Below, piece by piece: positions 1 to 46,045 of a stretch of 46,045 nt of DNA. Made by a program: the position numbers and the translations under genes. Under the pieces are notes generated by a model. That model ran no database searches, was not told where the DNA came from, and saw nothing but the letters and a program-made list of their open reading frames with translations. Source of the stretch: a virus; the IMG/VR virus record IMGVR_UViG_3300045733_000093, positions 1 through 46,045 of that record. One strand, written 5' to 3'. The first letter of the stretch is position 1; the number at the start of each line of letters is the position of its first letter.

Positions 1-26
1 AAAAAAAAGACCCCCTCGCGGGAGTC
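1..26 (-). terminator. Rho-independent terminator of the short leftward operon
   Basis: Read on the minus strand this is GACTCCC (26-20), a GCGA tetraloop of the GNRA class (19-16), GGGGGTC (15-9), then eight T (8-1), nine across the circular join. The seven-pair stem with one G-U pair, tetraloop and U-tract form a canonical intrinsic terminator. The stop codon of the preceding gene (27-25) lies at the edge of the stem. It ends the 639-25 operon and insulates it from the non-coding locus and early operon to its left on the circle. Confidence 0.85.
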
Positions 27-127
27 AGTCTGCGATGTAGATACGTTCGACTAGGATACTTGTCAATATCCTGTTTTCTTCGAGTTCATCGAATCTTGCT
101 ACCACGTAGGAAGCAGTTTTCAATGAT
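1..127. repeat. Left copy of 127-bp terminal direct repeat
   Basis: The first 127 bases are identical to bases 45919-46045. An exact overlap of 127 bases is what a de Bruijn assembler with k=127 leaves at the ends of a circular (or circularly permuted) contig. I therefore read it as an assembly join and not as a biological terminal repeat, although a short true terminal redundancy cannot be excluded without reads. Confidence 0.9.
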
Positions 128-216
128 TTATGATACTCCGTGAAAGAAGCATCAAATCAAGCTTCATCAACCGAATTTCTTACTCTCTGTGTTACAACGA
201 CACGATAGACTGTCAT
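25..216 (-). pseudogene. Small 63-codon gene interrupted by one in-frame TGA (opal)
   Basis: A minus-strand reading frame starts at ATG 216-214 behind a strong Shine-Dalgarno (AAGGAAGGTG). It encodes 19 residues, meets TGA at 159-157, then stays open in the same frame for another 43 codons to TGA at 27-25, next to the terminator. A Trp (TGG) at the interrupted codon would restore a 63-residue protein ending in VERIYIAD. The TGA is outside the 127-bp join, so it is not an end artefact. It could be a real inactivating mutation, a strain polymorphism, a sequencing error or programmed readthrough. TGA is an ordinary stop elsewhere (terL, endolysin), so genome-wide recoding is unlikely. I do not recognise the family. 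Confidence 0.55.
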
Positions 217-248
217 AGTCACCTTCCTTAGTTAGTGGTTAGTATGTT

Positions 249-684
249 CGAGAGTAGGATTGGCCCATTCTAGCGAATTGTGATGGGTTAGTGGATACTA
301 GACTGAGGCTGCGAGGAGACTATCAACCTGCTTGCGTGCGGCATCTTCGGAGATACCAAGACGGATGTAGTCGCGAATCATCCGTTCCTTGATATCCTCA
401 GCAGATACCTCAGACGGACGGTAAGGCAGTAGCGCAGCCTGATACGCATTGCTGCGCGCATTCGCCTTGAGAATGTCGTTTACCATCCCGACGACGGACC
501 ACTTCTTTTCCGTGATAGTGGCTGTCGCTTCGGCGTCGTTGTCTACGACATCGTAATCGAAAGACTTCTCAACCTTCTCTCCAGCCTGCGGATGTCCCTC
601 AGGGATTGAGAAAGTGAACTTTGCGATTTTCTTCTGCATGATGAAACTGACCTTTCATGCCAGAATGGGCCGATTCTACTCTTG
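249..684. repeat. 26-bp imperfect inverted repeats flanking the 298-639 gene
   Basis: Bases 249-274 and the reverse complement of 659-684 match at 22 of 26 positions, and all four differences are transitions. The shared core is GGCCCATTCT. The repeats lie about 24 bp beyond the stop and 20 bp before the start of the enclosed gene. They could be terminal repeats of a small mobile cassette, two copies of a regulatory site, or the arms of a long-range RNA helix around the coding region. Confidence 0.6.
298..639 (-). CDS. Hypothetical 113-aa protein, first gene of the short leftward operon
   Basis: I do not recognise this protein. It is soluble-looking, with a beta-type N-terminal half (KKIAKFTFSIPEGH) and a helical C-terminal half rich in Asp, Glu and Arg (about residues 55-110); there is no signal peptide or membrane segment. 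The start ATG at 639 is preceded by AAAGGT. Its codon use is visibly richer in G and C than that of most of the genome. It is transcribed leftwards from the promoter at 862-890 through a leader of about 215 nt, and together with the interrupted gene 216-25 forms an operon separated from everything else by a terminator. Such isolated, independently promoted small operons in lytic phages often carry immediate-early host-takeover genes; that role is inference only. Confidence 0.7.
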   Translation of the reverse strand: MQKKIAKFTFSIPEGHPQAGEKVEKSFDYDVVDNDAEATATITEKKWSVVGMVNDILKANARSNAYQAALLPYRPSEVSAEDIKERMIRDYIRLGISEDAARKQVDSLLAASV

Positions 685-797
685 AATCGCGTGTTATTCA
701 GTTGTCAAAGAGCCGAGCCGAGCCGGGATGTTTTCGTAACTCCCGACACTGGTATATAATGCAATCGAGATGCCCCAACCCATCCGTCCACATCATC

Positions 798-825
798 GAA
801 AACACGCCTGATTTCGCGTGTTTTC
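798..825 (-). promoter_or_regulatory. 10-bp perfect hairpin in the leader of the leftward operon
   Basis: GAAAACACGC (798-807) and GCGTGTTTTC (816-825) are perfect complements around an 8-nt loop. The hairpin sits about 30-60 nt downstream of the predicted start of the leftward transcript. It is followed on the minus strand by only four T, so it resembles a weak attenuator or an RNA-processing site more than a full terminator. Confidence 0.5.
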
Positions 826-843
826 TGTCCCACTCATAATGGA

Positions 844-862
844 AGTGACATGAATTGTCACT
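844..862. promoter_or_regulatory. Palindromic operator, 7-5-7 architecture
   Basis: AGTGACA-TGAAT-TGTCACT is a perfect dyad with 7-bp arms and a 5-bp centre. It lies directly on the predicted transcription start of the leftward promoter (-10 at 862-867), the position expected for a repressor site. Variants with the same 7-5-7 spacing occur at 909-927, 45155-45173 and 45173-45191, so one dimeric phage or host regulator probably binds both control regions. Confidence 0.6.
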
Positions 863-890
863 ATATATAGGGCGATTGACCTAACTTCAA
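862..890 (-). promoter_or_regulatory. Sigma70-type promoter driving 639-25
   Basis: On the minus strand TTGAAG (890-885) is followed after 17 bp by TATATA (867-862). The start would fall near 855, inside the perfect palindrome 844-862. No other minus-strand candidate between 640 and 1000 has both boxes at good spacing. Confidence 0.55.
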
Positions 891-908
891 TGCTATCAAT
901 GGTTTACA

Positions 909-927
909 GGTGACATAAATTGTGAAT
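909..927. promoter_or_regulatory. Second, imperfect 7-5-7 operator-like site
   Basis: GGTGACA-TAAAT-TGTGAAT resembles the palindrome at 844-862 in spacing and in the TGACA half. It is 65 bp away, about six helical turns, and lies between the two divergent promoters. Confidence 0.4.
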
Positions 928-972
928 AGAGTGACACATACCGGCACACCCCTCCACAGTTGGTCCCATATG

Positions 973-987
973 TGGCATGAAATTTGC
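973..987 (+). promoter_or_regulatory. Possible sigma54-type promoter (low confidence)
   Basis: TGGCATG-AAAT-TTGC fits the -24/-12 pattern with exactly 10 bp between the GG and GC doublets. It lies in the divergent intergenic region and would read into the late operon. A single match of this length can arise by chance. Confidence 0.2.
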
Positions 988-1101
988 CTTATAGCAATCA
1001 TCTCACTGTCCCCCAAAAATTCTCCAGAAAAAATAATCAGGAATATCTAGTTAATATTATAAATTTATAACAGAATCTATAGTTCAGTCGAACGATTTTA
1101 C

Positions 1102-1130
1102 TTGACAACTAGATGAAAGTGTGACATAAT
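1102..1130 (+). promoter_or_regulatory. Strong sigma70-type promoter of the late operon
   Basis: A perfect TTGACA (1102-1107) is followed by a 17-bp spacer and CATAAT (1125-1130). The predicted start near 1137 leaves a short leader before the Shine-Dalgarno AGGAG (1173-1177) and the ATG at 1186. A possible ATG at 1129 lies inside the -10 box and so cannot be the start of the first gene. No equally good promoter was seen inside the following 29 kb of plus-strand genes. Confidence 0.75.
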
Positions 1131-1185
1131 GCCTCTAGCCGATGGTCCGAATGAACTTACAGACAATATTATAGGAGTTAAGACA

Positions 1186-1416
1186 ATGGGATTCACAATT
1201 TCTGCAACAGTGACAGCTAAGACTGGTCCGGCGAAGCAGGTTACGACTGAAGTGATTAGAGGAATTACAGCTATTACTATTGATACAAAGCGCGAGGTTA
1301 TTCAGTTGTATCAGGGTGCTGAATTAACTGGTCCGTGCAGAGAATTTGATTTGCATGGTGTTACTACGATTACGGACACTATCGCCAATGGTAATCATAC
1401 GGTTGTTATTTCGTAG
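1186..1416 (+). CDS. Hypothetical 76-aa beta-rich protein, first late gene
   Basis: The start ATG 1186 follows AGGAG with good spacing; an in-frame upstream ATG at 1129 overlaps the promoter. The protein is made of alternating Thr/Val/Ile strands (residues 3-50) and ends with a glycine- and asparagine-containing hairpin (IANGNHTVVIS). It has no membrane segment or recognised domain. Small all-beta proteins such as this often decorate capsids or act as head-tail completion proteins; position next to the terminase genes is compatible with that but does not prove it. Similar small beta proteins recur at 3978, 13584 and 22688. Confidence 0.7.
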   Translation: MGFTISATVTAKTGPAKQVTTEVIRGITAITIDTKREVIQLYQGAELTGPCREFDLHGVTTITDTIANGNHTVVIS

Positions 1417-1431
1417 ATGGAGTAGAATTCA

Positions 1432-1995
1432 ATGGCTATGGGTATAGTCAGCGATAATGAGTTTAATAAAGAGTTTGGGCAGATTTGCCCCAAGGACGTA
1501 GTTGACCCTACATCTCATCAAGCTGTCATTATAGACATTGAAAAAGGTCGGCCCTTAGGTGGATTAGAAGTCCCTAATAGTTTACGTAAAGTAATAGGTG
1601 AAGAATCTGCAATCAATGGTAGACAGAATGGTGTAGCCCTCGCAAATCAATTCGGAATCAGTCCTTCCTCGGTTTCTGCATACGCTAACGGTTCTCACTC
1701 CACAGCATCATACGATGATAAACCAAATGTAAATCATATCAATGATGCGAAGCTTCGCGTGGCTAAGAAGGCACGTAATCGTTTAGTTATGGCACTCAAT
1801 TCACTTACACAAGAAAAAATCGAATCCGCGAAGGTTAAAGACATAGCGGGCGTAGCTAAAGATATGTCCGTAATCATCAGGAATATGGAACCTGAAAAGG
1901 TTAATCCATCTGGACCTGGTGGACCTACATTTATTTTTTATTCTCCACAATTTAGAACTGAACAAGTATTTGATACAGTTGTGGTGAAGGAATAA
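1432..1995 (+). CDS. terS: Terminase small subunit (DNA-recognition subunit), probable
   Basis: The 187-aa protein carries a helix-turn-helix-like segment near residues 66-85 (NGVALANQFGISPSSVSAYA). It is followed by a long helical part (about residues 105-150) with the ALNSLTQEKIESAKVKDIA pattern that is typical of phage small terminases, in which the middle helices oligomerise into a ring. TerS binds the packaging site on concatemeric DNA and hands it to TerL. GGAG lies 9 bp before ATG 1432; an ATG two codons later is an alternative. It overlaps the next gene by one base (TAATG). The large terminase is unusually far away, at 5244, with five small genes, a fibre-like gene and a homing endonuclease between. 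Confidence 0.65.
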   Translation: MAMGIVSDNEFNKEFGQICPKDVVDPTSHQAVIIDIEKGRPLGGLEVPNSLRKVIGEESAINGRQNGVALANQFGISPSSVSAYANGSHSTASYDDKPNVNHINDAKLRVAKKARNRLVMALNSLTQEKIESAKVKDIAGVAKDMSVIIRNMEPEKVNPSGPGGPTFIFYSPQFRTEQVFDTVVVKE

Positions 1996-3650
1996 TGTAT
2001 CAAGCCCTACCCCAAGGATTCGATGGATATAATGGACTCATTAGTCCTGATGGCGAAAATGTCGCTATCGGACGAGGCATTACATCCATCATCAATCGTA
2101 AGACATTCAGAGTAATTACTTTATTCAATGGAGAATCATCTCGTCCTATGGGATGGTATTCAAATACAGAATTAATTATTCAGAAATATGAAGATAATTG
2201 TAATGTAATTAAATATAATATTACTAATGGGGATAAAATTAATATCAATGCTAATCAATGGATTAATATGGCTGGAGCTGGTAAGGGTCATTGGGTTGGT
2301 GGTCGTCCGAGTGATATGGTAGTTGTAAGAGATGGTAGAACATTAGCAAAAGGATTAGATTGGTTCTGTGGGGGCGAAGGTGAATGGTCAGTCATTATAT
2401 CTGAACAGTTTGTTTATGTATATAATGAATTTGATTTGATTCATAAGTTACCTTTACCAGCAGGAGTAACTAGATATTTTGTAAATGTTAGAGATGGAAT
2501 GTGTGGCTTTGGACGTAACGGATTGAGGCCACAATTATTGAATTGTTTAACTGGAATAATGACTAATGAATCTGTTTGTAACTTCAATGAAAGTGAACCT
2601 AGTTTTTCAGCAGGTCAAATAGCAACAGCAATCGAACATCCTAGTCCATATGTTGCTATTCGATATGCTGGAAAGAAAGAATGTATAACACTTCCAGTCA
2701 TTGAAGGTTGCACAGGTGTAGACTTCAAAGTAATTGGAGATACTGGTATAGTATATTCATGGTCCGAGACAGGTCGCGGAGTATTACAGGATTGTGACCT
2801 AACACAAGAACGTCATTTAATTGGTAATACTGTTCCTCCAGTTGTTATTCCTCCTACTACATATCTTGTAGATAAAAGAGCACCCAATCCAGTTGGACCT
2901 AGATATGAAGAACCTACTACTCCAGACCCAGTAATTGCAAGATTCAATCATTTCTTTCACTTCGGTAGTTTTGCAGATGCAGGTCATAAGTATTTGAATA
3001 ATGATGATTGGTCGCGTGGTAAACCTTGGTTAGTATGTCCAGGTAATATAGCAGTTGTGGGTAGTGATGCGGGTTCTACTTGTCCTAAAGATGTAGTAGC
3101 TGGAGCTGATGCTATTTTCACAATGGCTGAAACTCCAGAGTTATGGGACAAGGTAAAGGCTATCTATATTGCAGCAGAAATGTCAACGGACCCTGTTGCA
3201 TCTATTATAAAGTTGAGAGATACTTGTAATCTTCTAATGGATAATTTGGGTGTAAGTCGTAAACCATTTATTACTTATACTACAGATAAAGTATATCCAG
3301 AACTTGTTCGAGAAGATACTTGGATTGGATTACAGTATTACATTGCACAAGGCGACCCCCTATCTAAACTAGATGAGTTTAATAGTTACTATCATAGCAT
3401 GTTGACTAATAATGAGAATGTAGCGATTATCGCTCAAACATATGACCGCAATGGAACATATAAGGAACCGTTACTTCCTGTTATTGAAAAGACAATTGAG
3501 ATTGCAAGGTCTTGGGGATTTCAATTACAAGCGTGGTTAAATTTTAGTGATGGACGTGGTTCAGTAGATAATAATTATGGTGGTGTAAGATGGTATCCTG
3601 AATTGTATCCCATCTTACGGGGTATATTAAAGGCCATTCCCAATGACTAG
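1995..3650 (+). CDS. Putative two-domain virion protein: beta-propeller-like plus glycosidase-like
   Basis: The 551-aa protein divides at a proline-rich linker near residue 285 (TVPPVVIPPTTY). The N-terminal half is a series of short beta blades with Gly and aromatic turns (GFDGYNGLISPDGENVAIG, GHWVGGRPSDMVVV), like a WD40/propeller fold. The C-terminal half (about 310-551) has alternating strands and helices with scattered Asp/Glu and Trp (EMSTDPVASIIKLRD, FQLQAWLNFSDGRG), like a TIM-barrel glycoside hydrolase. A receptor-binding or exopolysaccharide-degrading fibre is my inference. It lies early in the late operon rather than in the tail cluster. The catalytic residues cannot be assigned by eye. 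Confidence 0.5.
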   Translation: MYQALPQGFDGYNGLISPDGENVAIGRGITSIINRKTFRVITLFNGESSRPMGWYSNTELIIQKYEDNCNVIKYNITNGDKININANQWINMAGAGKGHWVGGRPSDMVVVRDGRTLAKGLDWFCGGEGEWSVIISEQFVYVYNEFDLIHKLPLPAGVTRYFVNVRDGMCGFGRNGLRPQLLNCLTGIMTNESVCNFNESEPSFSAGQIATAIEHPSPYVAIRYAGKKECITLPVIEGCTGVDFKVIGDTGIVYSWSETGRGVLQDCDLTQERHLIGNTVPPVVIPPTTYLVDKRAPNPVGPRYEEPTTPDPVIARFNHFFHFGSFADAGHKYLNNDDWSRGKPWLVCPGNIAVVGSDAGSTCPKDVVAGADAIFTMAETPELWDKVKAIYIAAEMSTDPVASIIKLRDTCNLLMDNLGVSRKPFITYTTDKVYPELVREDTWIGLQYYIAQGDPLSKLDEFNSYYHSMLTNNENVAIIAQTYDRNGTYKEPLLPVIEKTIEIARSWGFQLQAWLNFSDGRGSVDNNYGGVRWYPELYPILRGILKAIPND

Positions 3651-3975
3651 TGAAACAGTAATTCCTCAGCAAACAGTTTCCGCTGTTGTTACAACTGCTA
3701 ATATTGATGCTCAGATATTAAAGACAGCAGGACAGAGACGAATTAATATAGTTTGGGAAGTTACTCAGGCTATTATTGCCTTGGGTGTCATTGGTGTTAC
3801 ACTTTATGTTAATGCTGTAACCGCAATCTTTATTACTAAATTTATAGAGATTCAATCTTCTGCACTCATGCAGTTAAATGTAATGGCTGCAATCATTACT
3901 GGTTTCTATTTTGGTAGAACAAATCATCAAAGAGTTGGTGGTGTTGGTGGTGATAGTGTAGACACAGGGAGATAA
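3643..3975 (+). CDS. Two-helix membrane protein, holin candidate
   Basis: The 110-aa protein has a polar N-terminus (about 30 residues), two hydrophobic segments (around 36-58 and 78-96), and a polar glycine-rich tail. The segment TGFYFGRTNHQRVGGVGG closely resembles a small membrane protein I associate with many tailed phages of uncultured hosts. Size and topology suit a class II holin that would release the endolysin encoded at 23016. It overlaps the preceding gene by 8 bases and precedes the next by 2, so translation is probably coupled. Another short two-helix membrane protein at 16433 is the competing holin candidate. Confidence 0.5.
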   Translation: MTSETVIPQQTVSAVVTTANIDAQILKTAGQRRINIVWEVTQAIIALGVIGVTLYVNAVTAIFITKFIEIQSSALMQLNVMAAIITGFYFGRTNHQRVGGVGGDSVDTGR

Positions 3976-3977
3976 TT

Positions 3978-4220
3978 ATGCAACTTATTAATGTTGGACT
4001 TATTACTATTCTTATTACAGATACAGTCTATGCTCTCCCACAGAAGCGTGTGCTTCTATTCACAAATACCGCGGGGGCTACATTTGATGTATCTAATGAT
4101 GAAACCTTTGCGACTCATATTGGTCCTATCACATTAGTAGAAGGACATTATGAATTAGCAGCAGGATTCATTCGAGTTACTAGCCAAGGTGGGGCATTAG
4201 TAGTTCTTAAAGGATTCTAA
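3978..4220 (+). CDS. Hypothetical 80-aa beta-rich protein
   Basis: No recognised domain. The protein looks like a compact beta sandwich: hydrophobic strands QKRVLLFTN, ATFDVSN, HIGPITLVEG and FIRVTSQGGALVVLKGF. An apolar N-terminus (MQLINVGLITILI) could be a first strand, not a signal peptide. It lies two bases after the holin candidate and 16 before a lipoprotein-like gene. Capsid-decoration or fibre-tip roles are possible, but nothing in the sequence settles it. Confidence 0.6.
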   Translation: MQLINVGLITILITDTVYALPQKRVLLFTNTAGATFDVSNDETFATHIGPITLVEGHYELAAGFIRVTSQGGALVVLKGF

Positions 4221-4236
4221 TTAAAAGGAGAGTGTT

Positions 4237-4623
4237 ATGAAGTTTCATGCGATTCCATTGATGGTGGTTCTTGTTATTTCATCTGTATGTTGTAATAATT
4301 GTGCTCCAAAGACTATTGTTACAACTCCTGATAAGGCTGTATGGTATGCAAATCAGGTAACAATTCGAGTTAATGAAATTTCTAAGACTGTTATTCAACT
4401 TAATGCAAATGGCCAGATTACTGATGTTGACACTCGCGCTTTTGGTAAGTGGGCTACTGGTGCTTTAATTACTTTGAGGGATGTTCCTAATGGTTGGGAA
4501 AAGACTGTTAAGACTGGATGGGATGAAATTAAGACTAAATTGCCACAGTCAAATCCAACTCTTTCTACTCTTGTTGCAGTAATGGATTCTCTTTTAACCC
4601 TTCTTAATCCAATCGGAGTATAA
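4237..4623 (+). CDS. Secreted or lipoprotein-like 128-aa protein
   Basis: A good Shine-Dalgarno (AAAAGGAGAG) precedes ATG 4237. Residues 1-20 are a signal peptide (MKFHAIPLMVVLVISSVCC) ending in a cysteine cluster that resembles a lipobox (ISSVC), so the protein may be exported and lipidated. The mature part is helical, with alternating polar and hydrophobic residues (DKAVWYANQVTIRVNEISKT). Between a holin candidate and terL, an outer-membrane lipoprotein such as a spanin subunit would be a natural role in a Gram-negative host, but I see no paired inner-membrane spanin and the size is larger than most o-spanins. Confidence 0.5.
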   Translation: MKFHAIPLMVVLVISSVCCNNCAPKTIVTTPDKAVWYANQVTIRVNEISKTVIQLNANGQITDVDTRAFGKWATGALITLRDVPNGWEKTVKTGWDEIKTKLPQSNPTLSTLVAVMDSLLTLLNPIGV

Positions 4624-4624
4624 C

Positions 4625-4831
4625 ATGCAAACAATTGATTGGAATCAAATTATTCTACCTGTAGTCAATAACGTATTGATTCCAGAACTTCTAGCATTTA
4701 TTACTAAATTTAGAAATCAGAATGGTGTTGACCCCACAATTGAACAGACACGGGAAGCTCTTGCATTGAATGTTACCGAAGGTTTGTCAATGTGGGATGC
4801 ATGGTTTCAGGCACACCCCCAGGTAAAGTAA
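4625..4831 (+). CDS. Hypothetical 68-aa protein
   Basis: Starts two bases after the preceding stop. It has an N-terminal hydrophobic amphipathic helix (IILPVVNNVLIPELLAFITKF), then a polar helix and a Trp-rich end (LSMWDAWFQAHPQVK). Not recognised. It may belong with the preceding lipoprotein-like gene as a lysis or membrane module; this is only positional inference. The homing endonuclease gene begins two bases after its stop. Confidence 0.55.
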   Translation: MQTIDWNQIILPVVNNVLIPELLAFITKFRNQNGVDPTIEQTREALALNVTEGLSMWDAWFQAHPQVK

Positions 4832-4833
4832 TA

Positions 4834-5247
4834 ATGTTGCACACTTGTAATCAATGTAAGGAAGATAATTTACTTTCTGATGAGATGTGTCTTTCTCATG
4901 GATTTGCTAAAGTTTGTAAAAAATGTTATAATACCTATAAAAGAAATTATAATAAGCGTCCCAATAGAATTACTAAAGTAGCAGAAATTGCTAGAAAATC
5001 TACTTTAAAACGTAATTATGGAATGACTCTTGAAGAATATGACAAAAGAGTAGAATTACAATTAGGGGGTTGTGCAATTTGTAAACAACCTTGTGAATTA
5101 GTTGTTGACCATAATCATAAAACTAATAGAGTTAGAAATTTACTTTGTATTAAATGTAATGTTATTTTGGGATTAGTTAATGATGATGAAGAATTATTAT
5201 TTGCTTTAATAGAATATCTCAAAAGACATAGCGAGAAAATTGCATGA
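4834..5247 (+). CDS. Endonuclease VII-type HNH homing endonuclease, copy 1
   Basis: The 137-aa protein has two zinc-binding CxxC pairs at its N-terminus (CNQC, CKKC) and a recombination endonuclease VII core: CAICKQP, VVDHNHKTNRVRNLLC, IKCN. The catalytic DHNH region and the structural cysteines are intact. I chose ATG 4834 because the longer frame from 4792 overlaps the upstream gene and gives a 14-residue extension without family features. The coding sequence is especially AT-rich. It ends ATGA, overlapping the terL start by four bases, so it sits precisely between two genes as free-standing homing endonucleases do. Related copies are at 10313 and 31956. Confidence 0.85.
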   Translation: MLHTCNQCKEDNLLSDEMCLSHGFAKVCKKCYNTYKRNYNKRPNRITKVAEIARKSTLKRNYGMTLEEYDKRVELQLGGCAICKQPCELVVDHNHKTNRVRNLLCIKCNVILGLVNDDEELLFALIEYLKRHSEKIA

Positions 5248-6917
5248 GTTTTACCCAGGGATTTTGGAAGCCGAATAAGAAGCAGGAGATATTTCTATCT
5301 CTACCTACTTCTATATTTGAAGCTTTCTATGGTGGAGGAAATGCTTCGGGAAAGTCCGATGTATTACTTGTTTATGGCCTCATCCATCGGTGGCATGAGA
5401 ATCCTACATTTAAACAAGTATTTATGCGTCGGACTTTCCCAGAACTAAGAAATGAGATTGTTCCGCGAAGCCGAGAAATATATCCTAAATTTGGTGCAAC
5501 TTTTAATAAGACTGACATGGTTTGGACTTTTCCTAGACCCGACCAGTTAGGGGGAACTGGTGGTTCTAACGAAGGCGCAATGATTTTCTTAGGTCATTGT
5601 GAGGAAGAATCAGATGTTCATAAGTATGACTCAATGGAAATCAATCTATTCACGCCCGACGAGCTTACTTCGTTTTCGGAATATATCTATTTATATATTG
5701 GGTTCACTCGCGTTAGGACTAAAGTTCCTGAGTTGCCGGCCATTATAAGAGCGGCAGGAATGCCTGGTGGAATGGGACATACCTTTACCAAGAAAAGATT
5801 TGTTACACCCTGTCCTGAAGGTGGCAAAATTATTGTTGGAAAAGGTAATGTTAAAAGATTCTATGTTCATTCTACTGTTGTCGATAATCCTTATGCTGAC
5901 CCTGAGTATTCTGCTCGATTAGATGGTATTCCATCTGAGGCAGAACGTAAGGCACGTAAATTTGGTGATTGGGATGCTTATCAAGGTCAGGTATTTGACG
6001 AGTTCAGAGATAGACACTATCCTGACGAGCCTGAAAACGCACTTCATGTAGTTCCACCATTTGATATTCCTGCATGGTGGCCTAGAATGGTAATTGGTGA
6101 TTGGGGCTTCGCGGCTATGACTTATATTGGATTTTACGCGATTTCCCCATCTAAGAGATTATATTTATATCGTGAATTGACGTGGCTTAAAACTAAGATT
6201 GAAGATTGGGCACCAGTCATTGAAGATTTTATTAAACGTGAGAATCCACGAGTAGTTAAATTTTGTAGGTCTGCTTCTCAAAGTAGAGGACAGGAACATA
6301 CAATTCAACAGCAGATTGAAACAGCATTAGGTAGACCAATAGAATTGTCAGATAATAATCCGGGGTCGCGTATTGCTGGTAAGATGTTGTTACATGAATA
6401 CTTGCGATGGAAGCAGAAACCATTTATTCCACCACAAGATTTGCCAGTCTATAGTGAAGAATATGCACAATGGATACTTAGGAATAAGGGACTAGAAGAA
6501 TATAAAGGATATCTTTCAATCTTTGACCCACATGAACCTGAAACAAATATTCCTAAGTTACAGATATTTTGTTGTGAGGATAAAGTTCATGATGGTCATC
6601 CTAATTGTTGTCCTGTAGTCATTGATGCTATTAGAGCTTGTTCTTATAACAAACCTAAAGCTAATAAGGTAGCAGAAGATGTTGCAGAATTTGATGGGGA
6701 TGACCCATATGATGACCTTCGATATGCTTGTGATTCAGCAGAACGATATTTTGTAGAAGCATCAAAGGAATTTGAGAAAATACAGAAGCAAGAAATTCTA
6801 ACTCAAGTTCTTATGGGCAATCAAGATTGGACAGCATACTATAGAAATATGCGAGTAATTGATTCTCCTGTTCCTAAGATGCAAGTTGTAAGTAGATTTC
6901 ATCGGAGGTCGATGTGA
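5244..6917 (+). CDS. terL: Terminase large subunit (packaging ATPase-nuclease)
   Basis: The 557-aa protein is the motor that drives DNA into the prohead and cuts the concatemer. Residues 30-38 (GGGNASGKS) are the Walker A motif; the segment MEINLFTPDELTSFSEYIY near residue 133 is the Walker B/catalytic Glu region; the RNase H-like nuclease domain begins near VIGDWGFAAMTYIGFY with its first metal-binding Asp. Length fits the family. It starts ATG in a four-base overlap with the homing endonuclease and ends TGA in a four-base overlap with the next gene, so translation is coupled. The second nuclease motif is less canonical (VKFCRSAS where DPA-type residues are common). Confidence 0.9.
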   Translation: MSFTQGFWKPNKKQEIFLSLPTSIFEAFYGGGNASGKSDVLLVYGLIHRWHENPTFKQVFMRRTFPELRNEIVPRSREIYPKFGATFNKTDMVWTFPRPDQLGGTGGSNEGAMIFLGHCEEESDVHKYDSMEINLFTPDELTSFSEYIYLYIGFTRVRTKVPELPAIIRAAGMPGGMGHTFTKKRFVTPCPEGGKIIVGKGNVKRFYVHSTVVDNPYADPEYSARLDGIPSEAERKARKFGDWDAYQGQVFDEFRDRHYPDEPENALHVVPPFDIPAWWPRMVIGDWGFAAMTYIGFYAISPSKRLYLYRELTWLKTKIEDWAPVIEDFIKRENPRVVKFCRSASQSRGQEHTIQQQIETALGRPIELSDNNPGSRIAGKMLLHEYLRWKQKPFIPPQDLPVYSEEYAQWILRNKGLEEYKGYLSIFDPHEPETNIPKLQIFCCEDKVHDGHPNCCPVVIDAIRACSYNKPKANKVAEDVAEFDGDDPYDDLRYACDSAERYFVEASKEFEKIQKQEILTQVLMGNQDWTAYYRNMRVIDSPVPKMQVVSRFHRRSM

Positions 6918-7282
6918 GTAACTGGATTCATAAGTTGTTCAATCCCCACTGTGAGCATTGTCATGAAGAAAAAGAAGATTCTAAAGTATGTAAATCATGT
7001 GAAACTCTCAAAGAACAATTGGAGAGTGTTAATCACGAAAAGAATAAATTGTTGGAAAGAATACTTGAGAGACCTGTTGTGGAGACTCCTGCACAACCAG
7101 AGCGGAAAGTCTCAGTTCCGAAAGTAAATATTCCATGGAATGTTCGCAGGCAAATGTTAGAGCATGAGGATAGGGAACAAGCTAAACTGTTAAGAGATGC
7201 ACCACAACCTACTTCAACTGAACAGTTAGAAAAGGATTTAGACGTTGCCTCAAATACAAGGCAAGCAGAAGGTAGACAGTAA
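6914..7282 (+). CDS. Small zinc-binding coiled-coil phage protein
   Basis: Starts with GTG overlapping the terL stop (GTGA). The N-terminus has closely spaced Cys/His (HCEHCHEE, CKSC) that could bind zinc. A coiled coil follows (about 28-50, LKEQLESVNHEKNKLLERIL), then a conserved-looking VPWNVRRQMLEHEDREQA-type segment near residues 72-90. I associate this combination with a small protein found between terL and portal in related podovirus-like genomes. It may help portal or capsid assembly; no enzymatic motif is visible. Confidence 0.6.
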   Translation: MSNWIHKLFNPHCEHCHEEKEDSKVCKSCETLKEQLESVNHEKNKLLERILERPVVETPAQPERKVSVPKVNIPWNVRRQMLEHEDREQAKLLRDAPQPTSTEQLEKDLDVASNTRQAEGRQ

Positions 7283-7314
7283 ACCTTCAAGTTGAAGAAG
7301 AAAAAGAGGTAGTT

Positions 7315-7518
7315 ATGCCATTATCAAAATACTTTGGCGGGGGTGGCGAAAAAGTTATGAAGAATATGAAGAAGGAATATGGCGAGGAAAAAGGTGAGAA
7401 AGTTTTTTATGCTACCTCTAATAAAAAGAAGAAGCATGAAAAGTCTGAATCTAAAACGAAGGAAAAGTTAGAGACTGGTCCTTCAATGAATTTCAAGAAG
7501 AAGTTTGGTATTAAGTAG
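7315..7518 (+). CDS. Small basic phage protein (67 aa)
   Basis: A strong AGAGG lies 8 bp before ATG 7315. The sequence MPLSKYFGGGGEKVMKNMKK followed by a GEKVFYATSNKKKK segment is a short conserved module seen beside portal genes in many uncultured phages. It is Lys-rich, hydrophilic and probably disordered at the end. Function unknown; nucleic-acid or protease-scaffold interaction is possible. Confidence 0.65.
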   Translation: MPLSKYFGGGGEKVMKNMKKEYGEEKGEKVFYATSNKKKKHEKSESKTKEKLETGPSMNFKKKFGIK

Positions 7519-7527
7519 AGGTGTATT

Positions 7528-7965
7528 ATGATTGACGTTGGACCTAATAAACAGATGCGTCCTCCCATGAATAGACCTATGGGTCAACCTATGAATCCAT
7601 CTATGGGTCCAAGACCTATGCCTACTGGTCCTATGATGGGAGGTTCACCCCAACTTATTAGACCTATGGGTCCAGGTCCGGGACCAACTCCACCAATGAC
7701 ACCTATACCAGCAGTTCCAGTAGGTAATCAACCCCCTATGAATGGTGGAGGTATGATTCCACCACAAACAGGCGGTATGGACCCAATGTTGGCACCCAAA
7801 CCTATGTCTATTGATACAGCACCCACTAATTATATGGACCCTGCTAATGCAGTTATTCCTGGTATGGGTCAACAGATGGGTGGAAATCAGATGGGGGGAT
7901 TGCGTAATGCTTATAACGGTAATCCTCAACCCCAACCTTTTGGAATGGGTAATAGGCGTTTCTAA
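7528..7965 (+). CDS. Low-complexity Met/Pro/Gly-rich protein
   Basis: The 145-aa protein is almost entirely Pro, Gly, Met, Asn and Gln, with repeated RPMG, MGPRPMP and MGGNQMGG motifs and no predicted globular core. It is flanked by the small basic protein and the portal gene and has a good ribosome site (AGAGGTG). Such disordered proteins in this position are probably virion components or assembly factors. The repetitive DNA makes its length prone to slippage or assembly error. Confidence 0.6.
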   Translation: MIDVGPNKQMRPPMNRPMGQPMNPSMGPRPMPTGPMMGGSPQLIRPMGPGPGPTPPMTPIPAVPVGNQPPMNGGGMIPPQTGGMDPMLAPKPMSIDTAPTNYMDPANAVIPGMGQQMGGNQMGGLRNAYNGNPQPQPFGMGNRRF

Positions 7966-7976
7966 TAGGTTCAATA

Positions 7977-10304
7977 ATGGCTAAGAAGCAAGTAGATAAA
8001 GAAATTCAGGACTTACTTAAAGAAGTGGTTACACACTTCGATAGTGAGGACCGTCAAATTAGAGAGCGCCAAATTCGCACTTGGCGTAGACTAAAGCTAT
8101 TCTGGGAAGGTTTCCAAAAAGCATGGTATAGTGAAATAGCACATGATTGGCGTATATGGGATGAGGTCCAGACTGATGATACCCAACAGTCATACTATGA
8201 TAAACCCATTAATGTGTTCCGTGCCTATCTTGAATCAATCATTGCCGCATTGTCAGTGGTCGTCCCCCCTATTAAGTGTTTTCCTGATGACGCAGACAAC
8301 ACTCTTGATTTGGCAACAGCTAAAGCCGGTGACAAAATAGCAGAGTTAATCTATAAACATAATGATGTATCTTTACTCTGGCTCCATGCGCTATTCATTT
8401 TCTGCACGGAAGGAATGGTTGGTTGCTATAATTATCCTGATTCAGATATTCATTATGGGACATATGCAGAAGATGAAACAGAAGAATCTGCTGAAGAACA
8501 TCAATTAGTTAATTGTCCTCAGTGTGGATATACTCTTGATGATAAAGAAGTTAATCATGAACTTGGTGAACTTCGAGAAAATCCCGCACAACAACAGCAA
8601 GAAGATGAATTTACTACTGTTCTTAATAAAGGTCCAGAAGAATATGAACCTGAAATGTGTCCTGCTTGTAATCAAGTGATTCAACCTGAAGTTAAGAATG
8701 AATCATTTCTTGTTACAAGAATTGTTGGAACTACACATAAACCTAAGACTCGTATTAAGATGGATTGTTTTGGTGGACTTTATATAAAGATTCCAGTTTA
8801 CGCAAGGAAGCAAGAAGATTGTCCTTATCTAATTTTTAGTTATGAAACTCATTATGCAAATGCTATTGAGAAGTATGAACATTTACATGGTAAACTAAGT
8901 GACAAGGATGGAAAGATAAAGATTGCAACTTCCACTGGACCCAAAGACCCTTACGAACAGTGGGGTAGATTGAGTCCACAGTATCAGGGTGCATATCCAG
9001 TAAATAATGTAACTATTCGTTCCGCGTGGCTTAGACCTGCGGCATTTAATGTTCTTCAAGATGAAGATGATATTAAAACACTTAAGAAACTCTATCCGAA
9101 TGGAGCTAAAGTAACTCTAGTAAATGATGAGTTTGGGGACGCAGAAAACGAAAGACTCGATGATGCTTGGACCCTTACTTATAATCCTTTATCTGATTAT
9201 TTGCATCATGACCCCCTTGGTTTGTTACTTGTTTCCATTCAAGAAATTACGAATGATATTATCAGTCTTACCTTACAGACTATTGAACACGGAATTGGTC
9301 AGACTTTTGCGGACCCTGGGGTATTAAACTTTAATGCTTATCGCCAGATGGAATCTGTTCCAGGTGGTATATATGAAGCGGTTCCCAAAACTGGAAAGAG
9401 TGTTGGCGATGCTTTTCATGAAGTTAAGACTGCTAATTTGTCGCCTGAAGTAATGCCATTTGCAACGAATATTCAATCACTTGCACAACTTGTATCTGGT
9501 GCTCTACCTTCACTATTTGGCGGACAGATGGAAGGTAGTGAAACTGCATCACAATATAGTATGTCTCGTGCCCAAGCATTACAGCGTTTGCAGAATGTTT
9601 GGAAGATGTTTACAGTATTTTGGAAGACTATTTTTGGTAAAGCAATTCCTGCATACATTCAGGAAGTTAAAGAAGATGAGAGAAGTGTTAAGCTTGGTAA
9701 AGATGGAAACTTTATTAATGTATTTATCAGGAAAGCTGATTTAGAAGGAAAAATCGGAGATATTGAATTAGAAACTGCTGAAAATTTACCTCTTACTTGG
9801 TCGCAGAAGAAAGATATGATTATGCAACTTTTGACAGCTGCTAATCCTGAGATTCTTGCAGTTTTGGCTGCTCCTGAGAATTTACCATCAATTCGTGAAG
9901 CAATTGGACTTACAGATTTCTTTGTTCCAGGTGAAGATGATAGAAATAAACAATATGATGAGATTAAACTTCTATTAAATTCTGAACCTCTACCTAATCC
10001 TATGGACCAGATGAATCCTGAAATGTCATCGGTAGATGTTGACCCTGTATATGATAACCATCAAATTGAGTTTGAAATTGTTCGTAAATGGGTAGTTAGT
10101 GATGCAGGTAGACAGACTAAGATAGATAATGAATTGGGTTATCGTAATGTATTATTGCATGGTAAAGCTCATTATACTATTATGAATCCTCCACAGATGG
10201 CACCTGGACAGGAAGGCGCACCTAATCCAGAACAGCCCAGTCAATTAGAAATGCAACCAGAAGCTCCAATTACTAATGAGAGTAATGTAAATACTGCCCA
10301 ATAA
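7977..10304 (+). CDS. Portal (head-tail connector) protein with zinc-ribbon-like insertion
   Basis: The 775-aa protein has the form of large podovirus portals: a helical N-terminus (QIRERQIRTWRRLKLFWEGFQKAWY), a long mixed clip/stem region, and a helical C-terminal barrel-like part. It forms the dodecameric pore through which TerL packages DNA. About residues 178-230 contain two cysteine pairs (NCPQCGYTL and MCPACNQV) separated by an acidic, Gln-rich loop, which looks like a zinc-ribbon insertion. The last residues are disordered (PEQPSQLEMQPEAP). A homing endonuclease gene follows 8 bp downstream. Confidence 0.8.
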   Translation: MAKKQVDKEIQDLLKEVVTHFDSEDRQIRERQIRTWRRLKLFWEGFQKAWYSEIAHDWRIWDEVQTDDTQQSYYDKPINVFRAYLESIIAALSVVVPPIKCFPDDADNTLDLATAKAGDKIAELIYKHNDVSLLWLHALFIFCTEGMVGCYNYPDSDIHYGTYAEDETEESAEEHQLVNCPQCGYTLDDKEVNHELGELRENPAQQQQEDEFTTVLNKGPEEYEPEMCPACNQVIQPEVKNESFLVTRIVGTTHKPKTRIKMDCFGGLYIKIPVYARKQEDCPYLIFSYETHYANAIEKYEHLHGKLSDKDGKIKIATSTGPKDPYEQWGRLSPQYQGAYPVNNVTIRSAWLRPAAFNVLQDEDDIKTLKKLYPNGAKVTLVNDEFGDAENERLDDAWTLTYNPLSDYLHHDPLGLLLVSIQEITNDIISLTLQTIEHGIGQTFADPGVLNFNAYRQMESVPGGIYEAVPKTGKSVGDAFHEVKTANLSPEVMPFATNIQSLAQLVSGALPSLFGGQMEGSETASQYSMSRAQALQRLQNVWKMFTVFWKTIFGKAIPAYIQEVKEDERSVKLGKDGNFINVFIRKADLEGKIGDIELETAENLPLTWSQKKDMIMQLLTAANPEILAVLAAPENLPSIREAIGLTDFFVPGEDDRNKQYDEIKLLLNSEPLPNPMDQMNPEMSSVDVDPVYDNHQIEFEIVRKWVVSDAGRQTKIDNELGYRNVLLHGKAHYTIMNPPQMAPGQEGAPNPEQPSQLEMQPEAPITNESNVNTAQ

Positions 10305-10312
10305 GGAATAAT

Positions 10313-10762
10313 ATGTTATATACTTGTAAGAAATGTGGTAATAATAATTTATTGGCAGATGAGATGTATTGGTCTGGTGTTAGAACTTATAAATGTAAGA
10401 AATGTTTTAATTCCACTAGAAAAAGAAGAACAGGAATTAAAGCAACTGAAAAAGAAAGACTTTATATAAAACAATGGCAACTTAATAGACTTTATAAAAT
10501 TACTGTAGAACAATATGGACAGTTACTACAAGACCAAAATAATAAATGTTTAATTTGTGATAGAGAATTTGATGAACAAATTAAGCCAGTTATAGACCAT
10601 TGTCATAGAACAGGAAAAGTTCGTGGAATTCTTTGTAGTAATTGTAATACCGCTCTGGGATATCTTCGTGAGGACAAGGTAGTTGTCCAAAGACTCTTGA
10701 ATTATCTGGAGTCTAATACTACCCTAATAAAAGGAGAAGCAAATGTCAATACCCAACAGTGA
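10313..10762 (+). CDS. Endonuclease VII-type HNH homing endonuclease, copy 2
   Basis: The 149-aa protein has paired CxxC motifs (CKKC, CKKC), then CLICDREF and PVIDHCHRTGKVRGILC followed by SNCNTALGYL, the metal-binding and catalytic core of the endonuclease VII family; all key residues are present. It lies between portal and scaffold and overlaps the scaffold start by 20 bases. Its C-terminus (ANVNTQQ) resembles the C-terminus of the upstream portal (SNVNTAQ), which may mark sequence shared at the insertion boundary. It probably cuts intron-less alleles of neighbouring phages to spread its region. Confidence 0.85.
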   Translation: MLYTCKKCGNNNLLADEMYWSGVRTYKCKKCFNSTRKRRTGIKATEKERLYIKQWQLNRLYKITVEQYGQLLQDQNNKCLICDREFDEQIKPVIDHCHRTGKVRGILCSNCNTALGYLREDKVVVQRLLNYLESNTTLIKGEANVNTQQ

Positions 10763-12008
10763 TGCAAGTGTCGAAACCCCTAATCCTTCTGGAACAATGG
10801 ACCATGAGGAAGTAATTGAATTCCTTGGTAATGATGATGAACCAGAAGTTATTGATTTAGAACCTAAACCCAAACCTTCTAAGTTACCTGATGATAAGAG
10901 TAAGGAAGATGAAAATGAGGGTGAGAATGAAGATGAAGGAACAGATGAATCAGATGATTTAACTGAACTTGAACAGGAATTAAATCCTCCAACAGAGGAA
11001 CAATTAGAACTTGTAACTCCAGTTCGACGTAAGGAAATTCTTGCAAAATATCCTAATGTATTTAAAGATTTTCCTTACCTTGAAAAAGCATACTATCGTG
11101 AACAGCAATTTACAGAATTGCTCCCTACTATTGATGATGCAAAAGCTGCTGTTGAAGCAAAGCAAGTTCTTGATAGATTTGAAAATGATGTAATGAGTGG
11201 TAATACTGAGACTCTACTCAAAGCTATTAAGAATGAGAGTCCCAGGGGATTTAATAAGATTGTAGATAACTATTTACCTACTCTTGCAAAGGTAGATGAA
11301 CAGGCATATTTTCATGTTCTTGGAAATGTAACTAAACATACTATCGTAGCTATGGTAAAAGAAGCAAGGACTAGTGGTAATGAAGCTTTACAGTCTGCTG
11401 CACAACTTTTGAATCAGTTTGTGTTTGGAACTAGTGATTTCAAACCTCCTACTAATCTTTCTAAAGATGAGCCAGCAGATGAGGGTAAGAATAAAGAACT
11501 CGAACAGAGAGAACAAGCATTTACTAGAAAGCAATTTGAAACTGCTAGAGGAGATTTGAATACTCGAATTAATAATACTCTTAGTAATACTATTGATGCA
11601 AATATTGACCCCAAGAAGAATATGACTGATTATGTTCGTAAAAATGCTTCCCGCGAGGCACTTGAATTGTTAGAATCAGTGTTAAGTAAGGATTCACGTT
11701 TCATATCATTAAAGGATAAACTTTGGGAAGCAGCCTTTAATAGTAATTTTAGTAGAGAATCCGTAGAACGTATTAAATCAGCTTATCTATCCCGTGCTAA
11801 GACACTGTTGCCTTCAGTAATTAAAAAGGCCAGAATTGATGCTCTCAAAGGATTAGGTAAGCGTGTTAGTGAAGAAGAACCGACTCCTAATAAGAGTCCA
11901 CTACCAGTAGGACGGCCACGTTCAATAGAAGGTAAGAGTGGCAAGATTAAAGATGCGAAGGATATACCTCATGGTATGAGGACTCTAGACTTTCTTAATT
12001 CAGATTAG
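10743..12008 (+). CDS. Capsid scaffolding protein, probable
   Basis: The 421-aa protein lies directly before the major capsid gene. The first 90 residues are very acidic and disordered (EDENEGENEDEGTDESDD). The rest is highly helical with heptad-like stretches (DDAKAAVEAKQVLDRFEND and LEQREQAFTRKQFE), and the C-terminal third is basic. An acidic N-terminus plus helical body and position are typical of internal scaffolds of podovirus proheads. ATG 10743 follows AAAGGAG; its start overlaps the end of the homing endonuclease by 20 bases. Confidence 0.7.
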   Translation: MSIPNSDASVETPNPSGTMDHEEVIEFLGNDDEPEVIDLEPKPKPSKLPDDKSKEDENEGENEDEGTDESDDLTELEQELNPPTEEQLELVTPVRRKEILAKYPNVFKDFPYLEKAYYREQQFTELLPTIDDAKAAVEAKQVLDRFENDVMSGNTETLLKAIKNESPRGFNKIVDNYLPTLAKVDEQAYFHVLGNVTKHTIVAMVKEARTSGNEALQSAAQLLNQFVFGTSDFKPPTNLSKDEPADEGKNKELEQREQAFTRKQFETARGDLNTRINNTLSNTIDANIDPKKNMTDYVRKNASREALELLESVLSKDSRFISLKDKLWEAAFNSNFSRESVERIKSAYLSRAKTLLPSVIKKARIDALKGLGKRVSEEEPTPNKSPLPVGRPRSIEGKSGKIKDAKDIPHGMRTLDFLNSD

Positions 12009-12022
12009 TAAGGATTAAAACA

Positions 12023-13273
12023 ATGGCAGTTGTGGAATCTCAGGTTGCGGGTTTGGAACTCGAAAGAGTCCTTCCAAAGATTCGCGTCCTGTTTGAAAGA
12101 GATGATAAGTTTTACGCTAACATTAAGAAGCGTGATGTTGAGAAAATCTCTAACAGGCAGATGCGTATTCCTTTGGAACTACGTCCTGGTGGAAGCTTTC
12201 AGTATTTTAATGCTGATGGTGGAGACTTGGGACGGGGTGGTGGTCCGACATTCGATAAGGCTGTTCTTACAAGTGTATTCGTTAGTGAGAATATCGAATA
12301 TACTAAGCTTACAGAATGGTCTACGGATGATGAACGTAAGTCTGTAACTAACGGAGTTCGTAGACTTACTGCTACTGCACTTGATGAATTGCGCCGACAG
12401 TTGGACGCACAGATGATGCAGGTTGGTGATGGTGTTATCGGTGTTATTAGTGTCGTTGCTACTGCTGGTGGCGTTGATACTTATACACTTGGAACTGATG
12501 GCTTTGGCGCACGTTTGATGCGTTTTGGTCAGACTGTTCAGGTATTTGATACTGCTCTCGGTGTTCTGCGTGGTAGTGGCGTTATTACCAAGTGGGACGT
12601 TGAGAATAAGAGTATCGACGTTACCCCGGCTATTGCTGGCGCTATCGCTACCGATAAGCTGGTTACTAATGGTATTGCTAATCCTACAGCACTTCCTGCG
12701 TTGTATGGTGTGCCATATCATCATTCCAACGCTTCGACTGGAACATGGTTAGGGTTTAGTCGCAGCGCAACCCCTGAAATTCGTGCCAATAGGGTTAATG
12801 GCCTTAATGCTGCATTGACACTTCCGTTGCCACGTCTTGCGATGAATAAGATTGGTAATCGTGTAGGTATTGATAATACTTTCAAGCCTACAGCATGGCT
12901 GCATCCTTGTCAGAAACAGGCTTATGAAGAAATTGGACAGCTTGTGTCTATCATTCATAAGCAGCCCAAGGAAGAAGCCTTGAATATGTATTTTGGGGAT
13001 GGTATGCAGATGGCTGGTGCATCTCTAAGGGATTCTTTCAATTGGGACAAAACTAGAATTGACTTTATCGTTGATGAAGTGTGGGGTCGCGGTGAAATTC
13101 TTCCCATTGGTTTCTATACAACTGATGGTAGGAAAATCTTTGAAATCCGTGGTCCTTCTGGTGGTGTGGCAACAGCCGATATCTTCTATATGGTTGTGGG
13201 TATGCAGACATTCGTTACGAATCCTGCTGCTTGTGCCTATATTGATGCGTTGGCAGTTCCGACTGGTTACTAA
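12023..13273 (+). CDS. Major capsid protein
   Basis: The 416-aa protein has the size, position (after scaffold) and composition of a HK97-fold major capsid protein: an N-terminal arm with ELERVLPKIRVLFERDDKFY, an extended loop with RPGGSFQYFNADGGDLGRGG, and a Gly/Ala-rich C-terminal A-domain (IRGPSGGVATADIFYMVVGM). Codon choice is richer in G and C than that of neighbours, as expected for the most highly expressed gene. ATG 12023 follows AAGG. Long antisense open frames here are shadows produced by this codon bias. Confidence 0.8.
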   Translation: MAVVESQVAGLELERVLPKIRVLFERDDKFYANIKKRDVEKISNRQMRIPLELRPGGSFQYFNADGGDLGRGGGPTFDKAVLTSVFVSENIEYTKLTEWSTDDERKSVTNGVRRLTATALDELRRQLDAQMMQVGDGVIGVISVVATAGGVDTYTLGTDGFGARLMRFGQTVQVFDTALGVLRGSGVITKWDVENKSIDVTPAIAGAIATDKLVTNGIANPTALPALYGVPYHHSNASTGTWLGFSRSATPEIRANRVNGLNAALTLPLPRLAMNKIGNRVGIDNTFKPTAWLHPCQKQAYEEIGQLVSIIHKQPKEEALNMYFGDGMQMAGASLRDSFNWDKTRIDFIVDEVWGRGEILPIGFYTTDGRKIFEIRGPSGGVATADIFYMVVGMQTFVTNPAACAYIDALAVPTGY

Positions 13274-13275
13274 TC

Positions 13276-13584
13276 ATGGTAGAGACTGGTAAAATTCCTC
13301 CAACAGCTCATAAAGCTGTAGTTGAGAATGTTAAGGTTGTTGCTCCAACACATGTTCTTCCTGTGACATCTGTTGTCCCTACGACACCTGTTGTTCATGT
13401 GACACATGTTGTTGAAGCAAAACCTACACCTATTAAGGTAGGATTAGTTACACCTGTTGTAGTGGAAGAAATTACCACTAAACAGATAGCAGAAATCACT
13501 GTAGCCCTAAAGGAGAGTGGAGCTGATTCCCACTCACAAATGATTACGTTAGCGAAAATTCTGAAGATTCTTAGGGAGAGATAA
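13276..13584 (+). CDS. Hypothetical Val/Thr/Pro-rich 102-aa protein
   Basis: Begins two bases after the capsid stop. Residues 18-65 are a repetitive Val/Thr/Pro/His stretch (VVPTTPVVHVTHVVEAKPTP) that would be extended and flexible. Residues 65-102 form a helical end (TTKQIAEITVALKESG). Its coupling to the capsid gene suggests a head-associated protein. It is not recognised beyond this. Its stop overlaps the next start by one base. Confidence 0.6.
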   Translation: MVETGKIPPTAHKAVVENVKVVAPTHVLPVTSVVPTTPVVHVTHVVEAKPTPIKVGLVTPVVVEEITTKQIAEITVALKESGADSHSQMITLAKILKILRER

Positions 13585-13898
13585 TGAGTGACCTTAATTT
13601 CCAGGCTTTTAGCACGGTTCAGCCTGAGAAGGTAGTCGTTCCTAAGACATTGGCTTCGGCTAATGTTATTGCACCGTCAGGGTTTCTTACGATTCTGACG
13701 GGTAACACAGTTGTTAAGACCATTACTCCACCACTTTTAGGTGTGCATATGTTGTGCATTATCTTTGCAGGAGTTGCTGGTGTTGATGCTTCTGACAATG
13801 TTGCTACTGCACGAGGCACAGTTGCAAGTCAGGCTTTACTATTTGTTTATAATCCTATTGATGCACACTACTATGTCGTTGGGAGTGCATTAGCTTAA
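13584..13898 (+). CDS. Putative capsid-decoration-like protein (104 aa)
   Basis: All-beta, apolar and Ala/Val/Thr-rich protein with no charged clusters and no membrane topology (VVKTITPPLLGVHMLCIIF is a single apolar stretch that could be a strand pair). It follows the capsid gene by one small gene and uses the same G- and C-richer codons as the capsid gene, suggesting high expression. A decoration or head-fibre role is inferred from these features; the family is not recognised. Confidence 0.55.
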   Translation: MSDLNFQAFSTVQPEKVVVPKTLASANVIAPSGFLTILTGNTVVKTITPPLLGVHMLCIIFAGVAGVDASDNVATARGTVASQALLFVYNPIDAHYYVVGSALA

Positions 13899-13982
13899 CT
13901 ATTAAAAGTGGGGCGCGCATACTGGTCACGCGCAAATTCTCTGGCGTAGAAATACGTTGGTCCTGAGACTGGAGAAAAAGTT
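13899..13982 (+). other. 84-bp intergenic stretch with a GCGCG/CGCGC stem
   Basis: Contains GCGCG and CGCGC separated by ten bases, followed by no T-tract. It may be an mRNA-stability or processing hairpin downstream of the highly expressed capsid block. The ribosome site of the next gene (CTGGAG) is at its end. Confidence 0.3.
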
Positions 13983-14888
13983 ATGATGCCTGGATTTTGG
14001 CGAGATACACGAGAATCTAATCAGCGAGTTTTACTCAATGATTATGGTACAATCAATAAGGTTAAGTATTTATTTCCACAGGGTGGGGGGCCTCGTGGGG
14101 CTTTCAATACGTTTGCAGACTTAAAGCAGAACCTTCGTTCCAAGGATATTATTTTCTTGTCTGGAGTTTTACAGGAACAGGCTATTACACCTGTTGGTGT
14201 ATTTGACGTAACTGTTATGGGTGCTGCTAATAGACCCAGACAGGCTACTAATGGTGGTGTTCCTACAGGTGGCGGAGCATCCTGGTTAGCACCTTCGAGT
14301 GTGACAGCAGGTGCAGCATTAATTCAGGTGCTAGAACAGGGATGGAGTTTTGAGAACATCCAGTTTGCTCCACCTGCTGCATTAGACTGTATTCGTTTCC
14401 GTCGTATGGAAACTGCTGCTATTCCTGATGCTTCACATGGTAGAGTTATTAGTTGTTATTTCTCTACTGGTGGAGCTGCGGGATGTGGAATCAATGGTGG
14501 CGAATGTAAGCGCATCGTCATTGATGATTGTGAATTTGAAGCATTAGGTGCTGGAACTTGTATTCGTAATACTGCTGATGGTGGTATTGCTGCACCTTCC
14601 TATTGGGAAATTACGAATAATCGTTTCTTACGTGGTAATGTCAATGAAATTGTTGCCGCTCTTGGAAATAGTTTGATTAAGGGTAACGTATTCCATGCGG
14701 TTTATGCTGTTGAGGCTGGCTGGAGAGTCAATCTCGATGGTGGCGCTGCAAAGAATATGGTTATTGATAACTATTTCTCTGATGTGGATACTACTATCGC
14801 ATTAGGATGCAAGAAGGCTGTTGCTGCTGATATCTGGAGAAATTATGTAGCAACGGTTGCTGACCCAAAGGTTGTTGTTCCTGCGTAA
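13983..14888 (+). CDS. Right-handed beta-helix protein, capsid or tail fibre
   Basis: The 301-aa protein consists of repeated short strands with Asn/Asp turns in the region 115-285 (GWSFENIQFAPPAAL, KRIVIDDCEFEALG, YWEITNNRFLRG, NMVIDNYFSDVD), the coil pattern of pectate-lyase-like parallel beta-helices. Such proteins form trimeric fibres or bind polysaccharides. The conserved start LLNDYGTINKVKYLFPQGGG may be the virion anchor. GGAG is 9 bp before ATG 13983; the next codon is also ATG. Confidence 0.65.
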   Translation: MMPGFWRDTRESNQRVLLNDYGTINKVKYLFPQGGGPRGAFNTFADLKQNLRSKDIIFLSGVLQEQAITPVGVFDVTVMGAANRPRQATNGGVPTGGGASWLAPSSVTAGAALIQVLEQGWSFENIQFAPPAALDCIRFRRMETAAIPDASHGRVISCYFSTGGAAGCGINGGECKRIVIDDCEFEALGAGTCIRNTADGGIAAPSYWEITNNRFLRGNVNEIVAALGNSLIKGNVFHAVYAVEAGWRVNLDGGAAKNMVIDNYFSDVDTTIALGCKKAVAADIWRNYVATVADPKVVVPA

Positions 14889-14919
14889 GTGAACAAAGCG
14901 TAGTCTGCATGATGGGGAG

Positions 14920-14956
14920 GGGGAGATACTTAATAGGCGACATTAGGTATCTCCCC
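14920..14956 (+). promoter_or_regulatory. 10-bp perfect hairpin between capsid/fibre block and tail block
   Basis: GGGGAGATAC (14920-14929) and GTATCTCCCC (14947-14956) pair perfectly around a 17-nt loop. There is no T-tract, so a classic terminator is unlikely. The next start codon is only 7 bases downstream and lacks an evident Shine-Dalgarno, so the hairpin could reduce read-through from the capsid block, block translation initiation, or be an RNase site that sets different expression for head and tail genes. Confidence 0.5.
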
Positions 14957-14963
14957 AAGTAAC

Positions 14964-15530
14964 ATGGAAGAAACTGAACCAATCGAAAGTATCAACAAAC
15001 AGTTAAGAAATATGTTTGGAATAGATTCCATGACTGGTAGAACTATGTTTCGAGTTGTATGGAGTGAAGAACAATTTGAAATGAGAATGACGGATAGAAC
15101 TGAGACTGGAATTCAGTTACTTACTCCGGTTCTAAAAGAATTACCCAAATATCGACAATGGATTACTGAAAAGTATGTCCTTGAGAGATTGGTAATTGTT
15201 CCAGAACCAGACAGAAAAGAACTTCCAACTAGTATTCTATCTTATGAACCTGTTTGGGTATTTAAATCTAAAGATGATACTTATGTTCCACCTACATTTT
15301 GGGCATGTAAATTTGTAATTGATACTCTATATGCTGCTCTTGGTAAACAGAGTATGGCTAAATATGTTGATGAAGAATCTAAACATCCACAAGAAGTAAA
15401 AGAAAAGAGAATCAATAAACTTACGGAGGAATTATTTGGAGATGAATCATTCTTACTTGGTAGAACTATAACAGGAGAGGCTACAACTGTGCCTCAATCA
15501 TATGAAACAGTTCAAAAGGAGACAGTATGA
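14964..15530 (+). CDS. Conserved phage protein, probable virion-assembly role
   Basis: The 188-aa protein carries a segment (MFGIDSMTGRTMFRVVWSEE) that I associate with a conserved hypothetical protein of many podovirus-like phages, always among structural genes. It has alternating charged helices and strands, no membrane segment, and a disordered Thr/Gln-rich C-terminus. It overlaps the next gene by four bases (ATGA). The start ATG lies behind a hairpin and has no clear ribosome site. Function unknown. Confidence 0.6.
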   Translation: MEETEPIESINKQLRNMFGIDSMTGRTMFRVVWSEEQFEMRMTDRTETGIQLLTPVLKELPKYRQWITEKYVLERLVIVPEPDRKELPTSILSYEPVWVFKSKDDTYVPPTFWACKFVIDTLYAALGKQSMAKYVDEESKHPQEVKEKRINKLTEELFGDESFLLGRTITGEATTVPQSYETVQKETV

Positions 15531-16219
15531 GTATCGTAGGTGAATTTCCGGGTCATGCAGCTTTTAGAAGGCGAACAATTAGAGGACCAGTAAATCCATT
15601 GGATAAGACTACTATCGTTAGTATTTATCCAGCAGAGATTGTTGAAACTAAAGCAACAATTTCACCAGGAAGATTTGTTATTCCTCCGGGTAGTTTTGAG
15701 AAACCAGCGATTGTTGTTGTAGGTCCGAGTAGTTGGTGGAGAGAAATTGACGAGGACCAGCCATTACTTGAAATTCCAGTTTCAAGTATCCAGATTGCTG
15801 ATTCTGTCATTAAGGACTATTGTAATGGAATTCTTGGATGTAATATGGCTGATTCTATGCCAGGATTGTTCTATGTTCCCGGTGAACAGACACTTGCAAC
15901 CATTCAGAAATCTTATAAGCATGAACTAGATATGGCATTGGCTAGACAGCGAAATTGGTATTCAATGCTAGTTAAACTAGGTGATGCTTTGTGGGCACGT
16001 TCTAATGGTAATCCTCTTGCAATCAGTGATAGTATGAGAACTGCTGCAAAGGAAATGAATCTTAATAAGGATTGGATGAAAGACTTTACAATGCTTGATA
16101 CTGTTCGTTGTAAGGCTTGTGGAGCTTTACTTAATCCAATGTATCCAGTTTGCCCAACTTGTCATGCAATTAATGACCCTGTTAAGGCGAAAGAATTGGG
16201 CTTAACATTCGCTCAGTAA
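15527..16219 (+). CDS. Conserved phage protein with C-terminal zinc ribbon
   Basis: The 230-aa protein has a beta-rich N-terminal half (FVIPPGSFEKPAIVVVGPSS), a helical middle (KSYKHELDMALARQRNW), and at residues 195-215 two CxxC pairs (CKACGALLNPMYPVCPTC) that form a zinc ribbon. The pairing with the preceding conserved gene is characteristic of this group of phages. A structural adaptor role is likely from position; no enzymatic residues are seen. Confidence 0.6.
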   Translation: MSIVGEFPGHAAFRRRTIRGPVNPLDKTTIVSIYPAEIVETKATISPGRFVIPPGSFEKPAIVVVGPSSWWREIDEDQPLLEIPVSSIQIADSVIKDYCNGILGCNMADSMPGLFYVPGEQTLATIQKSYKHELDMALARQRNWYSMLVKLGDALWARSNGNPLAISDSMRTAAKEMNLNKDWMKDFTMLDTVRCKACGALLNPMYPVCPTCHAINDPVKAKELGLTFAQ

Positions 16220-16231
16220 ATGGAGAATATC

Positions 16232-16423
16232 ATGCCACATGACCGTAATGAGAAATTGTTAGAAGTTGGTGATTTTGTAATGGTTCCTTGCGTAATTACT
16301 CATATTCAACCTAGTATTGAATTCTGTAATTTAAGTTTGGAAACAGTTGAAAAAATGTATCCGGGTGAAAATAAAACTACTATTACATTAAATTCAGGAC
16401 AAGTTGAAAAGTATCACAAATAG
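16232..16423 (+). CDS. Hypothetical 63-aa protein, KOW/SH3-like
   Basis: I chose ATG 16232 because GGAGAATATC lies directly before it, the same spacing and bases found before the next gene; a possible ATG at 16220 is part of that ribosome site. The protein begins LLEVGDFVMVPCVITHIQ, a small beta-barrel pattern, and ends ITLNSGQVEKYHK. Probably a small SH3-like accessory protein; function unknown. Confidence 0.6.
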   Translation: MPHDRNEKLLEVGDFVMVPCVITHIQPSIEFCNLSLETVEKMYPGENKTTITLNSGQVEKYHK

Positions 16424-16432
16424 GAGAATATC

Positions 16433-16615
16433 ATGGATTTGATTCTTTTGATTCTAGGACTTGCTCTCGTAGGATTCTTAGTATATTTGATTACTACTAA
16501 AATTCCAATGGACCCAATGTTTAAGTATGCAATTCAGATTATTGTATTGGTTGTAGTGGTTATTTATCTAGTTAGAATGTTAGGGGGCACTATCCCTAAT
16601 GTAATGGGTCATTAA
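16433..16615 (+). CDS. Small two-helix inner-membrane protein
   Basis: The 60-aa protein has two transmembrane helices (about 3-21 and 31-50) joined by a short polar loop (TTKIPMDPMF). The sequence resembles a small family of phage and bacterial membrane proteins; because it is short and has two helices it could be a class II holin or pinholin. AGGAGAATATC precedes ATG 16433. It lies within the structural block, not next to the endolysin. Confidence 0.6.
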   Translation: MDLILLILGLALVGFLVYLITTKIPMDPMFKYAIQIIVLVVVVIYLVRMLGGTIPNVMGH

Positions 16616-16625
16616 AGGTAAGAAC

Positions 16626-17327
16626 ATGGCAACCGTAGACCTCGTTGCATCAACAGTTTTAGCTAAAGCAGCTACGTTAATGAATGATACGGCTAGGACT
16701 ATCTATACTTATACGGCTGTTCTTCCTTACTTACAGATGGCACTACAAGAGTTGCAGGAAATTTTTGAGCTTAATAGTATTCCTGCAACTCAACTTTCTT
16801 CTGCATTAATTAATATTCCTGCTGGAAATACCCAAATCATTTATAATGGTATTGGTGTTCCAACTCTACCAGATGATATGATTGAACCTAATCAGTTATG
16901 GGAAAGAGAAGCTGGTATTGACCCCTATGTTCCAATGGGACGAAGGGATTATATTCCCCATAATTTTGAAGGAACTTTAACGGGAAAGTTTAGTTTCTAT
17001 ACATGGGAAAATAATGCCATTAAGTTTTTACCCGCGAATCGGGATAATGACATTAAGATTGATTATATTAAGACTATATTCGCTCCCCTGGTGGATGAAA
17101 ATTCTTTGATTAATTGTATCAATGCTGCTACTTTCCTTGAGTATAGAACTGCTGCACTTTGTGCAGAATTTATTGAACGTAATAAAGCAAGTGCAGATTC
17201 ACTTAATGATTATGCTGTCTTAGCATTAGACCGAGCCACAGGAATTGGTGTAAAGAGTAAACAGACAATTCTTACTCGAAGAAGACCCTTTAGAGCTGCT
17301 TATAAAAAGCGTGGATTCATGACATAA
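16626..17327 (+). CDS. Head-tail adaptor / tail tubular protein A-like
   Basis: The 233-aa protein begins with a helical segment (TVLAKAATLMNDTARTIYTY, LPYLQMALQELQEIFELN) and has a central beta region containing NIPAGNTQIIYNG and LPDDMIEPNQLWER. Helices follow (AATFLEYRTAALCAEFIERN). This is the pattern of P22 gp4/T7 gp11-like adaptors that bind below the portal. Its position before the nozzle-like protein supports this. Length is typical. Confidence 0.65.
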   Translation: MATVDLVASTVLAKAATLMNDTARTIYTYTAVLPYLQMALQELQEIFELNSIPATQLSSALINIPAGNTQIIYNGIGVPTLPDDMIEPNQLWEREAGIDPYVPMGRRDYIPHNFEGTLTGKFSFYTWENNAIKFLPANRDNDIKIDYIKTIFAPLVDENSLINCINAATFLEYRTAALCAEFIERNKASADSLNDYAVLALDRATGIGVKSKQTILTRRRPFRAAYKKRGFMT

Positions 17328-17331
17328 TGCC

Positions 17332-18831
17332 ATGAGAGAACACGAACCGATTCGATTCGACTCATTTAATGGCTTATATAATAGGGGTGTCATTATCGAC
17401 ACTCCAATGGACCATTTCTCTGATTGTAATAATCTAAAATTCATTGGTGATAATGGATTTGGAACGCGAGATGGTATTGGAATTCATCAGAGTGTAGCAG
17501 TTCCGCTATCCAACATTCTCAGAATATACAACTATCCTACTACTGATAAAAATACTCTCTTAGTTTTAACCTCTGGTGGAAATATTTATCATGTTGTAGA
17601 TTCAGCTACGGTCTTTGGTCCTGTTCTTACTATCGCTGGAATGACTGATTTTGGATTTACTCCTTATGCGGGACGCGCATACATTACTCCATTCTTTACT
17701 GAATTAATTGGAGGATTGAATAGAGAACGTGGATTACAAAATGAATTCATGTATGTCTATAAAGGTGATGGGACTAATGCTCGTAAAGCTGCTGGAAACA
17801 AACCAACAGTTGCAGCAACAATCGTTAATGGGGCTGTTGGTTATACCGATGCTGGTGTGCATATCCTTGGTTATGTTTTTGAAACTGATACGGGATATCT
17901 TTCGGCTCCAGGAGGATTAGTTGCTTTTACGACTTCTGCTTTATTGTCTCTTAATTTCTCTACTGTTGCTGTTAGTCCTGATGCTTTTGTCACTAAAAGA
18001 CATTTGGTAGCTTCAAAAGTAATTCAAGATTATAATGGTGATGTAAATGGTTATCAACTTTATTTCATTCCCAATGGAACTATATTAGATAATATTACTA
18101 CGGTTATAAATGGAGTATCTTTTTATGACCAGGAATTATTGTTAGATGCAAGTCATCTTTCTGACAACTTTGCAGAGATTCCAGCGGGAGTTGGATTAAC
18201 TACATATCATAATCGACTAGTAATCTATTGTAGTTATGATAATATCTCTCTAGGTTACGCAAGTGCAGTTGGTGAACCCGAAGCAATCAATCAGATTAAT
18301 GGAGTATTACTCTTTCCTCCCGATGGCAATCCTTTAACTAATGCAGCATCTCTAAGAGATGTTTTGTATTTCTTTAAACGAAATAGAACTGGTTCATTTG
18401 TAGATAATGGAGATGAACCTGCTACATGGCCTTATTCTGAAGTAGACCCTGCTATGGGTTGTGGAGTTCACGGTATTGCAACAGTTCTAGATTCTGGTAT
18501 ATCTAGTATTGATTATCTCATTGTTGCTTGTTATAAGGGAATTACGATGTTCAATGGAAGATATATTCTTCCTGAACTTACTTGGAAAATTCAAACTACT
18601 TGGTTGGCTCAAGATTTCAAAACTAAGAATCGTATTATTCAAATGGTTAATGATTCTGTAAATTCACTCTTATATATTGTTATGACTGATAGAACAGTAA
18701 TGTATGGTAACTATACTAATGGATTTGACCCTAAGAATATTCGTTGGTGTCCTTGGACTTTTTTAGTATATGTAAATTCTGTCGCTCTTGTAAACGTAAA
18801 TGAACTTATTCTAGGTTGTGACCAGGTTTAG
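17332..18831 (+). CDS. Tail nozzle / tail tubular protein B-like structural protein
   Basis: The 499-aa protein starts with a conserved-looking FDSFNGLYNRG segment and continues as a long series of beta strands with Gly/Asp turns, including fibronectin- or propeller-like parts. The adaptor-nozzle order at 16626-18831 matches the P22 gp4-gp10 and T7 gp11-gp12 pairs, so this is the likely nozzle of a short tail. There is no good ribosome site before ATG 17332; translation may be coupled to the upstream stop four bases away. Confidence 0.6.
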   Translation: MREHEPIRFDSFNGLYNRGVIIDTPMDHFSDCNNLKFIGDNGFGTRDGIGIHQSVAVPLSNILRIYNYPTTDKNTLLVLTSGGNIYHVVDSATVFGPVLTIAGMTDFGFTPYAGRAYITPFFTELIGGLNRERGLQNEFMYVYKGDGTNARKAAGNKPTVAATIVNGAVGYTDAGVHILGYVFETDTGYLSAPGGLVAFTTSALLSLNFSTVAVSPDAFVTKRHLVASKVIQDYNGDVNGYQLYFIPNGTILDNITTVINGVSFYDQELLLDASHLSDNFAEIPAGVGLTTYHNRLVIYCSYDNISLGYASAVGEPEAINQINGVLLFPPDGNPLTNAASLRDVLYFFKRNRTGSFVDNGDEPATWPYSEVDPAMGCGVHGIATVLDSGISSIDYLIVACYKGITMFNGRYILPELTWKIQTTWLAQDFKTKNRIIQMVNDSVNSLLYIVMTDRTVMYGNYTNGFDPKNIRWCPWTFLVYVNSVALVNVNELILGCDQV

Positions 18832-18833
18832 TA

Positions 18834-21587
18834 ATGTATACAGCATACGCGAATTACATTATCTACTTCTCTAATGCTGCTGATTATGCGGCTGCTGTAG
18901 CATACTGTGGAGGCACGGGTTATAAGCATTGTCCCAAAGCTGCTGCTTTAAGATTTGGAATAACTTGGCCCTTAGTAGGTGGTGGAATACTACAATCGCG
19001 AGGAATGATAGGATATGCACCTTATGGTATTCCTGCTGTTCCAGGTCCGGGTGTAGAAATAGGTCATCCACAACCCTCTGGAGTATTCATAAAGAGTGAT
19101 GTTGATAGTTTTGTAGTTGCTGGTCAAGTTGGTAATCCTGCTGGTGTAGTTGGACCAGATATGAATTTGGTTTGGTTAGGCCAAATTATTAAAGTTAATA
19201 TTCCTGTTACTACAACACCTATTCCACAACGTAGATTTATTGGTGGATTAGAATTAGGTAATGTTGGTGCAGAAGGTGGTGGTGGATTAGTAGGTGATGA
19301 AGGAGCTAGAGCATCATCTAGAACATTAGATGGCAAAGGAATAGCAATACGAGGAACTAATACCCCACCTGCATGGTTAAGACAACAGAATGAGTTTGTT
19401 ACAGGATTAACTAAAAGAGAAACCTGGGAACGATTTTATGTTAGAGTAAATGCACTTGGAACTAATGAATGTGGAATTTGGCGTGGTCATAATTCAGTTT
19501 CTGCTGCGGCAGGTGCGGGTATTAAAATTGCGACAACAGGCGAACTTCAAGTTTGGACTATAACTAATGGGTCGGTGCAAACATTACAAGCAACAGCAGT
19601 TGCAGCATTAACATTAGATAAATGGTATTTAATAGATGTTCTTATAAGATTTCCGGCTGCTAATCCGGATTATGGTCGAATAAGAGTATATGTTAATCAT
19701 TCTTTAGTAATGGATTATACAGATGCTAGTGGGGGTAGTTTAGATTCAGTTGGCTATCATGGTTCTAGTGAACTAGGTCAATGGACTCTTGCAGAAAATG
19801 ATTGGTCTATAGACCTTGATGATTGGATTGGCGCTGATATTCCTAATAATGGTGGAGTAGAATCATTAGATAGTATGGATTGGCAAGTTGGTAGTCATGT
19901 AAGAGTAGTTAAAGTAATTTCAGTAAGTGCGCCTAATTGGGCTGGTGGAAGTGCTGAAACTTGTAATCAAGGATTTAATCCTGAGAATCAATTAAATTCA
20001 CAATTTCTTAGCACTACAGCTTTAGCTACTATAGAAGCATTAGCTGATGTATCTGATATACAAAGTTATGCTGGTATAGTTATTGGACCTGTTGCAGCTT
20101 GTATTTCTGCTTATACTTATATAGGTTCGGGTGCTGTTGGTGGTAGAATTGGATATAAAATAACTGGTGGTGCTACAGTATGGGGTGCAATTATTGAAGG
20201 TATTACTCATACTTGGAGAAAAATTTTATACCGTCCCGCGGGATTACTTTCACCTACAAGTATTGCTCCTTTTAGTATATTAAAAGAAAAAGCTAATAAT
20301 GCAATTAGTAATTCAGTAAATGCTTTAAGTGCAGTTGTTGAATATATTGGAACATGGGGACAAGAGGACGAACCTCTTTCATTAGACTTTTCAAATCAAA
20401 ATAAGTATTTTCATAATGCTAGATATGCTAATACTGAATGGGGAACTGTTTTGGCTCCACCTACTGCACCATGTTATTCAGTTGGTGGAACATATGTAGG
20501 AACTGGAACTACTTTACATATTAATTTACCTGCTCCTGCGCATTTTGTTTGGATTCGTGGATTAACTGGAGCAGTTTTAGGTGTTAAATGTTTTGGTGCT
20601 AGTGTGGGCGCTCATTATGGTGCTTCGGAAAGAATTCCACCCAATTTTCTTACAAGAGTATGGGTTGATTCTACGGGTCAGGCTAAATTTAGTCTTACAG
20701 GAACTAATGCAGAAAATAATGCAGTTGGAGTTATATATCAATATATAGCATTCTGCGACCCTGGAATGAGATTTAACTATTGTGGAGCATATAATACTCG
20801 TCCAGTGGATACTGATATTAATATTCCTCTATTTGTTACTGATTTTCTAGCAGAATGTGGATTTATTCAAAGAGATAGAAGTATTTCAACTACTTCTACA
20901 GTTGAATTAACATATAAAGGTCCAGGAGATGCTGGCGTTACTGGACAACTTGTAGATGGAACTGCGAAGGCTAATTGGGGTGGATTTGCAGCAGGAATTC
21001 TTAATGTTCGTGCAAATAATATTTCTAATCAGCAAACTCAATATAATTTTAGTTTATGGAGAACAACTGACCCTGATTGTGGTAGTATAGCTTGCCAAAT
21101 TACTTCTTATGTAGGAGATGGAGCAGCGGATAAAACTATAGCACTTCCATTAGCAACAGGTAAATATCCACTATTTGCGATAGTAATTCCTCATGGTGCT
21201 ACTGGATATTTTCGTGACCCTTCTCATATAGGTTCTGCTAGTTCTAGTATAGTTGCATTAGGAGCTAGTAATACAGCTATTAAAGCTGGTGGAGTAGATT
21301 CAATTTCTGTAGGTATTACATTAAATGGTAATGGTGTCACTTATGAAGTATTTGTAATAATGGGAGATACTACAGGTTGGTTTAATGGAACTTACTATCT
21401 TCCTAATTGTATTGCAAAAGGTTTATGGACACCTTCAGTATTTAATCCTACTCAAGATTTTTCAGGAATTTATACATTAGTTCCTGGTAAATTAACTGAT
21501 ACTATGTATGATAAAATAGGTGGACAACTCAGTATTGATATGACAATACCAGACCCCTTATTTAAGACAGGATACATCGGTGGCTAA
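18834..21587 (+). CDS. Large tail protein with LamG-like domain
   Basis: The 917-aa protein is almost entirely beta-rich with many Gly, Ala, Asn and Thr. Residues about 195-350 (WERFYVRVNALG ... WYLIDVLIRF ... RIRVYVNHSLVMDYTD) match a LamG/concanavalin-like jelly roll that binds carbohydrates. The rest contains Gly-rich linkers and repeated strand modules. It is directly after the nozzle-like gene, so a tail-spike, fibre or tail-sheath-free appendage that contacts the host surface is likely. Its stop overlaps the next gene by 8 bases. Confidence 0.6.
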   Translation: MYTAYANYIIYFSNAADYAAAVAYCGGTGYKHCPKAAALRFGITWPLVGGGILQSRGMIGYAPYGIPAVPGPGVEIGHPQPSGVFIKSDVDSFVVAGQVGNPAGVVGPDMNLVWLGQIIKVNIPVTTTPIPQRRFIGGLELGNVGAEGGGGLVGDEGARASSRTLDGKGIAIRGTNTPPAWLRQQNEFVTGLTKRETWERFYVRVNALGTNECGIWRGHNSVSAAAGAGIKIATTGELQVWTITNGSVQTLQATAVAALTLDKWYLIDVLIRFPAANPDYGRIRVYVNHSLVMDYTDASGGSLDSVGYHGSSELGQWTLAENDWSIDLDDWIGADIPNNGGVESLDSMDWQVGSHVRVVKVISVSAPNWAGGSAETCNQGFNPENQLNSQFLSTTALATIEALADVSDIQSYAGIVIGPVAACISAYTYIGSGAVGGRIGYKITGGATVWGAIIEGITHTWRKILYRPAGLLSPTSIAPFSILKEKANNAISNSVNALSAVVEYIGTWGQEDEPLSLDFSNQNKYFHNARYANTEWGTVLAPPTAPCYSVGGTYVGTGTTLHINLPAPAHFVWIRGLTGAVLGVKCFGASVGAHYGASERIPPNFLTRVWVDSTGQAKFSLTGTNAENNAVGVIYQYIAFCDPGMRFNYCGAYNTRPVDTDINIPLFVTDFLAECGFIQRDRSISTTSTVELTYKGPGDAGVTGQLVDGTAKANWGGFAAGILNVRANNISNQQTQYNFSLWRTTDPDCGSIACQITSYVGDGAADKTIALPLATGKYPLFAIVIPHGATGYFRDPSHIGSASSSIVALGASNTAIKAGGVDSISVGITLNGNGVTYEVFVIMGDTTGWFNGTYYLPNCIAKGLWTPSVFNPTQDFSGIYTLVPGKLTDTMYDKIGGQLSIDMTIPDPLFKTGYIGG

Positions 21588-21873
21588 AAAAGGTGGAAGC
21601 GGAGAATATGAACATCATATCGTAGGTGTTCGTATGCGCGTAATAGGTATAGGTAACTTACAAATGAGTTTAACAGATTTGGATGATATCCAAACTGAAA
21701 ATTTAGTTCCATTTCCTTTGACTTTAACTACTAGAATTGAACCCTTTAGATTGGCTAATTTTCAATCTCAACGAATTCGATTAGTGGGTAAAACTACTGA
21801 ACTAGGAGAGAATTTTAAGATTCAACGAATTCTTATTTTTGCAAAACCTGTTGTTCAGGAATACCCGGCGTAA
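21580..21873 (+). CDS. Conserved small tail protein (97 aa)
   Basis: Starts with GTG 21580 inside the preceding gene. The pattern VGVRMRVIGIGNLQMSLTDL followed by NFQSQRIRLVGKTTE and FKIQRILIFAKPV is an all-beta protein that I associate with conserved tail genes of similar phages. It may cap or link the large tail protein and the collagen-like fibre. No enzymatic motif. Confidence 0.6.
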   Translation: MAKKGGSGEYEHHIVGVRMRVIGIGNLQMSLTDLDDIQTENLVPFPLTLTTRIEPFRLANFQSQRIRLVGKTTELGENFKIQRILIFAKPVVQEYPA

Positions 21874-21874
21874 T

Positions 21875-22672
21875 ATGGCTGTTACACCTTTAGACAGACT
21901 AAAATCTCAACTATTATCTTCTGGAATACAACAGGAGAATATAGCACTATTTCAAATTATTAATCAACTTATTGATTATCTAAGGATTACTACTTTTAAT
22001 ATAAAAGCTATAAGTGGAAGTAGTGGTTCAGGTGGATTAGGTTCAACTTTCTTAACTAAAAATAAAGAAAGTGGATTACCTAGTTCTTTACAAGTATTAG
22101 CTGGTTCAGGAATTCAATTTAATGATACTCAAGGAAAAAGAGTTATAAGTGCAGCTATTCCTTTTGGTATAGATAGTAATGAACCCGGAGAAGAAGGTTT
22201 ACCCGGAAATCCCGGTGGAATAGGACCGCGAGGATTACAGGGTATTCAAGGAATGATGGGAATTCCAGGATTAGACAGTGATTATAATGAATATGAAATT
22301 CCCTTATTAATACCCAATATGATAAATTTTACTTTTATATCGGGGGGTCTAACTTTATTTCCGGGGGGAATAGTTAGTAATAATTATTTTAAAAGCACTA
22401 CATTTGTTCTTGGTGAATCTGTATCTACTTATGGTGCTAAAATAGCTCGTTTTAGTGCTGATGTTTCATATATTGGTATTCCAGGTTCAACAGTTACACA
22501 ACGGTTTGCAATCATTAAAGCAGATGGCACATCTGTCATAGATATTTATGGTGATGCTTCTGTAGATTTTGCTGGAACTATTAAAGTAGCAGGACTTCCA
22601 ACAGTAGCAGGAGCCGTTGGAACTCTTTGGGTTGATACTACTGGCGGATTAAACATTGTGAAAAGAGTATAA
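21875..22672 (+). CDS. Collagen-like tail fibre protein
   Basis: ATG 21875 lies one base after the previous stop; an upstream in-frame ATG (21839) is inside the previous gene and is rejected. The N-terminal 50 residues form a helical anchor. Residues about 105-135 contain Gly-X-Y triplets (GEEGLPGNPGGIGPRG, GLQGIQGMMGIPG), a collagen-like triple helix. The C-terminal part is a beta-rich tip ending LWVDTTGGLNIVKRV, a common end of phage fibres. It is probably a trimeric fibre. Confidence 0.7.
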   Translation: MAVTPLDRLKSQLLSSGIQQENIALFQIINQLIDYLRITTFNIKAISGSSGSGGLGSTFLTKNKESGLPSSLQVLAGSGIQFNDTQGKRVISAAIPFGIDSNEPGEEGLPGNPGGIGPRGLQGIQGMMGIPGLDSDYNEYEIPLLIPNMINFTFISGGLTLFPGGIVSNNYFKSTTFVLGESVSTYGAKIARFSADVSYIGIPGSTVTQRFAIIKADGTSVIDIYGDASVDFAGTIKVAGLPTVAGAVGTLWVDTTGGLNIVKRV

Positions 22673-22687
22673 TAAGGAGATAAGATA

Positions 22688-23014
22688 ATGGCTAGGATTG
22701 CAAAGAGACTTAGTGGACCTGCTCAAGTTAGTAATGCTGCTGCAACTAAGTATACAGTTCCAGCACTTACTAAGACTATTATTCGACACATTCATATCCA
22801 AAATCCGTCTGGTGCTGCTGTAACATTTACATTATCTATTGGTGCAGATGCCGCAGCACTTAGACTATTTGATGCCTATAGTATTGCTGCGGGTGCAATT
22901 ATTGACCATTTTTGTTACTATGTTATTGAAGTAGCAGAAATTGTTCAGGCACTCGCGGGAACTAATAATATTCTTACTCTCACTATTGATGGGGACGAAA
23001 TCGTCCTAGGTTAA
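22688..23014 (+). CDS. Small beta-rich virion protein (108 aa)
   Basis: A good AAGGAG lies before ATG 22688. The protein has the pattern YTVPALTKTIIRHIHIQNPS followed by AVTFTLSIGADAAALRLFDA and a C-terminal strand LTLTIDGDEIVLG, which matches a family of short beta-sandwich proteins beside phage tail fibres. It may be a fibre tip or attachment protein. Next gene begins two bases after its stop. Confidence 0.6.
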   Translation: MARIAKRLSGPAQVSNAAATKYTVPALTKTIIRHIHIQNPSGAAVTFTLSIGADAAALRLFDAYSIAAGAIIDHFCYYVIEVAEIVQALAGTNNILTLTIDGDEIVLG

Positions 23015-23015
23015 T

Positions 23016-23492
23016 ATGTTTGATATCTTCTTTGATAGATTAATGGGGTCTGAGGGTGGATATTCTAATGACCCTCATGACCCTGGTGGAGAAACTAATT
23101 GGGGTATCTCTAAAAGGTCATATCCCAATGTAGATATTAAAAATCTTACTAGAGAAGGTGCAAAAGTTATTTATAAAACAGATTTTTGGGATAAAATTAA
23201 TGCGTCATCTTTACCGGATGGAATAATGTTTCAACTGTTTGATTTTGCTGTTAATTCGGGAATTGAAACTGCTATTAGATATATGCAACGTGCATTATGT
23301 GTAGCTGATGATGGACATTGGGGTCCAATTAGTATAGCTAAAGCACATGAAACTAGTGAATCTGATATGATTATGCGATTAAATGCTGAAAGGTTAGATT
23401 TTATGACTAGATTAAAAAACTGGCCTAATACTAGTAAAGGATGGGCAAGACGTATAGCTCAGAATTTAAGATATGGGGCTATAGATTCATGA
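23016..23492 (+). CDS. GH108-type endolysin (peptidoglycan muramidase)
   Basis: The 158-aa protein begins with the GH108 signature: EGGYSNDPHDPGGETNWGIS, in which Glu13 of the EGGY motif is the catalytic acid. It continues with the C-terminal peptidoglycan-binding-like helices typical of this family (RYMQRALCVADDGHWGP). It cleaves glycan strands to lyse the cell. Length matches single-domain phage members. There is no signal peptide, so release would need a holin (3643 or 16433). Stop TGA overlaps the next ATG. Confidence 0.85.
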   Translation: MFDIFFDRLMGSEGGYSNDPHDPGGETNWGISKRSYPNVDIKNLTREGAKVIYKTDFWDKINASSLPDGIMFQLFDFAVNSGIETAIRYMQRALCVADDGHWGPISIAKAHETSESDMIMRLNAERLDFMTRLKNWPNTSKGWARRIAQNLRYGAIDS

Positions 23493-23899
23493 ATATACGT
23501 GCATTAGTTGAACAAGACATTGAAAAAATTAGGGAATTACATAAGAAATTCTATTCTGATTTAGAATTTCCTGACTTCTTTAATAAGTTTCTATGTAGTT
23601 TTGCTATAACTGATGAAAATGATGATATAATTGTAGCTGGTGGGGTTCAACCCGTTGGTGAAGTAATACTAGTTACTGACAAGGATAAGAGTCGAATCAA
23701 GATTGGTAAGGCTCTTAGAGAAGCATTGAGAGTTTCATTATTTACAGGTAGTAAATTTTATCTTGATGAGTTAGTTGCATTTGTAAAGAACGATGAATAC
23801 GCGCGTCATCTTGTTAGACATGGCTTTTATCCCCGCAGTTCAGCTTTAGGATTAAAGGTGCCAAAATGGGAAAAGACAACAGTAGACAAACAGGACTAA
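23489..23899 (+). CDS. GNAT-like N-acetyltransferase
   Basis: ATG 23489 overlaps the endolysin stop (ATGA), which decides the start over an upstream ATG inside endolysin. The 136-aa protein has the GNAT order: an N-terminal helix (VEQDIEKIRELHKKFY), beta strands with AITDENDDIIVAGGV, a KDKSRIKIGKALREALR segment where the CoA-binding loop usually lies, and a C-terminal HGFYPRSS strand. The acetyl-CoA loop is not a perfect RxxGxG. Its presence among virion genes is odd; such proteins are found in other phages near ejection proteins. Substrate unknown. Confidence 0.55.
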   Translation: MNIRALVEQDIEKIRELHKKFYSDLEFPDFFNKFLCSFAITDENDDIIVAGGVQPVGEVILVTDKDKSRIKIGKALREALRVSLFTGSKFYLDELVAFVKNDEYARHLVRHGFYPRSSALGLKVPKWEKTTVDKQD

Positions 23900-25077
23900 G
23901 TAATACAGCGAATACTGCTGGTTCAGCGTATAATCGCTCATTAACTCCTAGTCCATTGGAGACTAAGTTTACTCCTAAAGCCACTGAAATGTGGAATAAC
24001 TATAGTAATGGAGCGAATCAACAGACACAAGACTATAGTAATATCATGGGAGGATACCAAGATTTTACTAATAGACTTCTTGCTAAAGATGCAAATGGAA
24101 ATATCATTGGACCTAAAACTTACGGTGCTTCATCCGTAAGTGTGAATCGTCCTGAAGAATTAACTAAAGCTTATGGATACTTAGATGAAGCTGCACCTGG
24201 GTATCGTAATTTCGCAGAAACGGGTGGATATTCACCTACTGATATTCAAGAATTAAGAGCGCGTGGTTCTGCTCCCATTACATCTGCATATAGTAATGCA
24301 GCGATGGAAATGAATCGTGCAAGAACATTAGGTGGTGCAGGTGGTTCACCTAATTATATTGCAGCTATGAGTAAGATGCAGAGAGAGTTACCGGGTCAAT
24401 TAGCTACTGCTACAACTGGTGTAAATGCTAGTTTAGCTGATGCTATTAGACAAGGTAAACTTTCTGGATTAGCAGGTCTTACAGGTATTGGTGGAGAAAT
24501 GGGTGGTTTGGCTAGTGCTGAATCAGGTAGACAGTTACAGGCTGGAATAGCTAATCAAGGTGCAGGATTACAAGCTGAGGGATTAAATCAGCAATCATTA
24601 AGAGATTGGAATGGTGCTCAATTATCTAGTTTAGGTGGTCAAGCTAGTCTATATGGAACTACTCCTGCTATGGCAGCTACATTTGGTAATCAGGCTCTTA
24701 ATGCTTCGGGTCAGGAATTTGGTGCAGAAGAAGCTCGTAATAGATATGGATTAGGAGCACTTGGAACACAGATGAGTTCTTATGCTGCTATGCCTCAATC
24801 TAAACCTTGGTGGCAGCAAGCATTAGGAGCGGCTGGAAGTATTGTGCCTTATCTAGGTAAATTTCTTAAACCTGGCACTAATACTACTGACCCTAATAAT
24901 CCTTATGCAACAACTCCTGAATATGGTCTTAATCCTAATGATACTGGTCAACGAACTTATGAAACTGGCATACCTGGTGTTACTGATTATACTAATAGTC
25001 CAGGTTATTACAATCAGCCTGGTGTTAATATCACTGAAGGTCAAGGAAGTAATTTCTGGAGTAAGTACGGAGAATAA
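23866..25077 (+). CDS. Putative internal virion / DNA-ejection protein 1
   Basis: The 403-aa protein is rich in Gly, Ala, Asn, Ser and Gln, with helical amphipathic parts (SAYSNAAMEMNRARTLGGAG) and a region with an apolar helix near residue 315 (WWQQALGAAGSIVPYLGKFL). This composition and position, followed by two larger helical proteins at the end of the late operon, resemble the P22/T7-type ejection proteins that leave the capsid with DNA. It overlaps the acetyltransferase by 34 bases. Family not recognised with certainty. Confidence 0.5.
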   Translation: MGKDNSRQTGLSNTANTAGSAYNRSLTPSPLETKFTPKATEMWNNYSNGANQQTQDYSNIMGGYQDFTNRLLAKDANGNIIGPKTYGASSVSVNRPEELTKAYGYLDEAAPGYRNFAETGGYSPTDIQELRARGSAPITSAYSNAAMEMNRARTLGGAGGSPNYIAAMSKMQRELPGQLATATTGVNASLADAIRQGKLSGLAGLTGIGGEMGGLASAESGRQLQAGIANQGAGLQAEGLNQQSLRDWNGAQLSSLGGQASLYGTTPAMAATFGNQALNASGQEFGAEEARNRYGLGALGTQMSSYAAMPQSKPWWQQALGAAGSIVPYLGKFLKPGTNTTDPNNPYATTPEYGLNPNDTGQRTYETGIPGVTDYTNSPGYYNQPGVNITEGQGSNFWSKYGE

Positions 25078-25079
25078 GT

Positions 25080-26396
25080 ATGCCTAACTTTCTTGAATCT
25101 ATGAGATTGAAGAATCTATTTAGCACACCTGGTATCAATAATGGTATGCCTCCAGACTTGACTAATCCAGCTACATTGGATATGTCTGGAGTCTATGGAG
25201 GTGGTGCTAATCAAGGTGCAGCTAATCCTTCTGCGCCTATGACTACGCCTCCTTCTTCTATATCAGGAGAAGATGATATTGCAAGTCTAATGAAAAGTTT
25301 ATACCATCCTTCATCTGATGCAGGTAATCAATTTCAGAGTTTAGTTAATCAATATCCTCAACGTGAAAATCCTAGTTGGTTACGTCGTATCGGTGCTATG
25401 CTTGTAGATTATACTAAAGGTCCAAAAGAAGGTCAAGAATTCATAGACCAACCATTTAATGAAAAACTTATGGATTGGAAGAATAAGATTGGACCCTCTC
25501 AACAGTCAGCTAATCTTGAAAGATATGATAATTCTAATGATAGAACTCAAGCCTATCAAACTGCTACTAATATATTGAAAGAACGAGCACAAACTTCAAA
25601 AGATAAGATGGATGAACGTAAAGCTACAATTTCAGAACATCGTGCTGCTGTTTCTCAGTGGAAAGCAGAACATCCCGGTTCAAAGTTCTTGATGCCTGCG
25701 GGTGGAAATATTACCGCAGTTGACCCAATTACTAATAAAACAACAACTCTTACTGATAGTCAAGGAAATCCCATTCCGACTGGTAGTTTAACTGAGATTG
25801 ATAAAATTAATGCAAATCAAGAAAATGCTATGGCTAGAATTGGTGAGGGTGGTAAACAGGCTAGATTGAATGAAACAGATAGACAGGAGAATAGAGTAAC
25901 TAATAATGAAACTAGAGGATGGGGCGACCCCACTATGATTACTGATAGGACTGGTAAACAAATTGCAGTTTCAATTAATAAAATTACAGGTGAAGTTAAA
26001 GAAGTTAAATTAGGAAATGAGAATATTGGACCTATTGTAAAACCTGGGGTCGATAAAAGTAAAACTGAAACATCTACACAAAAACGAGTAGGTGAATATG
26101 TTAAAGCAAGAGAATTAATGAATACTAGACCTGACCTTGCTGGATTCATTAAATTGAGTGGAACAAGTGATTTTAAGATTACTCCTCAATCTGATGTAAA
26201 AAGTTATTGGTCGGGTAAAGCAGAGGGACCAACAAAGGAACAAATTAAAGAAATTAATGATGCTATTTATGGTGGAGTTAGTCCAACTAATGAATCTGCT
26301 AATAAACCTATAACTAGACCTCAAACTAATACTAAGACTGGTGCAAAAAGAACTCTAATTTCTTATGATAAGGGTAAGACTTGGAGTGTGCAATAA
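25080..26396 (+). CDS. Putative internal virion / DNA-ejection protein 2
   Basis: The 438-aa protein starts two bases after the previous stop. It has a disordered N-terminus, a long charged helical middle (about 150-275; KERAQTSKDKMDERKATIS, MARIGEGGKQARLNE), and a basic C-terminal end (KRTLISYDKGKTWSVQ). No catalytic motif is visible. It is a likely member of the ejectosome because of its place between ejection protein 1 and the very large protein downstream. Its stop overlaps the next ATG by one base. Confidence 0.5.
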   Translation: MPNFLESMRLKNLFSTPGINNGMPPDLTNPATLDMSGVYGGGANQGAANPSAPMTTPPSSISGEDDIASLMKSLYHPSSDAGNQFQSLVNQYPQRENPSWLRRIGAMLVDYTKGPKEGQEFIDQPFNEKLMDWKNKIGPSQQSANLERYDNSNDRTQAYQTATNILKERAQTSKDKMDERKATISEHRAAVSQWKAEHPGSKFLMPAGGNITAVDPITNKTTTLTDSQGNPIPTGSLTEIDKINANQENAMARIGEGGKQARLNETDRQENRVTNNETRGWGDPTMITDRTGKQIAVSINKITGEVKEVKLGNENIGPIVKPGVDKSKTETSTQKRVGEYVKARELMNTRPDLAGFIKLSGTSDFKITPQSDVKSYWSGKAEGPTKEQIKEINDAIYGGVSPTNESANKPITRPQTNTKTGAKRTLISYDKGKTWSVQ

Positions 26397-29300
26397 TGCC
26401 ACAAAAACCTCCAAATGATTGGGTAGATGACCCTGTTTGGCAGGATGATACTCCACCTGATACAAAGTCCGGATTTAAAAAAGATTGGGATAAAATTAAT
26501 ACACCTATTACGACTAAACCATCTGAATGGGGTAAGTCTGTATCAGATGTTATTACTAATCCCACACTAGCTACATCCCCAACAGGTGAAGGTGGATTAC
26601 GAGATTTTGCTGCAATTAATACTGCGAGGATGAAGGGATTTTATGGTGGTCTAGCAGAAGGTGTGGGTGACTTTGCTTCTGGAATGTCATCTCCATTAAA
26701 TTTACTTACACTAGGATTGGGTGCAAGTGAATATACTGCTGGAAAATTAGGATTAACTCAAATTGCTAAACTTCTAAATTATGGAACTAAAGCTGCATCC
26801 GCTCCTATGGTTATTCATGGTAGCGCACAAGCATTAAATCCTGAATCTACATTATCCGAAAGAGCTATGGGTCTAATAGAGGCTGGTGGTGGTGGAGTTG
26901 GAGTATTACATAAACCTCCTTCTGCTATGCAACCACGTCCCAAATTAATTCCTAAATCACGTAGATTGACTGTAGATGCAGGTCCACCTAATTATTCTAA
27001 TAGATTTGTAGGGGGTCCAGAAGGAACTATTATTGATTTACGTCCCTCAGAATTTTCAGCGGAAGGGGTTAATCCTACATTTGATGCAGGTATGAAACAG
27101 GGTCTAGCGCCTACACAATCGACCCAGGTTCAACCGGGCGACTCAATACGACCTCCAGTGAACCCCGGTCTATCGAACGCTCTACGAGGCGAACTGAAAA
27201 CGGAGCCACAAACTACTGAGAATATACTTCGTAATAAATCAGTAGATACAACATTAAATACTGTAGAAGGGGTTCAGGCTGCATATAACTCTGGTAAAAT
27301 TAGTCAACAAGTAGCTATTGGATTTTTACAAGACTTGAATGCTAAGGAACTTGCTGCTAGAAAAACTTCTAAACCTACAAAGAGTGTTAAACCTACTGAG
27401 ATTGGTGAACCCATTATTCCAAAGGCAGAAATTCCAACTATAAAAGCATCAACTTATATCTTTGAAAAAGAAGATGTTACACCTGATTTTGTTGCAAAAG
27501 CTCGCGCTCAAGGATATGAATTTCAGGGATTAAACGATAAGGGTGATTATAGATTCTCTAAGATTCCGGGTGAAATGGAATCTACTGCTCCTACTTCACC
27601 TATTGAATCTAAACCTATTATACCTGAATCTATTACACCAGTAGTTGAACCTACTCCACTTGAAGTTGGACCAGGACCAGCACAAGATACATTAATAGGT
27701 CGAGATATTAATAAACCAACTTCATTCGCAGAATCAGTATTACCAAGTGAACCCTTTCCATCAAATCAGACTACAAGAATTGGAACTTCTGAAGTATTAG
27801 ACTTAATGCGAGCAGGTGAATTAAAGAATGTTGCTGACTTACAAAAACGGCTTGGAGTTAGTTTCAATCAAACTAAGGTTATTTGGTATGAAGCTAAAGA
27901 ACAACTTAGAGCTGAGAGAGCTGCATCTACTACTTCTCCAGAACTTCCAATTAAACAACCTGGGGTTCAACCTATTAAAAATCCCACACCTATACCTCCA
28001 TCTGTTAAAACTCCAGTAACTCCACCAGTCGAAACATCAGGTATGGTAGTTATTCCTAAAGCGAAAATTACTCCAGAATTTATTCGTAATGCTCGTGCAC
28101 AAGGATATGAATTTGATTCATTAACTGAAACTGGAGATTACAAATTTAGAGAAGCTCCTCCAGTTTTTGAAACACCCCCTGAACCTGTAGTATCTAAACC
28201 TATAGTATCTAAGGCAACTAGAACAGGAATTCCTGTTACTGAAACTGGTAATGCTGACCTTGATGGAATGGTTGCTAATTTACGAGCTATGCGAAGAAGG
28301 AAGGGAATTAATCAATATAATGAATTAGAAGCTATGACCTATAGAGGTCTATTGGAAAGTATTAAAAATCATCCTGATTTACCCCCCTCAATGAAAGCTA
28401 TGTGGGATGAGGTTACTTCTCCACCTGAAACTAAAATTTCACCCACAAATCCAAACGGTGAACTTAGAATTCCTAGTCCTGAAGAACTTGCAACAACTGA
28501 TGCTCCTAAAACTCCAACTAGAGTTGCACCCAAGACAGCAGCTCAGGGATGGCGTGATAGAGTAGCTGAATTAGATGCACAGAATACTCCAGATTCAGCA
28601 TATAGAGAAATTCTATCTACTGGTTCAAAAGAATTAAAATCAGGTGATACATGGCGTGATAAGGTTTTAAGATTTGCTGAATTAGCAGAAAAGAAACAAG
28701 CCGAAGCTGCTAAACCTACTGGATTTGGTAGTCGATTCAAAGGTGAAAAAGGTGAACTAAATATTGACCTTGGAAAGAAAAGAAATATTTCGGTTACATC
28801 AGCAGAAGCTACAACTGAAAATGTAAAGAAACTATATGATGAGGGATATAGATTTCAAGGTTCAGATGAAAATGGAAACATGAGATTCCAATTAGGAGAA
28901 ACCAAAGGAAAAGCTCCAATTCTTGAAGAAGATGTTTCTCCTTTAGATACAACTAAGAAACCAGAAGAAAAGATAGGAGTAGTCAGACAGATTTACGACC
29001 TATCACGCGGAATAATGTCAGTAGACCCTCCATTTGTTACATCTGCTGCATTTAGACAGGCTCAACCTTGGGTGGGTCATAAGAATTGGTTTAAAGCATG
29101 GAAAACTGCTGCTGATTCATTTAGTGATAAGGCATGGTTTGAAGCTCGACAAAAACAAATTCTTGAAAGTCCATTGTTTAAACCTCGACTTTCAAATGAG
29201 GGTAAGATTCAGAAATCATTTGCTGATGAAATTGGAATGCGAATGATTGATTTAAAAAATGTTAACAGTTCTCGAATGGAAGGGGTTAGAACACAACTAG

Positions 29301-30325
29301 CAGAAAGAATTCCTGTTTATGGTAAATACATATCTGCAAGTAATAGAGCCTTCGCGGGATTCTTGAATGATTTAAAATACTCTCAACTTGAAGCTTTTGT
29401 TAAAGATGGTAAGGCTCTTGCTAAAGCTCATAATGACCCAACATTAGATTTAACTAGAAATATTCCGCTTGCTAGGGAATTTGCAGAATTTCTAAATGAC
29501 ACTACAGGTTCGGGAACTCTAAAGACTGGATTTGGTAGTCATCAATATAGTGTGGAAATGCACGCGCGAGGATTAGCTGACTTATTCTTTAGTCCTAGAT
29601 TAATGGCATCTAGGGTTAGGATGTTAAATCCTTCTACTTATATTATGGCTTCTCCGCAGGTTAGAAAGCAGTATACTTATGCGATGTTAAGGAGTATTGG
29701 AGCTTGGTGGGGTATAGCTCAATTAGGTCAGATGGCAGGAGGAACAGTAGTTACTGACCCTAATAATCCAGATTTTGGAAAAATTAAGATTGGAGATACA
29801 AGATTAGACCCCGGTGCAGGATTCCAACAGTTTATTGTATTAGGTAGTCGTATTAGACCAGATTGGGCGCGTCTACCTATTGAACCTACAAATACTGGTT
29901 TTGCACCTTTAGACCTAGCTACCGGATTATTGGGAACAGGTGGGGGTAAGTATTCTTCTTCAATATCTGGAATGTCTAGAAATTATGGAGAAGGATATAA
30001 TCCACCAACTCGTATGTCTGCTATAGGAGATTTCTTATCTTATAAGATTCATCCTACAGCTAAACTATTCTTTGACATTGGTGCGGCTAGTGAACGACAA
30101 CCTGTTTATCTTTTGGATAGAATCATGGGAATGTATGTCCCCATGATGACAGGTGATATAGTTCAATTGAGTGAAGAACATCCTGAATTAATTCCACTAG
30201 TTATTCCATTTTCAGGAGTAGGTGGAGGTTCACAGACATATACAGGAGCCGCGATTAAACCGATATTTACCCCCAAATTGGGATTAAATAAATATGATAT
30301 TAAATTTGGGGGTAAGGAAGAATAG
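26396..30325 (+). CDS. Giant (1309-aa) internal virion protein with three internal repeats
   Basis: The largest protein of the genome ends the late operon. ATG 26396 overlaps the previous stop (TAATG). The N-terminal 170 residues include apolar Gly/Ala-rich helices. Residues 362-391, 559-588 and 806-836 are copies of an about 30-residue module with the pattern TPxF..xARAQGYEFxGLxxxGDYxF, spaced by disordered Pro/Thr/Lys-rich linkers. A short helix-turn-helix-like stretch lies near 470-500 (NVADLQKRLGVSFNQTKVIW). The C-terminal 440 residues are helical. Such giant multi-domain proteins are injected with DNA in podoviruses; this role is inference. Confidence 0.6.
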   Translation: MPQKPPNDWVDDPVWQDDTPPDTKSGFKKDWDKINTPITTKPSEWGKSVSDVITNPTLATSPTGEGGLRDFAAINTARMKGFYGGLAEGVGDFASGMSSPLNLLTLGLGASEYTAGKLGLTQIAKLLNYGTKAASAPMVIHGSAQALNPESTLSERAMGLIEAGGGGVGVLHKPPSAMQPRPKLIPKSRRLTVDAGPPNYSNRFVGGPEGTIIDLRPSEFSAEGVNPTFDAGMKQGLAPTQSTQVQPGDSIRPPVNPGLSNALRGELKTEPQTTENILRNKSVDTTLNTVEGVQAAYNSGKISQQVAIGFLQDLNAKELAARKTSKPTKSVKPTEIGEPIIPKAEIPTIKASTYIFEKEDVTPDFVAKARAQGYEFQGLNDKGDYRFSKIPGEMESTAPTSPIESKPIIPESITPVVEPTPLEVGPGPAQDTLIGRDINKPTSFAESVLPSEPFPSNQTTRIGTSEVLDLMRAGELKNVADLQKRLGVSFNQTKVIWYEAKEQLRAERAASTTSPELPIKQPGVQPIKNPTPIPPSVKTPVTPPVETSGMVVIPKAKITPEFIRNARAQGYEFDSLTETGDYKFREAPPVFETPPEPVVSKPIVSKATRTGIPVTETGNADLDGMVANLRAMRRRKGINQYNELEAMTYRGLLESIKNHPDLPPSMKAMWDEVTSPPETKISPTNPNGELRIPSPEELATTDAPKTPTRVAPKTAAQGWRDRVAELDAQNTPDSAYREILSTGSKELKSGDTWRDKVLRFAELAEKKQAEAAKPTGFGSRFKGEKGELNIDLGKKRNISVTSAEATTENVKKLYDEGYRFQGSDENGNMRFQLGETKGKAPILEEDVSPLDTTKKPEEKIGVVRQIYDLSRGIMSVDPPFVTSAAFRQAQPWVGHKNWFKAWKTAADSFSDKAWFEARQKQILESPLFKPRLSNEGKIQKSFADEIGMRMIDLKNVNSSRMEGVRTQLAERIPVYGKYISASNRAFAGFLNDLKYSQLEAFVKDGKALAKAHNDPTLDLTRNIPLAREFAEFLNDTTGSGTLKTGFGSHQYSVEMHARGLADLFFSPRLMASRVRMLNPSTYIMASPQVRKQYTYAMLRSIGAWWGIAQLGQMAGGTVVTDPNNPDFGKIKIGDTRLDPGAGFQQFIVLGSRIRPDWARLPIEPTNTGFAPLDLATGLLGTGGGKYSSSISGMSRNYGEGYNPPTRMSAIGDFLSYKIHPTAKLFFDIGAASERQPVYLLDRIMGMYVPMMTGDIVQLSEEHPELIPLVIPFSGVGGGSQTYTGAAIKPIFTPKLGLNKYDIKFGGKEE
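30267..30315. terminator. 13-bp perfect hairpin at the convergent operon junction
   Basis: TTACCCCCAAATT (30267-30279) and AATTTGGGGGTAA (30303-30315) are perfect complements around a 23-nt loop, inside the last 60 bases of the giant virion gene. The convergent operons meet at 30325/30326 with no spacer, so a bidirectional terminator would have to be inside coding sequence. There is no T-tract on either strand, so it may act as a block or RNase III site rather than an intrinsic terminator. Confidence 0.45.
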
Positions 30326-30685
30326 TTAATATCCATCAGGAGTTTCGATATTAGTTATTACTCCTTTTTTCATAGGAAGTAATCTAATTTTTCTATCCCT
30401 ACGGTCACTCATCCAGAGGACCATTATAACAACAAGGTCTATCTCTGTGTCCTCGACTGACTCATTCTTTGGAAACTTACCATTATTCTCTAAGTTTGCG
30501 AGTCTATACAGTTTTTCTCCTATTCTACCCGCAAATCCAGCATCACGAGAATCCTCAAATAATTTACTAAGTTCCCCCGCGAAATGATAATTCCCATAGG
30601 GATTATCTTCGGAGGCATAGTCATGGGCCTTCTTATCATGTAATTCAGACGCCCTACCTAACAATTCGTGAAATGTGTTATTCAT
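30326..30685 (-). CDS. Nucleotide-modification-associated domain 1 (DUF1599)-like protein
   Basis: The 119-aa protein has the family pattern: LHDKKAHDYASEDNPYG, then GFAGRIGEKLYRLANLENNG, then NESVEDTEIDLVVIMVL. The Lys-x-x-Asp-Tyr and Glu-Ser-Val-Glu-Asp-Thr motifs are characteristic of this all-alpha NTP-pyrophosphohydrolase-related fold. Members accompany phage nucleotide or base metabolism genes. It is the last gene of the early operon, overlaps the helicase stop by four bases, and abuts the convergent late operon. I do not see thymidylate or hypermodification enzymes elsewhere, so the substrate is open. Confidence 0.6.
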   Translation of the reverse strand: MNNTFHELLGRASELHDKKAHDYASEDNPYGNYHFAGELSKLFEDSRDAGFAGRIGEKLYRLANLENNGKFPKNESVEDTEIDLVVIMVLWMSDRRDRKIRLLPMKKGVITNIETPDGY

Positions 30686-31956
30686 TGCTTCCTCTGCTTT
30701 CCACTCATAAACACTTTAAGTTCTTCTACTTGGTCATTTGGCATAGTATAGACTATTTGATTACCTATGTTATTAGTCTTAATCATTCCTGCTGCATCGA
30801 AGGATTGCATAATTTCATCAAATTCTTGAGGATTAGAATAGTGTTGCCACATCTTCTTCATCATCACTATTCTAGTAATTTGATGATTATCTCGATTCAA
30901 TAGTTCCATAATAATCATTGTTTTTAATAGGGCAGACTCACTAATACCCTGCTTACCCATAGTAGTTTTACGAACATTCCCAAGTAGTTTCTCGCATTCA
31001 ACTATAGCGTCTGTCATAGCTTCTGGAGTGAGAACTAATTTCGGTTCATGCGCGAGGGATAATAACATAGCTACCTTCAATACACTATCCCCAAACCTAT
31101 TAAGTGTTCCAGTCTCATCCTTCTCAGATGTTTTCATTAACTCTTTAAAGTTCTCATACCAGTCATCATATATACTTCCTGCTTCATTGAAGTATATATC
31201 TCTACCATGTTTAACCTTACGATATTTATATTCATCTGATTTATCTATTTGTGCAATGGCATGAAATTCACCCACCAATTTCGCAACTTCTTTAAGATAA
31301 TGTGATGAGGCAATATAGTTAGGAGGATGAGAAAGAGGATATATAAGACTGTTACTAACCTTTGATTCTTTTTCATAAACAATAAAAGTTCTTGCAAAAT
31401 ATCCTCCTTGAATTGCTGACCTAGTAAAGAAATCCTCACTCATGGCTTCATTAGTTGCAGTAAGCATGGTAACAGTGGGATTCTTTAATTCAAATGATTC
31501 CATCTTCAATAGAGATTTCCATTCACCTACGTTATATTGTCTATCATATAGGTCAGTTAGAATTTTAGTCGCTACCTTATCATCTACTATACTACTACTC
31601 AGTTCAGAAGAACATATGAATGCTACAGACTTTAATATTACCTTTCCTCCCGGTGCTGTAACTGCTGTTCCCATCTCTTTGAGAATACCTTGAATAGATG
31701 AACGACCAGATATAATACGAGTGTTGTTTACAGCTTGAACTAACTGTCGGGCCATCGAGATTGGAGGGCCCTTCTTTAGTCCAGACTCAGCATGTAACAT
31801 TACATATATGTTTGGATATAAATTGTATATCTGTCTATTTAGCCATACCTGGTCTTTAAGCACAGCAGAAATTGCTGCGATTGCAGACCATCTCCAAAAA
31901 CTTACCGGACTTTCTAATTCCTCGTGCTGCTTTATGATTTCTGTTAGAAAGTCCAT
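30682..31956 (-). CDS. DUF3987-like P-loop replicative helicase/ATPase, probable
   Basis: The 424-aa protein begins FLTEIIKQHEELESPVSFWRW, the usual start of DUF3987-type primase-helicase proteins. The P-loop position (residues 55-65, HAESGLKKGPP) is degenerate: the usual GKS/GKT is LKKGP. The later segments VAFICSSELSS and NPTVTMLTATNE, and a C-terminal winged-helix-like region (ESALLKTMIIMELLNRD), match the family. It probably unwinds DNA at the fork with the UDG-PolA fusion upstream in the operon. Whether it hydrolyses ATP is uncertain because of the altered P-loop. A homing endonuclease lies just upstream. Confidence 0.6.
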   Translation of the reverse strand: MDFLTEIIKQHEELESPVSFWRWSAIAAISAVLKDQVWLNRQIYNLYPNIYVMLHAESGLKKGPPISMARQLVQAVNNTRIISGRSSIQGILKEMGTAVTAPGGKVILKSVAFICSSELSSSIVDDKVATKILTDLYDRQYNVGEWKSLLKMESFELKNPTVTMLTATNEAMSEDFFTRSAIQGGYFARTFIVYEKESKVSNSLIYPLSHPPNYIASSHYLKEVAKLVGEFHAIAQIDKSDEYKYRKVKHGRDIYFNEAGSIYDDWYENFKELMKTSEKDETGTLNRFGDSVLKVAMLLSLAHEPKLVLTPEAMTDAIVECEKLLGNVRKTTMGKQGISESALLKTMIIMELLNRDNHQITRIVMMKKMWQHYSNPQEFDEIMQSFDAAGMIKTNNIGNQIVYTMPNDQVEELKVFMSGKQRKQ

Positions 31957-32387
31957 TATTCATTCTCAAGAAGATACTGAGCCGCTTTATGAAGCAATAG
32001 AATATTATCTTCAAAATGACCTAATCCTTTATTACATCTACCACATAATAATCCCCTAACTTTATGAGTTATATGATTATGGTCAACATCCAACTTCTCT
32101 GATAGTTCATCACAAATTGCACATTTACCACCTTGTTGGGCATACATTATCTCATATGATTGAATTGTTAAATTATATTTTTTAAGTTTATCTTCTCTAT
32201 TCTTTTTCTTAGTATTTCTAAATTTAAAATAAGTAGAAAAACATAGTTTACAGTAAGGTTGTAATCCATGAGTATATCTATTATTGTTATAGAAATTATC
32301 TAATGACTTAAATTCATGACACCAATGACATTCCTTTTTTTGAATACCATCTATAATTTGAATAGGTAAAGGTTGAGTTCCTCTCAT
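31956..32387 (-). CDS. Endonuclease VII-type HNH homing endonuclease, copy 3
   Basis: The 143-aa protein has CHWC and CKLC pairs, CAICDELSEK, then LDVDHNHITHKVRGLLC and GRCNKGLGHF; all cysteines and the catalytic DHNH residues are present. ATG 32387 follows AAGGAG. Its stop overlaps the helicase start by one base (TAATG). It is the only copy on the minus strand and lies between a 54-aa gene and the helicase. The three copies differ clearly in sequence (N-terminal halves are poorly conserved), so they are separate acquisitions or old duplicates. Confidence 0.85.
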   Translation of the reverse strand: MRGTQPLPIQIIDGIQKKECHWCHEFKSLDNFYNNNRYTHGLQPYCKLCFSTYFKFRNTKKKNREDKLKKYNLTIQSYEIMYAQQGGKCAICDELSEKLDVDHNHITHKVRGLLCGRCNKGLGHFEDNILLLHKAAQYLLENE

Positions 32388-32389
32388 AG

Positions 32390-32554
32390 CTACTCCTTAA
32401 TTATAGGAAGTTCATTTGAGTCTACGATTTCACTGAGATGGTTAATAACTTTGATTAGTATTTCATTTTTAGGATTTATGTACTCATTTTCAAAGTATTT
32501 ATATAGCGCGAAGACTTCCTCTGGAGTAAAATGATAGTAAAGAACCTTAATCAT
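32390..32554 (-). CDS. Hypothetical 54-aa protein
   Basis: A short gene: ATG at 32554-32552 overlaps the polymerase stop (ATGA) and TAG lies at 32392-32390. The protein (starting MIKVLYYHFTPEEVFALYKY) is helical, mildly acidic and without membrane segments. Overlap with the polymerase stop and codon use typical of neighbours support a real gene. Function unknown. Confidence 0.6.
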   Translation of the reverse strand: MIKVLYYHFTPEEVFALYKYFENEYINPKNEILIKVINHLSEIVDSNELPIIKE

Positions 32555-35085
32555 TTCTTCACCATGAACTGTTCAGTTATAGACTTAAGTGATGGAATCT
32601 CAATTGGTTCATATACAGTAGGTAATTTGAACTTCTTCAAATCCATATAGTTCATTCCACATTCTATCTCACAAGGAATACTGAGTTTATGTCTTTTGAG
32701 GGTGCATTGAGAAAAATCTATTTCTCGTTCCATTTCCTCCTTTATAATAGGAATCCATTCGACTTGCTTTACAATTGGTATACAGAATAAGAGAGCATCA
32801 TGTGATTCCATGACTATCTTGATACCGGGAATTCTTTCTCTTATACGAATTGCAGCATTCTTAGTGTTATCAGATACAGCACGTTGAGGTATATAAGAGA
32901 ATCCTTGTCTAAATAGTTCTTCTCCAAACCTCTCAAAGAATGTTCGCTTACCCCCCATAGGTGCATCTACACCATAAGGTAAAGGAGCTATTAACTGTCG
33001 ATTCTTTTTAAGTGCTTCGATAACTCCTGTTTGAAATACCTGTTGAACCTTCGGGGATTTTGCGTGGAATATTTTGAGTGCTCCCTCTGCAATCGCTTCC
33101 GAAATCGTAATAGGTATCTTATATTTCCTTGCTTGCGTATTGAGTTCAATAGATGCCCTACGCTTTCCTGCGCCAAGGTGTCCTGCATGTCTAAGAGTTT
33201 TGCCAGCGAATCTAATAGGATGCTCATAACCAAGTATCTTTTTAGAATAATCAGATTCAGAACCACCGAAAAACCAAGAAGCAGTAAGAGCGTGTATGTC
33301 ATGTTCATCATACATCCTTAATGTATCTTCATCATCAGCCAATAATGCTACAACTCTGGCTTCTGCTTGTGAACTATCTGCTTGAACGAATATCTCATCT
33401 ATTTCATCAGGAATATACATTCCGCGTATATCAGCACCAATGTCACCATGTTTAGTCATAGTCTGAAATGCGGTGCCTAATACTTTCTGTTTCTTTTTAC
33501 CATTCTCATCTATTACTTCTACTTGAGGTCTAATTGGAGGGTCTTGTTGGCCTGTGGATGTTCTGCCAGTATCCAAACAGGGGAAGTAGGTAGTTCGCAT
33601 TCTTCCATCATAGTCAGGGAGGGCCATGAGGTATGTAGAGATACTCTTTCTAACCCGTCTACCTTCAAGTATAAGCTCACATATTTTCCGGTGTTCTGGT
33701 TTTTTAATAGCAGAGGGACTATTGAGTAAGGCTGTGATATCTTCTTCTCCAGTGGTGTCCTTACGAGGTAACTTGAGGTTATCCCAAAGTAAGACAGCAA
33801 CTTGCGTGGGAGAATTGACATTAACTTCTGCCCCAATGAGCTTAAATAACTCATATCTAACCCTTTCATCCCATTCAACATATTTTCTTAACAGTCTATC
33901 ACGTTCATTTGTATCAACTTTAAATCCTTGATTTTCAATACTCCAATATACATCAGGTAACTTCATTAAGAAATTTTCATAGAATGGACGCATACCTAAT
34001 TCATCTAGGTCTGAATCCATATTTTCATCTACTTCGAGTGTTACACAACTGTCACGGGCGCATCCTGTAAGTAGGTCAGTAATACTGCCTTGATACATAC
34101 CTTCATCTTTATAGAAGGGTTCTTCTGTATATAACGAAGTGTTAAAGGCGAGTCCTTTGGGAAGTTCAGGATTAATCGCGTGGGCCTTGAGCATTGTGTC
34201 TGATGCAAGATGTTCGATAATAAATCCAAGTCGTTTGATTTTATCTCTATCGTAGTTGAAGTTTTGTCCAATAATTTCTTTTTCATATAGCATCTCTGCA
34301 AGAATAATCCAACATTGAACTAAATCACTATCTGGAATAGTAGAGATTCCATCGCAATTCCATAATGGAACTGTCATACCATGATGTTTATTTAGAGACA
34401 ATCCAATACATACAGGGATACAAGTTCCGTTGGCTTCTATGTCTACAGCCATACGAACTTTATCCTTGTATCTATCGCGAAATTCAGCTAATTGTGCTGA
34501 GTTTCGACATATCTCTAAAGTCCGCGAGGGTAAAACAAATTCAGGGAATTTACTTTGAGCAAGTGCGCGTTTAAAGTCAAATATCATTATCTGACGATTC
34601 CAATACCCCTTGAATTCCGCCCCTGGTGTTTGATGTAGTAAATGTGCAGGATTATATGTAGGAATAAACTTAACCCCCATACCATGCATAATACTACCAC
34701 GATAATGTCCAATTTTGGTCTTACCAGACAAAGCCCACAAAGCAGTCCCACCAAGAGCCAAGATACAATGTGGCTTAATTTCATTAATTTCATTCTGTAG
34801 TTCATGTAATTGAATCTCCATGTCTATACCAGCATTTCTAGCTCGAATTGCGAATGGTATTTTCTTACCATAGGTATTAAGAGGGACTTCAAATTTACTT
34901 ACATTTGATAACCAACAATTTGAACGAAATATACCAGCATCAGTTAATAGATGGTCTAATTCTCTACCAGATGAGCCTATGAAAGGTTTGCCTGCAATAG
35001 TTTCTTGAGAATTTGGGCATTCTCCCAGTATCATAAGCTTCGCGCCTACGCTACCAGTTCCGGGCACATATTTCTTTTCACTCAT
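32551..35085 (-). CDS. Uracil-DNA glycosylase - DNA polymerase A fusion
   Basis: The 844-aa protein has an N-terminal family 4/5-like uracil-DNA glycosylase domain (about 1-170; GECPNSQETIAGKPFIGSSG) and then a family A polymerase. A 3'-5' exonuclease begins at DIEANG near 212 with GQNFNYDRDKI further on; polymerase motif A is ADSSQAEARV (about 567-576), motif B is around FAGKTLRHAGHLGAGKRR (about 624-641) and motif C is ESHDALLF (about 759-766). In UDG motif B the usual His-Pro is Asn-Pro (YNPAHLL), so glycosylase activity may be altered. It probably copies the phage genome, with the UDG domain sensing uracil. Confidence 0.85.
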   Translation of the reverse strand: MSEKKYVPGTGSVGAKLMILGECPNSQETIAGKPFIGSSGRELDHLLTDAGIFRSNCWLSNVSKFEVPLNTYGKKIPFAIRARNAGIDMEIQLHELQNEINEIKPHCILALGGTALWALSGKTKIGHYRGSIMHGMGVKFIPTYNPAHLLHQTPGAEFKGYWNRQIMIFDFKRALAQSKFPEFVLPSRTLEICRNSAQLAEFRDRYKDKVRMAVDIEANGTCIPVCIGLSLNKHHGMTVPLWNCDGISTIPDSDLVQCWIILAEMLYEKEIIGQNFNYDRDKIKRLGFIIEHLASDTMLKAHAINPELPKGLAFNTSLYTEEPFYKDEGMYQGSITDLLTGCARDSCVTLEVDENMDSDLDELGMRPFYENFLMKLPDVYWSIENQGFKVDTNERDRLLRKYVEWDERVRYELFKLIGAEVNVNSPTQVAVLLWDNLKLPRKDTTGEEDITALLNSPSAIKKPEHRKICELILEGRRVRKSISTYLMALPDYDGRMRTTYFPCLDTGRTSTGQQDPPIRPQVEVIDENGKKKQKVLGTAFQTMTKHGDIGADIRGMYIPDEIDEIFVQADSSQAEARVVALLADDEDTLRMYDEHDIHALTASWFFGGSESDYSKKILGYEHPIRFAGKTLRHAGHLGAGKRRASIELNTQARKYKIPITISEAIAEGALKIFHAKSPKVQQVFQTGVIEALKKNRQLIAPLPYGVDAPMGGKRTFFERFGEELFRQGFSYIPQRAVSDNTKNAAIRIRERIPGIKIVMESHDALLFCIPIVKQVEWIPIIKEEMEREIDFSQCTLKRHKLSIPCEIECGMNYMDLKKFKLPTVYEPIEIPSLKSITEQFMVKK

Positions 35086-35183
35086 TTTGTTTTCTTATGT
35101 GTTAAATCATAAACAATACTACCAATCATAGCTCCGCCAATAAGCATTACTATAAACGCAATAACACCAATAGTTTCACTCAT
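35082..35183 (-). CDS. 33-aa single-span membrane peptide
   Basis: ATG at 35183-35181 overlaps the stop of the preceding gene (ATGA), and its TGA (35084-35082) overlaps the polymerase start (ATGA). The peptide has a short acidic N-terminus (MSE), one transmembrane helix (TIGVIAFIVMLIGGAMIGSI) and a basic tail (HKKTK). Two perfect four-base overlaps make a coincidental frame unlikely. It may anchor or inhibit a host membrane protein; role unknown. Confidence 0.6.
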   Translation of the reverse strand: MSETIGVIAFIVMLIGGAMIGSIVYDLTHKKTK

Positions 35184-35422
35184 TTTATCTTTCTCAGAGC
35201 TTCTTGACGTGACTCACATTTCAGTATCTTATCATTCGCATGGATTTCTTTAGCTAGTCGTAAGTTTTCACTTACTAATCCCGTTGAAACTCCAAAGTCT
35301 CTAGCTGTTTGTGATACTGTCCATCCTTTAACTTTATGAAGCATGGTTAAGTGATAGATTTCCATTACTGTAACTTTTTCATGCCAAGTTTTACAGTTTT
35401 CATACTTCTGTTTGAAGTTCAT
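35180..35422 (-). CDS. Small helix-turn-helix DNA-binding protein (80 aa)
   Basis: Residues about 35-58 (WTVSQTARDFGVSTGLVSEN) form a clear helix-turn-helix like that of ParB/RepA or transposase-type proteins, with Gly in the turn and Ser/Val in the recognition helix. The rest is charged and helical. It is just upstream of the DNA polymerase in the same operon. It is a candidate for the regulator that binds the repeated operators or the iterons at 45289-45690, but that link is untested inference. Overlaps the cold-shock gene by 23 bases. Confidence 0.65.
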   Translation of the reverse strand: MNFKQKYENCKTWHEKVTVMEIYHLTMLHKVKGWTVSQTARDFGVSTGLVSENLRLAKEIHANDKILKCESRQEALRKIK

Positions 35423-35744
35423 CTTGAATAATCCTTATACGAATAGCACGAAATCCCTTACCTTCAACTTCAACAGGAGTAAATTCAACTTTCATTCCAT
35501 TACGAAGTTCAGTGAACTTCAATGTGTCTTGCACCAGACTAGTCCAATGAAAAAAAATACGAGTAAACTTGATATCCTTAGATGAGATGAATCCCCATCC
35601 AGTATCAGAAACTTTAATGATTTTACCAGTTGCGCGGATTTCATCAGTTGATTCAGACATATTAGTTCCTTTACGTGCTTCGGCAATCATTGTCATGCCT
35701 TGTCGATATTCATAATCTTCTAATTGGTCGGCAGCATCGCCCAT
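35400..35744 (-). CDS. Cold-shock-domain protein
   Basis: The core RATGKIIKVSDTGWGFISSK followed by FFHWTSLVQDTLKFTELRNG and VEFTPVEVEGKGFRAIRI is a cold-shock/S1-like beta barrel. The RNP1-like motif is altered (GWGFIS instead of GFGFI), and RNP2-like FFHWTSL is recognisable. Start choice is uncertain: ATG 35744 follows AAAAGG and overlaps the upstream gene by 35 bases, whereas ATG 35660 behind AAAGGAAC would give only the barrel. It probably binds single-stranded nucleic acid or phage mRNA. Confidence 0.65.
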   Translation of the reverse strand: MGDAADQLEDYEYRQGMTMIAEARKGTNMSESTDEIRATGKIIKVSDTGWGFISSKDIKFTRIFFHWTSLVQDTLKFTELRNGMKVEFTPVEVEGKGFRAIRIRIIQDELQTEV

Positions 35745-35931
35745 ATATTGAACCTTTTTCTGTATAGATTTGTTCAAGTATTTCAAATTGTCTGTCTGTT
35801 AAATTCATTTGACGTTCCCATTGGTCTGTAATAGACTCAACGAAACTTTCTTCCCACTTAGTTAATTTCTTGTTAGGAATTTCTAAATCTTGTAACATAG
35901 TTGGAACTTGTTTAGCTTGGTTGGGGTCCAT
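35710..35931 (-). CDS. Hypothetical 73-aa protein
   Basis: I chose ATG 35931, one base after the preceding stop; a possible ATG at 35943 is inside the upstream gene and lacks a ribosome site. The protein is highly helical (LTKWEESFVESITDQWERQM, LTDRQFEILEQIY) with a Cys-Arg end (GRCCRPIRRL). No recognised domain. The LTDRQFEILEQIY segment is common in small phage proteins that precede DNA-metabolism genes. Confidence 0.55.
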   Translation of the reverse strand: MDPNQAKQVPTMLQDLEIPNKKLTKWEESFVESITDQWERQMNLTDRQFEILEQIYTEKGSIYGRCCRPIRRL

Positions 35932-35932
35932 A

Positions 35933-36142
35933 TTAGTCCTCATCCTCTATGTGGCTACAAATTAGAATAGTTAAGTCACCCAGATAATCAATTCCATCTA
36001 CTATTGCATTTACATTAATCTTAAAATCTTCTCCAATTTCATTCATTGGGTCTAATTGTTGATAACGAGTAATGACCTCCATATCAGGTGAATAGATTTT
36101 CTCATATTCTTTGAGTTGTCGGATGAGTTCTTTTAGTTTCAT
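35933..36142 (-). CDS. Hypothetical 69-aa protein
   Basis: Starts in a four-base overlap with the upstream stop (ATGA). It begins with a charged amphipathic helix (MKLKELIRQLKEYEKIYSPD) followed by short strands and an acidic end (CSHIEDED). This arrangement resembles small phage proteins of unknown role. No metal-binding cluster or membrane segment. Confidence 0.55.
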   Translation of the reverse strand: MKLKELIRQLKEYEKIYSPDMEVITRYQQLDPMNEIGEDFKINVNAIVDGIDYLGDLTILICSHIEDED

Positions 36143-36366
36143 TTCTTTACTTTCTTAGTTGTTGGAACAGCCAATGCAATTTCTGATTTAGGTTGCAATA
36201 GTTCTAATGTGATAAGAAAGGTATTTACACATTGTAAATCTCCTTTAGAAATTGGAGGTATAACAAAACTTTTAGTGTTTTCAGGATGTTCAATTACAGC
36301 AGCAACTCTACTACCTGTAAGTTGTGCTATGAATGTTCGTTTCAATTGTTCTGGACAGTAAATCAT
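36139..36366 (-). CDS. Hypothetical 75-aa protein downstream of a structured RNA
   Basis: ATG 36366 follows CGGAGAAT. The protein is mixed alpha/beta with a strand-rich middle (SRVAAVIEHPENTKSFVIPP) and a basic Lys-rich C-terminus (TTKKVKK). Its ribosome site begins only a few bases after the 12-bp inverted repeat that ends the structured region 36386-36561, so its translation could be controlled by that RNA. Function unknown. Confidence 0.55.
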   Translation of the reverse strand: MIYCPEQLKRTFIAQLTGSRVAAVIEHPENTKSFVIPPISKGDLQCVNTFLITLELLQPKSEIALAVPTTKKVKK

Positions 36367-36385
36367 AATAATTCTCCGAAAAGGC

Positions 36386-36561
36386 GGGGGTTCATTCAGT
36401 ATATACGGTTCTCAGTTTTTAGTTTCTGAGGAACTAAGTCGAATGAACCCCCTGTCATCAGAATAACTTTCTGGCCTCTTTTGGGCACATTACAGTGTCC
36501 CCATGTTCCTATATTACCGGCGAGATAATATAGAATACACCGATACTTTTCAGGTTATTCT
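36386..36561 (-). ncRNA. Candidate structured RNA: multibranch domain plus long bulged hairpin
   Basis: Read on the minus strand this gap contains, in order: an 8-bp closing stem (AGAATAAC 36561-36554 with GTTATTCT 36467-36460); inside it, a hairpin of 8 perfect pairs (36533-36526 with 36516-36509, 9-nt loop) and another of 7 pairs with a two-base bulge (36503-36482); then a 12-bp perfect stem (GGGGGTTCATTC 36452-36441 with GAATGAACCCCC 36397-36386) containing an inner bulged hairpin (36434-36408). The ribosome site of the 36366 gene follows at once. It could be a riboswitch-like leader, an ncRNA or a processing unit. The strand is assigned from the direction of the operon. Confidence 0.5.
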
Positions 36562-36569
36562 AATGGGTC

Positions 36570-36728
36570 TTATTCAACTACATCTAGTCTATCGTCCTCA
36601 TCATCATCATCATCAATTTCAGACTCATCAAGAGTCTCATCGGACTTAGATTCTGCATCCATATCCACTACTTCTTCTGATTCTTTTGGTTCCTCAGACT
36701 TGGGAACTTCTCTGTCTTTCTGGTCCAT
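36570..36728 (-). CDS. Small highly acidic protein (52 aa)
   Basis: ATG at 36728 follows AAGGAGAATT; TAA is at 36572-36570. The protein is nearly half Asp and Glu, with a run of acidic residues near the end (EIDDDDDEDDRLDVVE), and is surely disordered. Small acidic phage proteins can mimic DNA and block restriction, nucleoid or recombination proteins; that role is inference from composition alone. The good ribosome site and codon choice make it a convincing gene. Confidence 0.65.
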   Translation of the reverse strand: MDQKDREVPKSEEPKESEEVVDMDAESKSDETLDESEIDDDDDEDDRLDVVE

Positions 36729-36760
36729 GTTAATTCTCCTTCTTATTCTATATTTTCTTA

Positions 36761-36964
36761 CTACTTGTGATAACCTTCGGTTCTAACTAATCCCTTAGTA
36801 AACCACATAGCAGCTTCTTCAATCTTTGTAATAGCCAAAGCTCTTTCTCGACTATTAGGAATTGACTCCATTAACTTACAAACATCTGTAAGTTTCATTC
36901 GGAGGTCATCATTAATTTCTTTCCCTAAATCATTTAAGGGAAGAAATGCAAATCGTTCATCCAT
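36761..36964 (-). CDS. Acb2-like cyclic-nucleotide-sponge (anti-CBASS) candidate
   Basis: The 67-aa protein ends with the pattern IPNSRERALAITKIEEAAMW followed by FTKGLVR, which closely follows the Acb2/Tad1-type hook family motif: Ser-Arg-Glu, Ala-(x)-(x)-Lys-(Leu/Ile)-Glu-Glu-Ala and Trp, then a basic end. The first half has the short N-terminal and first helix of that family. Acb2 proteins form hexamers that sequester cyclic di- and trinucleotides and so block CBASS and related defence. Normally the residue after Trp is Ala-Asn; here it is Phe-Thr, so ligand choice may differ. It lies between the structured RNAs in the early operon. Confidence 0.6.
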   Translation of the reverse strand: MDERFAFLPLNDLGKEINDDLRMKLTDVCKLMESIPNSRERALAITKIEEAAMWFTKGLVRTEGYHK

Positions 36965-36983
36965 ATTGTTACTCCATCTAAAG

Positions 36984-37044
36984 ATTGCTGGCTCGGCACC
37001 GCTTCGCCCTGTCCTGCCGATGGTTTGTTATGGACACCAGCAAT
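36984..37044 (-). ncRNA. Candidate pseudoknotted structured RNA in a 90-bp gap
   Basis: On the minus strand: outer stem ATTGCTGG (37044-37037) with CCAGCAAT (36991-36984), 8 perfect pairs; inner stem TCGGCA (37020-37015) with TGCCGA (36998-36993), 6 perfect pairs. Unpaired TGTCC just after the outer 5' strand can pair with GGACA at the start of the inner loop (five pairs), giving an H-type pseudoknot. The sequence is more GC-rich than its surroundings. It lies between an SSB-like gene and the Acb2-like gene. I do not recognise a known riboswitch or ribozyme class. Confidence 0.5.
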
Positions 37045-37053
37045 GTGAATTAG

Positions 37054-37476
37054 TTAGCTAACAGTGATAGCAGTTACATCAGCCTTGGGCTGACGATACT
37101 TGTGATTGCAACGATTTACCAGACGATTCTGGTAAGTATCGTTTTCGACAAACACATCGACTTCGCGACCTTCGGCTGATTTAAGGTCAAATCGAGTCCC
37201 TGACTTGACATCAACTCCAAAGCTCTGCAAGAAACCAACAGCGAATCCAATAGCTTTGGAATTGAAATTCCAATCAATCGGAACTCCTGTGAATTCTGTA
37301 TCCCCGGTATCACCATTGAACTTAATAGTAGCTTCAACAGGATAGTTAGTGGATGGCCCCTTCTCAGACTGTTTCGCGGGGGCTTCACCAATAGCGTCAA
37401 TCTTGACCCTATACCACGCGGGAGTGACAATCTTACCGCGCATCAGGTCACGTTCACTAAACTGGATAACTGGCAT
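37054..37476 (-). CDS. Putative single-strand DNA-binding or recombination-accessory protein
   Basis: The 140-aa protein begins VIQFSERDLMRGKIVTPAWY and has a beta-barrel-like middle with NYPVEATIKFNGDTGDTEF, characteristic of the DUF669-like/OB-type partners that follow Sak4-like ATPases in phages. The C-terminus is basic (NRCNHKYRQPKADV). AGGAG precedes ATG 37476. It uses relatively G- and C-rich codons, suggesting strong expression. It probably coats single-stranded DNA for the recombinase upstream in the operon. Confidence 0.6.
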   Translation of the reverse strand: MPVIQFSERDLMRGKIVTPAWYRVKIDAIGEAPAKQSEKGPSTNYPVEATIKFNGDTGDTEFTGVPIDWNFNSKAIGFAVGFLQSFGVDVKSGTRFDLKSAEGREVDVFVENDTYQNRLVNRCNHKYRQPKADVTAITVS

Positions 37477-37485
37477 GGTATTCTC

Positions 37486-38337
37486 CTACTTTGGTTGAAA
37501 TTGTCCGGTTGTTGGTGGTAGAGTAGTTTGTATAGTTGGTTGTGTTGGTATCCTTTCGATTGGCTTTTCAGCCTTTAGTCGGTCTATTGCCGGTAGTATG
37601 TATTTGTCATACAGCGGCTCATTATTGAACATGATTTGTTGAGGTAGTGGTAACGATGTTCTAGCATAATCATTACCTGTATGAACCGTCATTAATCCAT
37701 ATTGTCCCTCCTTGTCTGCCTCGAAGTTTGGAACGATATTGAAGTGGTAAACCTCTGTCATATAAGCAGCAATTTTAGCAGAGATTTTTTCCGCTCCAGT
37801 TACGATGATACGAGAGTGATGAGTTAATTTGTTTGCATCATTATCCTTACGAGCGCCAAGGATATGAGCGATAAGAATCACATGAACATTGTGAAACTTA
37901 TGGATATCTTTCAGTAATGCAATCATTTCCTGAAAAGCTGCGGACTCAGCATTGAATTCTTCAAATCCAGATACAGGAATATTTCCTATCTTTTTTCCTG
38001 TATTATCTTGTCCTTTAGCCTTTCTAACCTGTCGAGTCATAGCATCACCAATAGATGTTACTGAATCGACAATGATTGTCTTGTAAGGACAATTAACTTG
38101 CATCTTTTCTAGTTGAGCGCGTGGCTTATCCCAATCGGTGTAATCCTCAAATTGAATATCTTTGAAGGATACACCCCAACGCTTTGCAGGTAATACTAAG
38201 GCTTCCATCTTTTGGTCTGTAGATATCCAAAAGTGAGGAGTTGGATAAGACAAGGCACATGTAGACTTACGAGTTCCTGGCTCACCTTTAAACATTGAAA
38301 ACAATGCTTCTAGTTTCACATCGCTAAGTGTTGGCAT
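37486..38337 (-). CDS. Sak4-like RecA-family ATPase (single-strand annealing/recombination)
   Basis: The 283-aa protein has Walker A at residues 18-26 (GEPGTRKST) and Walker B at 88-92 (IIVDS). The order of motifs (short N-terminus, P-loop, FWISTDQKMEAL, TIIVDSVTSIGDAMT, VHVILIAHILG) is that of the phage Sak4/AAA_24 family. The C-terminal 35 residues are Pro/Thr/Gln-rich and disordered. It probably helps annealing or strand exchange with the SSB-like protein immediately downstream and the PD-(D/E)XK nuclease upstream. Confidence 0.8.
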   Translation of the reverse strand: MPTLSDVKLEALFSMFKGEPGTRKSTCALSYPTPHFWISTDQKMEALVLPAKRWGVSFKDIQFEDYTDWDKPRAQLEKMQVNCPYKTIIVDSVTSIGDAMTRQVRKAKGQDNTGKKIGNIPVSGFEEFNAESAAFQEMIALLKDIHKFHNVHVILIAHILGARKDNDANKLTHHSRIIVTGAEKISAKIAAYMTEVYHFNIVPNFEADKEGQYGLMTVHTGNDYARTSLPLPQQIMFNNEPLYDKYILPAIDRLKAEKPIERIPTQPTIQTTLPPTTGQFQPK

Positions 38338-38402
38338 TAGTGTCCTCTTTAATTAAGTAAGGTGTTAACGTCTCTTTACTTACTTTGTCATAGAGCCAAG
38401 GA
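38338..38402 (-). other. 65-bp gap, no gene seen
   Basis: Contains only the ribosome site (GAGGACAC) for the Sak4-like gene; no convincing promoter or terminator was seen. Confidence 0.4.
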
Positions 38403-38732
38403 TTACTCATTGATTTCAGCCTTAGTCTTAATTCCATCCAAGAACTCTGTAATCGCTTCCACATCTATGTTTCTCCTTTTTTTAGTGCATTCCCCACAAT
38501 GAGGAAATGTCATAGGTTTACCGCTAGATTGACTCATAACTTGTTTACCAATAATCATTGGCTCATTACAACGATTACATTCACATAGTTTCCCTTCCGC
38601 GAGGGTAATAGGAACGTAATGTGAACAAGCTGGTTTCATACACTTATATACAAAGTATGGAGGATTGCCAAACGAGGCAATATTGAACTTTTTATATCGG
38701 TGTATATGATTGGCTGAATTTTTACTAGACAT
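38403..38732 (-). CDS. Zinc-binding hypothetical protein (109 aa)
   Basis: The protein has at least three Cys/His pairs (CMKPACSHY, LCECNRCNEP, PHCGECTKK), enough for two zinc sites of a rubredoxin- or transposase-like fold, and a helical acidic end (DVEAITEFLDGIKTKAE). It is one of several small zinc-binding proteins in the early operon. Role unknown; DNA or protein binding is likely. Confidence 0.6.
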   Translation of the reverse strand: MSSKNSANHIHRYKKFNIASFGNPPYFVYKCMKPACSHYVPITLAEGKLCECNRCNEPMIIGKQVMSQSSGKPMTFPHCGECTKKRRNIDVEAITEFLDGIKTKAEINE

Positions 38733-38733
38733 A

Positions 38734-38967
38734 TTAACTCTCTTTAATGTCTACTTCAAAACAAATTGTAGGTAGCCATCCTATATCTTCGTTGCCACCT
38801 ACGAGGTAAAGTGATATATTTCTAGTCTCTCCTGTAATTAGGTTCATAATAGACGCTCTACTCTCATAACCTAATACTTCATACTTGGTTCCGAGAGGAA
38901 CATGTCTACCTATGATTTCCCAATCAGGTCTATCTGGAAATGTATGTCTTACCAGTTGGATTATCAT
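38734..38967 (-). CDS. Hypothetical 77-aa protein
   Basis: Beta-rich small protein with segments VRHTFPDRPDWEIIGRHVPLG and YLVGGNEDIGWLPTICFEVD. It may fold as a small barrel. It overlaps the upstream gene by four bases and is one base from the next. No recognised family. Confidence 0.55.
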   Translation of the reverse strand: MIIQLVRHTFPDRPDWEIIGRHVPLGTKYEVLGYESRASIMNLITGETRNISLYLVGGNEDIGWLPTICFEVDIKES

Positions 38968-39251
38968 TTGTTTTTAATCCTTATTTCAATTACAATATCA
39001 TTGTTATTGGTTTGATATTGTTTAACTTCAACTTTTGGAAGTTTAGCTTCAACTTCCTTTTGATATCTTTTATTTAATTCGTTAAGCATCTCTTTCTTGG
39101 CTTCGACAAAATAAGCATATCTAGCACCCTGTTTATATGCTTTAGCAATATGCTTATCAATGTATGAAAGGCAATTCTCAATATAGGGAGTTGCCATTTC
39201 ATTGATATCGAATTGTGTTCCATTAGAAGATTGCCATTTTATGTTATTCAT
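38964..39251 (-). CDS. Hypothetical 95-aa protein
   Basis: The protein has a helical middle rich in Lys, Glu and Ala (DKHIAKAYKQGARYAYFVEA, KEMLNELNKRYQKEVEAKLP) and a C-terminal strand (DIVIEIRIKNK). It overlaps the nuclease gene by 8 bases and the downstream gene by four. It could be a nuclease partner, judged only by coupling. Confidence 0.55.
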   Translation of the reverse strand: MNNIKWQSSNGTQFDINEMATPYIENCLSYIDKHIAKAYKQGARYAYFVEAKKEMLNELNKRYQKEVEAKLPKVEVKQYQTNNNDIVIEIRIKNK

Positions 39252-40221
39252 CCTTTTCGTTCACAGGATTCCATTGTGGTCCAACGATGAAGTTAAGTTT
39301 CAATTCTTCTTCACGCATTCCAGGGTCAGATTCACATACTTTCGTGAATGGACAGTTACCATACTTTCCCTCGCATTGTCCGAATTGCGGGGGATAGTGT
39401 CCTACCTCTGCATACATTAGGAGTAACTTTGCATAAAATGGGAGTGTTTCACTCTGCCATTCGAGAAGCCTAGCTGCACTATATGAGATTGGAGGTCGAA
39501 GGAATTTCTCAGCAGGTTTGAGAGTTTTTTGAAAACCAATCTTATTAATGAAGATATTACGTGTCCTCATTATTAAGCATTGGCCGATGAATTGATTATT
39601 GAGAGATAGAGTCTCTCTCCGTTGTTTCATCGTTTTGTGGTCAACTGGATAGATACCTTGATTAGTATCTACAACCCAATCCAGCTTAGCTTTCCACATT
39701 ACACGAATATCATCATCTTCGTATAATACTTCACCTTTAACTACTTCTACTTCTAATGGAACCCATGAATCATTAGCGTAGAACTTAGCATACTCATCAC
39801 AAGTATCTAATACAAACTGCCAACCTGTTTTGTATTCAACTGAATCCTTGGGGGTATTAAATACTCCAGGGTATTCATTGATTGGATGTCCACATACAGG
39901 TTTTAACTGTTCAGGTGTAGATACGAAGTTCGTGCAACCTTTACAACCTTGAATGTATAATTCTGCGGCTGTAATTCCAAATCCAAATGCTTGCTCGCGT
40001 TTCATTCTCTGGATTATAGAACCATAATACACTTCAAGAAACTTGTGCATAATGGACCCACATTCAAGAGAATTAGATTTACCCTGTAGAGACTGAAAGT
40101 TATGGTTAAATCTAAAGTCCGCGAGGCGTGGACAGTTCATCAGAGATGTTAAGACAGTAGCATCTAAGATGACATTCTTCTTTTGTGGAGTTATATCCAC
40201 AATTTCATTTATGTCAGTCAT
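39244..40221 (-). CDS. Cas4/RecB-type PD-(D/E)XK exonuclease with iron-sulphur cysteines
   Basis: The 325-aa protein has SLMNCPRLADFRF near its N-terminus, SLECGSIMHKFLEVYY (helix with the catalytic His), the PD-(D/E)XK core AKLDWVVDTNQGIYPVDHKT, and LNNQFIGQCLIM (QxxxY-like motif). Its C-terminus has clustered Cys (QCEGKYGNCPFTKVC) which, with the early Cys, form the four-cysteine iron-sulphur site of Cas4/AddB proteins. It probably resects DNA ends for the Sak4 pathway. I prefer ATG 40221, which has AAGGTG at good spacing, to ATG 40227. Confidence 0.75.
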   Translation of the reverse strand: MTDINEIVDITPQKKNVILDATVLTSLMNCPRLADFRFNHNFQSLQGKSNSLECGSIMHKFLEVYYGSIIQRMKREQAFGFGITAAELYIQGCKGCTNFVSTPEQLKPVCGHPINEYPGVFNTPKDSVEYKTGWQFVLDTCDEYAKFYANDSWVPLEVEVVKGEVLYEDDDIRVMWKAKLDWVVDTNQGIYPVDHKTMKQRRETLSLNNQFIGQCLIMRTRNIFINKIGFQKTLKPAEKFLRPPISYSAARLLEWQSETLPFYAKLLLMYAEVGHYPPQFGQCEGKYGNCPFTKVCESDPGMREEELKLNFIVGPQWNPVNEKDE

Positions 40222-40390
40222 TTTCATTCACCTTATTCTGATTACAATTAGCTAATAGTTCTGTTTCATTAAACGCTTGAGCAGTTTTAATTCTATCCAT
40301 AACTTCACGTTTAGCTAATCTAATTCGATTAGCACGCTTCTTCTGAGCACGCTTACGAATGTCACGCGACCTATTTCTGGACTTAGGCAT
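40214..40390 (-). CDS. Small basic protein (58 aa)
   Basis: ATG at 40390, TGA at 40216-40214, overlapping the nuclease start by 8 bases. The first half is very basic (PKSRNRSRDIRKRAQKKRAN), the second half is a neutral helix. Such a protein could bind DNA or RNA. A usable ribosome site (GGAATAG) is upstream. The reading frame fills what would otherwise be a 186-bp gap. Confidence 0.6.
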   Translation of the reverse strand: MPKSRNRSRDIRKRAQKKRANRIRLAKREVMDRIKTAQAFNETELLANCNQNKVNEND

Positions 40391-40413
40391 TATTCTATTC
40401 CTTATTGTGACTG

Positions 40414-40725
40414 TTAATCGCGAGGGTCAGGGTTATGTGCGATATCCATCAATCTACTATCAATTCTACCAGATGATGGAACATCAGCTTGGTGAGTGTC
40501 ATCAGCTTGAATTTTTGATTCAAAGAATGTAGCATCAGGTCCACAACTGTCTTTGAGTTGTTTAGTTACAGGATTAACTGTATCATTACGTTCATCATTA
40601 CAAAATCTACAAAGAGACATTGTAGTTAATCCATTTACATAGTCTATTCCTTTATATGGAACAGGACGAATACAAACATTGTTACCGGACCCACCAACAT
40701 ACTTACAGTCTTTACAGAGTTTCAT
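40414..40725 (-). CDS. Cys-rich small phage protein (103 aa)
   Basis: Begins with LCKDCKYV and has further Cys at CIRP, CRFCNDER and a DSCGPDATFFESK end-of-domain signature. This resembles a common small phage zinc protein. The C-terminal 30 residues are disordered. It overlaps the upstream gene by 14 bases. Role unknown. Confidence 0.6.
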   Translation of the reverse strand: MKLCKDCKYVGGSGNNVCIRPVPYKGIDYVNGLTTMSLCRFCNDERNDTVNPVTKQLKDSCGPDATFFESKIQADDTHQADVPSSGRIDSRLMDIAHNPDPRD

Positions 40726-40963
40726 CAGTTTTCTCCTCTTTCATATTGTGGCAATCAGCCGCGAGTTTCAGAAATAGTGTTTCCATATCGCTTATTTTAA
40801 CCTTCTCTTTTTCCATCATAACAATACCCTGATTAATCATGGCTATTGCTGTGACAATATCATAGGGAAGATGGGCCCTTTGACAAATATCTACAAGGTC
40901 CATACCTCTCATAATCAAGAGTGCTTCTACGACTGTGTTTAGGTCTTTCTTGTTATCATTCAT
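40712..40963 (-). CDS. Hypothetical 83-aa helical protein
   Basis: All-helical protein (VVEALLIMRGMDLVDICQRA, YDIVTAIAMINQGIVMMEKE) with a good AAAGGAAA ribosome site before ATG 40963. It could dimerise through its apolar helices. No known family. Confidence 0.55.
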   Translation of the reverse strand: MNDNKKDLNTVVEALLIMRGMDLVDICQRAHLPYDIVTAIAMINQGIVMMEKEKVKISDMETLFLKLAADCHNMKEEKTDETL

Positions 40964-40994
40964 TTTAGTTTTCCTTTACCATTTGATGCTAGAG

Positions 40995-41396
40995 TCATCC
41001 TTTCAAAAGAGTGTTATCCAAGTATTCTACGATATCCTTTGCGAACTTCAATGTGGTATTATGTGTATTCTTAATGATTCTGATTTTCAGAATCTTGAGA
41101 CTCATACTCTGGTCCACTGGTAGAGATGCGTAACGATGGAGTTTCTCTACATCACGTAAGATTCTGATATCTTCATCAGTGATTTCTACTTCCGAAATAT
41201 GATTGAAGAATGTAATAGGTTCGATAGGCACAGTCAGATTGCGTGGGGTCAAGTCAATTCTAGTCATTTTCTTAGCATCCTTATTCATAGTGAACCATTT
41301 AGAACTACACTCATTACAACAATGCCACGTTCGGTCATGGGTATAGGTGTCAGGATAACTTCGATATCCTGCTTTGACATTACACACAACACACAT
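40995..41396 (-). CDS. Zinc-finger hypothetical protein (133 aa)
   Basis: Has CVVCNVKAGY and HCCNECSSKW at the N-terminus, a four-Cys zinc site, and an acidic middle (EVEITDEDIRILRDVEKLHRY) followed by a basic helix. GAGGAAC precedes ATG 41396, which lies two bases after the SNF2 stop. Probably a nucleic-acid or protein-binding accessory factor of the SprT-SNF2 gene upstream. Confidence 0.6.
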   Translation of the reverse strand: MCVVCNVKAGYRSYPDTYTHDRTWHCCNECSSKWFTMNKDAKKMTRIDLTPRNLTVPIEPITFFNHISEVEITDEDIRILRDVEKLHRYASLPVDQSMSLKILKIRIIKNTHNTTLKFAKDIVEYLDNTLLKG

Positions 41397-41398
41397 AG

Positions 41399-43570
41399 TT
41401 AGTTCCTCATTTCTGCGAGTTTAGTGATGTTAGTCTGACTGACTTTACCCTGTTTATTACGCTTCTCTTGATGCTTTGCGATAATTCTCTGTGCAACTAA
41501 CTTACCAATATTGCCTTCATCCCATTTAGGCATTTCACCTTTATTCATTACGACATGAAACTGTTTACGCTTATCTTCGATAGTCATATCCAAGTGTTCA
41601 TCAACTGTTCCTTCGGCTTCTGGAACTATGATGTTAATTACACTTGATAATTGTCCAATTCGACGGAATCGACCCGGTGTAGCTTGGTCCTCATTCTGTG
41701 GATTCCACTGTCTCTCATGTAGGATACTATCTGCACAAGTTTGAAGGTCAATACCTTCTCCACATGCTAATGTAGATGCTACCATTACTGCTCTGGGTGA
41801 CTTATTGAAATCCTCTTGAATCTGATATCCTTCGGGTTTACCAGTATATTCTGATGTATACTGGAGAACTGGAATACCTTCATCAATTAGTGTCTGAGCT
41901 AATTGATACCAGTCGGGATTAGATGCTTTGTCAGTATTCCTCAGAGCTTGAACCATCAATTGTCCAACATCCTTATGATGAACGAATATGACGATTTTCT
42001 TCTCAGTTTCTTCAATGAATTCTTCGATGTATCCGAGTGTAGCTGGAATCTTCGCGAGTCCAACAATATGCCTCATCTTAGACATTTTCGCTATAACTTG
42101 GATTCCACTTACAGCATCTTCATTTCCATCTTTTTCGTCAACGGCTTCATTATACCATTTAACGAAATCAGATACAGAGTCATCATATGTATCTTGGGAG
42201 AGATTATCAAGTTGAACATTCAATTTCGTTCTATTGACATCTGGAAATTCATCCATTACTTCATTGTATTCTCTACGAATGAGAATAGATGATGTAAATT
42301 CTCTGAATTTCTCTGGTCTGCGGATTCCACCCATCTTCTTCTTATTACCCTGCCAGTAATACTCTACCCACGTATCAAGAAATGCTTGATTAGAATAGAA
42401 TTTAACAGGGTCCATCATGTTTAGAACTGGGAAGAATTCACTCCCTCTATTTTTCCATGGTGTGCCCGATAGAGGAATAACTTTACAACCATTGTTGTTG
42501 ACCAGTTTCCGAACTTCTTGAGTCCGAGCAGAATCAACATTCTTAATCTGTTGACATTCATCGAGAATCACCAATTTAATGTTAAGTTTCTCAAGTTTCT
42601 CTCTTGGGAATCTACGAAGCAAGTCATATGGAATGATGTAGCATTTCAGATTAGGCATTACGAAATCTTTCGAGGTCGTAATAATCTGTGCAAGGAAATC
42701 AGGTCCAAGCCATCTAATGAGCTGTTTGAACCACTGGAATTTGATAGCTGATTTAGTGACAATGAGAGTTGGCGTATAGTCCTTCGCGTGGAATCTAAGT
42801 AGTGCGAGTGCTTCAACAGTCTTACCTAATCCCATATCATCGAAGAATCCAAATCCCTTCTGCATAGCTAATGCTATTTCAGCAGCTTGCGCACCAGCTA
42901 CTTGAAAATTGAATAGTTTATATTCATTACAGAGTGAACATTGATTCTTGACCCATACATGCTTGCAAGTCTTAATTTCAGGTTTCCAATCATTGGATAC
43001 CATTGTCTCGTAGGATGTCTTACGAGGTAATACCTTCTTAATGATATGGAAACATTCGAGGGTAATCAACTTAATTGTATTACCTTCTTTGTCTACAGTT
43101 TCAATTGAGAACTTCTCTTTCGCTACCTTACCACAATCAGGACACTTCTCTTGTAATCTAGTGACATTGAACTTGGGAGTTCTAATGACATTAACTACTT
43201 CTTTGACTTCTACTGTCATCTCAACAGTAGCGCCAGAACGAATAGCATCCAGAACATGCTCAGGAATATTAAGATGTGAGCAAGGCTGAGTATTATCACA
43301 ACCTATCTCCCTAGCTTTAGCTTCCCATATATCATCGTGTCCATGACCCGGACAAAGCGCGTGGGCCACTTCATGTTTAATTGTGCAGACTACTTCATCG
43401 TATGGATGAATGTCAATATGGAATGCGTTTAGGATAATAGTCTTATCTTTATAGACACATAATCCCAAGAATGGTTGGTCTGGATTAGTCGTAATCTTGA
43501 CATGCCAATCAGATAGATTATGACTATCTAACTCAGTTTGGCAAAATTTAGATGCACTATTTCTGTCCAT
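41399..43570 (-). CDS. SprT-like metalloprotease fused to SNF2-family helicase
   Basis: The 723-aa protein has a SprT-like domain with HEVAH at 66-70 and GHGHDDIW as second zinc-binding part. Two zinc-ribbon pairs follow (C143/C146; C202, C211/C214). A full SNF2 ATPase follows: motif I DMGLGKT (245-251), motif II DECQ (337-340), motif III LSGTP (368-372), motif IV VIFVHH, and motif VI GRFRRIGQ (633-640). All catalytic parts look intact. SprT/Spartan proteins remove DNA-protein crosslinks and SNF2 proteins remodel or displace proteins on DNA, so the fusion could clear DNA of host proteins during replication. Confidence 0.8.
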   Translation of the reverse strand: MDRNSASKFCQTELDSHNLSDWHVKITTNPDQPFLGLCVYKDKTIILNAFHIDIHPYDEVVCTIKHEVAHALCPGHGHDDIWEAKAREIGCDNTQPCSHLNIPEHVLDAIRSGATVEMTVEVKEVVNVIRTPKFNVTRLQEKCPDCGKVAKEKFSIETVDKEGNTIKLITLECFHIIKKVLPRKTSYETMVSNDWKPEIKTCKHVWVKNQCSLCNEYKLFNFQVAGAQAAEIALAMQKGFGFFDDMGLGKTVEALALLRFHAKDYTPTLIVTKSAIKFQWFKQLIRWLGPDFLAQIITTSKDFVMPNLKCYIIPYDLLRRFPREKLEKLNIKLVILDECQQIKNVDSARTQEVRKLVNNNGCKVIPLSGTPWKNRGSEFFPVLNMMDPVKFYSNQAFLDTWVEYYWQGNKKKMGGIRRPEKFREFTSSILIRREYNEVMDEFPDVNRTKLNVQLDNLSQDTYDDSVSDFVKWYNEAVDEKDGNEDAVSGIQVIAKMSKMRHIVGLAKIPATLGYIEEFIEETEKKIVIFVHHKDVGQLMVQALRNTDKASNPDWYQLAQTLIDEGIPVLQYTSEYTGKPEGYQIQEDFNKSPRAVMVASTLACGEGIDLQTCADSILHERQWNPQNEDQATPGRFRRIGQLSSVINIIVPEAEGTVDEHLDMTIEDKRKQFHVVMNKGEMPKWDEGNIGKLVAQRIIAKHQEKRNKQGKVSQTNITKLAEMRN

Positions 43571-43609
43571 TAGATTCTCTCATTCATTACAGTTAATAAT
43601 AGTAAAGTC

Positions 43610-43686
43610 TGGTGCCTCTGATTGGAGTCGAACCAATACTTTATCGATTTTAAGTCGATTTTCTCTGCCAGTTGGAATACAGAGGC
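43610..43686 (-). tRNA. tRNA-Leu (anticodon UAA) with short variable loop
   Basis: The minus strand folds as a cloverleaf: acceptor GCCTCTG/CAGAGGC, D-arm with a three-pair stem, anticodon stem ATCGA/TCGAT with 7-nt loop CTTAAAA (anticodon TAA), 5-nt variable loop, T-arm ATTGG/CCAAT with TTCGACT loop, discriminator A, and CCA encoded in the DNA (43612-43610). UAA reads the Leu codon UUA, abundant in this AT-rich genome. Bacterial Leu tRNAs usually have a long variable arm; this one does not. No other tRNA was seen. Confidence 0.85.
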
Positions 43687-43695
43687 TATATTTCA

Positions 43696-43890
43696 TTAGT
43701 CTATCACCAGTTTGATATCGATGATTTCAGCGTTGGGATAGTGATTTTCTACTATCTTTTGAGCTTCATCTAATCCTGATGATTGACACTCAAAATAAAA
43801 GAAGCCTTTTATTTCTTCAAACAATAAAGCATGATATTTCATAGTAGGAATTTCTTTCTCTGTGCAGATTTCACAGTGACAATAGTTCAT
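43696..43890 (-). CDS. Hypothetical 64-aa protein
   Basis: ATG 43890 is preceded by GGAGAAC and lies one base after the upstream stop; a frame from 43905 is less well supported. The protein has CHCEIC near its N-terminus and a short alpha/beta domain (YHALLFEEIKGFFYFECQ, SSGLDEAQKIVENHYPNAEI). No recognised family. Confidence 0.55.
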   Translation of the reverse strand: MNYCHCEICTEKEIPTMKYHALLFEEIKGFFYFECQSSGLDEAQKIVENHYPNAEIIDIKLVID

Positions 43891-43891
43891 A

Positions 43892-44104
43892 TTAGTTCTC
43901 CACAACTATGGATGTGATTTCGTCCATGAATAGTGAAGTATGGTCATAAAACTTTTCAGTTTCAATACCATTTTCACCAAGATATTCTTCAAATCTATCA
44001 TTCTGAACAGATATGGTATTTAGACAAATCGGTCCATGATGAATTTCAGTCACATTCTCCATCTTGTAGGATACACCAGTCTTGAGATTCACAGTCAATT
44101 TCAT
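43892..44104 (-). CDS. Hypothetical 70-aa protein
   Basis: ATG 44104 is preferred over TTG 44116 (GGA upstream). The sequence is beta-rich at the start (LTVNLKTGVSYKMENVTEI) and acidic at the end. It is not recognised. Confidence 0.55.
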   Translation of the reverse strand: MKLTVNLKTGVSYKMENVTEIHHGPICLNTISVQNDRFEEYLGENGIETEKFYDHTSLFMDEITSIVVEN

Positions 44105-44130
44105 AATAGTTTCCAATCAGTTAATGATAG

Positions 44131-44847
44131 TTATTGAGACTTCGCATCTTTAATGCTGCTACGCAACAGATTAGCTGCGACAGCGACAGTAATTCCCTTT
44201 TGAACTACTAACATCTGAAGTGTAAATTCTGACACTCCAAGTTCAGCAGCATACTTTCGAAGTTCGATTTTGTCAATCTTCTTAGAAGTAGTAGTGGTCT
44301 TGATTGTTTTCGCCCCAATAGATTTGGGCGCGAGTGGCTTGTATGAGATATCAGATATCTTAAGCTTTTCACGTTCATCCTGTTTCAATTGATTCGCCAA
44401 TTGATTTAAATAAACCTGAATAGCTTTTTGTTTATTTCCAGCATCAATAATCTGCTGATTCATCTCAAATATAACAGTCTTGAAATGATTGAATCTGTGC
44501 ATTAGTTCTTCGGCTAATGCATATGGCTTATTTATGATAGTTATGTCGTCCATGATAGTCTGTTTCAATTCAGTAATTGAGACAGTGGCCGCCGTAAATA
44601 GGTCAGTCCGCACAGTAATAGATTCGTCTATTTGTCGGGCTGTATTCAAAGCAGCATTCAATCTATTATCTTCCATTACTTCCAATCGCTTGACCTGATT
44701 CTCAGGTTTTGACAATTCAGCTTTAGACGCAAGTTCCTTAGTCCAGCAATCATCACAGAAAAACATATTTCCATAATGACAGGTGACAATAGTTTCATTG
44801 TCACATACTTCACACTTTCCATTCTTTCGACCGTGAGTCTCAATCAT
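44131..44847 (-). CDS. Zinc-finger coiled-coil phage protein (238 aa)
   Basis: N-terminus has a four-Cys zinc site (CEVC near 12-15 and CDDC near 31-34 with a His between). Then comes a long coiled-coil region (about 60-170) and a basic linker with many Thr and Lys, ending in a small helical domain with YAAELGVSEFTLQMLVVQKG, similar to a HTH. This looks like an early-transcribed phage protein that binds DNA or a host complex. GGAAGG lies upstream of ATG 44847. Confidence 0.6.
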   Translation of the reverse strand: MIETHGRKNGKCEVCDNETIVTCHYGNMFFCDDCWTKELASKAELSKPENQVKRLEVMEDNRLNAALNTARQIDESITVRTDLFTAATVSITELKQTIMDDITIINKPYALAEELMHRFNHFKTVIFEMNQQIIDAGNKQKAIQVYLNQLANQLKQDEREKLKISDISYKPLAPKSIGAKTIKTTTTSKKIDKIELRKYAAELGVSEFTLQMLVVQKGITVAVAANLLRSSIKDAKSQ

Positions 44848-44863
44848 TGTCTTAGTCCTTCCA

Positions 44864-45025
44864 TTATTTCTGGTTAGTGTAATCCATTAGACGTTTATGG
44901 GCTAACATTCTCATCTGTCTACTTGCAGAATTATGTCGGATATCCTTCAAGATTGCCCGGCTACAAGTAGTCAATTGTGGGAAAATGAAGTTTATCATCT
45001 TCCGGCTTGCGTCCTTCGATTTCAT
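44864..45025 (-). CDS. First gene of the early operon, 53-aa basic protein
   Basis: I chose ATG 45025 behind GAGG; a frame opening further upstream at 45142 would read through the promoter and operator DNA and is rejected as a start. The protein is basic and helical (KMINFIFPQLTTCSRAILKD, SASRQMRMLAHKRLMDY). Basic small first genes are often host-takeover or regulatory proteins; inference only. Confidence 0.6.
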   Translation of the reverse strand: MKSKDASRKMINFIFPQLTTCSRAILKDIRHNSASRQMRMLAHKRLMDYTNQK

Positions 45026-45100
45026 AATAATATTGTCCTCTTTTGGTGACACATGGTATTCACCTGTCAACATATAAGATGCAACATTTATGCCTATTCC

Positions 45101-45124
45101 ATTATACCTTGTATGGTATGTCAA
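45101..45124 (-). promoter_or_regulatory. Promoter-like boxes for the early operon, unusual spacing
   Basis: On the minus strand there is a perfect TTGACA (45124-45119) and perfect TATAAT (45106-45101) but only 12 bp between them. The 12-mer GGTATAATGGAA recurs in the same orientation at about 45402-45413. Either an activator compensates for short spacing, or the -10 works with another -35. The dyad ATACC...GGTAT overlaps the spacer and -10. Confidence 0.4.
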
Positions 45125-45154
45125 GAAATTGACACACAACATCTAGTGGTCTTT

Positions 45155-45173
45155 AGTGACGTTTTTTGTCGCA
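45155..45173. promoter_or_regulatory. Operator-like site, 7-5-7 spacing
   Basis: AGTGACG-TTTTT-TGTCGCA keeps the spacing and TGAC/GTC core of the 844-862 palindrome with substitutions. It abuts the next copy, sharing one base. Confidence 0.4.
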
Positions 45174-45191
45174 GTGACGCAAATTGTGTCA
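45173..45191. promoter_or_regulatory. Operator-like site, tandem to the preceding one
   Basis: AGTGACG-CAAAT-TGTGTCA resembles 844-862 in arms and centre. The centre is 18 bp from that of the adjacent site. Both lie upstream of the early operon, suggesting shared control with the divergent region. Confidence 0.45.
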
Positions 45192-45220
45192 TTGTCCTCT
45201 TTAGTGGACACTTTTATTAT
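45192..45220 (+). promoter_or_regulatory. Rightward promoter-like sequence entering the iteron locus
   Basis: TTGTCC (45192-45197), 17-bp spacer, TATTAT (45215-45220). It would produce a transcript into the non-coding iteron region; there is no plus-strand gene there, so a primer or regulatory RNA is conceivable. Confidence 0.35.
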
Positions 45221-45288
45221 ACTATTCTGTTGCAGACTCATAATTCTGACCCCCTATTAGGTTTATAATAATTTCCAAAATCAGGTCT

Positions 45289-45343
45289 TTCCGTGATTGT
45301 TCTGTGACTATTCTGTGACTGTTCTGTGAATACTCTGTGAACC
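45289..45343 (+). repeat. Iteron array 1: five contiguous 11-bp repeats
   Basis: Five units without gaps: TTCCGTGATTG, TTCTGTGACTA, TTCTGTGACTG, TTCTGTGAATA, CTCTGTGAACC. Consensus TTCYGTGANTR. The 11-bp period puts each site on the same face of DNA. Adjacent DNA to both sides does not extend the array. Confidence 0.85.
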
Positions 45344-45351
45344 GGATTCGC

Positions 45352-45381
45352 GCTAACCCGCTGATTCTAAACGAGTTAGGC
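45352..45381 (+). repeat. 30-bp element beside iteron array 1
   Basis: Exactly 8 bp after array 1. It has weak dyad ends (CTAAC/GTTAG) and core CTGATTCTAA. It matches, at 20 of 30 positions and without gaps, the element 8 bp after array 2 on the opposite strand. Confidence 0.7.
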
Positions 45382-45465
45382 CGACCCCCTGGACTCTCCC
45401 CTTCCATTATACCACCTATTATGCTATGCTTGAGTGACCTATAAAGAGGACACTATATGGTGGGG

Positions 45466-45504
45466 GGTTATAATATTATATAAAAAAAAAAAAAAAAAAA
45501 AAAA
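45466..45504. other. AT-rich tract with 23 consecutive A
   Basis: Starts with GGTTATAATATTATAT and runs to A23 (45482-45504). It lies between the two iteron arms. AT-rich DNA flanked by iterons is the usual layout of an unwinding element of a replication origin. The exact A-run length is uncertain because homopolymers assemble poorly. Confidence 0.6.
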
Positions 45505-45598
45505 GAATACACCCACTCACACTATTGTCTAGTCCACTGTCATCCTCTGAGGACAGCTAGAGGGCCGGTTTTTTGATGGGGGGTCTCCTTCCCTTCGA

Positions 45599-45627
45599 GC
45601 TAAGTTCATTAGAATCAGTCACTTAGC
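45599..45627 (-). repeat. 29-bp element beside iteron array 2
   Basis: Perfect 7-bp arms GCTAAGT (45627-45621 on the minus strand) and ACTTAGC, with core CTGATTCTAA at the same offset as in the first element. It is 8 bp from array 2, exactly mirroring arm 1. Confidence 0.7.
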
Positions 45628-45635
45628 CCGGAATG

Positions 45636-45690
45636 GTCGCACGGAAACATCACAGAACGACCACGGAAACATCACAGCATATTCACGGAA
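45636..45690 (-). repeat. Iteron array 2: five contiguous 11-bp repeats, inverted
   Basis: On the minus strand from 45690: TTCCGTGAATA, TGCTGTGATGT, TTCCGTGGTCG, TTCTGTGATGT, TTCCGTGCGAC. It has the same TTCYGTG core, number and period as array 1 but opposite orientation, so the arrays point at each other across 292 bp. Confidence 0.85.
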
Positions 45691-45780
45691 TGTTCAGGAT
45701 TTAGGTTTCCATTAGAAATGTGATTCACTATCTGCTATTTTATATTTCGAATGTGAAGGGTAATGTATACGATATTATGG

Positions 45781-45899
45781 CAATACGATAAGTAATATAA
45801 AACTCACCATATACAGGAGGATAGTATTCCATTAACAATACTTGCGATAAGCAAGCTAAAAGCCGTATCAAAATATATAATGGGACAATACGATAAGCA
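45781..45899 (+). repeat. Short direct repeats CAATACGATAAG
   Basis: CAATACGATAAGTA (45781-45794) and CAATACGATAAGCA (45886-45899) are near-identical, and 45836-45853 holds a third copy with four extra bases that form a small hairpin (CTTGC/GCAAG). Spacing is about 52 bp. They lie between array 2 and the terminator of the short operon, where no gene is seen. Confidence 0.55.
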
Positions 45900-45918
45900 G
45901 AGCAGCCAATTATAGACA

Positions 45919-46045
45919 AAAAAAAAGACCCCCTCGCGGGAGTCAGTCTGCGATGTAGATACGTTCGACTAGGATACTTGTCAATATCCTGTTTTCTTCG
46001 AGTTCATCGAATCTTGCTACCACGTAGGAAGCAGTTTTCAATGAT
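45919..46045. repeat. Right copy of 127-bp terminal direct repeat
   Basis: Identical to bases 1-127. Collapsing the two copies gives a circle of about 45,918 bp in which the minus-strand gene ending at base 25 and its terminator are continuous with the non-coding region 45026-45918. Confidence 0.9.

Follow-up and report, generated by a model that had tools for sequence, protein, structure and literature searches.

Why should an entire phage genome be free of one particular tetramer? The question is raised by a 46,045-bp stretch of viral DNA (the window), which is apparently a complete phage genome. An exact 127-bp end repeat (left copy at 1–127, right copy at 45919–46045, both on the plus strand) indicates a closed or terminally redundant genome. 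The plus strand encodes a terminase large subunit (5244–6917; PHROG 979, 2.5e-31) and a major head protein (12023–13273; PHROG 14242, 1.5e-05), while the minus strand encodes a protein that combines a uracil-DNA glycosylase domain with a family A DNA polymerase (32551–35085; Pfam UDG, 7.6e-17; DNA_pol_A, 1.2e-25) and that served as the marker for the family tree. No integrase family was found when 50 of 51 listed ORFs (all except 21580–21873) were scanned against Pfam, and the window has no matches to the methylase families PF01555, PF02086, PF00145 and PF05869.

Two tetramers purged from one genome

Over the whole genome (1–46045) GATC occurs 0 times, compared with 156.5 expected under a maximal-order Markov model (z −12.5), and it is the sole tetramer that is absent. 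In 100 order-2 Markov genomes the word averaged 153.7 occurrences (minimum 124), and when the coding regions were shuffled 400 times among synonymous codons it averaged 119.4 (minimum 95, observed 0); the non-coding DNA, over 4,610 start positions, has 0 for about 15.7 expected. The sequence-only reading of this DNA had noted that GATC is apparently missing altogether from the 46 kb and had named Markov and codon-shuffled models as the check, and in the light of these counts it was correct and even understated the case. Its listing of GTAC among the palindromes present did not hold, since GTAC (3 versus 133 expected under the Markov model; in coding regions 2 versus 107.9 in the synonymous-codon shuffles) is nearly as depleted as GATC. 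The three residual GTAC sites lie at 14047–14050 (within the gene at 13983–14888), at 25065–25068 (close to the end of the gene at 23866–25077) and at 32480–32483 (between the genes ending at 32387 and 32551, or in a 54-codon ORF). No other tetramer in the window is depleted on this scale. Weak depletions of 6-mer palindromes, such as CTGCAG (0/12 in the window), are frequent in most relatives.

The avoidance is visible at the codon level in every phase examined. Ahead of a C, aspartate is encoded by GAT 0 times and by GAC 86 times, versus 554 and 114 times, respectively, ahead of A, G or T. Isoleucine following a G is never ATC (ATT 98, ATA 34), and serine following codons that end in GA is never TCN (AGY 11). 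The aspartate rule had already been proposed from the sequence; the GACCCT and GACCCA examples given for it are real, but the coordinates quoted for them differ from the true ones by as much as roughly 12 bases (the motifs are at 5898, 7780, 18445 and 23070).

Site avoidance across the phage family

The comparison with related phages, also suggested at the outset, shows that avoidance of GATC is a trait of 71 of 130 distinct contigs of the uncultured family to which this phage belongs: both words are avoided in 52 contigs, GATC alone in 19, GTAC alone in 11 and neither in 48. The set includes several contigs with identical polymerases, and counts over the 130 contigs are therefore non-independent. 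It omits contigs that had been fetched twice, L149 (25% identity) and, from an added group of 19, the 15 in which no family polymerase was found in the stretch searched (the remaining four are L036, L148, L030 and L216). A 62-kb chimera of two relatives (G008/L013) was counted once, and one collection of polymerase relatives took in 80 of 128. On the polymerase tree (127 rows, three contigs with less than 400 aa of polymerase being left out), GATC avoidance changed at least 15 times and GTAC avoidance at least 11 times, separately and repeatedly; a double-purged clade (L031, L033, L199) adjoins non-avoiders.

At the positions where five relatives carry GATC, the window keeps 0 of 245 aligned sites (66+1+64+67+47), and for GTAC 0 of 138 (1+36+10+45+46), whereas 10–40% of most control tetramers are kept. 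Because of this comparison, the codon-choice patterns and the synonymous shuffles, the removal of sites is ascribed to selection, by a synonymous route, rather than to composition. When 416 palindromic Type II-like patterns were counted in 33 genomes, the deepest depletions were again those of GATC and GTAC, while single lineages are depleted in CCWGG (5/46 in G017, 12/72 in G036) or GGWCC (0/28 in G033); all four have the short, palindromic form of Type II sites. Site content can also differ within a genome: in G021 the replication module is poor in GATC (13/72), and the structural module has 149 sites in about 30 kb. Residual sites were compared as a sign of ongoing purge or of relaxation; in G035, 7 of 8 aligned GATC sites are common to relatives, a figure based on 8 sites only.

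Restriction, methylation and rival explanations

Following these results, GATC and GTAC have very probably been stripped by selection from host Type II restriction-modification, purging being occasionally replaced by carriage of a methylase. The host enzymes behind the purge, and the identity of the host, we infer from the phage side: host systems of the DpnII/MboI type would cleave GATC, and others of the RsaI/Csp6I type (both being names of enzymes that cut this word) GTAC, wherever the word is unmethylated. Phages with fewer sites would survive entry more often, and mostly synonymous substitutions would remove sites until none or almost none were left, so that incoming DNA would present no target. 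Relatives facing just one of the two systems would purge just that word, and in relatives with a phage Dam beside the polymerase gene, methylation of GATC in the progeny would allow the word to be kept. The sequence-only reading had proposed host restriction targeting GATC or another system that reads GATC; it is supported, albeit as a reading that lacked the GTAC half, and its restriction option is favoured because the second palindrome is purged as hard, the two words are separable, individual lineages are depleted in further Type II words (CCWGG, GGWCC), and Dam carriers of the family retain GATC.

A Dam gene (PF05869) is present in 4 of the 130 contigs (two of which, L036 and L148, are sisters, while in L216 the gene lies in two frames at the contig end), and all four retain GATC (0.72, 0.75, 0.74 and 0.59), with GTAC still avoided in three of them; none was detected in the 71 GATC avoiders. 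The predicted difference is seen between L030, which has Dam and a GATC value of 0.72, and L032, a near relative without Dam and with a value of 0.02. With kinship ignored throughout, Fisher p for Dam versus GATC retention is 0.040 over all 130 contigs, 0.24 when only the 85 contigs extending 1.6 kb beyond the polymerase are counted, and 0.004 within the 38 GTAC avoiders of those 85, a subset picked post hoc. The genes are PF05869/TIGR01712-like, adjoin the polymerase gene in some relatives, and presumably specify methylation of GATC. L218, which lies outside the family, carries a Dam-like gene (37% identity to the query) and yet has a GATC count of 0/33.

Methylases do not account for most site retention. 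No N6/N4, D12 or C5 methylase was found in any of 37 records, and a Dam family search of the same records returned G022 only; since methylases are thus nearly absent, most non-avoiders are probably not exposed to the enzymes. Those of their genes that are absent from avoiders look, by eye, structural or of unassigned function, with no methylase among them. L029 retains GATC and avoids GTAC, with no DNA methylase found in its record or in 28 of its accessory proteins, and no methylase accounting for GTAC retention was found in the GATC-only relatives examined. A broader reading, which we hold tentatively at somewhat less than even chances, is that purging GATC and carrying Dam can stand in for each other as responses to one host enzyme, each adopted and abandoned repeatedly within the family, and that purging is the only response to selection on GTAC. 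Site content would then record past host restriction in complete and partial purges, and in cases such as G021, modules with different histories joined by recombination.

Of the other ways to lose a tetramer, selection by host methyl-directed mismatch repair (Dam/MutH) instead of restriction has a precedent in enterobacteriophages, where counter-selection of GATC has long been known and phiX174 lacks the word (PMC5014478). A phage Dam would guard against MutH as well, and the Dam pattern therefore fails to separate this possibility from restriction. It nevertheless predicts an effect limited to GATC, whereas GTAC is purged equally in the window, 11 of the 130 contigs avoid GTAC without avoiding GATC, and other lineages are depleted in CCWGG and GGWCC, which makes mismatch repair a very unlikely cause. 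MutH is not known to read GTAC, nor to occur outside the gammaproteobacteria. A host enzyme like DpnI, which would cut GATC when it is methylated by Dam so that phages from Dam+ hosts lose the site, is slightly less likely still: DpnI-type cassettes do exist as alternatives to DpnII (PMC12707154), but the Dam-bearing family members keep GATC, the opposite of what is predicted, and GTAC is left unaccounted for.

Alternatively, the phage might be site-free for protection against a nuclease of its own that cuts GATC and GTAC in host DNA. The window does have three genes for Endonuclease VII-type nucleases (Pfam PF02945; 4792–5247, plus strand, 3e-18; 10313–10762, plus strand, 1.1e-23; 31956–32387, minus strand, 4.2e-21) and a PD-(D/E)XK exonuclease-like core gene (39244–40227, minus strand; PHROG 1218). 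In relatives, however, nuclease genes do not track site loss, for which reason a phage nuclease was rejected as the cause and is given little more than a token chance: a search of 42 relatives found Endonuclease VII genes in two, neither of which avoids GATC at o/e <0.3, and the PD-(D/E)XK gene occurs in 33 of 33 genomes, in every avoidance class. No gene cluster divides avoiders from non-avoiders perfectly, the best association being a 108-aa protein of unassigned function that is present in 10 of the 12 near-complete GATC avoiders and in none of the 16 others, a pattern compatible with shared descent. Least credible of all is a compositional or mutational bias, or a copy of host composition, without selection on sites. 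Only two tetramers are affected, GAAC and GTTC being normal in the window (218/194 and 190/211) and AATC, GATT and GTAA plentiful, and the removal is exact and follows codon choice; as a complete account, composition is refuted by the synonymous-codon and Markov shuffles.

Host and comparison with known systems

The window encodes an endolysin of the glycosyl hydrolase 108 family (23016–23492, plus strand; Pfam PF05838, 3.4e-26; PHROG 315 endolysin, 6.8e-49), which suggests that the host has a peptidoglycan wall and is thus a bacterium. A Shine-Dalgarno core lies ahead of 25 of 43 genes, versus 16% of random 17-mers; as Shine-Dalgarno use is linked to hosts other than Bacteroidota, this frequency is read as speaking against a Bacteroidota host. 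A contig scan of genomes with a 22-row polymerase alignment gave one match (25%, Chryseobacterium). Against named phages, all matches of the polymerase, terminase and helicase were below 60% identity and the head protein had no match; polymerase matches to plasmids were likewise below 60% only. One archaeal lineage, the Nitrososphaerales, methylates both words purged here, by persistent GATC (m6A) and GTAC (m4C) methylases that are described as orphans, i.e. without a restriction partner (PMC10609329). An archaeal host was rejected as unlikely, because the phage has a peptidoglycan hydrolase and no peptidoglycan lysis gene is expected in a Nitrososphaerales virus.

Restriction-site avoidance is well known, and the window alone is a striking yet ordinary case of a known strategy. 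In the literature searched, with partial coverage, neither this family nor the joint loss of GATC and GTAC within a single phage family was described. That both words are purged, that the trait is labile and that purging contrasts with methylating make a good natural experiment, one in which two cutting specificities of a bacterial host are predicted from sequence alone. A family of more than 100 contigs allows purge, partial purge, single-word purge and methylase carriage to be compared, as well as tests of how fast restriction sites are lost and regained and whether a methylase relaxes selection on them, and it could serve as a natural record of the DNA-cutting defences met by each lineage.

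Phage-encoded Dam homologues are known from T4, P1 and others (PMC12707154), and four relatives carry like genes; the window differs from such phages in having no Dam, the gene alternating with site purging in its family. The enterobacteriophages, phiX174 among them, resemble the window in that GATC is absent or rare, but their case is framed as Dam/MutH repair (PMC5014478), which cannot explain the loss of GTAC. The closest likeness is to the non-temperate dsDNA phages that, according to Rusinov et al. 2018 (PMC6286503), eliminate orthodox Type II palindromes, GATC included, a word that is reduced in each of the 46 phages with a host-encoded GATC enzyme. By the measure given there (compositional bias <0.1 with >15 sites expected), both words are eliminated in the window (GATC 0/156, GTAC 3/133). 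In contrast to those phages, two tetramers are eliminated in one genome, and the trait can be traced across one uncultured family, together with its methylase alternative.

Loss of GATC and GTAC from the window

GATC is absent from the window, as the sequence-only reading had claimed, against 156.5 copies expected under a Markov model. Simulated genomes preserving trinucleotides contained 153.7 ± 12.7 copies (minimum 124 in 100 runs), and synonymous-codon shuffling of the coding DNA, in which 0 are observed, gave 119.4 ± 7.8 (minimum 95 in 400 runs). That reading overlooked a comparable loss of GTAC, which it had listed among the palindromes present: only 3 copies are observed versus 133 expected (Markov model), and 2 in coding DNA versus 107.9 under codon shuffling. 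CATG and CTAG are slightly low under the Markov model (130/196 and 115/166, observed/expected) but not under codon shuffling of the coding DNA (113/121 and 102/112), and are therefore ordinary. Sites have been removed in each reading phase, as GAT is used for none of 86 Asp codons before C, ATC for none of 132 Ile codons after G and TCN for none of 11 Ser codons after GA; for GTAC, there is no GTA before C, one TAC after G and one ACN after GT. In the 21 window genes present in fewer than 3 of 33 genomes (6,783 bp), GATC is likewise absent (0 versus ~23 expected), so that newcomer genes were either cleaned after arrival or derived from equally clean sources. CGCG is over-represented (69 versus 33; 60 versus 26.7 in coding DNA under codon shuffling), an excess seen in most relatives and common to avoiders and many non-avoiders.

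Both ends of the virus record (46,045 bp) bear an exact 127-bp repeat, so that it is apparently a complete phage genome. Terminase and head genes lie on the + strand; the − strand holds the DNA replication module, which includes a UDG/family A polymerase fusion, a Sak4-like ATPase, an SNF2 helicase and a DUF3987 protein. The uracil-DNA glycosylase domain lies at the N-terminus of the polymerase (32551-35085), and this gene was found in all 33 genomes compared. A GH108 endolysin is also encoded, and the sole tRNA is a tRNA-Leu (TAA) at 43610-43686 (− strand). Among 50,697 named phage records there is no near relative of the first 25 kb, and the polymerase matches named phages only at <60% identity.

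Avoidance and site histories in the family

A viral-contig search with the window polymerase gave 128 relatives, of which 80 were kept; three scans with the polymerases of contigs L036, L029 and L063, plus one Dam scan, raised the set to 130 distinct contigs. Their GATC observed/expected ratio peaks sharply at zero (54 of 130 below 0.05) and is never above 0.9. With avoidance cut-offs of 0.3 for GATC and 0.4 for GTAC, 52 contigs avoid both words, 19 GATC only, 11 GTAC only and 48 neither. The clade containing the window is nearly all double-avoiding, and a double-purged clade (L031, L033 and L199) is placed among non-avoiders. At least 15 changes for GATC and 11 for GTAC are needed on a FastTree polymerase tree (127 contigs, cut-off 0.3); the corresponding minima on an IQ-TREE tree (81 contigs) are 10 and 6. 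These counts and changes are descriptive, because the set includes many short contigs and some identical polymerases.

Codon-aligned positions with a site in a relative were checked for the same word in the window. Neither GATC (0/66, 0/1, 0/64, 0/67 and 0/47 for L029, L027, L036, L060 and L051) nor GTAC (0/1, 0/36, 0/10, 0/45 and 0/46, respectively) was kept at any of them; most control tetramers were retained at 10-40% of aligned positions, and some little (CTAG 0/21 and AGCT 1/48 against L051). Where the window has lost a GATC site, the two amino acids are both conserved in 27-44% of cases (the one L027 site excluded), a share similar to that of controls, and there is thus no sign of a protein-sequence cost of the purge.

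Genome G021 (L034, L101, L102) is GATC-depleted only in its replication module (~1-14 kb; 13/72 in the L034 locus), its structural module (~15-45 kb) being near normal; either recombination joined modules that differ in restriction history, or the purge proceeded module by module. Genome G008 (L013, L138-L140, L196; 62,483 bp) has polymerase, DUF3987 and tail genes each twice; it appears to consist of two related phages joined head to tail and is probably an assembly artefact.

Restriction as the probable cause, methylation and rejected causes

When 416 palindromic patterns (4-6 letters) were scanned across 33 genomes, GATC and GTAC were by far the strongest depletions. CCWGG (observed/expected 5/46 in G017, 15/69 in G007, 12/72 in G036, 26/88 in G026, 19/61 in G031 and 26/66 in G018) and GGWCC (0/28 in G033: L060, L125, L126) are depleted in single lineages; for a few degenerate patterns of 6 letters, z is close to −5. 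The CCWGG loss in G017 (L027, L095, L096) is a lineage-specific purge like that of GGWCC in G033. Such a lineage-varying mix of short palindromes is a prediction of Type II restriction, whereas neither mismatch repair nor base composition predicts it. A single relaxed specificity, GWWC, is ruled out because GAAC and GTTC are normal. Endonuclease VII-type nucleases of the window were rejected as the cause, since a search of 42 relatives found them in just 2, and no gene cluster splits avoiders from non-avoiders completely. An archaeal host was considered because of the GATC and GTAC methylases described in Nitrososphaerales (PMC10609329), but is unlikely since the window encodes a peptidoglycan hydrolase.

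Methylation would offer a second route past a GATC enzyme. Among 37 records searched, none has an N6/N4, D12 or C5 methylase and one (G022/L036) has a Dam-type methylase (PF05869; its TIGR01712 matches fall below that model's cut-off); tblastn added L148 and L030, and a Dam-alignment scan L216. In L216 (9686-10062) the gene is split over two overlapping frames at the contig end, through either a frameshift or a sequencing error. All four carry Dam directly downstream of the polymerase and retain GATC (0.75 in L036, 0.74 in L148, 0.72 in L030, 0.59 in L216), while GTAC is avoided in the first three (0.34, 0.11 and 0.17) and not in L216 (0.61); none of 71 GATC avoiders has Dam. Dam and GATC retention were compared by Fisher's exact test, without correction for descent. 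The p value is 0.040 for all 130 contigs, 0.24 when the comparison is limited to the 85 that extend 1.6 kb or more beyond the polymerase, and 0.004 for the GTAC avoiders among these 85 (3 and 0 versus 4 and 31), a subset picked post hoc. The clearest contrast is between L030 (Dam, GATC 0.72) and L032 (no Dam, GATC 0.02), whose polymerases are 74% identical. Two contigs do not fit: L029 retains GATC and avoids GTAC, yet searches of it found no DNA methylase, and in L218, which is a different phage, a Dam-like gene occurs together with 0/33 GATC. The pattern gives good but small support to a predicted GATC enzyme that is blocked by methylation. Host enzymes cutting GATC and GTAC are a prediction.

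Relation to known site elimination

Non-temperate phages are known to counter restriction by eliminating Type II sites; Rusinov et al. (PMC6286503) report elimination in 7.5% of cases, and a reduction of GATC in 46 of 46 phages whose host encodes a GATC enzyme. phiX174 is without GATC, which is treated in terms of mismatch repair (PMC5014478). The purge in the window therefore belongs to a known phenomenon. Its contribution is a double purge in one genome, together with a large family of uncultured phages that allows comparison of the trait, of its partial stages and of the methylase alternative; G021, GATC-poor in its replication module but not in its structural module, is among the cases to compare.

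Follow-up and report, generated by a model that had tools for sequence, protein, structure and literature searches.

We describe a phage locus at which two inverted arrays of 11-bp repeats (iterons) face each other around a single core with a weak duplex, a layout shared with about 30 uncultured relatives. We class the site as an iteron-type element, new in its layout and in its candidate binder. The reading that we favor, with slightly more confidence than doubt, is that of a two-armed iteron-type replication origin of the phage family, with a 109-aa double zinc-ribbon protein (Zn109) as the most likely iteron binder. The replication start of most uncultured phages is unknown, since known initiators are missing from them; for a whole family we can now name one site and one candidate for the protein that binds it, together with about 30 natural variants of the site, most of them with their cognate proteins.

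The mirrored locus and its genomic setting

The window analyzed here is the whole 46,045-nt stretch of record IMGVR_UViG_3300045733_000093. Its first 127 bases are identical to its last 127, and because of this overlap between both ends the phage genome is closed as assembled, at 45,918 bp. A leftward block of early, replication genes runs from 45142 down to 30326 and encodes a PolA polymerase with an N-terminal uracil-DNA glycosylase domain, a DUF3987 primase, a SprT-SNF2 helicase, a Sak4-like protein and a PD-(D/E)XK nuclease. The rightward (late) block, from about 1129 to 30325, carries the terminase and structural genes. The mirrored locus sits in the non-coding gap that separates the two blocks, and its parts, with two features elsewhere that are referred to below, are as follows.

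880-908, unstranded: weak match to the dyad, at 7.2-7.6 bits, upstream of the gene for a 113-aa protein, the place of a third strong dyad in several relatives
5244-6917, rightward block: TerL, about 6 kb from the mirrored locus on the circular map
45289-45343, plus strand: arm 1, five contiguous 11-bp iterons of the form TTCYGTGA plus three loose bases
45344-45351, plus strand: arm 1 linker, 8 bp, GGATTCGC
45352-45380, plus strand: dyad 1, GCTAACCCGCT-GATTCTA-AACGAGTTAGG, 25.5 bits against the family model
45434-45454, unstranded: palindrome-like motif of the TGTCC/GGACA type in the core, with partners near 45193 and 45538
45467-45509, unstranded: weakest core duplex, TTATAATATTATAT followed by A23 (45482-45504) and GAATA, a candidate unwinding element
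45599-45627, minus strand: dyad 2, GCTAAGTGACT-GATTCTA-ATGAACTTAGC, 23.4 bits against the family model
45628-45635, minus strand: arm 2 linker, 8 bp, CATTCCGG as read on the minus strand
45636-45690, minus strand: arm 2, five contiguous 11-bp iterons, the mirror of arm 1

The units of arm 1 are, in order, TTCCGTGATTG, TTCTGTGACTA, TTCTGTGACTG, TTCTGTGAATA and CTCTGTGAACC, and those of arm 2, read on the minus strand from 45690 to 45636, are TTCCGTGAATA, TGCTGTGATGT, TTCCGTGGTCG, TTCTGTGATGT and TTCCGTGCGAC. The arms lie about 290 bp apart. TTCYGTGA occurs eight times in the genome, six times within the arms and otherwise at 508 and 44760. An earlier note on this DNA had described two arms on opposite strands, each of five 11-mers, 8 bp and a companion element, facing each other across an A23 core; the coordinates were confirmed, and the ten units reached a joint score of 86 out of 110, against a maximum of 64 in 60 first-order-Markov resamplings of the region. 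No second mirrored-array place in the window genome rose above the search threshold. The same note had taken the companion for a 30-bp element with a shared core. That core does recur at the same offset (CTGATTCTAA is present in both elements of the window phage), while the element is really 29 bp long and is better described as an 11-7-11 dyad than by a 10-bp core.

Other short motifs were seen around the locus. Palindromes of the form TGTCC...GGACA lie around and within the core, at 45193-45212, 45434-45454 and 45538-45557, with similar ones near the locus in many relatives, and these are possibly operators of another regulator. Beside arm 2, on the plus strand, the motif CGATAAGYA occurs three times within 45772-45897, twice as exact CGATAAGCA; exact copies of the latter occur twice at the same place in G001 and twice near the locus in L007, and are absent from most other relatives.

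Several features of the wider genome were recorded. Two minus-strand genes are fusions, one joining a uracil-DNA glycosylase to the PolA polymerase (32551-35085) and one joining a SprT-like protease to the SNF2 helicase (41399-43570), and a tRNA-Leu (anticodon taa; 43610-43686, minus strand) lies directly upstream of the latter in the early block. Two endonuclease-VII-type genes at separate places (4792-5247, plus strand, and 31956-32387, minus strand) are patchy among relatives and are perhaps homing-type insertions. A 67-aa protein (36761-36964, minus strand), with related genes in several relatives, matches the Acb2/Tad1 hairpin domain of anti-CBASS/anti-Thoeris sponges (Pfam PF24729, E 1.3e-9). 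No integrase or prophage relative of the phage family was found, and prophage relatives pointed to no host (a helicase search of 84,980 host genomes gave a best match of 22% and no close relative). A search for a cultured relative was likewise negative, and the family is apparently virulent.

Conservation of the layout and diversity of its parts

Relatives were collected by searches with the helicase, the polymerase and the 113-aa protein, and mirrored five-unit arrays were then sought by a sequence-blind method. Conservation of the arm structure, proposed in the earlier note as a check, was borne out: mirrored arrays were found at one locus per genome in the approximately 30 relatives, where the leftward early (replication) block meets the late block, with joint scores of 71-92. 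About 20 genomes scored 80-92 while their second-best places reached at most 71, and the lowest-scoring accepted case (G034) scored 71 as compared with 64 in resamplings. Two genomes (G044 and G059) were scored as array-bearing from one arm only, their contigs breaking at the locus. Among 46 arms, all with 11-bp spacing, 33 had five units, 12 had six and one had seven, and a strict family rule of five per arm was therefore rejected. No DNA similar to the locus was found in 50,697 records of annotated phages, and we found no description of such a site in the open-access literature.

Near-full-length contigs of five phages (G015, G016, G018, G019 and G027) break in or near the A-run and carry the arms at opposite ends. 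This is useful for closing such genomes, the mirrored sites being a sequence mark by which broken contigs of these phages can be paired. G016, which lies within the clade, has A28 and a dyad without 11-bp arrays; irregular CAAATACAT repeats lie next to its core in their place. The G008 contig, at 62,483 bp, is longer than the rest, carries two copies of the HTH gene (16708-16944 and 61136-61369) and is probably a join of two phages.

The sequence of the iterons differs between relatives. TTCYGTGA is shared by the window phage and G001, TTCCCTAC by G009 and L018, and TTCTAACC by G005, G008 and G011, while G025 has TTCTTGGC, G028 has TTCCTGTA and G013 has TTCTCGTG. The opening TTCY is frequent in the window clade and is not general, as G080 (TTACTGGT) and G082 (GACCGTAT) illustrate. 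At core positions 5-8 the information content is 0.93-1.23 bits within a phage, whereas it falls to 0.02-0.57 bits when phages are pooled; spacer positions 9-11 are looser even within one phage. Since mere copying would have homogenized the spacer too, the loose spacer argues that a specific protein reads the core, and the specificity of this protein would vary from phage to phage. Iteron type does not track the helicase phylogeny (r about 0.0-0.17).

An alignment of the elements of both arms, drawn from some two dozen phages, gave a family dyad in the form of a 29-bp inverted repeat, CCTAAGTCGTT-N7-AACGACTTAGG. Of 47 cases, 46 have a 7-bp center, one misplaced match (arm 2 of G025) being counted among the 47. 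The distance from array to dyad is 8-10 bp in 36 arms and 19-20 bp in 10 arms, and helical phase is therefore kept. Pairing between the dyad halves amounts to 6.88 pairs, as compared with 7.2 expected if the halves were independent. Because the halves vary independently, a hairpin or cruciform was rejected and the dyad is read as a protein site on duplex DNA. In whole-genome scans at 17 bits the dyads were almost confined to the mirrored locus (2 Mb of random sequence, scanned as a control, gave a single match of at least 17 bits and none of 20). The exceptions were a third strong dyad that precedes the 113-aa gene by about 170-280 bp in five phages (G007, G008, G009, G016 and G028), a third dyad near the early promoter in two (G014 and G015), and single dyads in some array-less relatives (G033, G042, L357, L362 and L363). 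From this distribution the dyad looks like an operator of a regulator more widespread than the iterons.

The core between the arms does not exceed the genome in overall A+T content (G+C 0.36-0.51). It contains a sharp A/T element, in most phages A15-A28, often followed by TAAAGAA, and in G030 and G082 alternating AT. Of 25 phages, 14 have the weakest 60-bp duplex of the entire contig inside the core, and the core reaches the weakest 0.5% in every one of the 25; by a rough estimate, the chance that a 290-bp stretch contains the contig minimum is below 1% per genome.

Proteins that may bind the site

Four proteins of the window phage were considered as partners of the arrays or dyads.

298-639, minus strand: 113-aa protein, adjoining the locus in most array-bearing phages; AlphaFold2 predicts a beta-hairpin and four helices, with no known fold
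35180-35422, minus strand: 80-aa HTH protein, the earlier, unsupported candidate for iteron binder
38403-38732, minus strand: Zn109, 109-aa double zinc-ribbon protein, the one gene present in step with the arrays; proposed to bind the iterons
44131-44847, minus strand: 238-aa early protein with long helices and an N-terminal zinc site; next to arm 1, its gene is the first conserved early one

Each of the 62 window genes was made into a profile, and the profiles were scored against 16 genomes with arrays and 17 without them. Zn109 alone separated the two groups, with at least 90.2 bits in the former and at most 47.4 bits in the latter; the next best gene reached an accuracy of 0.91. The HTH and 113-aa proteins co-occur with the arrays in the main clade. 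The HTH protein, which the earlier note had singled out, has been given up as iteron binder: it is kept in array-less G016 and G049, it is absent from five array-bearing phages (G030, G034, G044, G080 and G082), and its recognition helix is nearly invariant. The 113-aa protein was rejected as well, being present in the same two array-less phages, missing from array-bearing G044, G080 and G082, and without a fold match. G016 and G049 thus carry both proteins and an A-run without arrays. No relative of the 113-aa protein was found in the 50,697 annotated phage records, and structure models of the 113-aa and 238-aa proteins gave no PDB match below E 1. The 238-aa protein might be the dyad-binding regulator.

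Zn109 was also used prospectively, as the only query in a search of viral contigs, which brought up distant carriers at 36-44% identity. Among those with a locus that extends sufficiently upstream, five were new phages with mirrored arrays, scoring 71 (L455), 84 (L456), 78 (L464), 87 (L465) and 86 (L467); the L455 score is borderline, yet a strong dyad is in position. L460 has a possible single arm, and no arrays were seen in L457 and L466, whose contigs may stop short of the place. In two of the five, G080 and G082 (the same phages as L465 and L467), the HTH, 113-aa and 238-aa genes were all undetectable. Searches of Pfam, PHROG and PDB gave no significant match to Zn109 itself, and none of the 50,697 phage records contained a relative, in agreement with the suggestion in the earlier note that the binding protein may be new.

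The sequence of Zn109 covaries weakly with iteron type. Among 25 phages the partial Mantel correlation was 0.31 (p 0.002) for iteron positions 4-9 and 0.28 (p 0.01) for positions 5-8; with the five distant phages added (30 in all) it was 0.16 (p 0.031), and TerL covaried equally (0.20, p 0.017). An attempt to name the iteron-contacting residues of Zn109 by column-wise association was dropped, the phylogenetic background being too high. The helicase tree implies three to four changes of the array trait, and the Zn109 gene follows each change while the HTH and 113-aa genes do not; the Zn109 trait entered this test as scored in the profile comparison, and in no row does it differ from the array trait. 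Because the changes are so few, even this perfect match is not significant (p 0.25-0.5).

The weak covariation and the small number of independent events on the tree would suit an alternative for the partner alone, in which Zn109 is a linked passenger and the HTH, 113-aa or 238-aa protein or a host factor binds the iterons. We regard this as rather unlikely, given that all three phage proteins are absent from array-bearing G080 and G082, that G016 and G049 retain two of them without arrays, and that a host factor would not account for phage-specific cores.

Function of the site and comparison with known systems

What marks iteron origins is a set of phased iterons beside an unwinding element and near replication genes (PMC5043065). 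The locus has tandem, phased, replicon-specific repeats (11-bp units with a phage-specific core) and, adjacent to them, an easily unwound A+T-rich element; a known initiator of the Rep or O family was sought in the early block with Pfam and PHROG and was not found. The earlier suggestion that iterons and AT-rich DNA recall a replication origin is the best supported reading, the core being among the weakest duplexes in every genome tested and the layout being conserved across the family. GC skew, which had also been proposed as a check, follows gene direction, which flips at the locus, and fourfold sites carry no replication signal, so that skew speaks neither for nor against an origin.

In the origin that we propose, a phage-encoded protein, most likely Zn109, would load in a phage-specific manner on the five phased iterons of each arm, and a second, more widely conserved dimeric protein would occupy the dyad, in helical phase next to each array. 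The two mirror-image complexes would stress and unwind the A/T element between them, at which the DUF3987 primase/helicase, the SNF2 helicase and PolA could enter, possibly bidirectionally. The mirror symmetry points to a pair of initiator filaments turned towards the same A/T element, in which the dyads would mark the fixed end of each complex. A possible cause of the shifts in iteron specificity is conflict, and origin-directed nucleases or origin-hijacking satellites (as in PLE/ICP1) are, by analogy, a plausible force. A broader proposal, which we hold with somewhat more doubt than confidence, is that of a family-wide mirrored two-armed origin of a new type with a new class of initiator (a double zinc-ribbon of about 100 aa), in which the scaffold stays fixed while iteron specificity diversifies between close relatives as in plasmid incompatibility groups. 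Whether a tiny zinc-ribbon protein can be an origin binder, and whether phage origins diversify like plasmid incompatibility groups, are questions that the present site makes testable.

Were the locus a packaging site (pac or cos), a small terminase or an accessory protein would bind the arms and dyads and the genome would be cut near the core. Multi-repeat sites flank the cut in the pac sites of known phages, TerL lies close by on the late side of the circular map and covaries weakly with iteron type (p 0.017-0.05), and contigs that are not closed circles often end within the A-run. However, TerL is also found in array-less phages, the partner gene sits in the early block, packaging has no need for a weak duplex, and the contig ends fall on both sides of the A-run and overlap in some phages (G019 and G027), as expected for assembly breaks at a homopolymer. 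We consider packaging improbable. The position between divergent blocks would also suit a transcription-control center, with arrays and dyads as operators or enhancers that switch between early leftward and late rightward transcription and with an iteron diversity that resembles immunity. The extra dyads upstream of the 113-aa gene, near the early promoter and, alone, in array-less phages make the dyads at least operator-like, but an operator requires neither the weakest duplex of the genome nor five-unit arrays mirrored about a homopolymer core, and immunity is unlikely because no prophage relative or integrase was found; control of transcription as the function of the whole site seems to us about as improbable as packaging.

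A partition or DNA-pairing site, that is, a parC-like centromere, is very unlikely. The resemblance to parC of plasmid R1 pointed out in the earlier note holds for the number and length of the repeats (two sets of five 11-bp units), and repeat sequence and specificity differ between ParMRC families as well (PMC4949242, PMC9426499). It does not extend to orientation, the parC repeats being direct and the present ones inverted, nor to the arrangement around the parM promoter or to the required ParM and ParR, and there is no sign of a plasmid-prophage. Pfam searches that covered all early-block ORFs of at least 67 aa, and 43 of the 62 ORFs overall, found no ParM, ParA or ribbon-helix-helix (ParR) gene. 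Site-specific recombination, in which the dyads would be 11-7-11 core sites (a geometry that resembles tyrosine-recombinase core sites), the iterons would be arm sites and the core would invert, is scarcely credible and largely refuted, since the 7-bp centers of the paired dyads, identical in the window phage (GATTCTA), G001 (GATTCGA) and G032 (TCGATTC), are unequal in about 20 other phages, and no recombinase gene was found among the ORFs scanned.

We return to the origin reading and the systems that it resembles. In phage P4, two separate groups of short repeats, ori1 and crr, serve one origin, as the two arms would here; these lie kilobases apart and are bound by the alpha primase-helicase, whereas about 290 bp and a single core separate the present arms. 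Herpes simplex oriS and oriL also have inverted sites for an origin protein around an A+T core, in a eukaryotic virus with another protein and no arrays of five. The origin of PLE satellites, with its RepA_N initiator, is likewise an iteron origin that has diversified, and a poly-A tract is mentioned there (PMC7145576, PMC8263062). PLE1 differs in having three semi-palindromic iterons of about 30 bp and a RepA_N initiator, neither of which was found here, and in being a satellite rather than the phage itself. In PLE satellites the origin iterons have diversified in step with the DNA-binding part of RepA, and changes in the origin escape an origin-directed phage nuclease (PMC8263062); ParR/parC families have likewise diversified the specificity of their partition sites (PMC9426499). 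We take both as parallels and not as evidence for the present phages. The closest likeness is to the iteron origins of plasmids and phages such as P1 oriR, RK2 and lambda ori, which share the phased, replicon-specific repeats beside an A+T-rich unwinding element and near replication genes (PMC5043065). Unlike these, the mirrored locus has no DnaA box and no known initiator family, and its iteron sequence is phage-specific; its two mirrored arrays of 11-bp units face one core, with an extra conserved dyad beside each.
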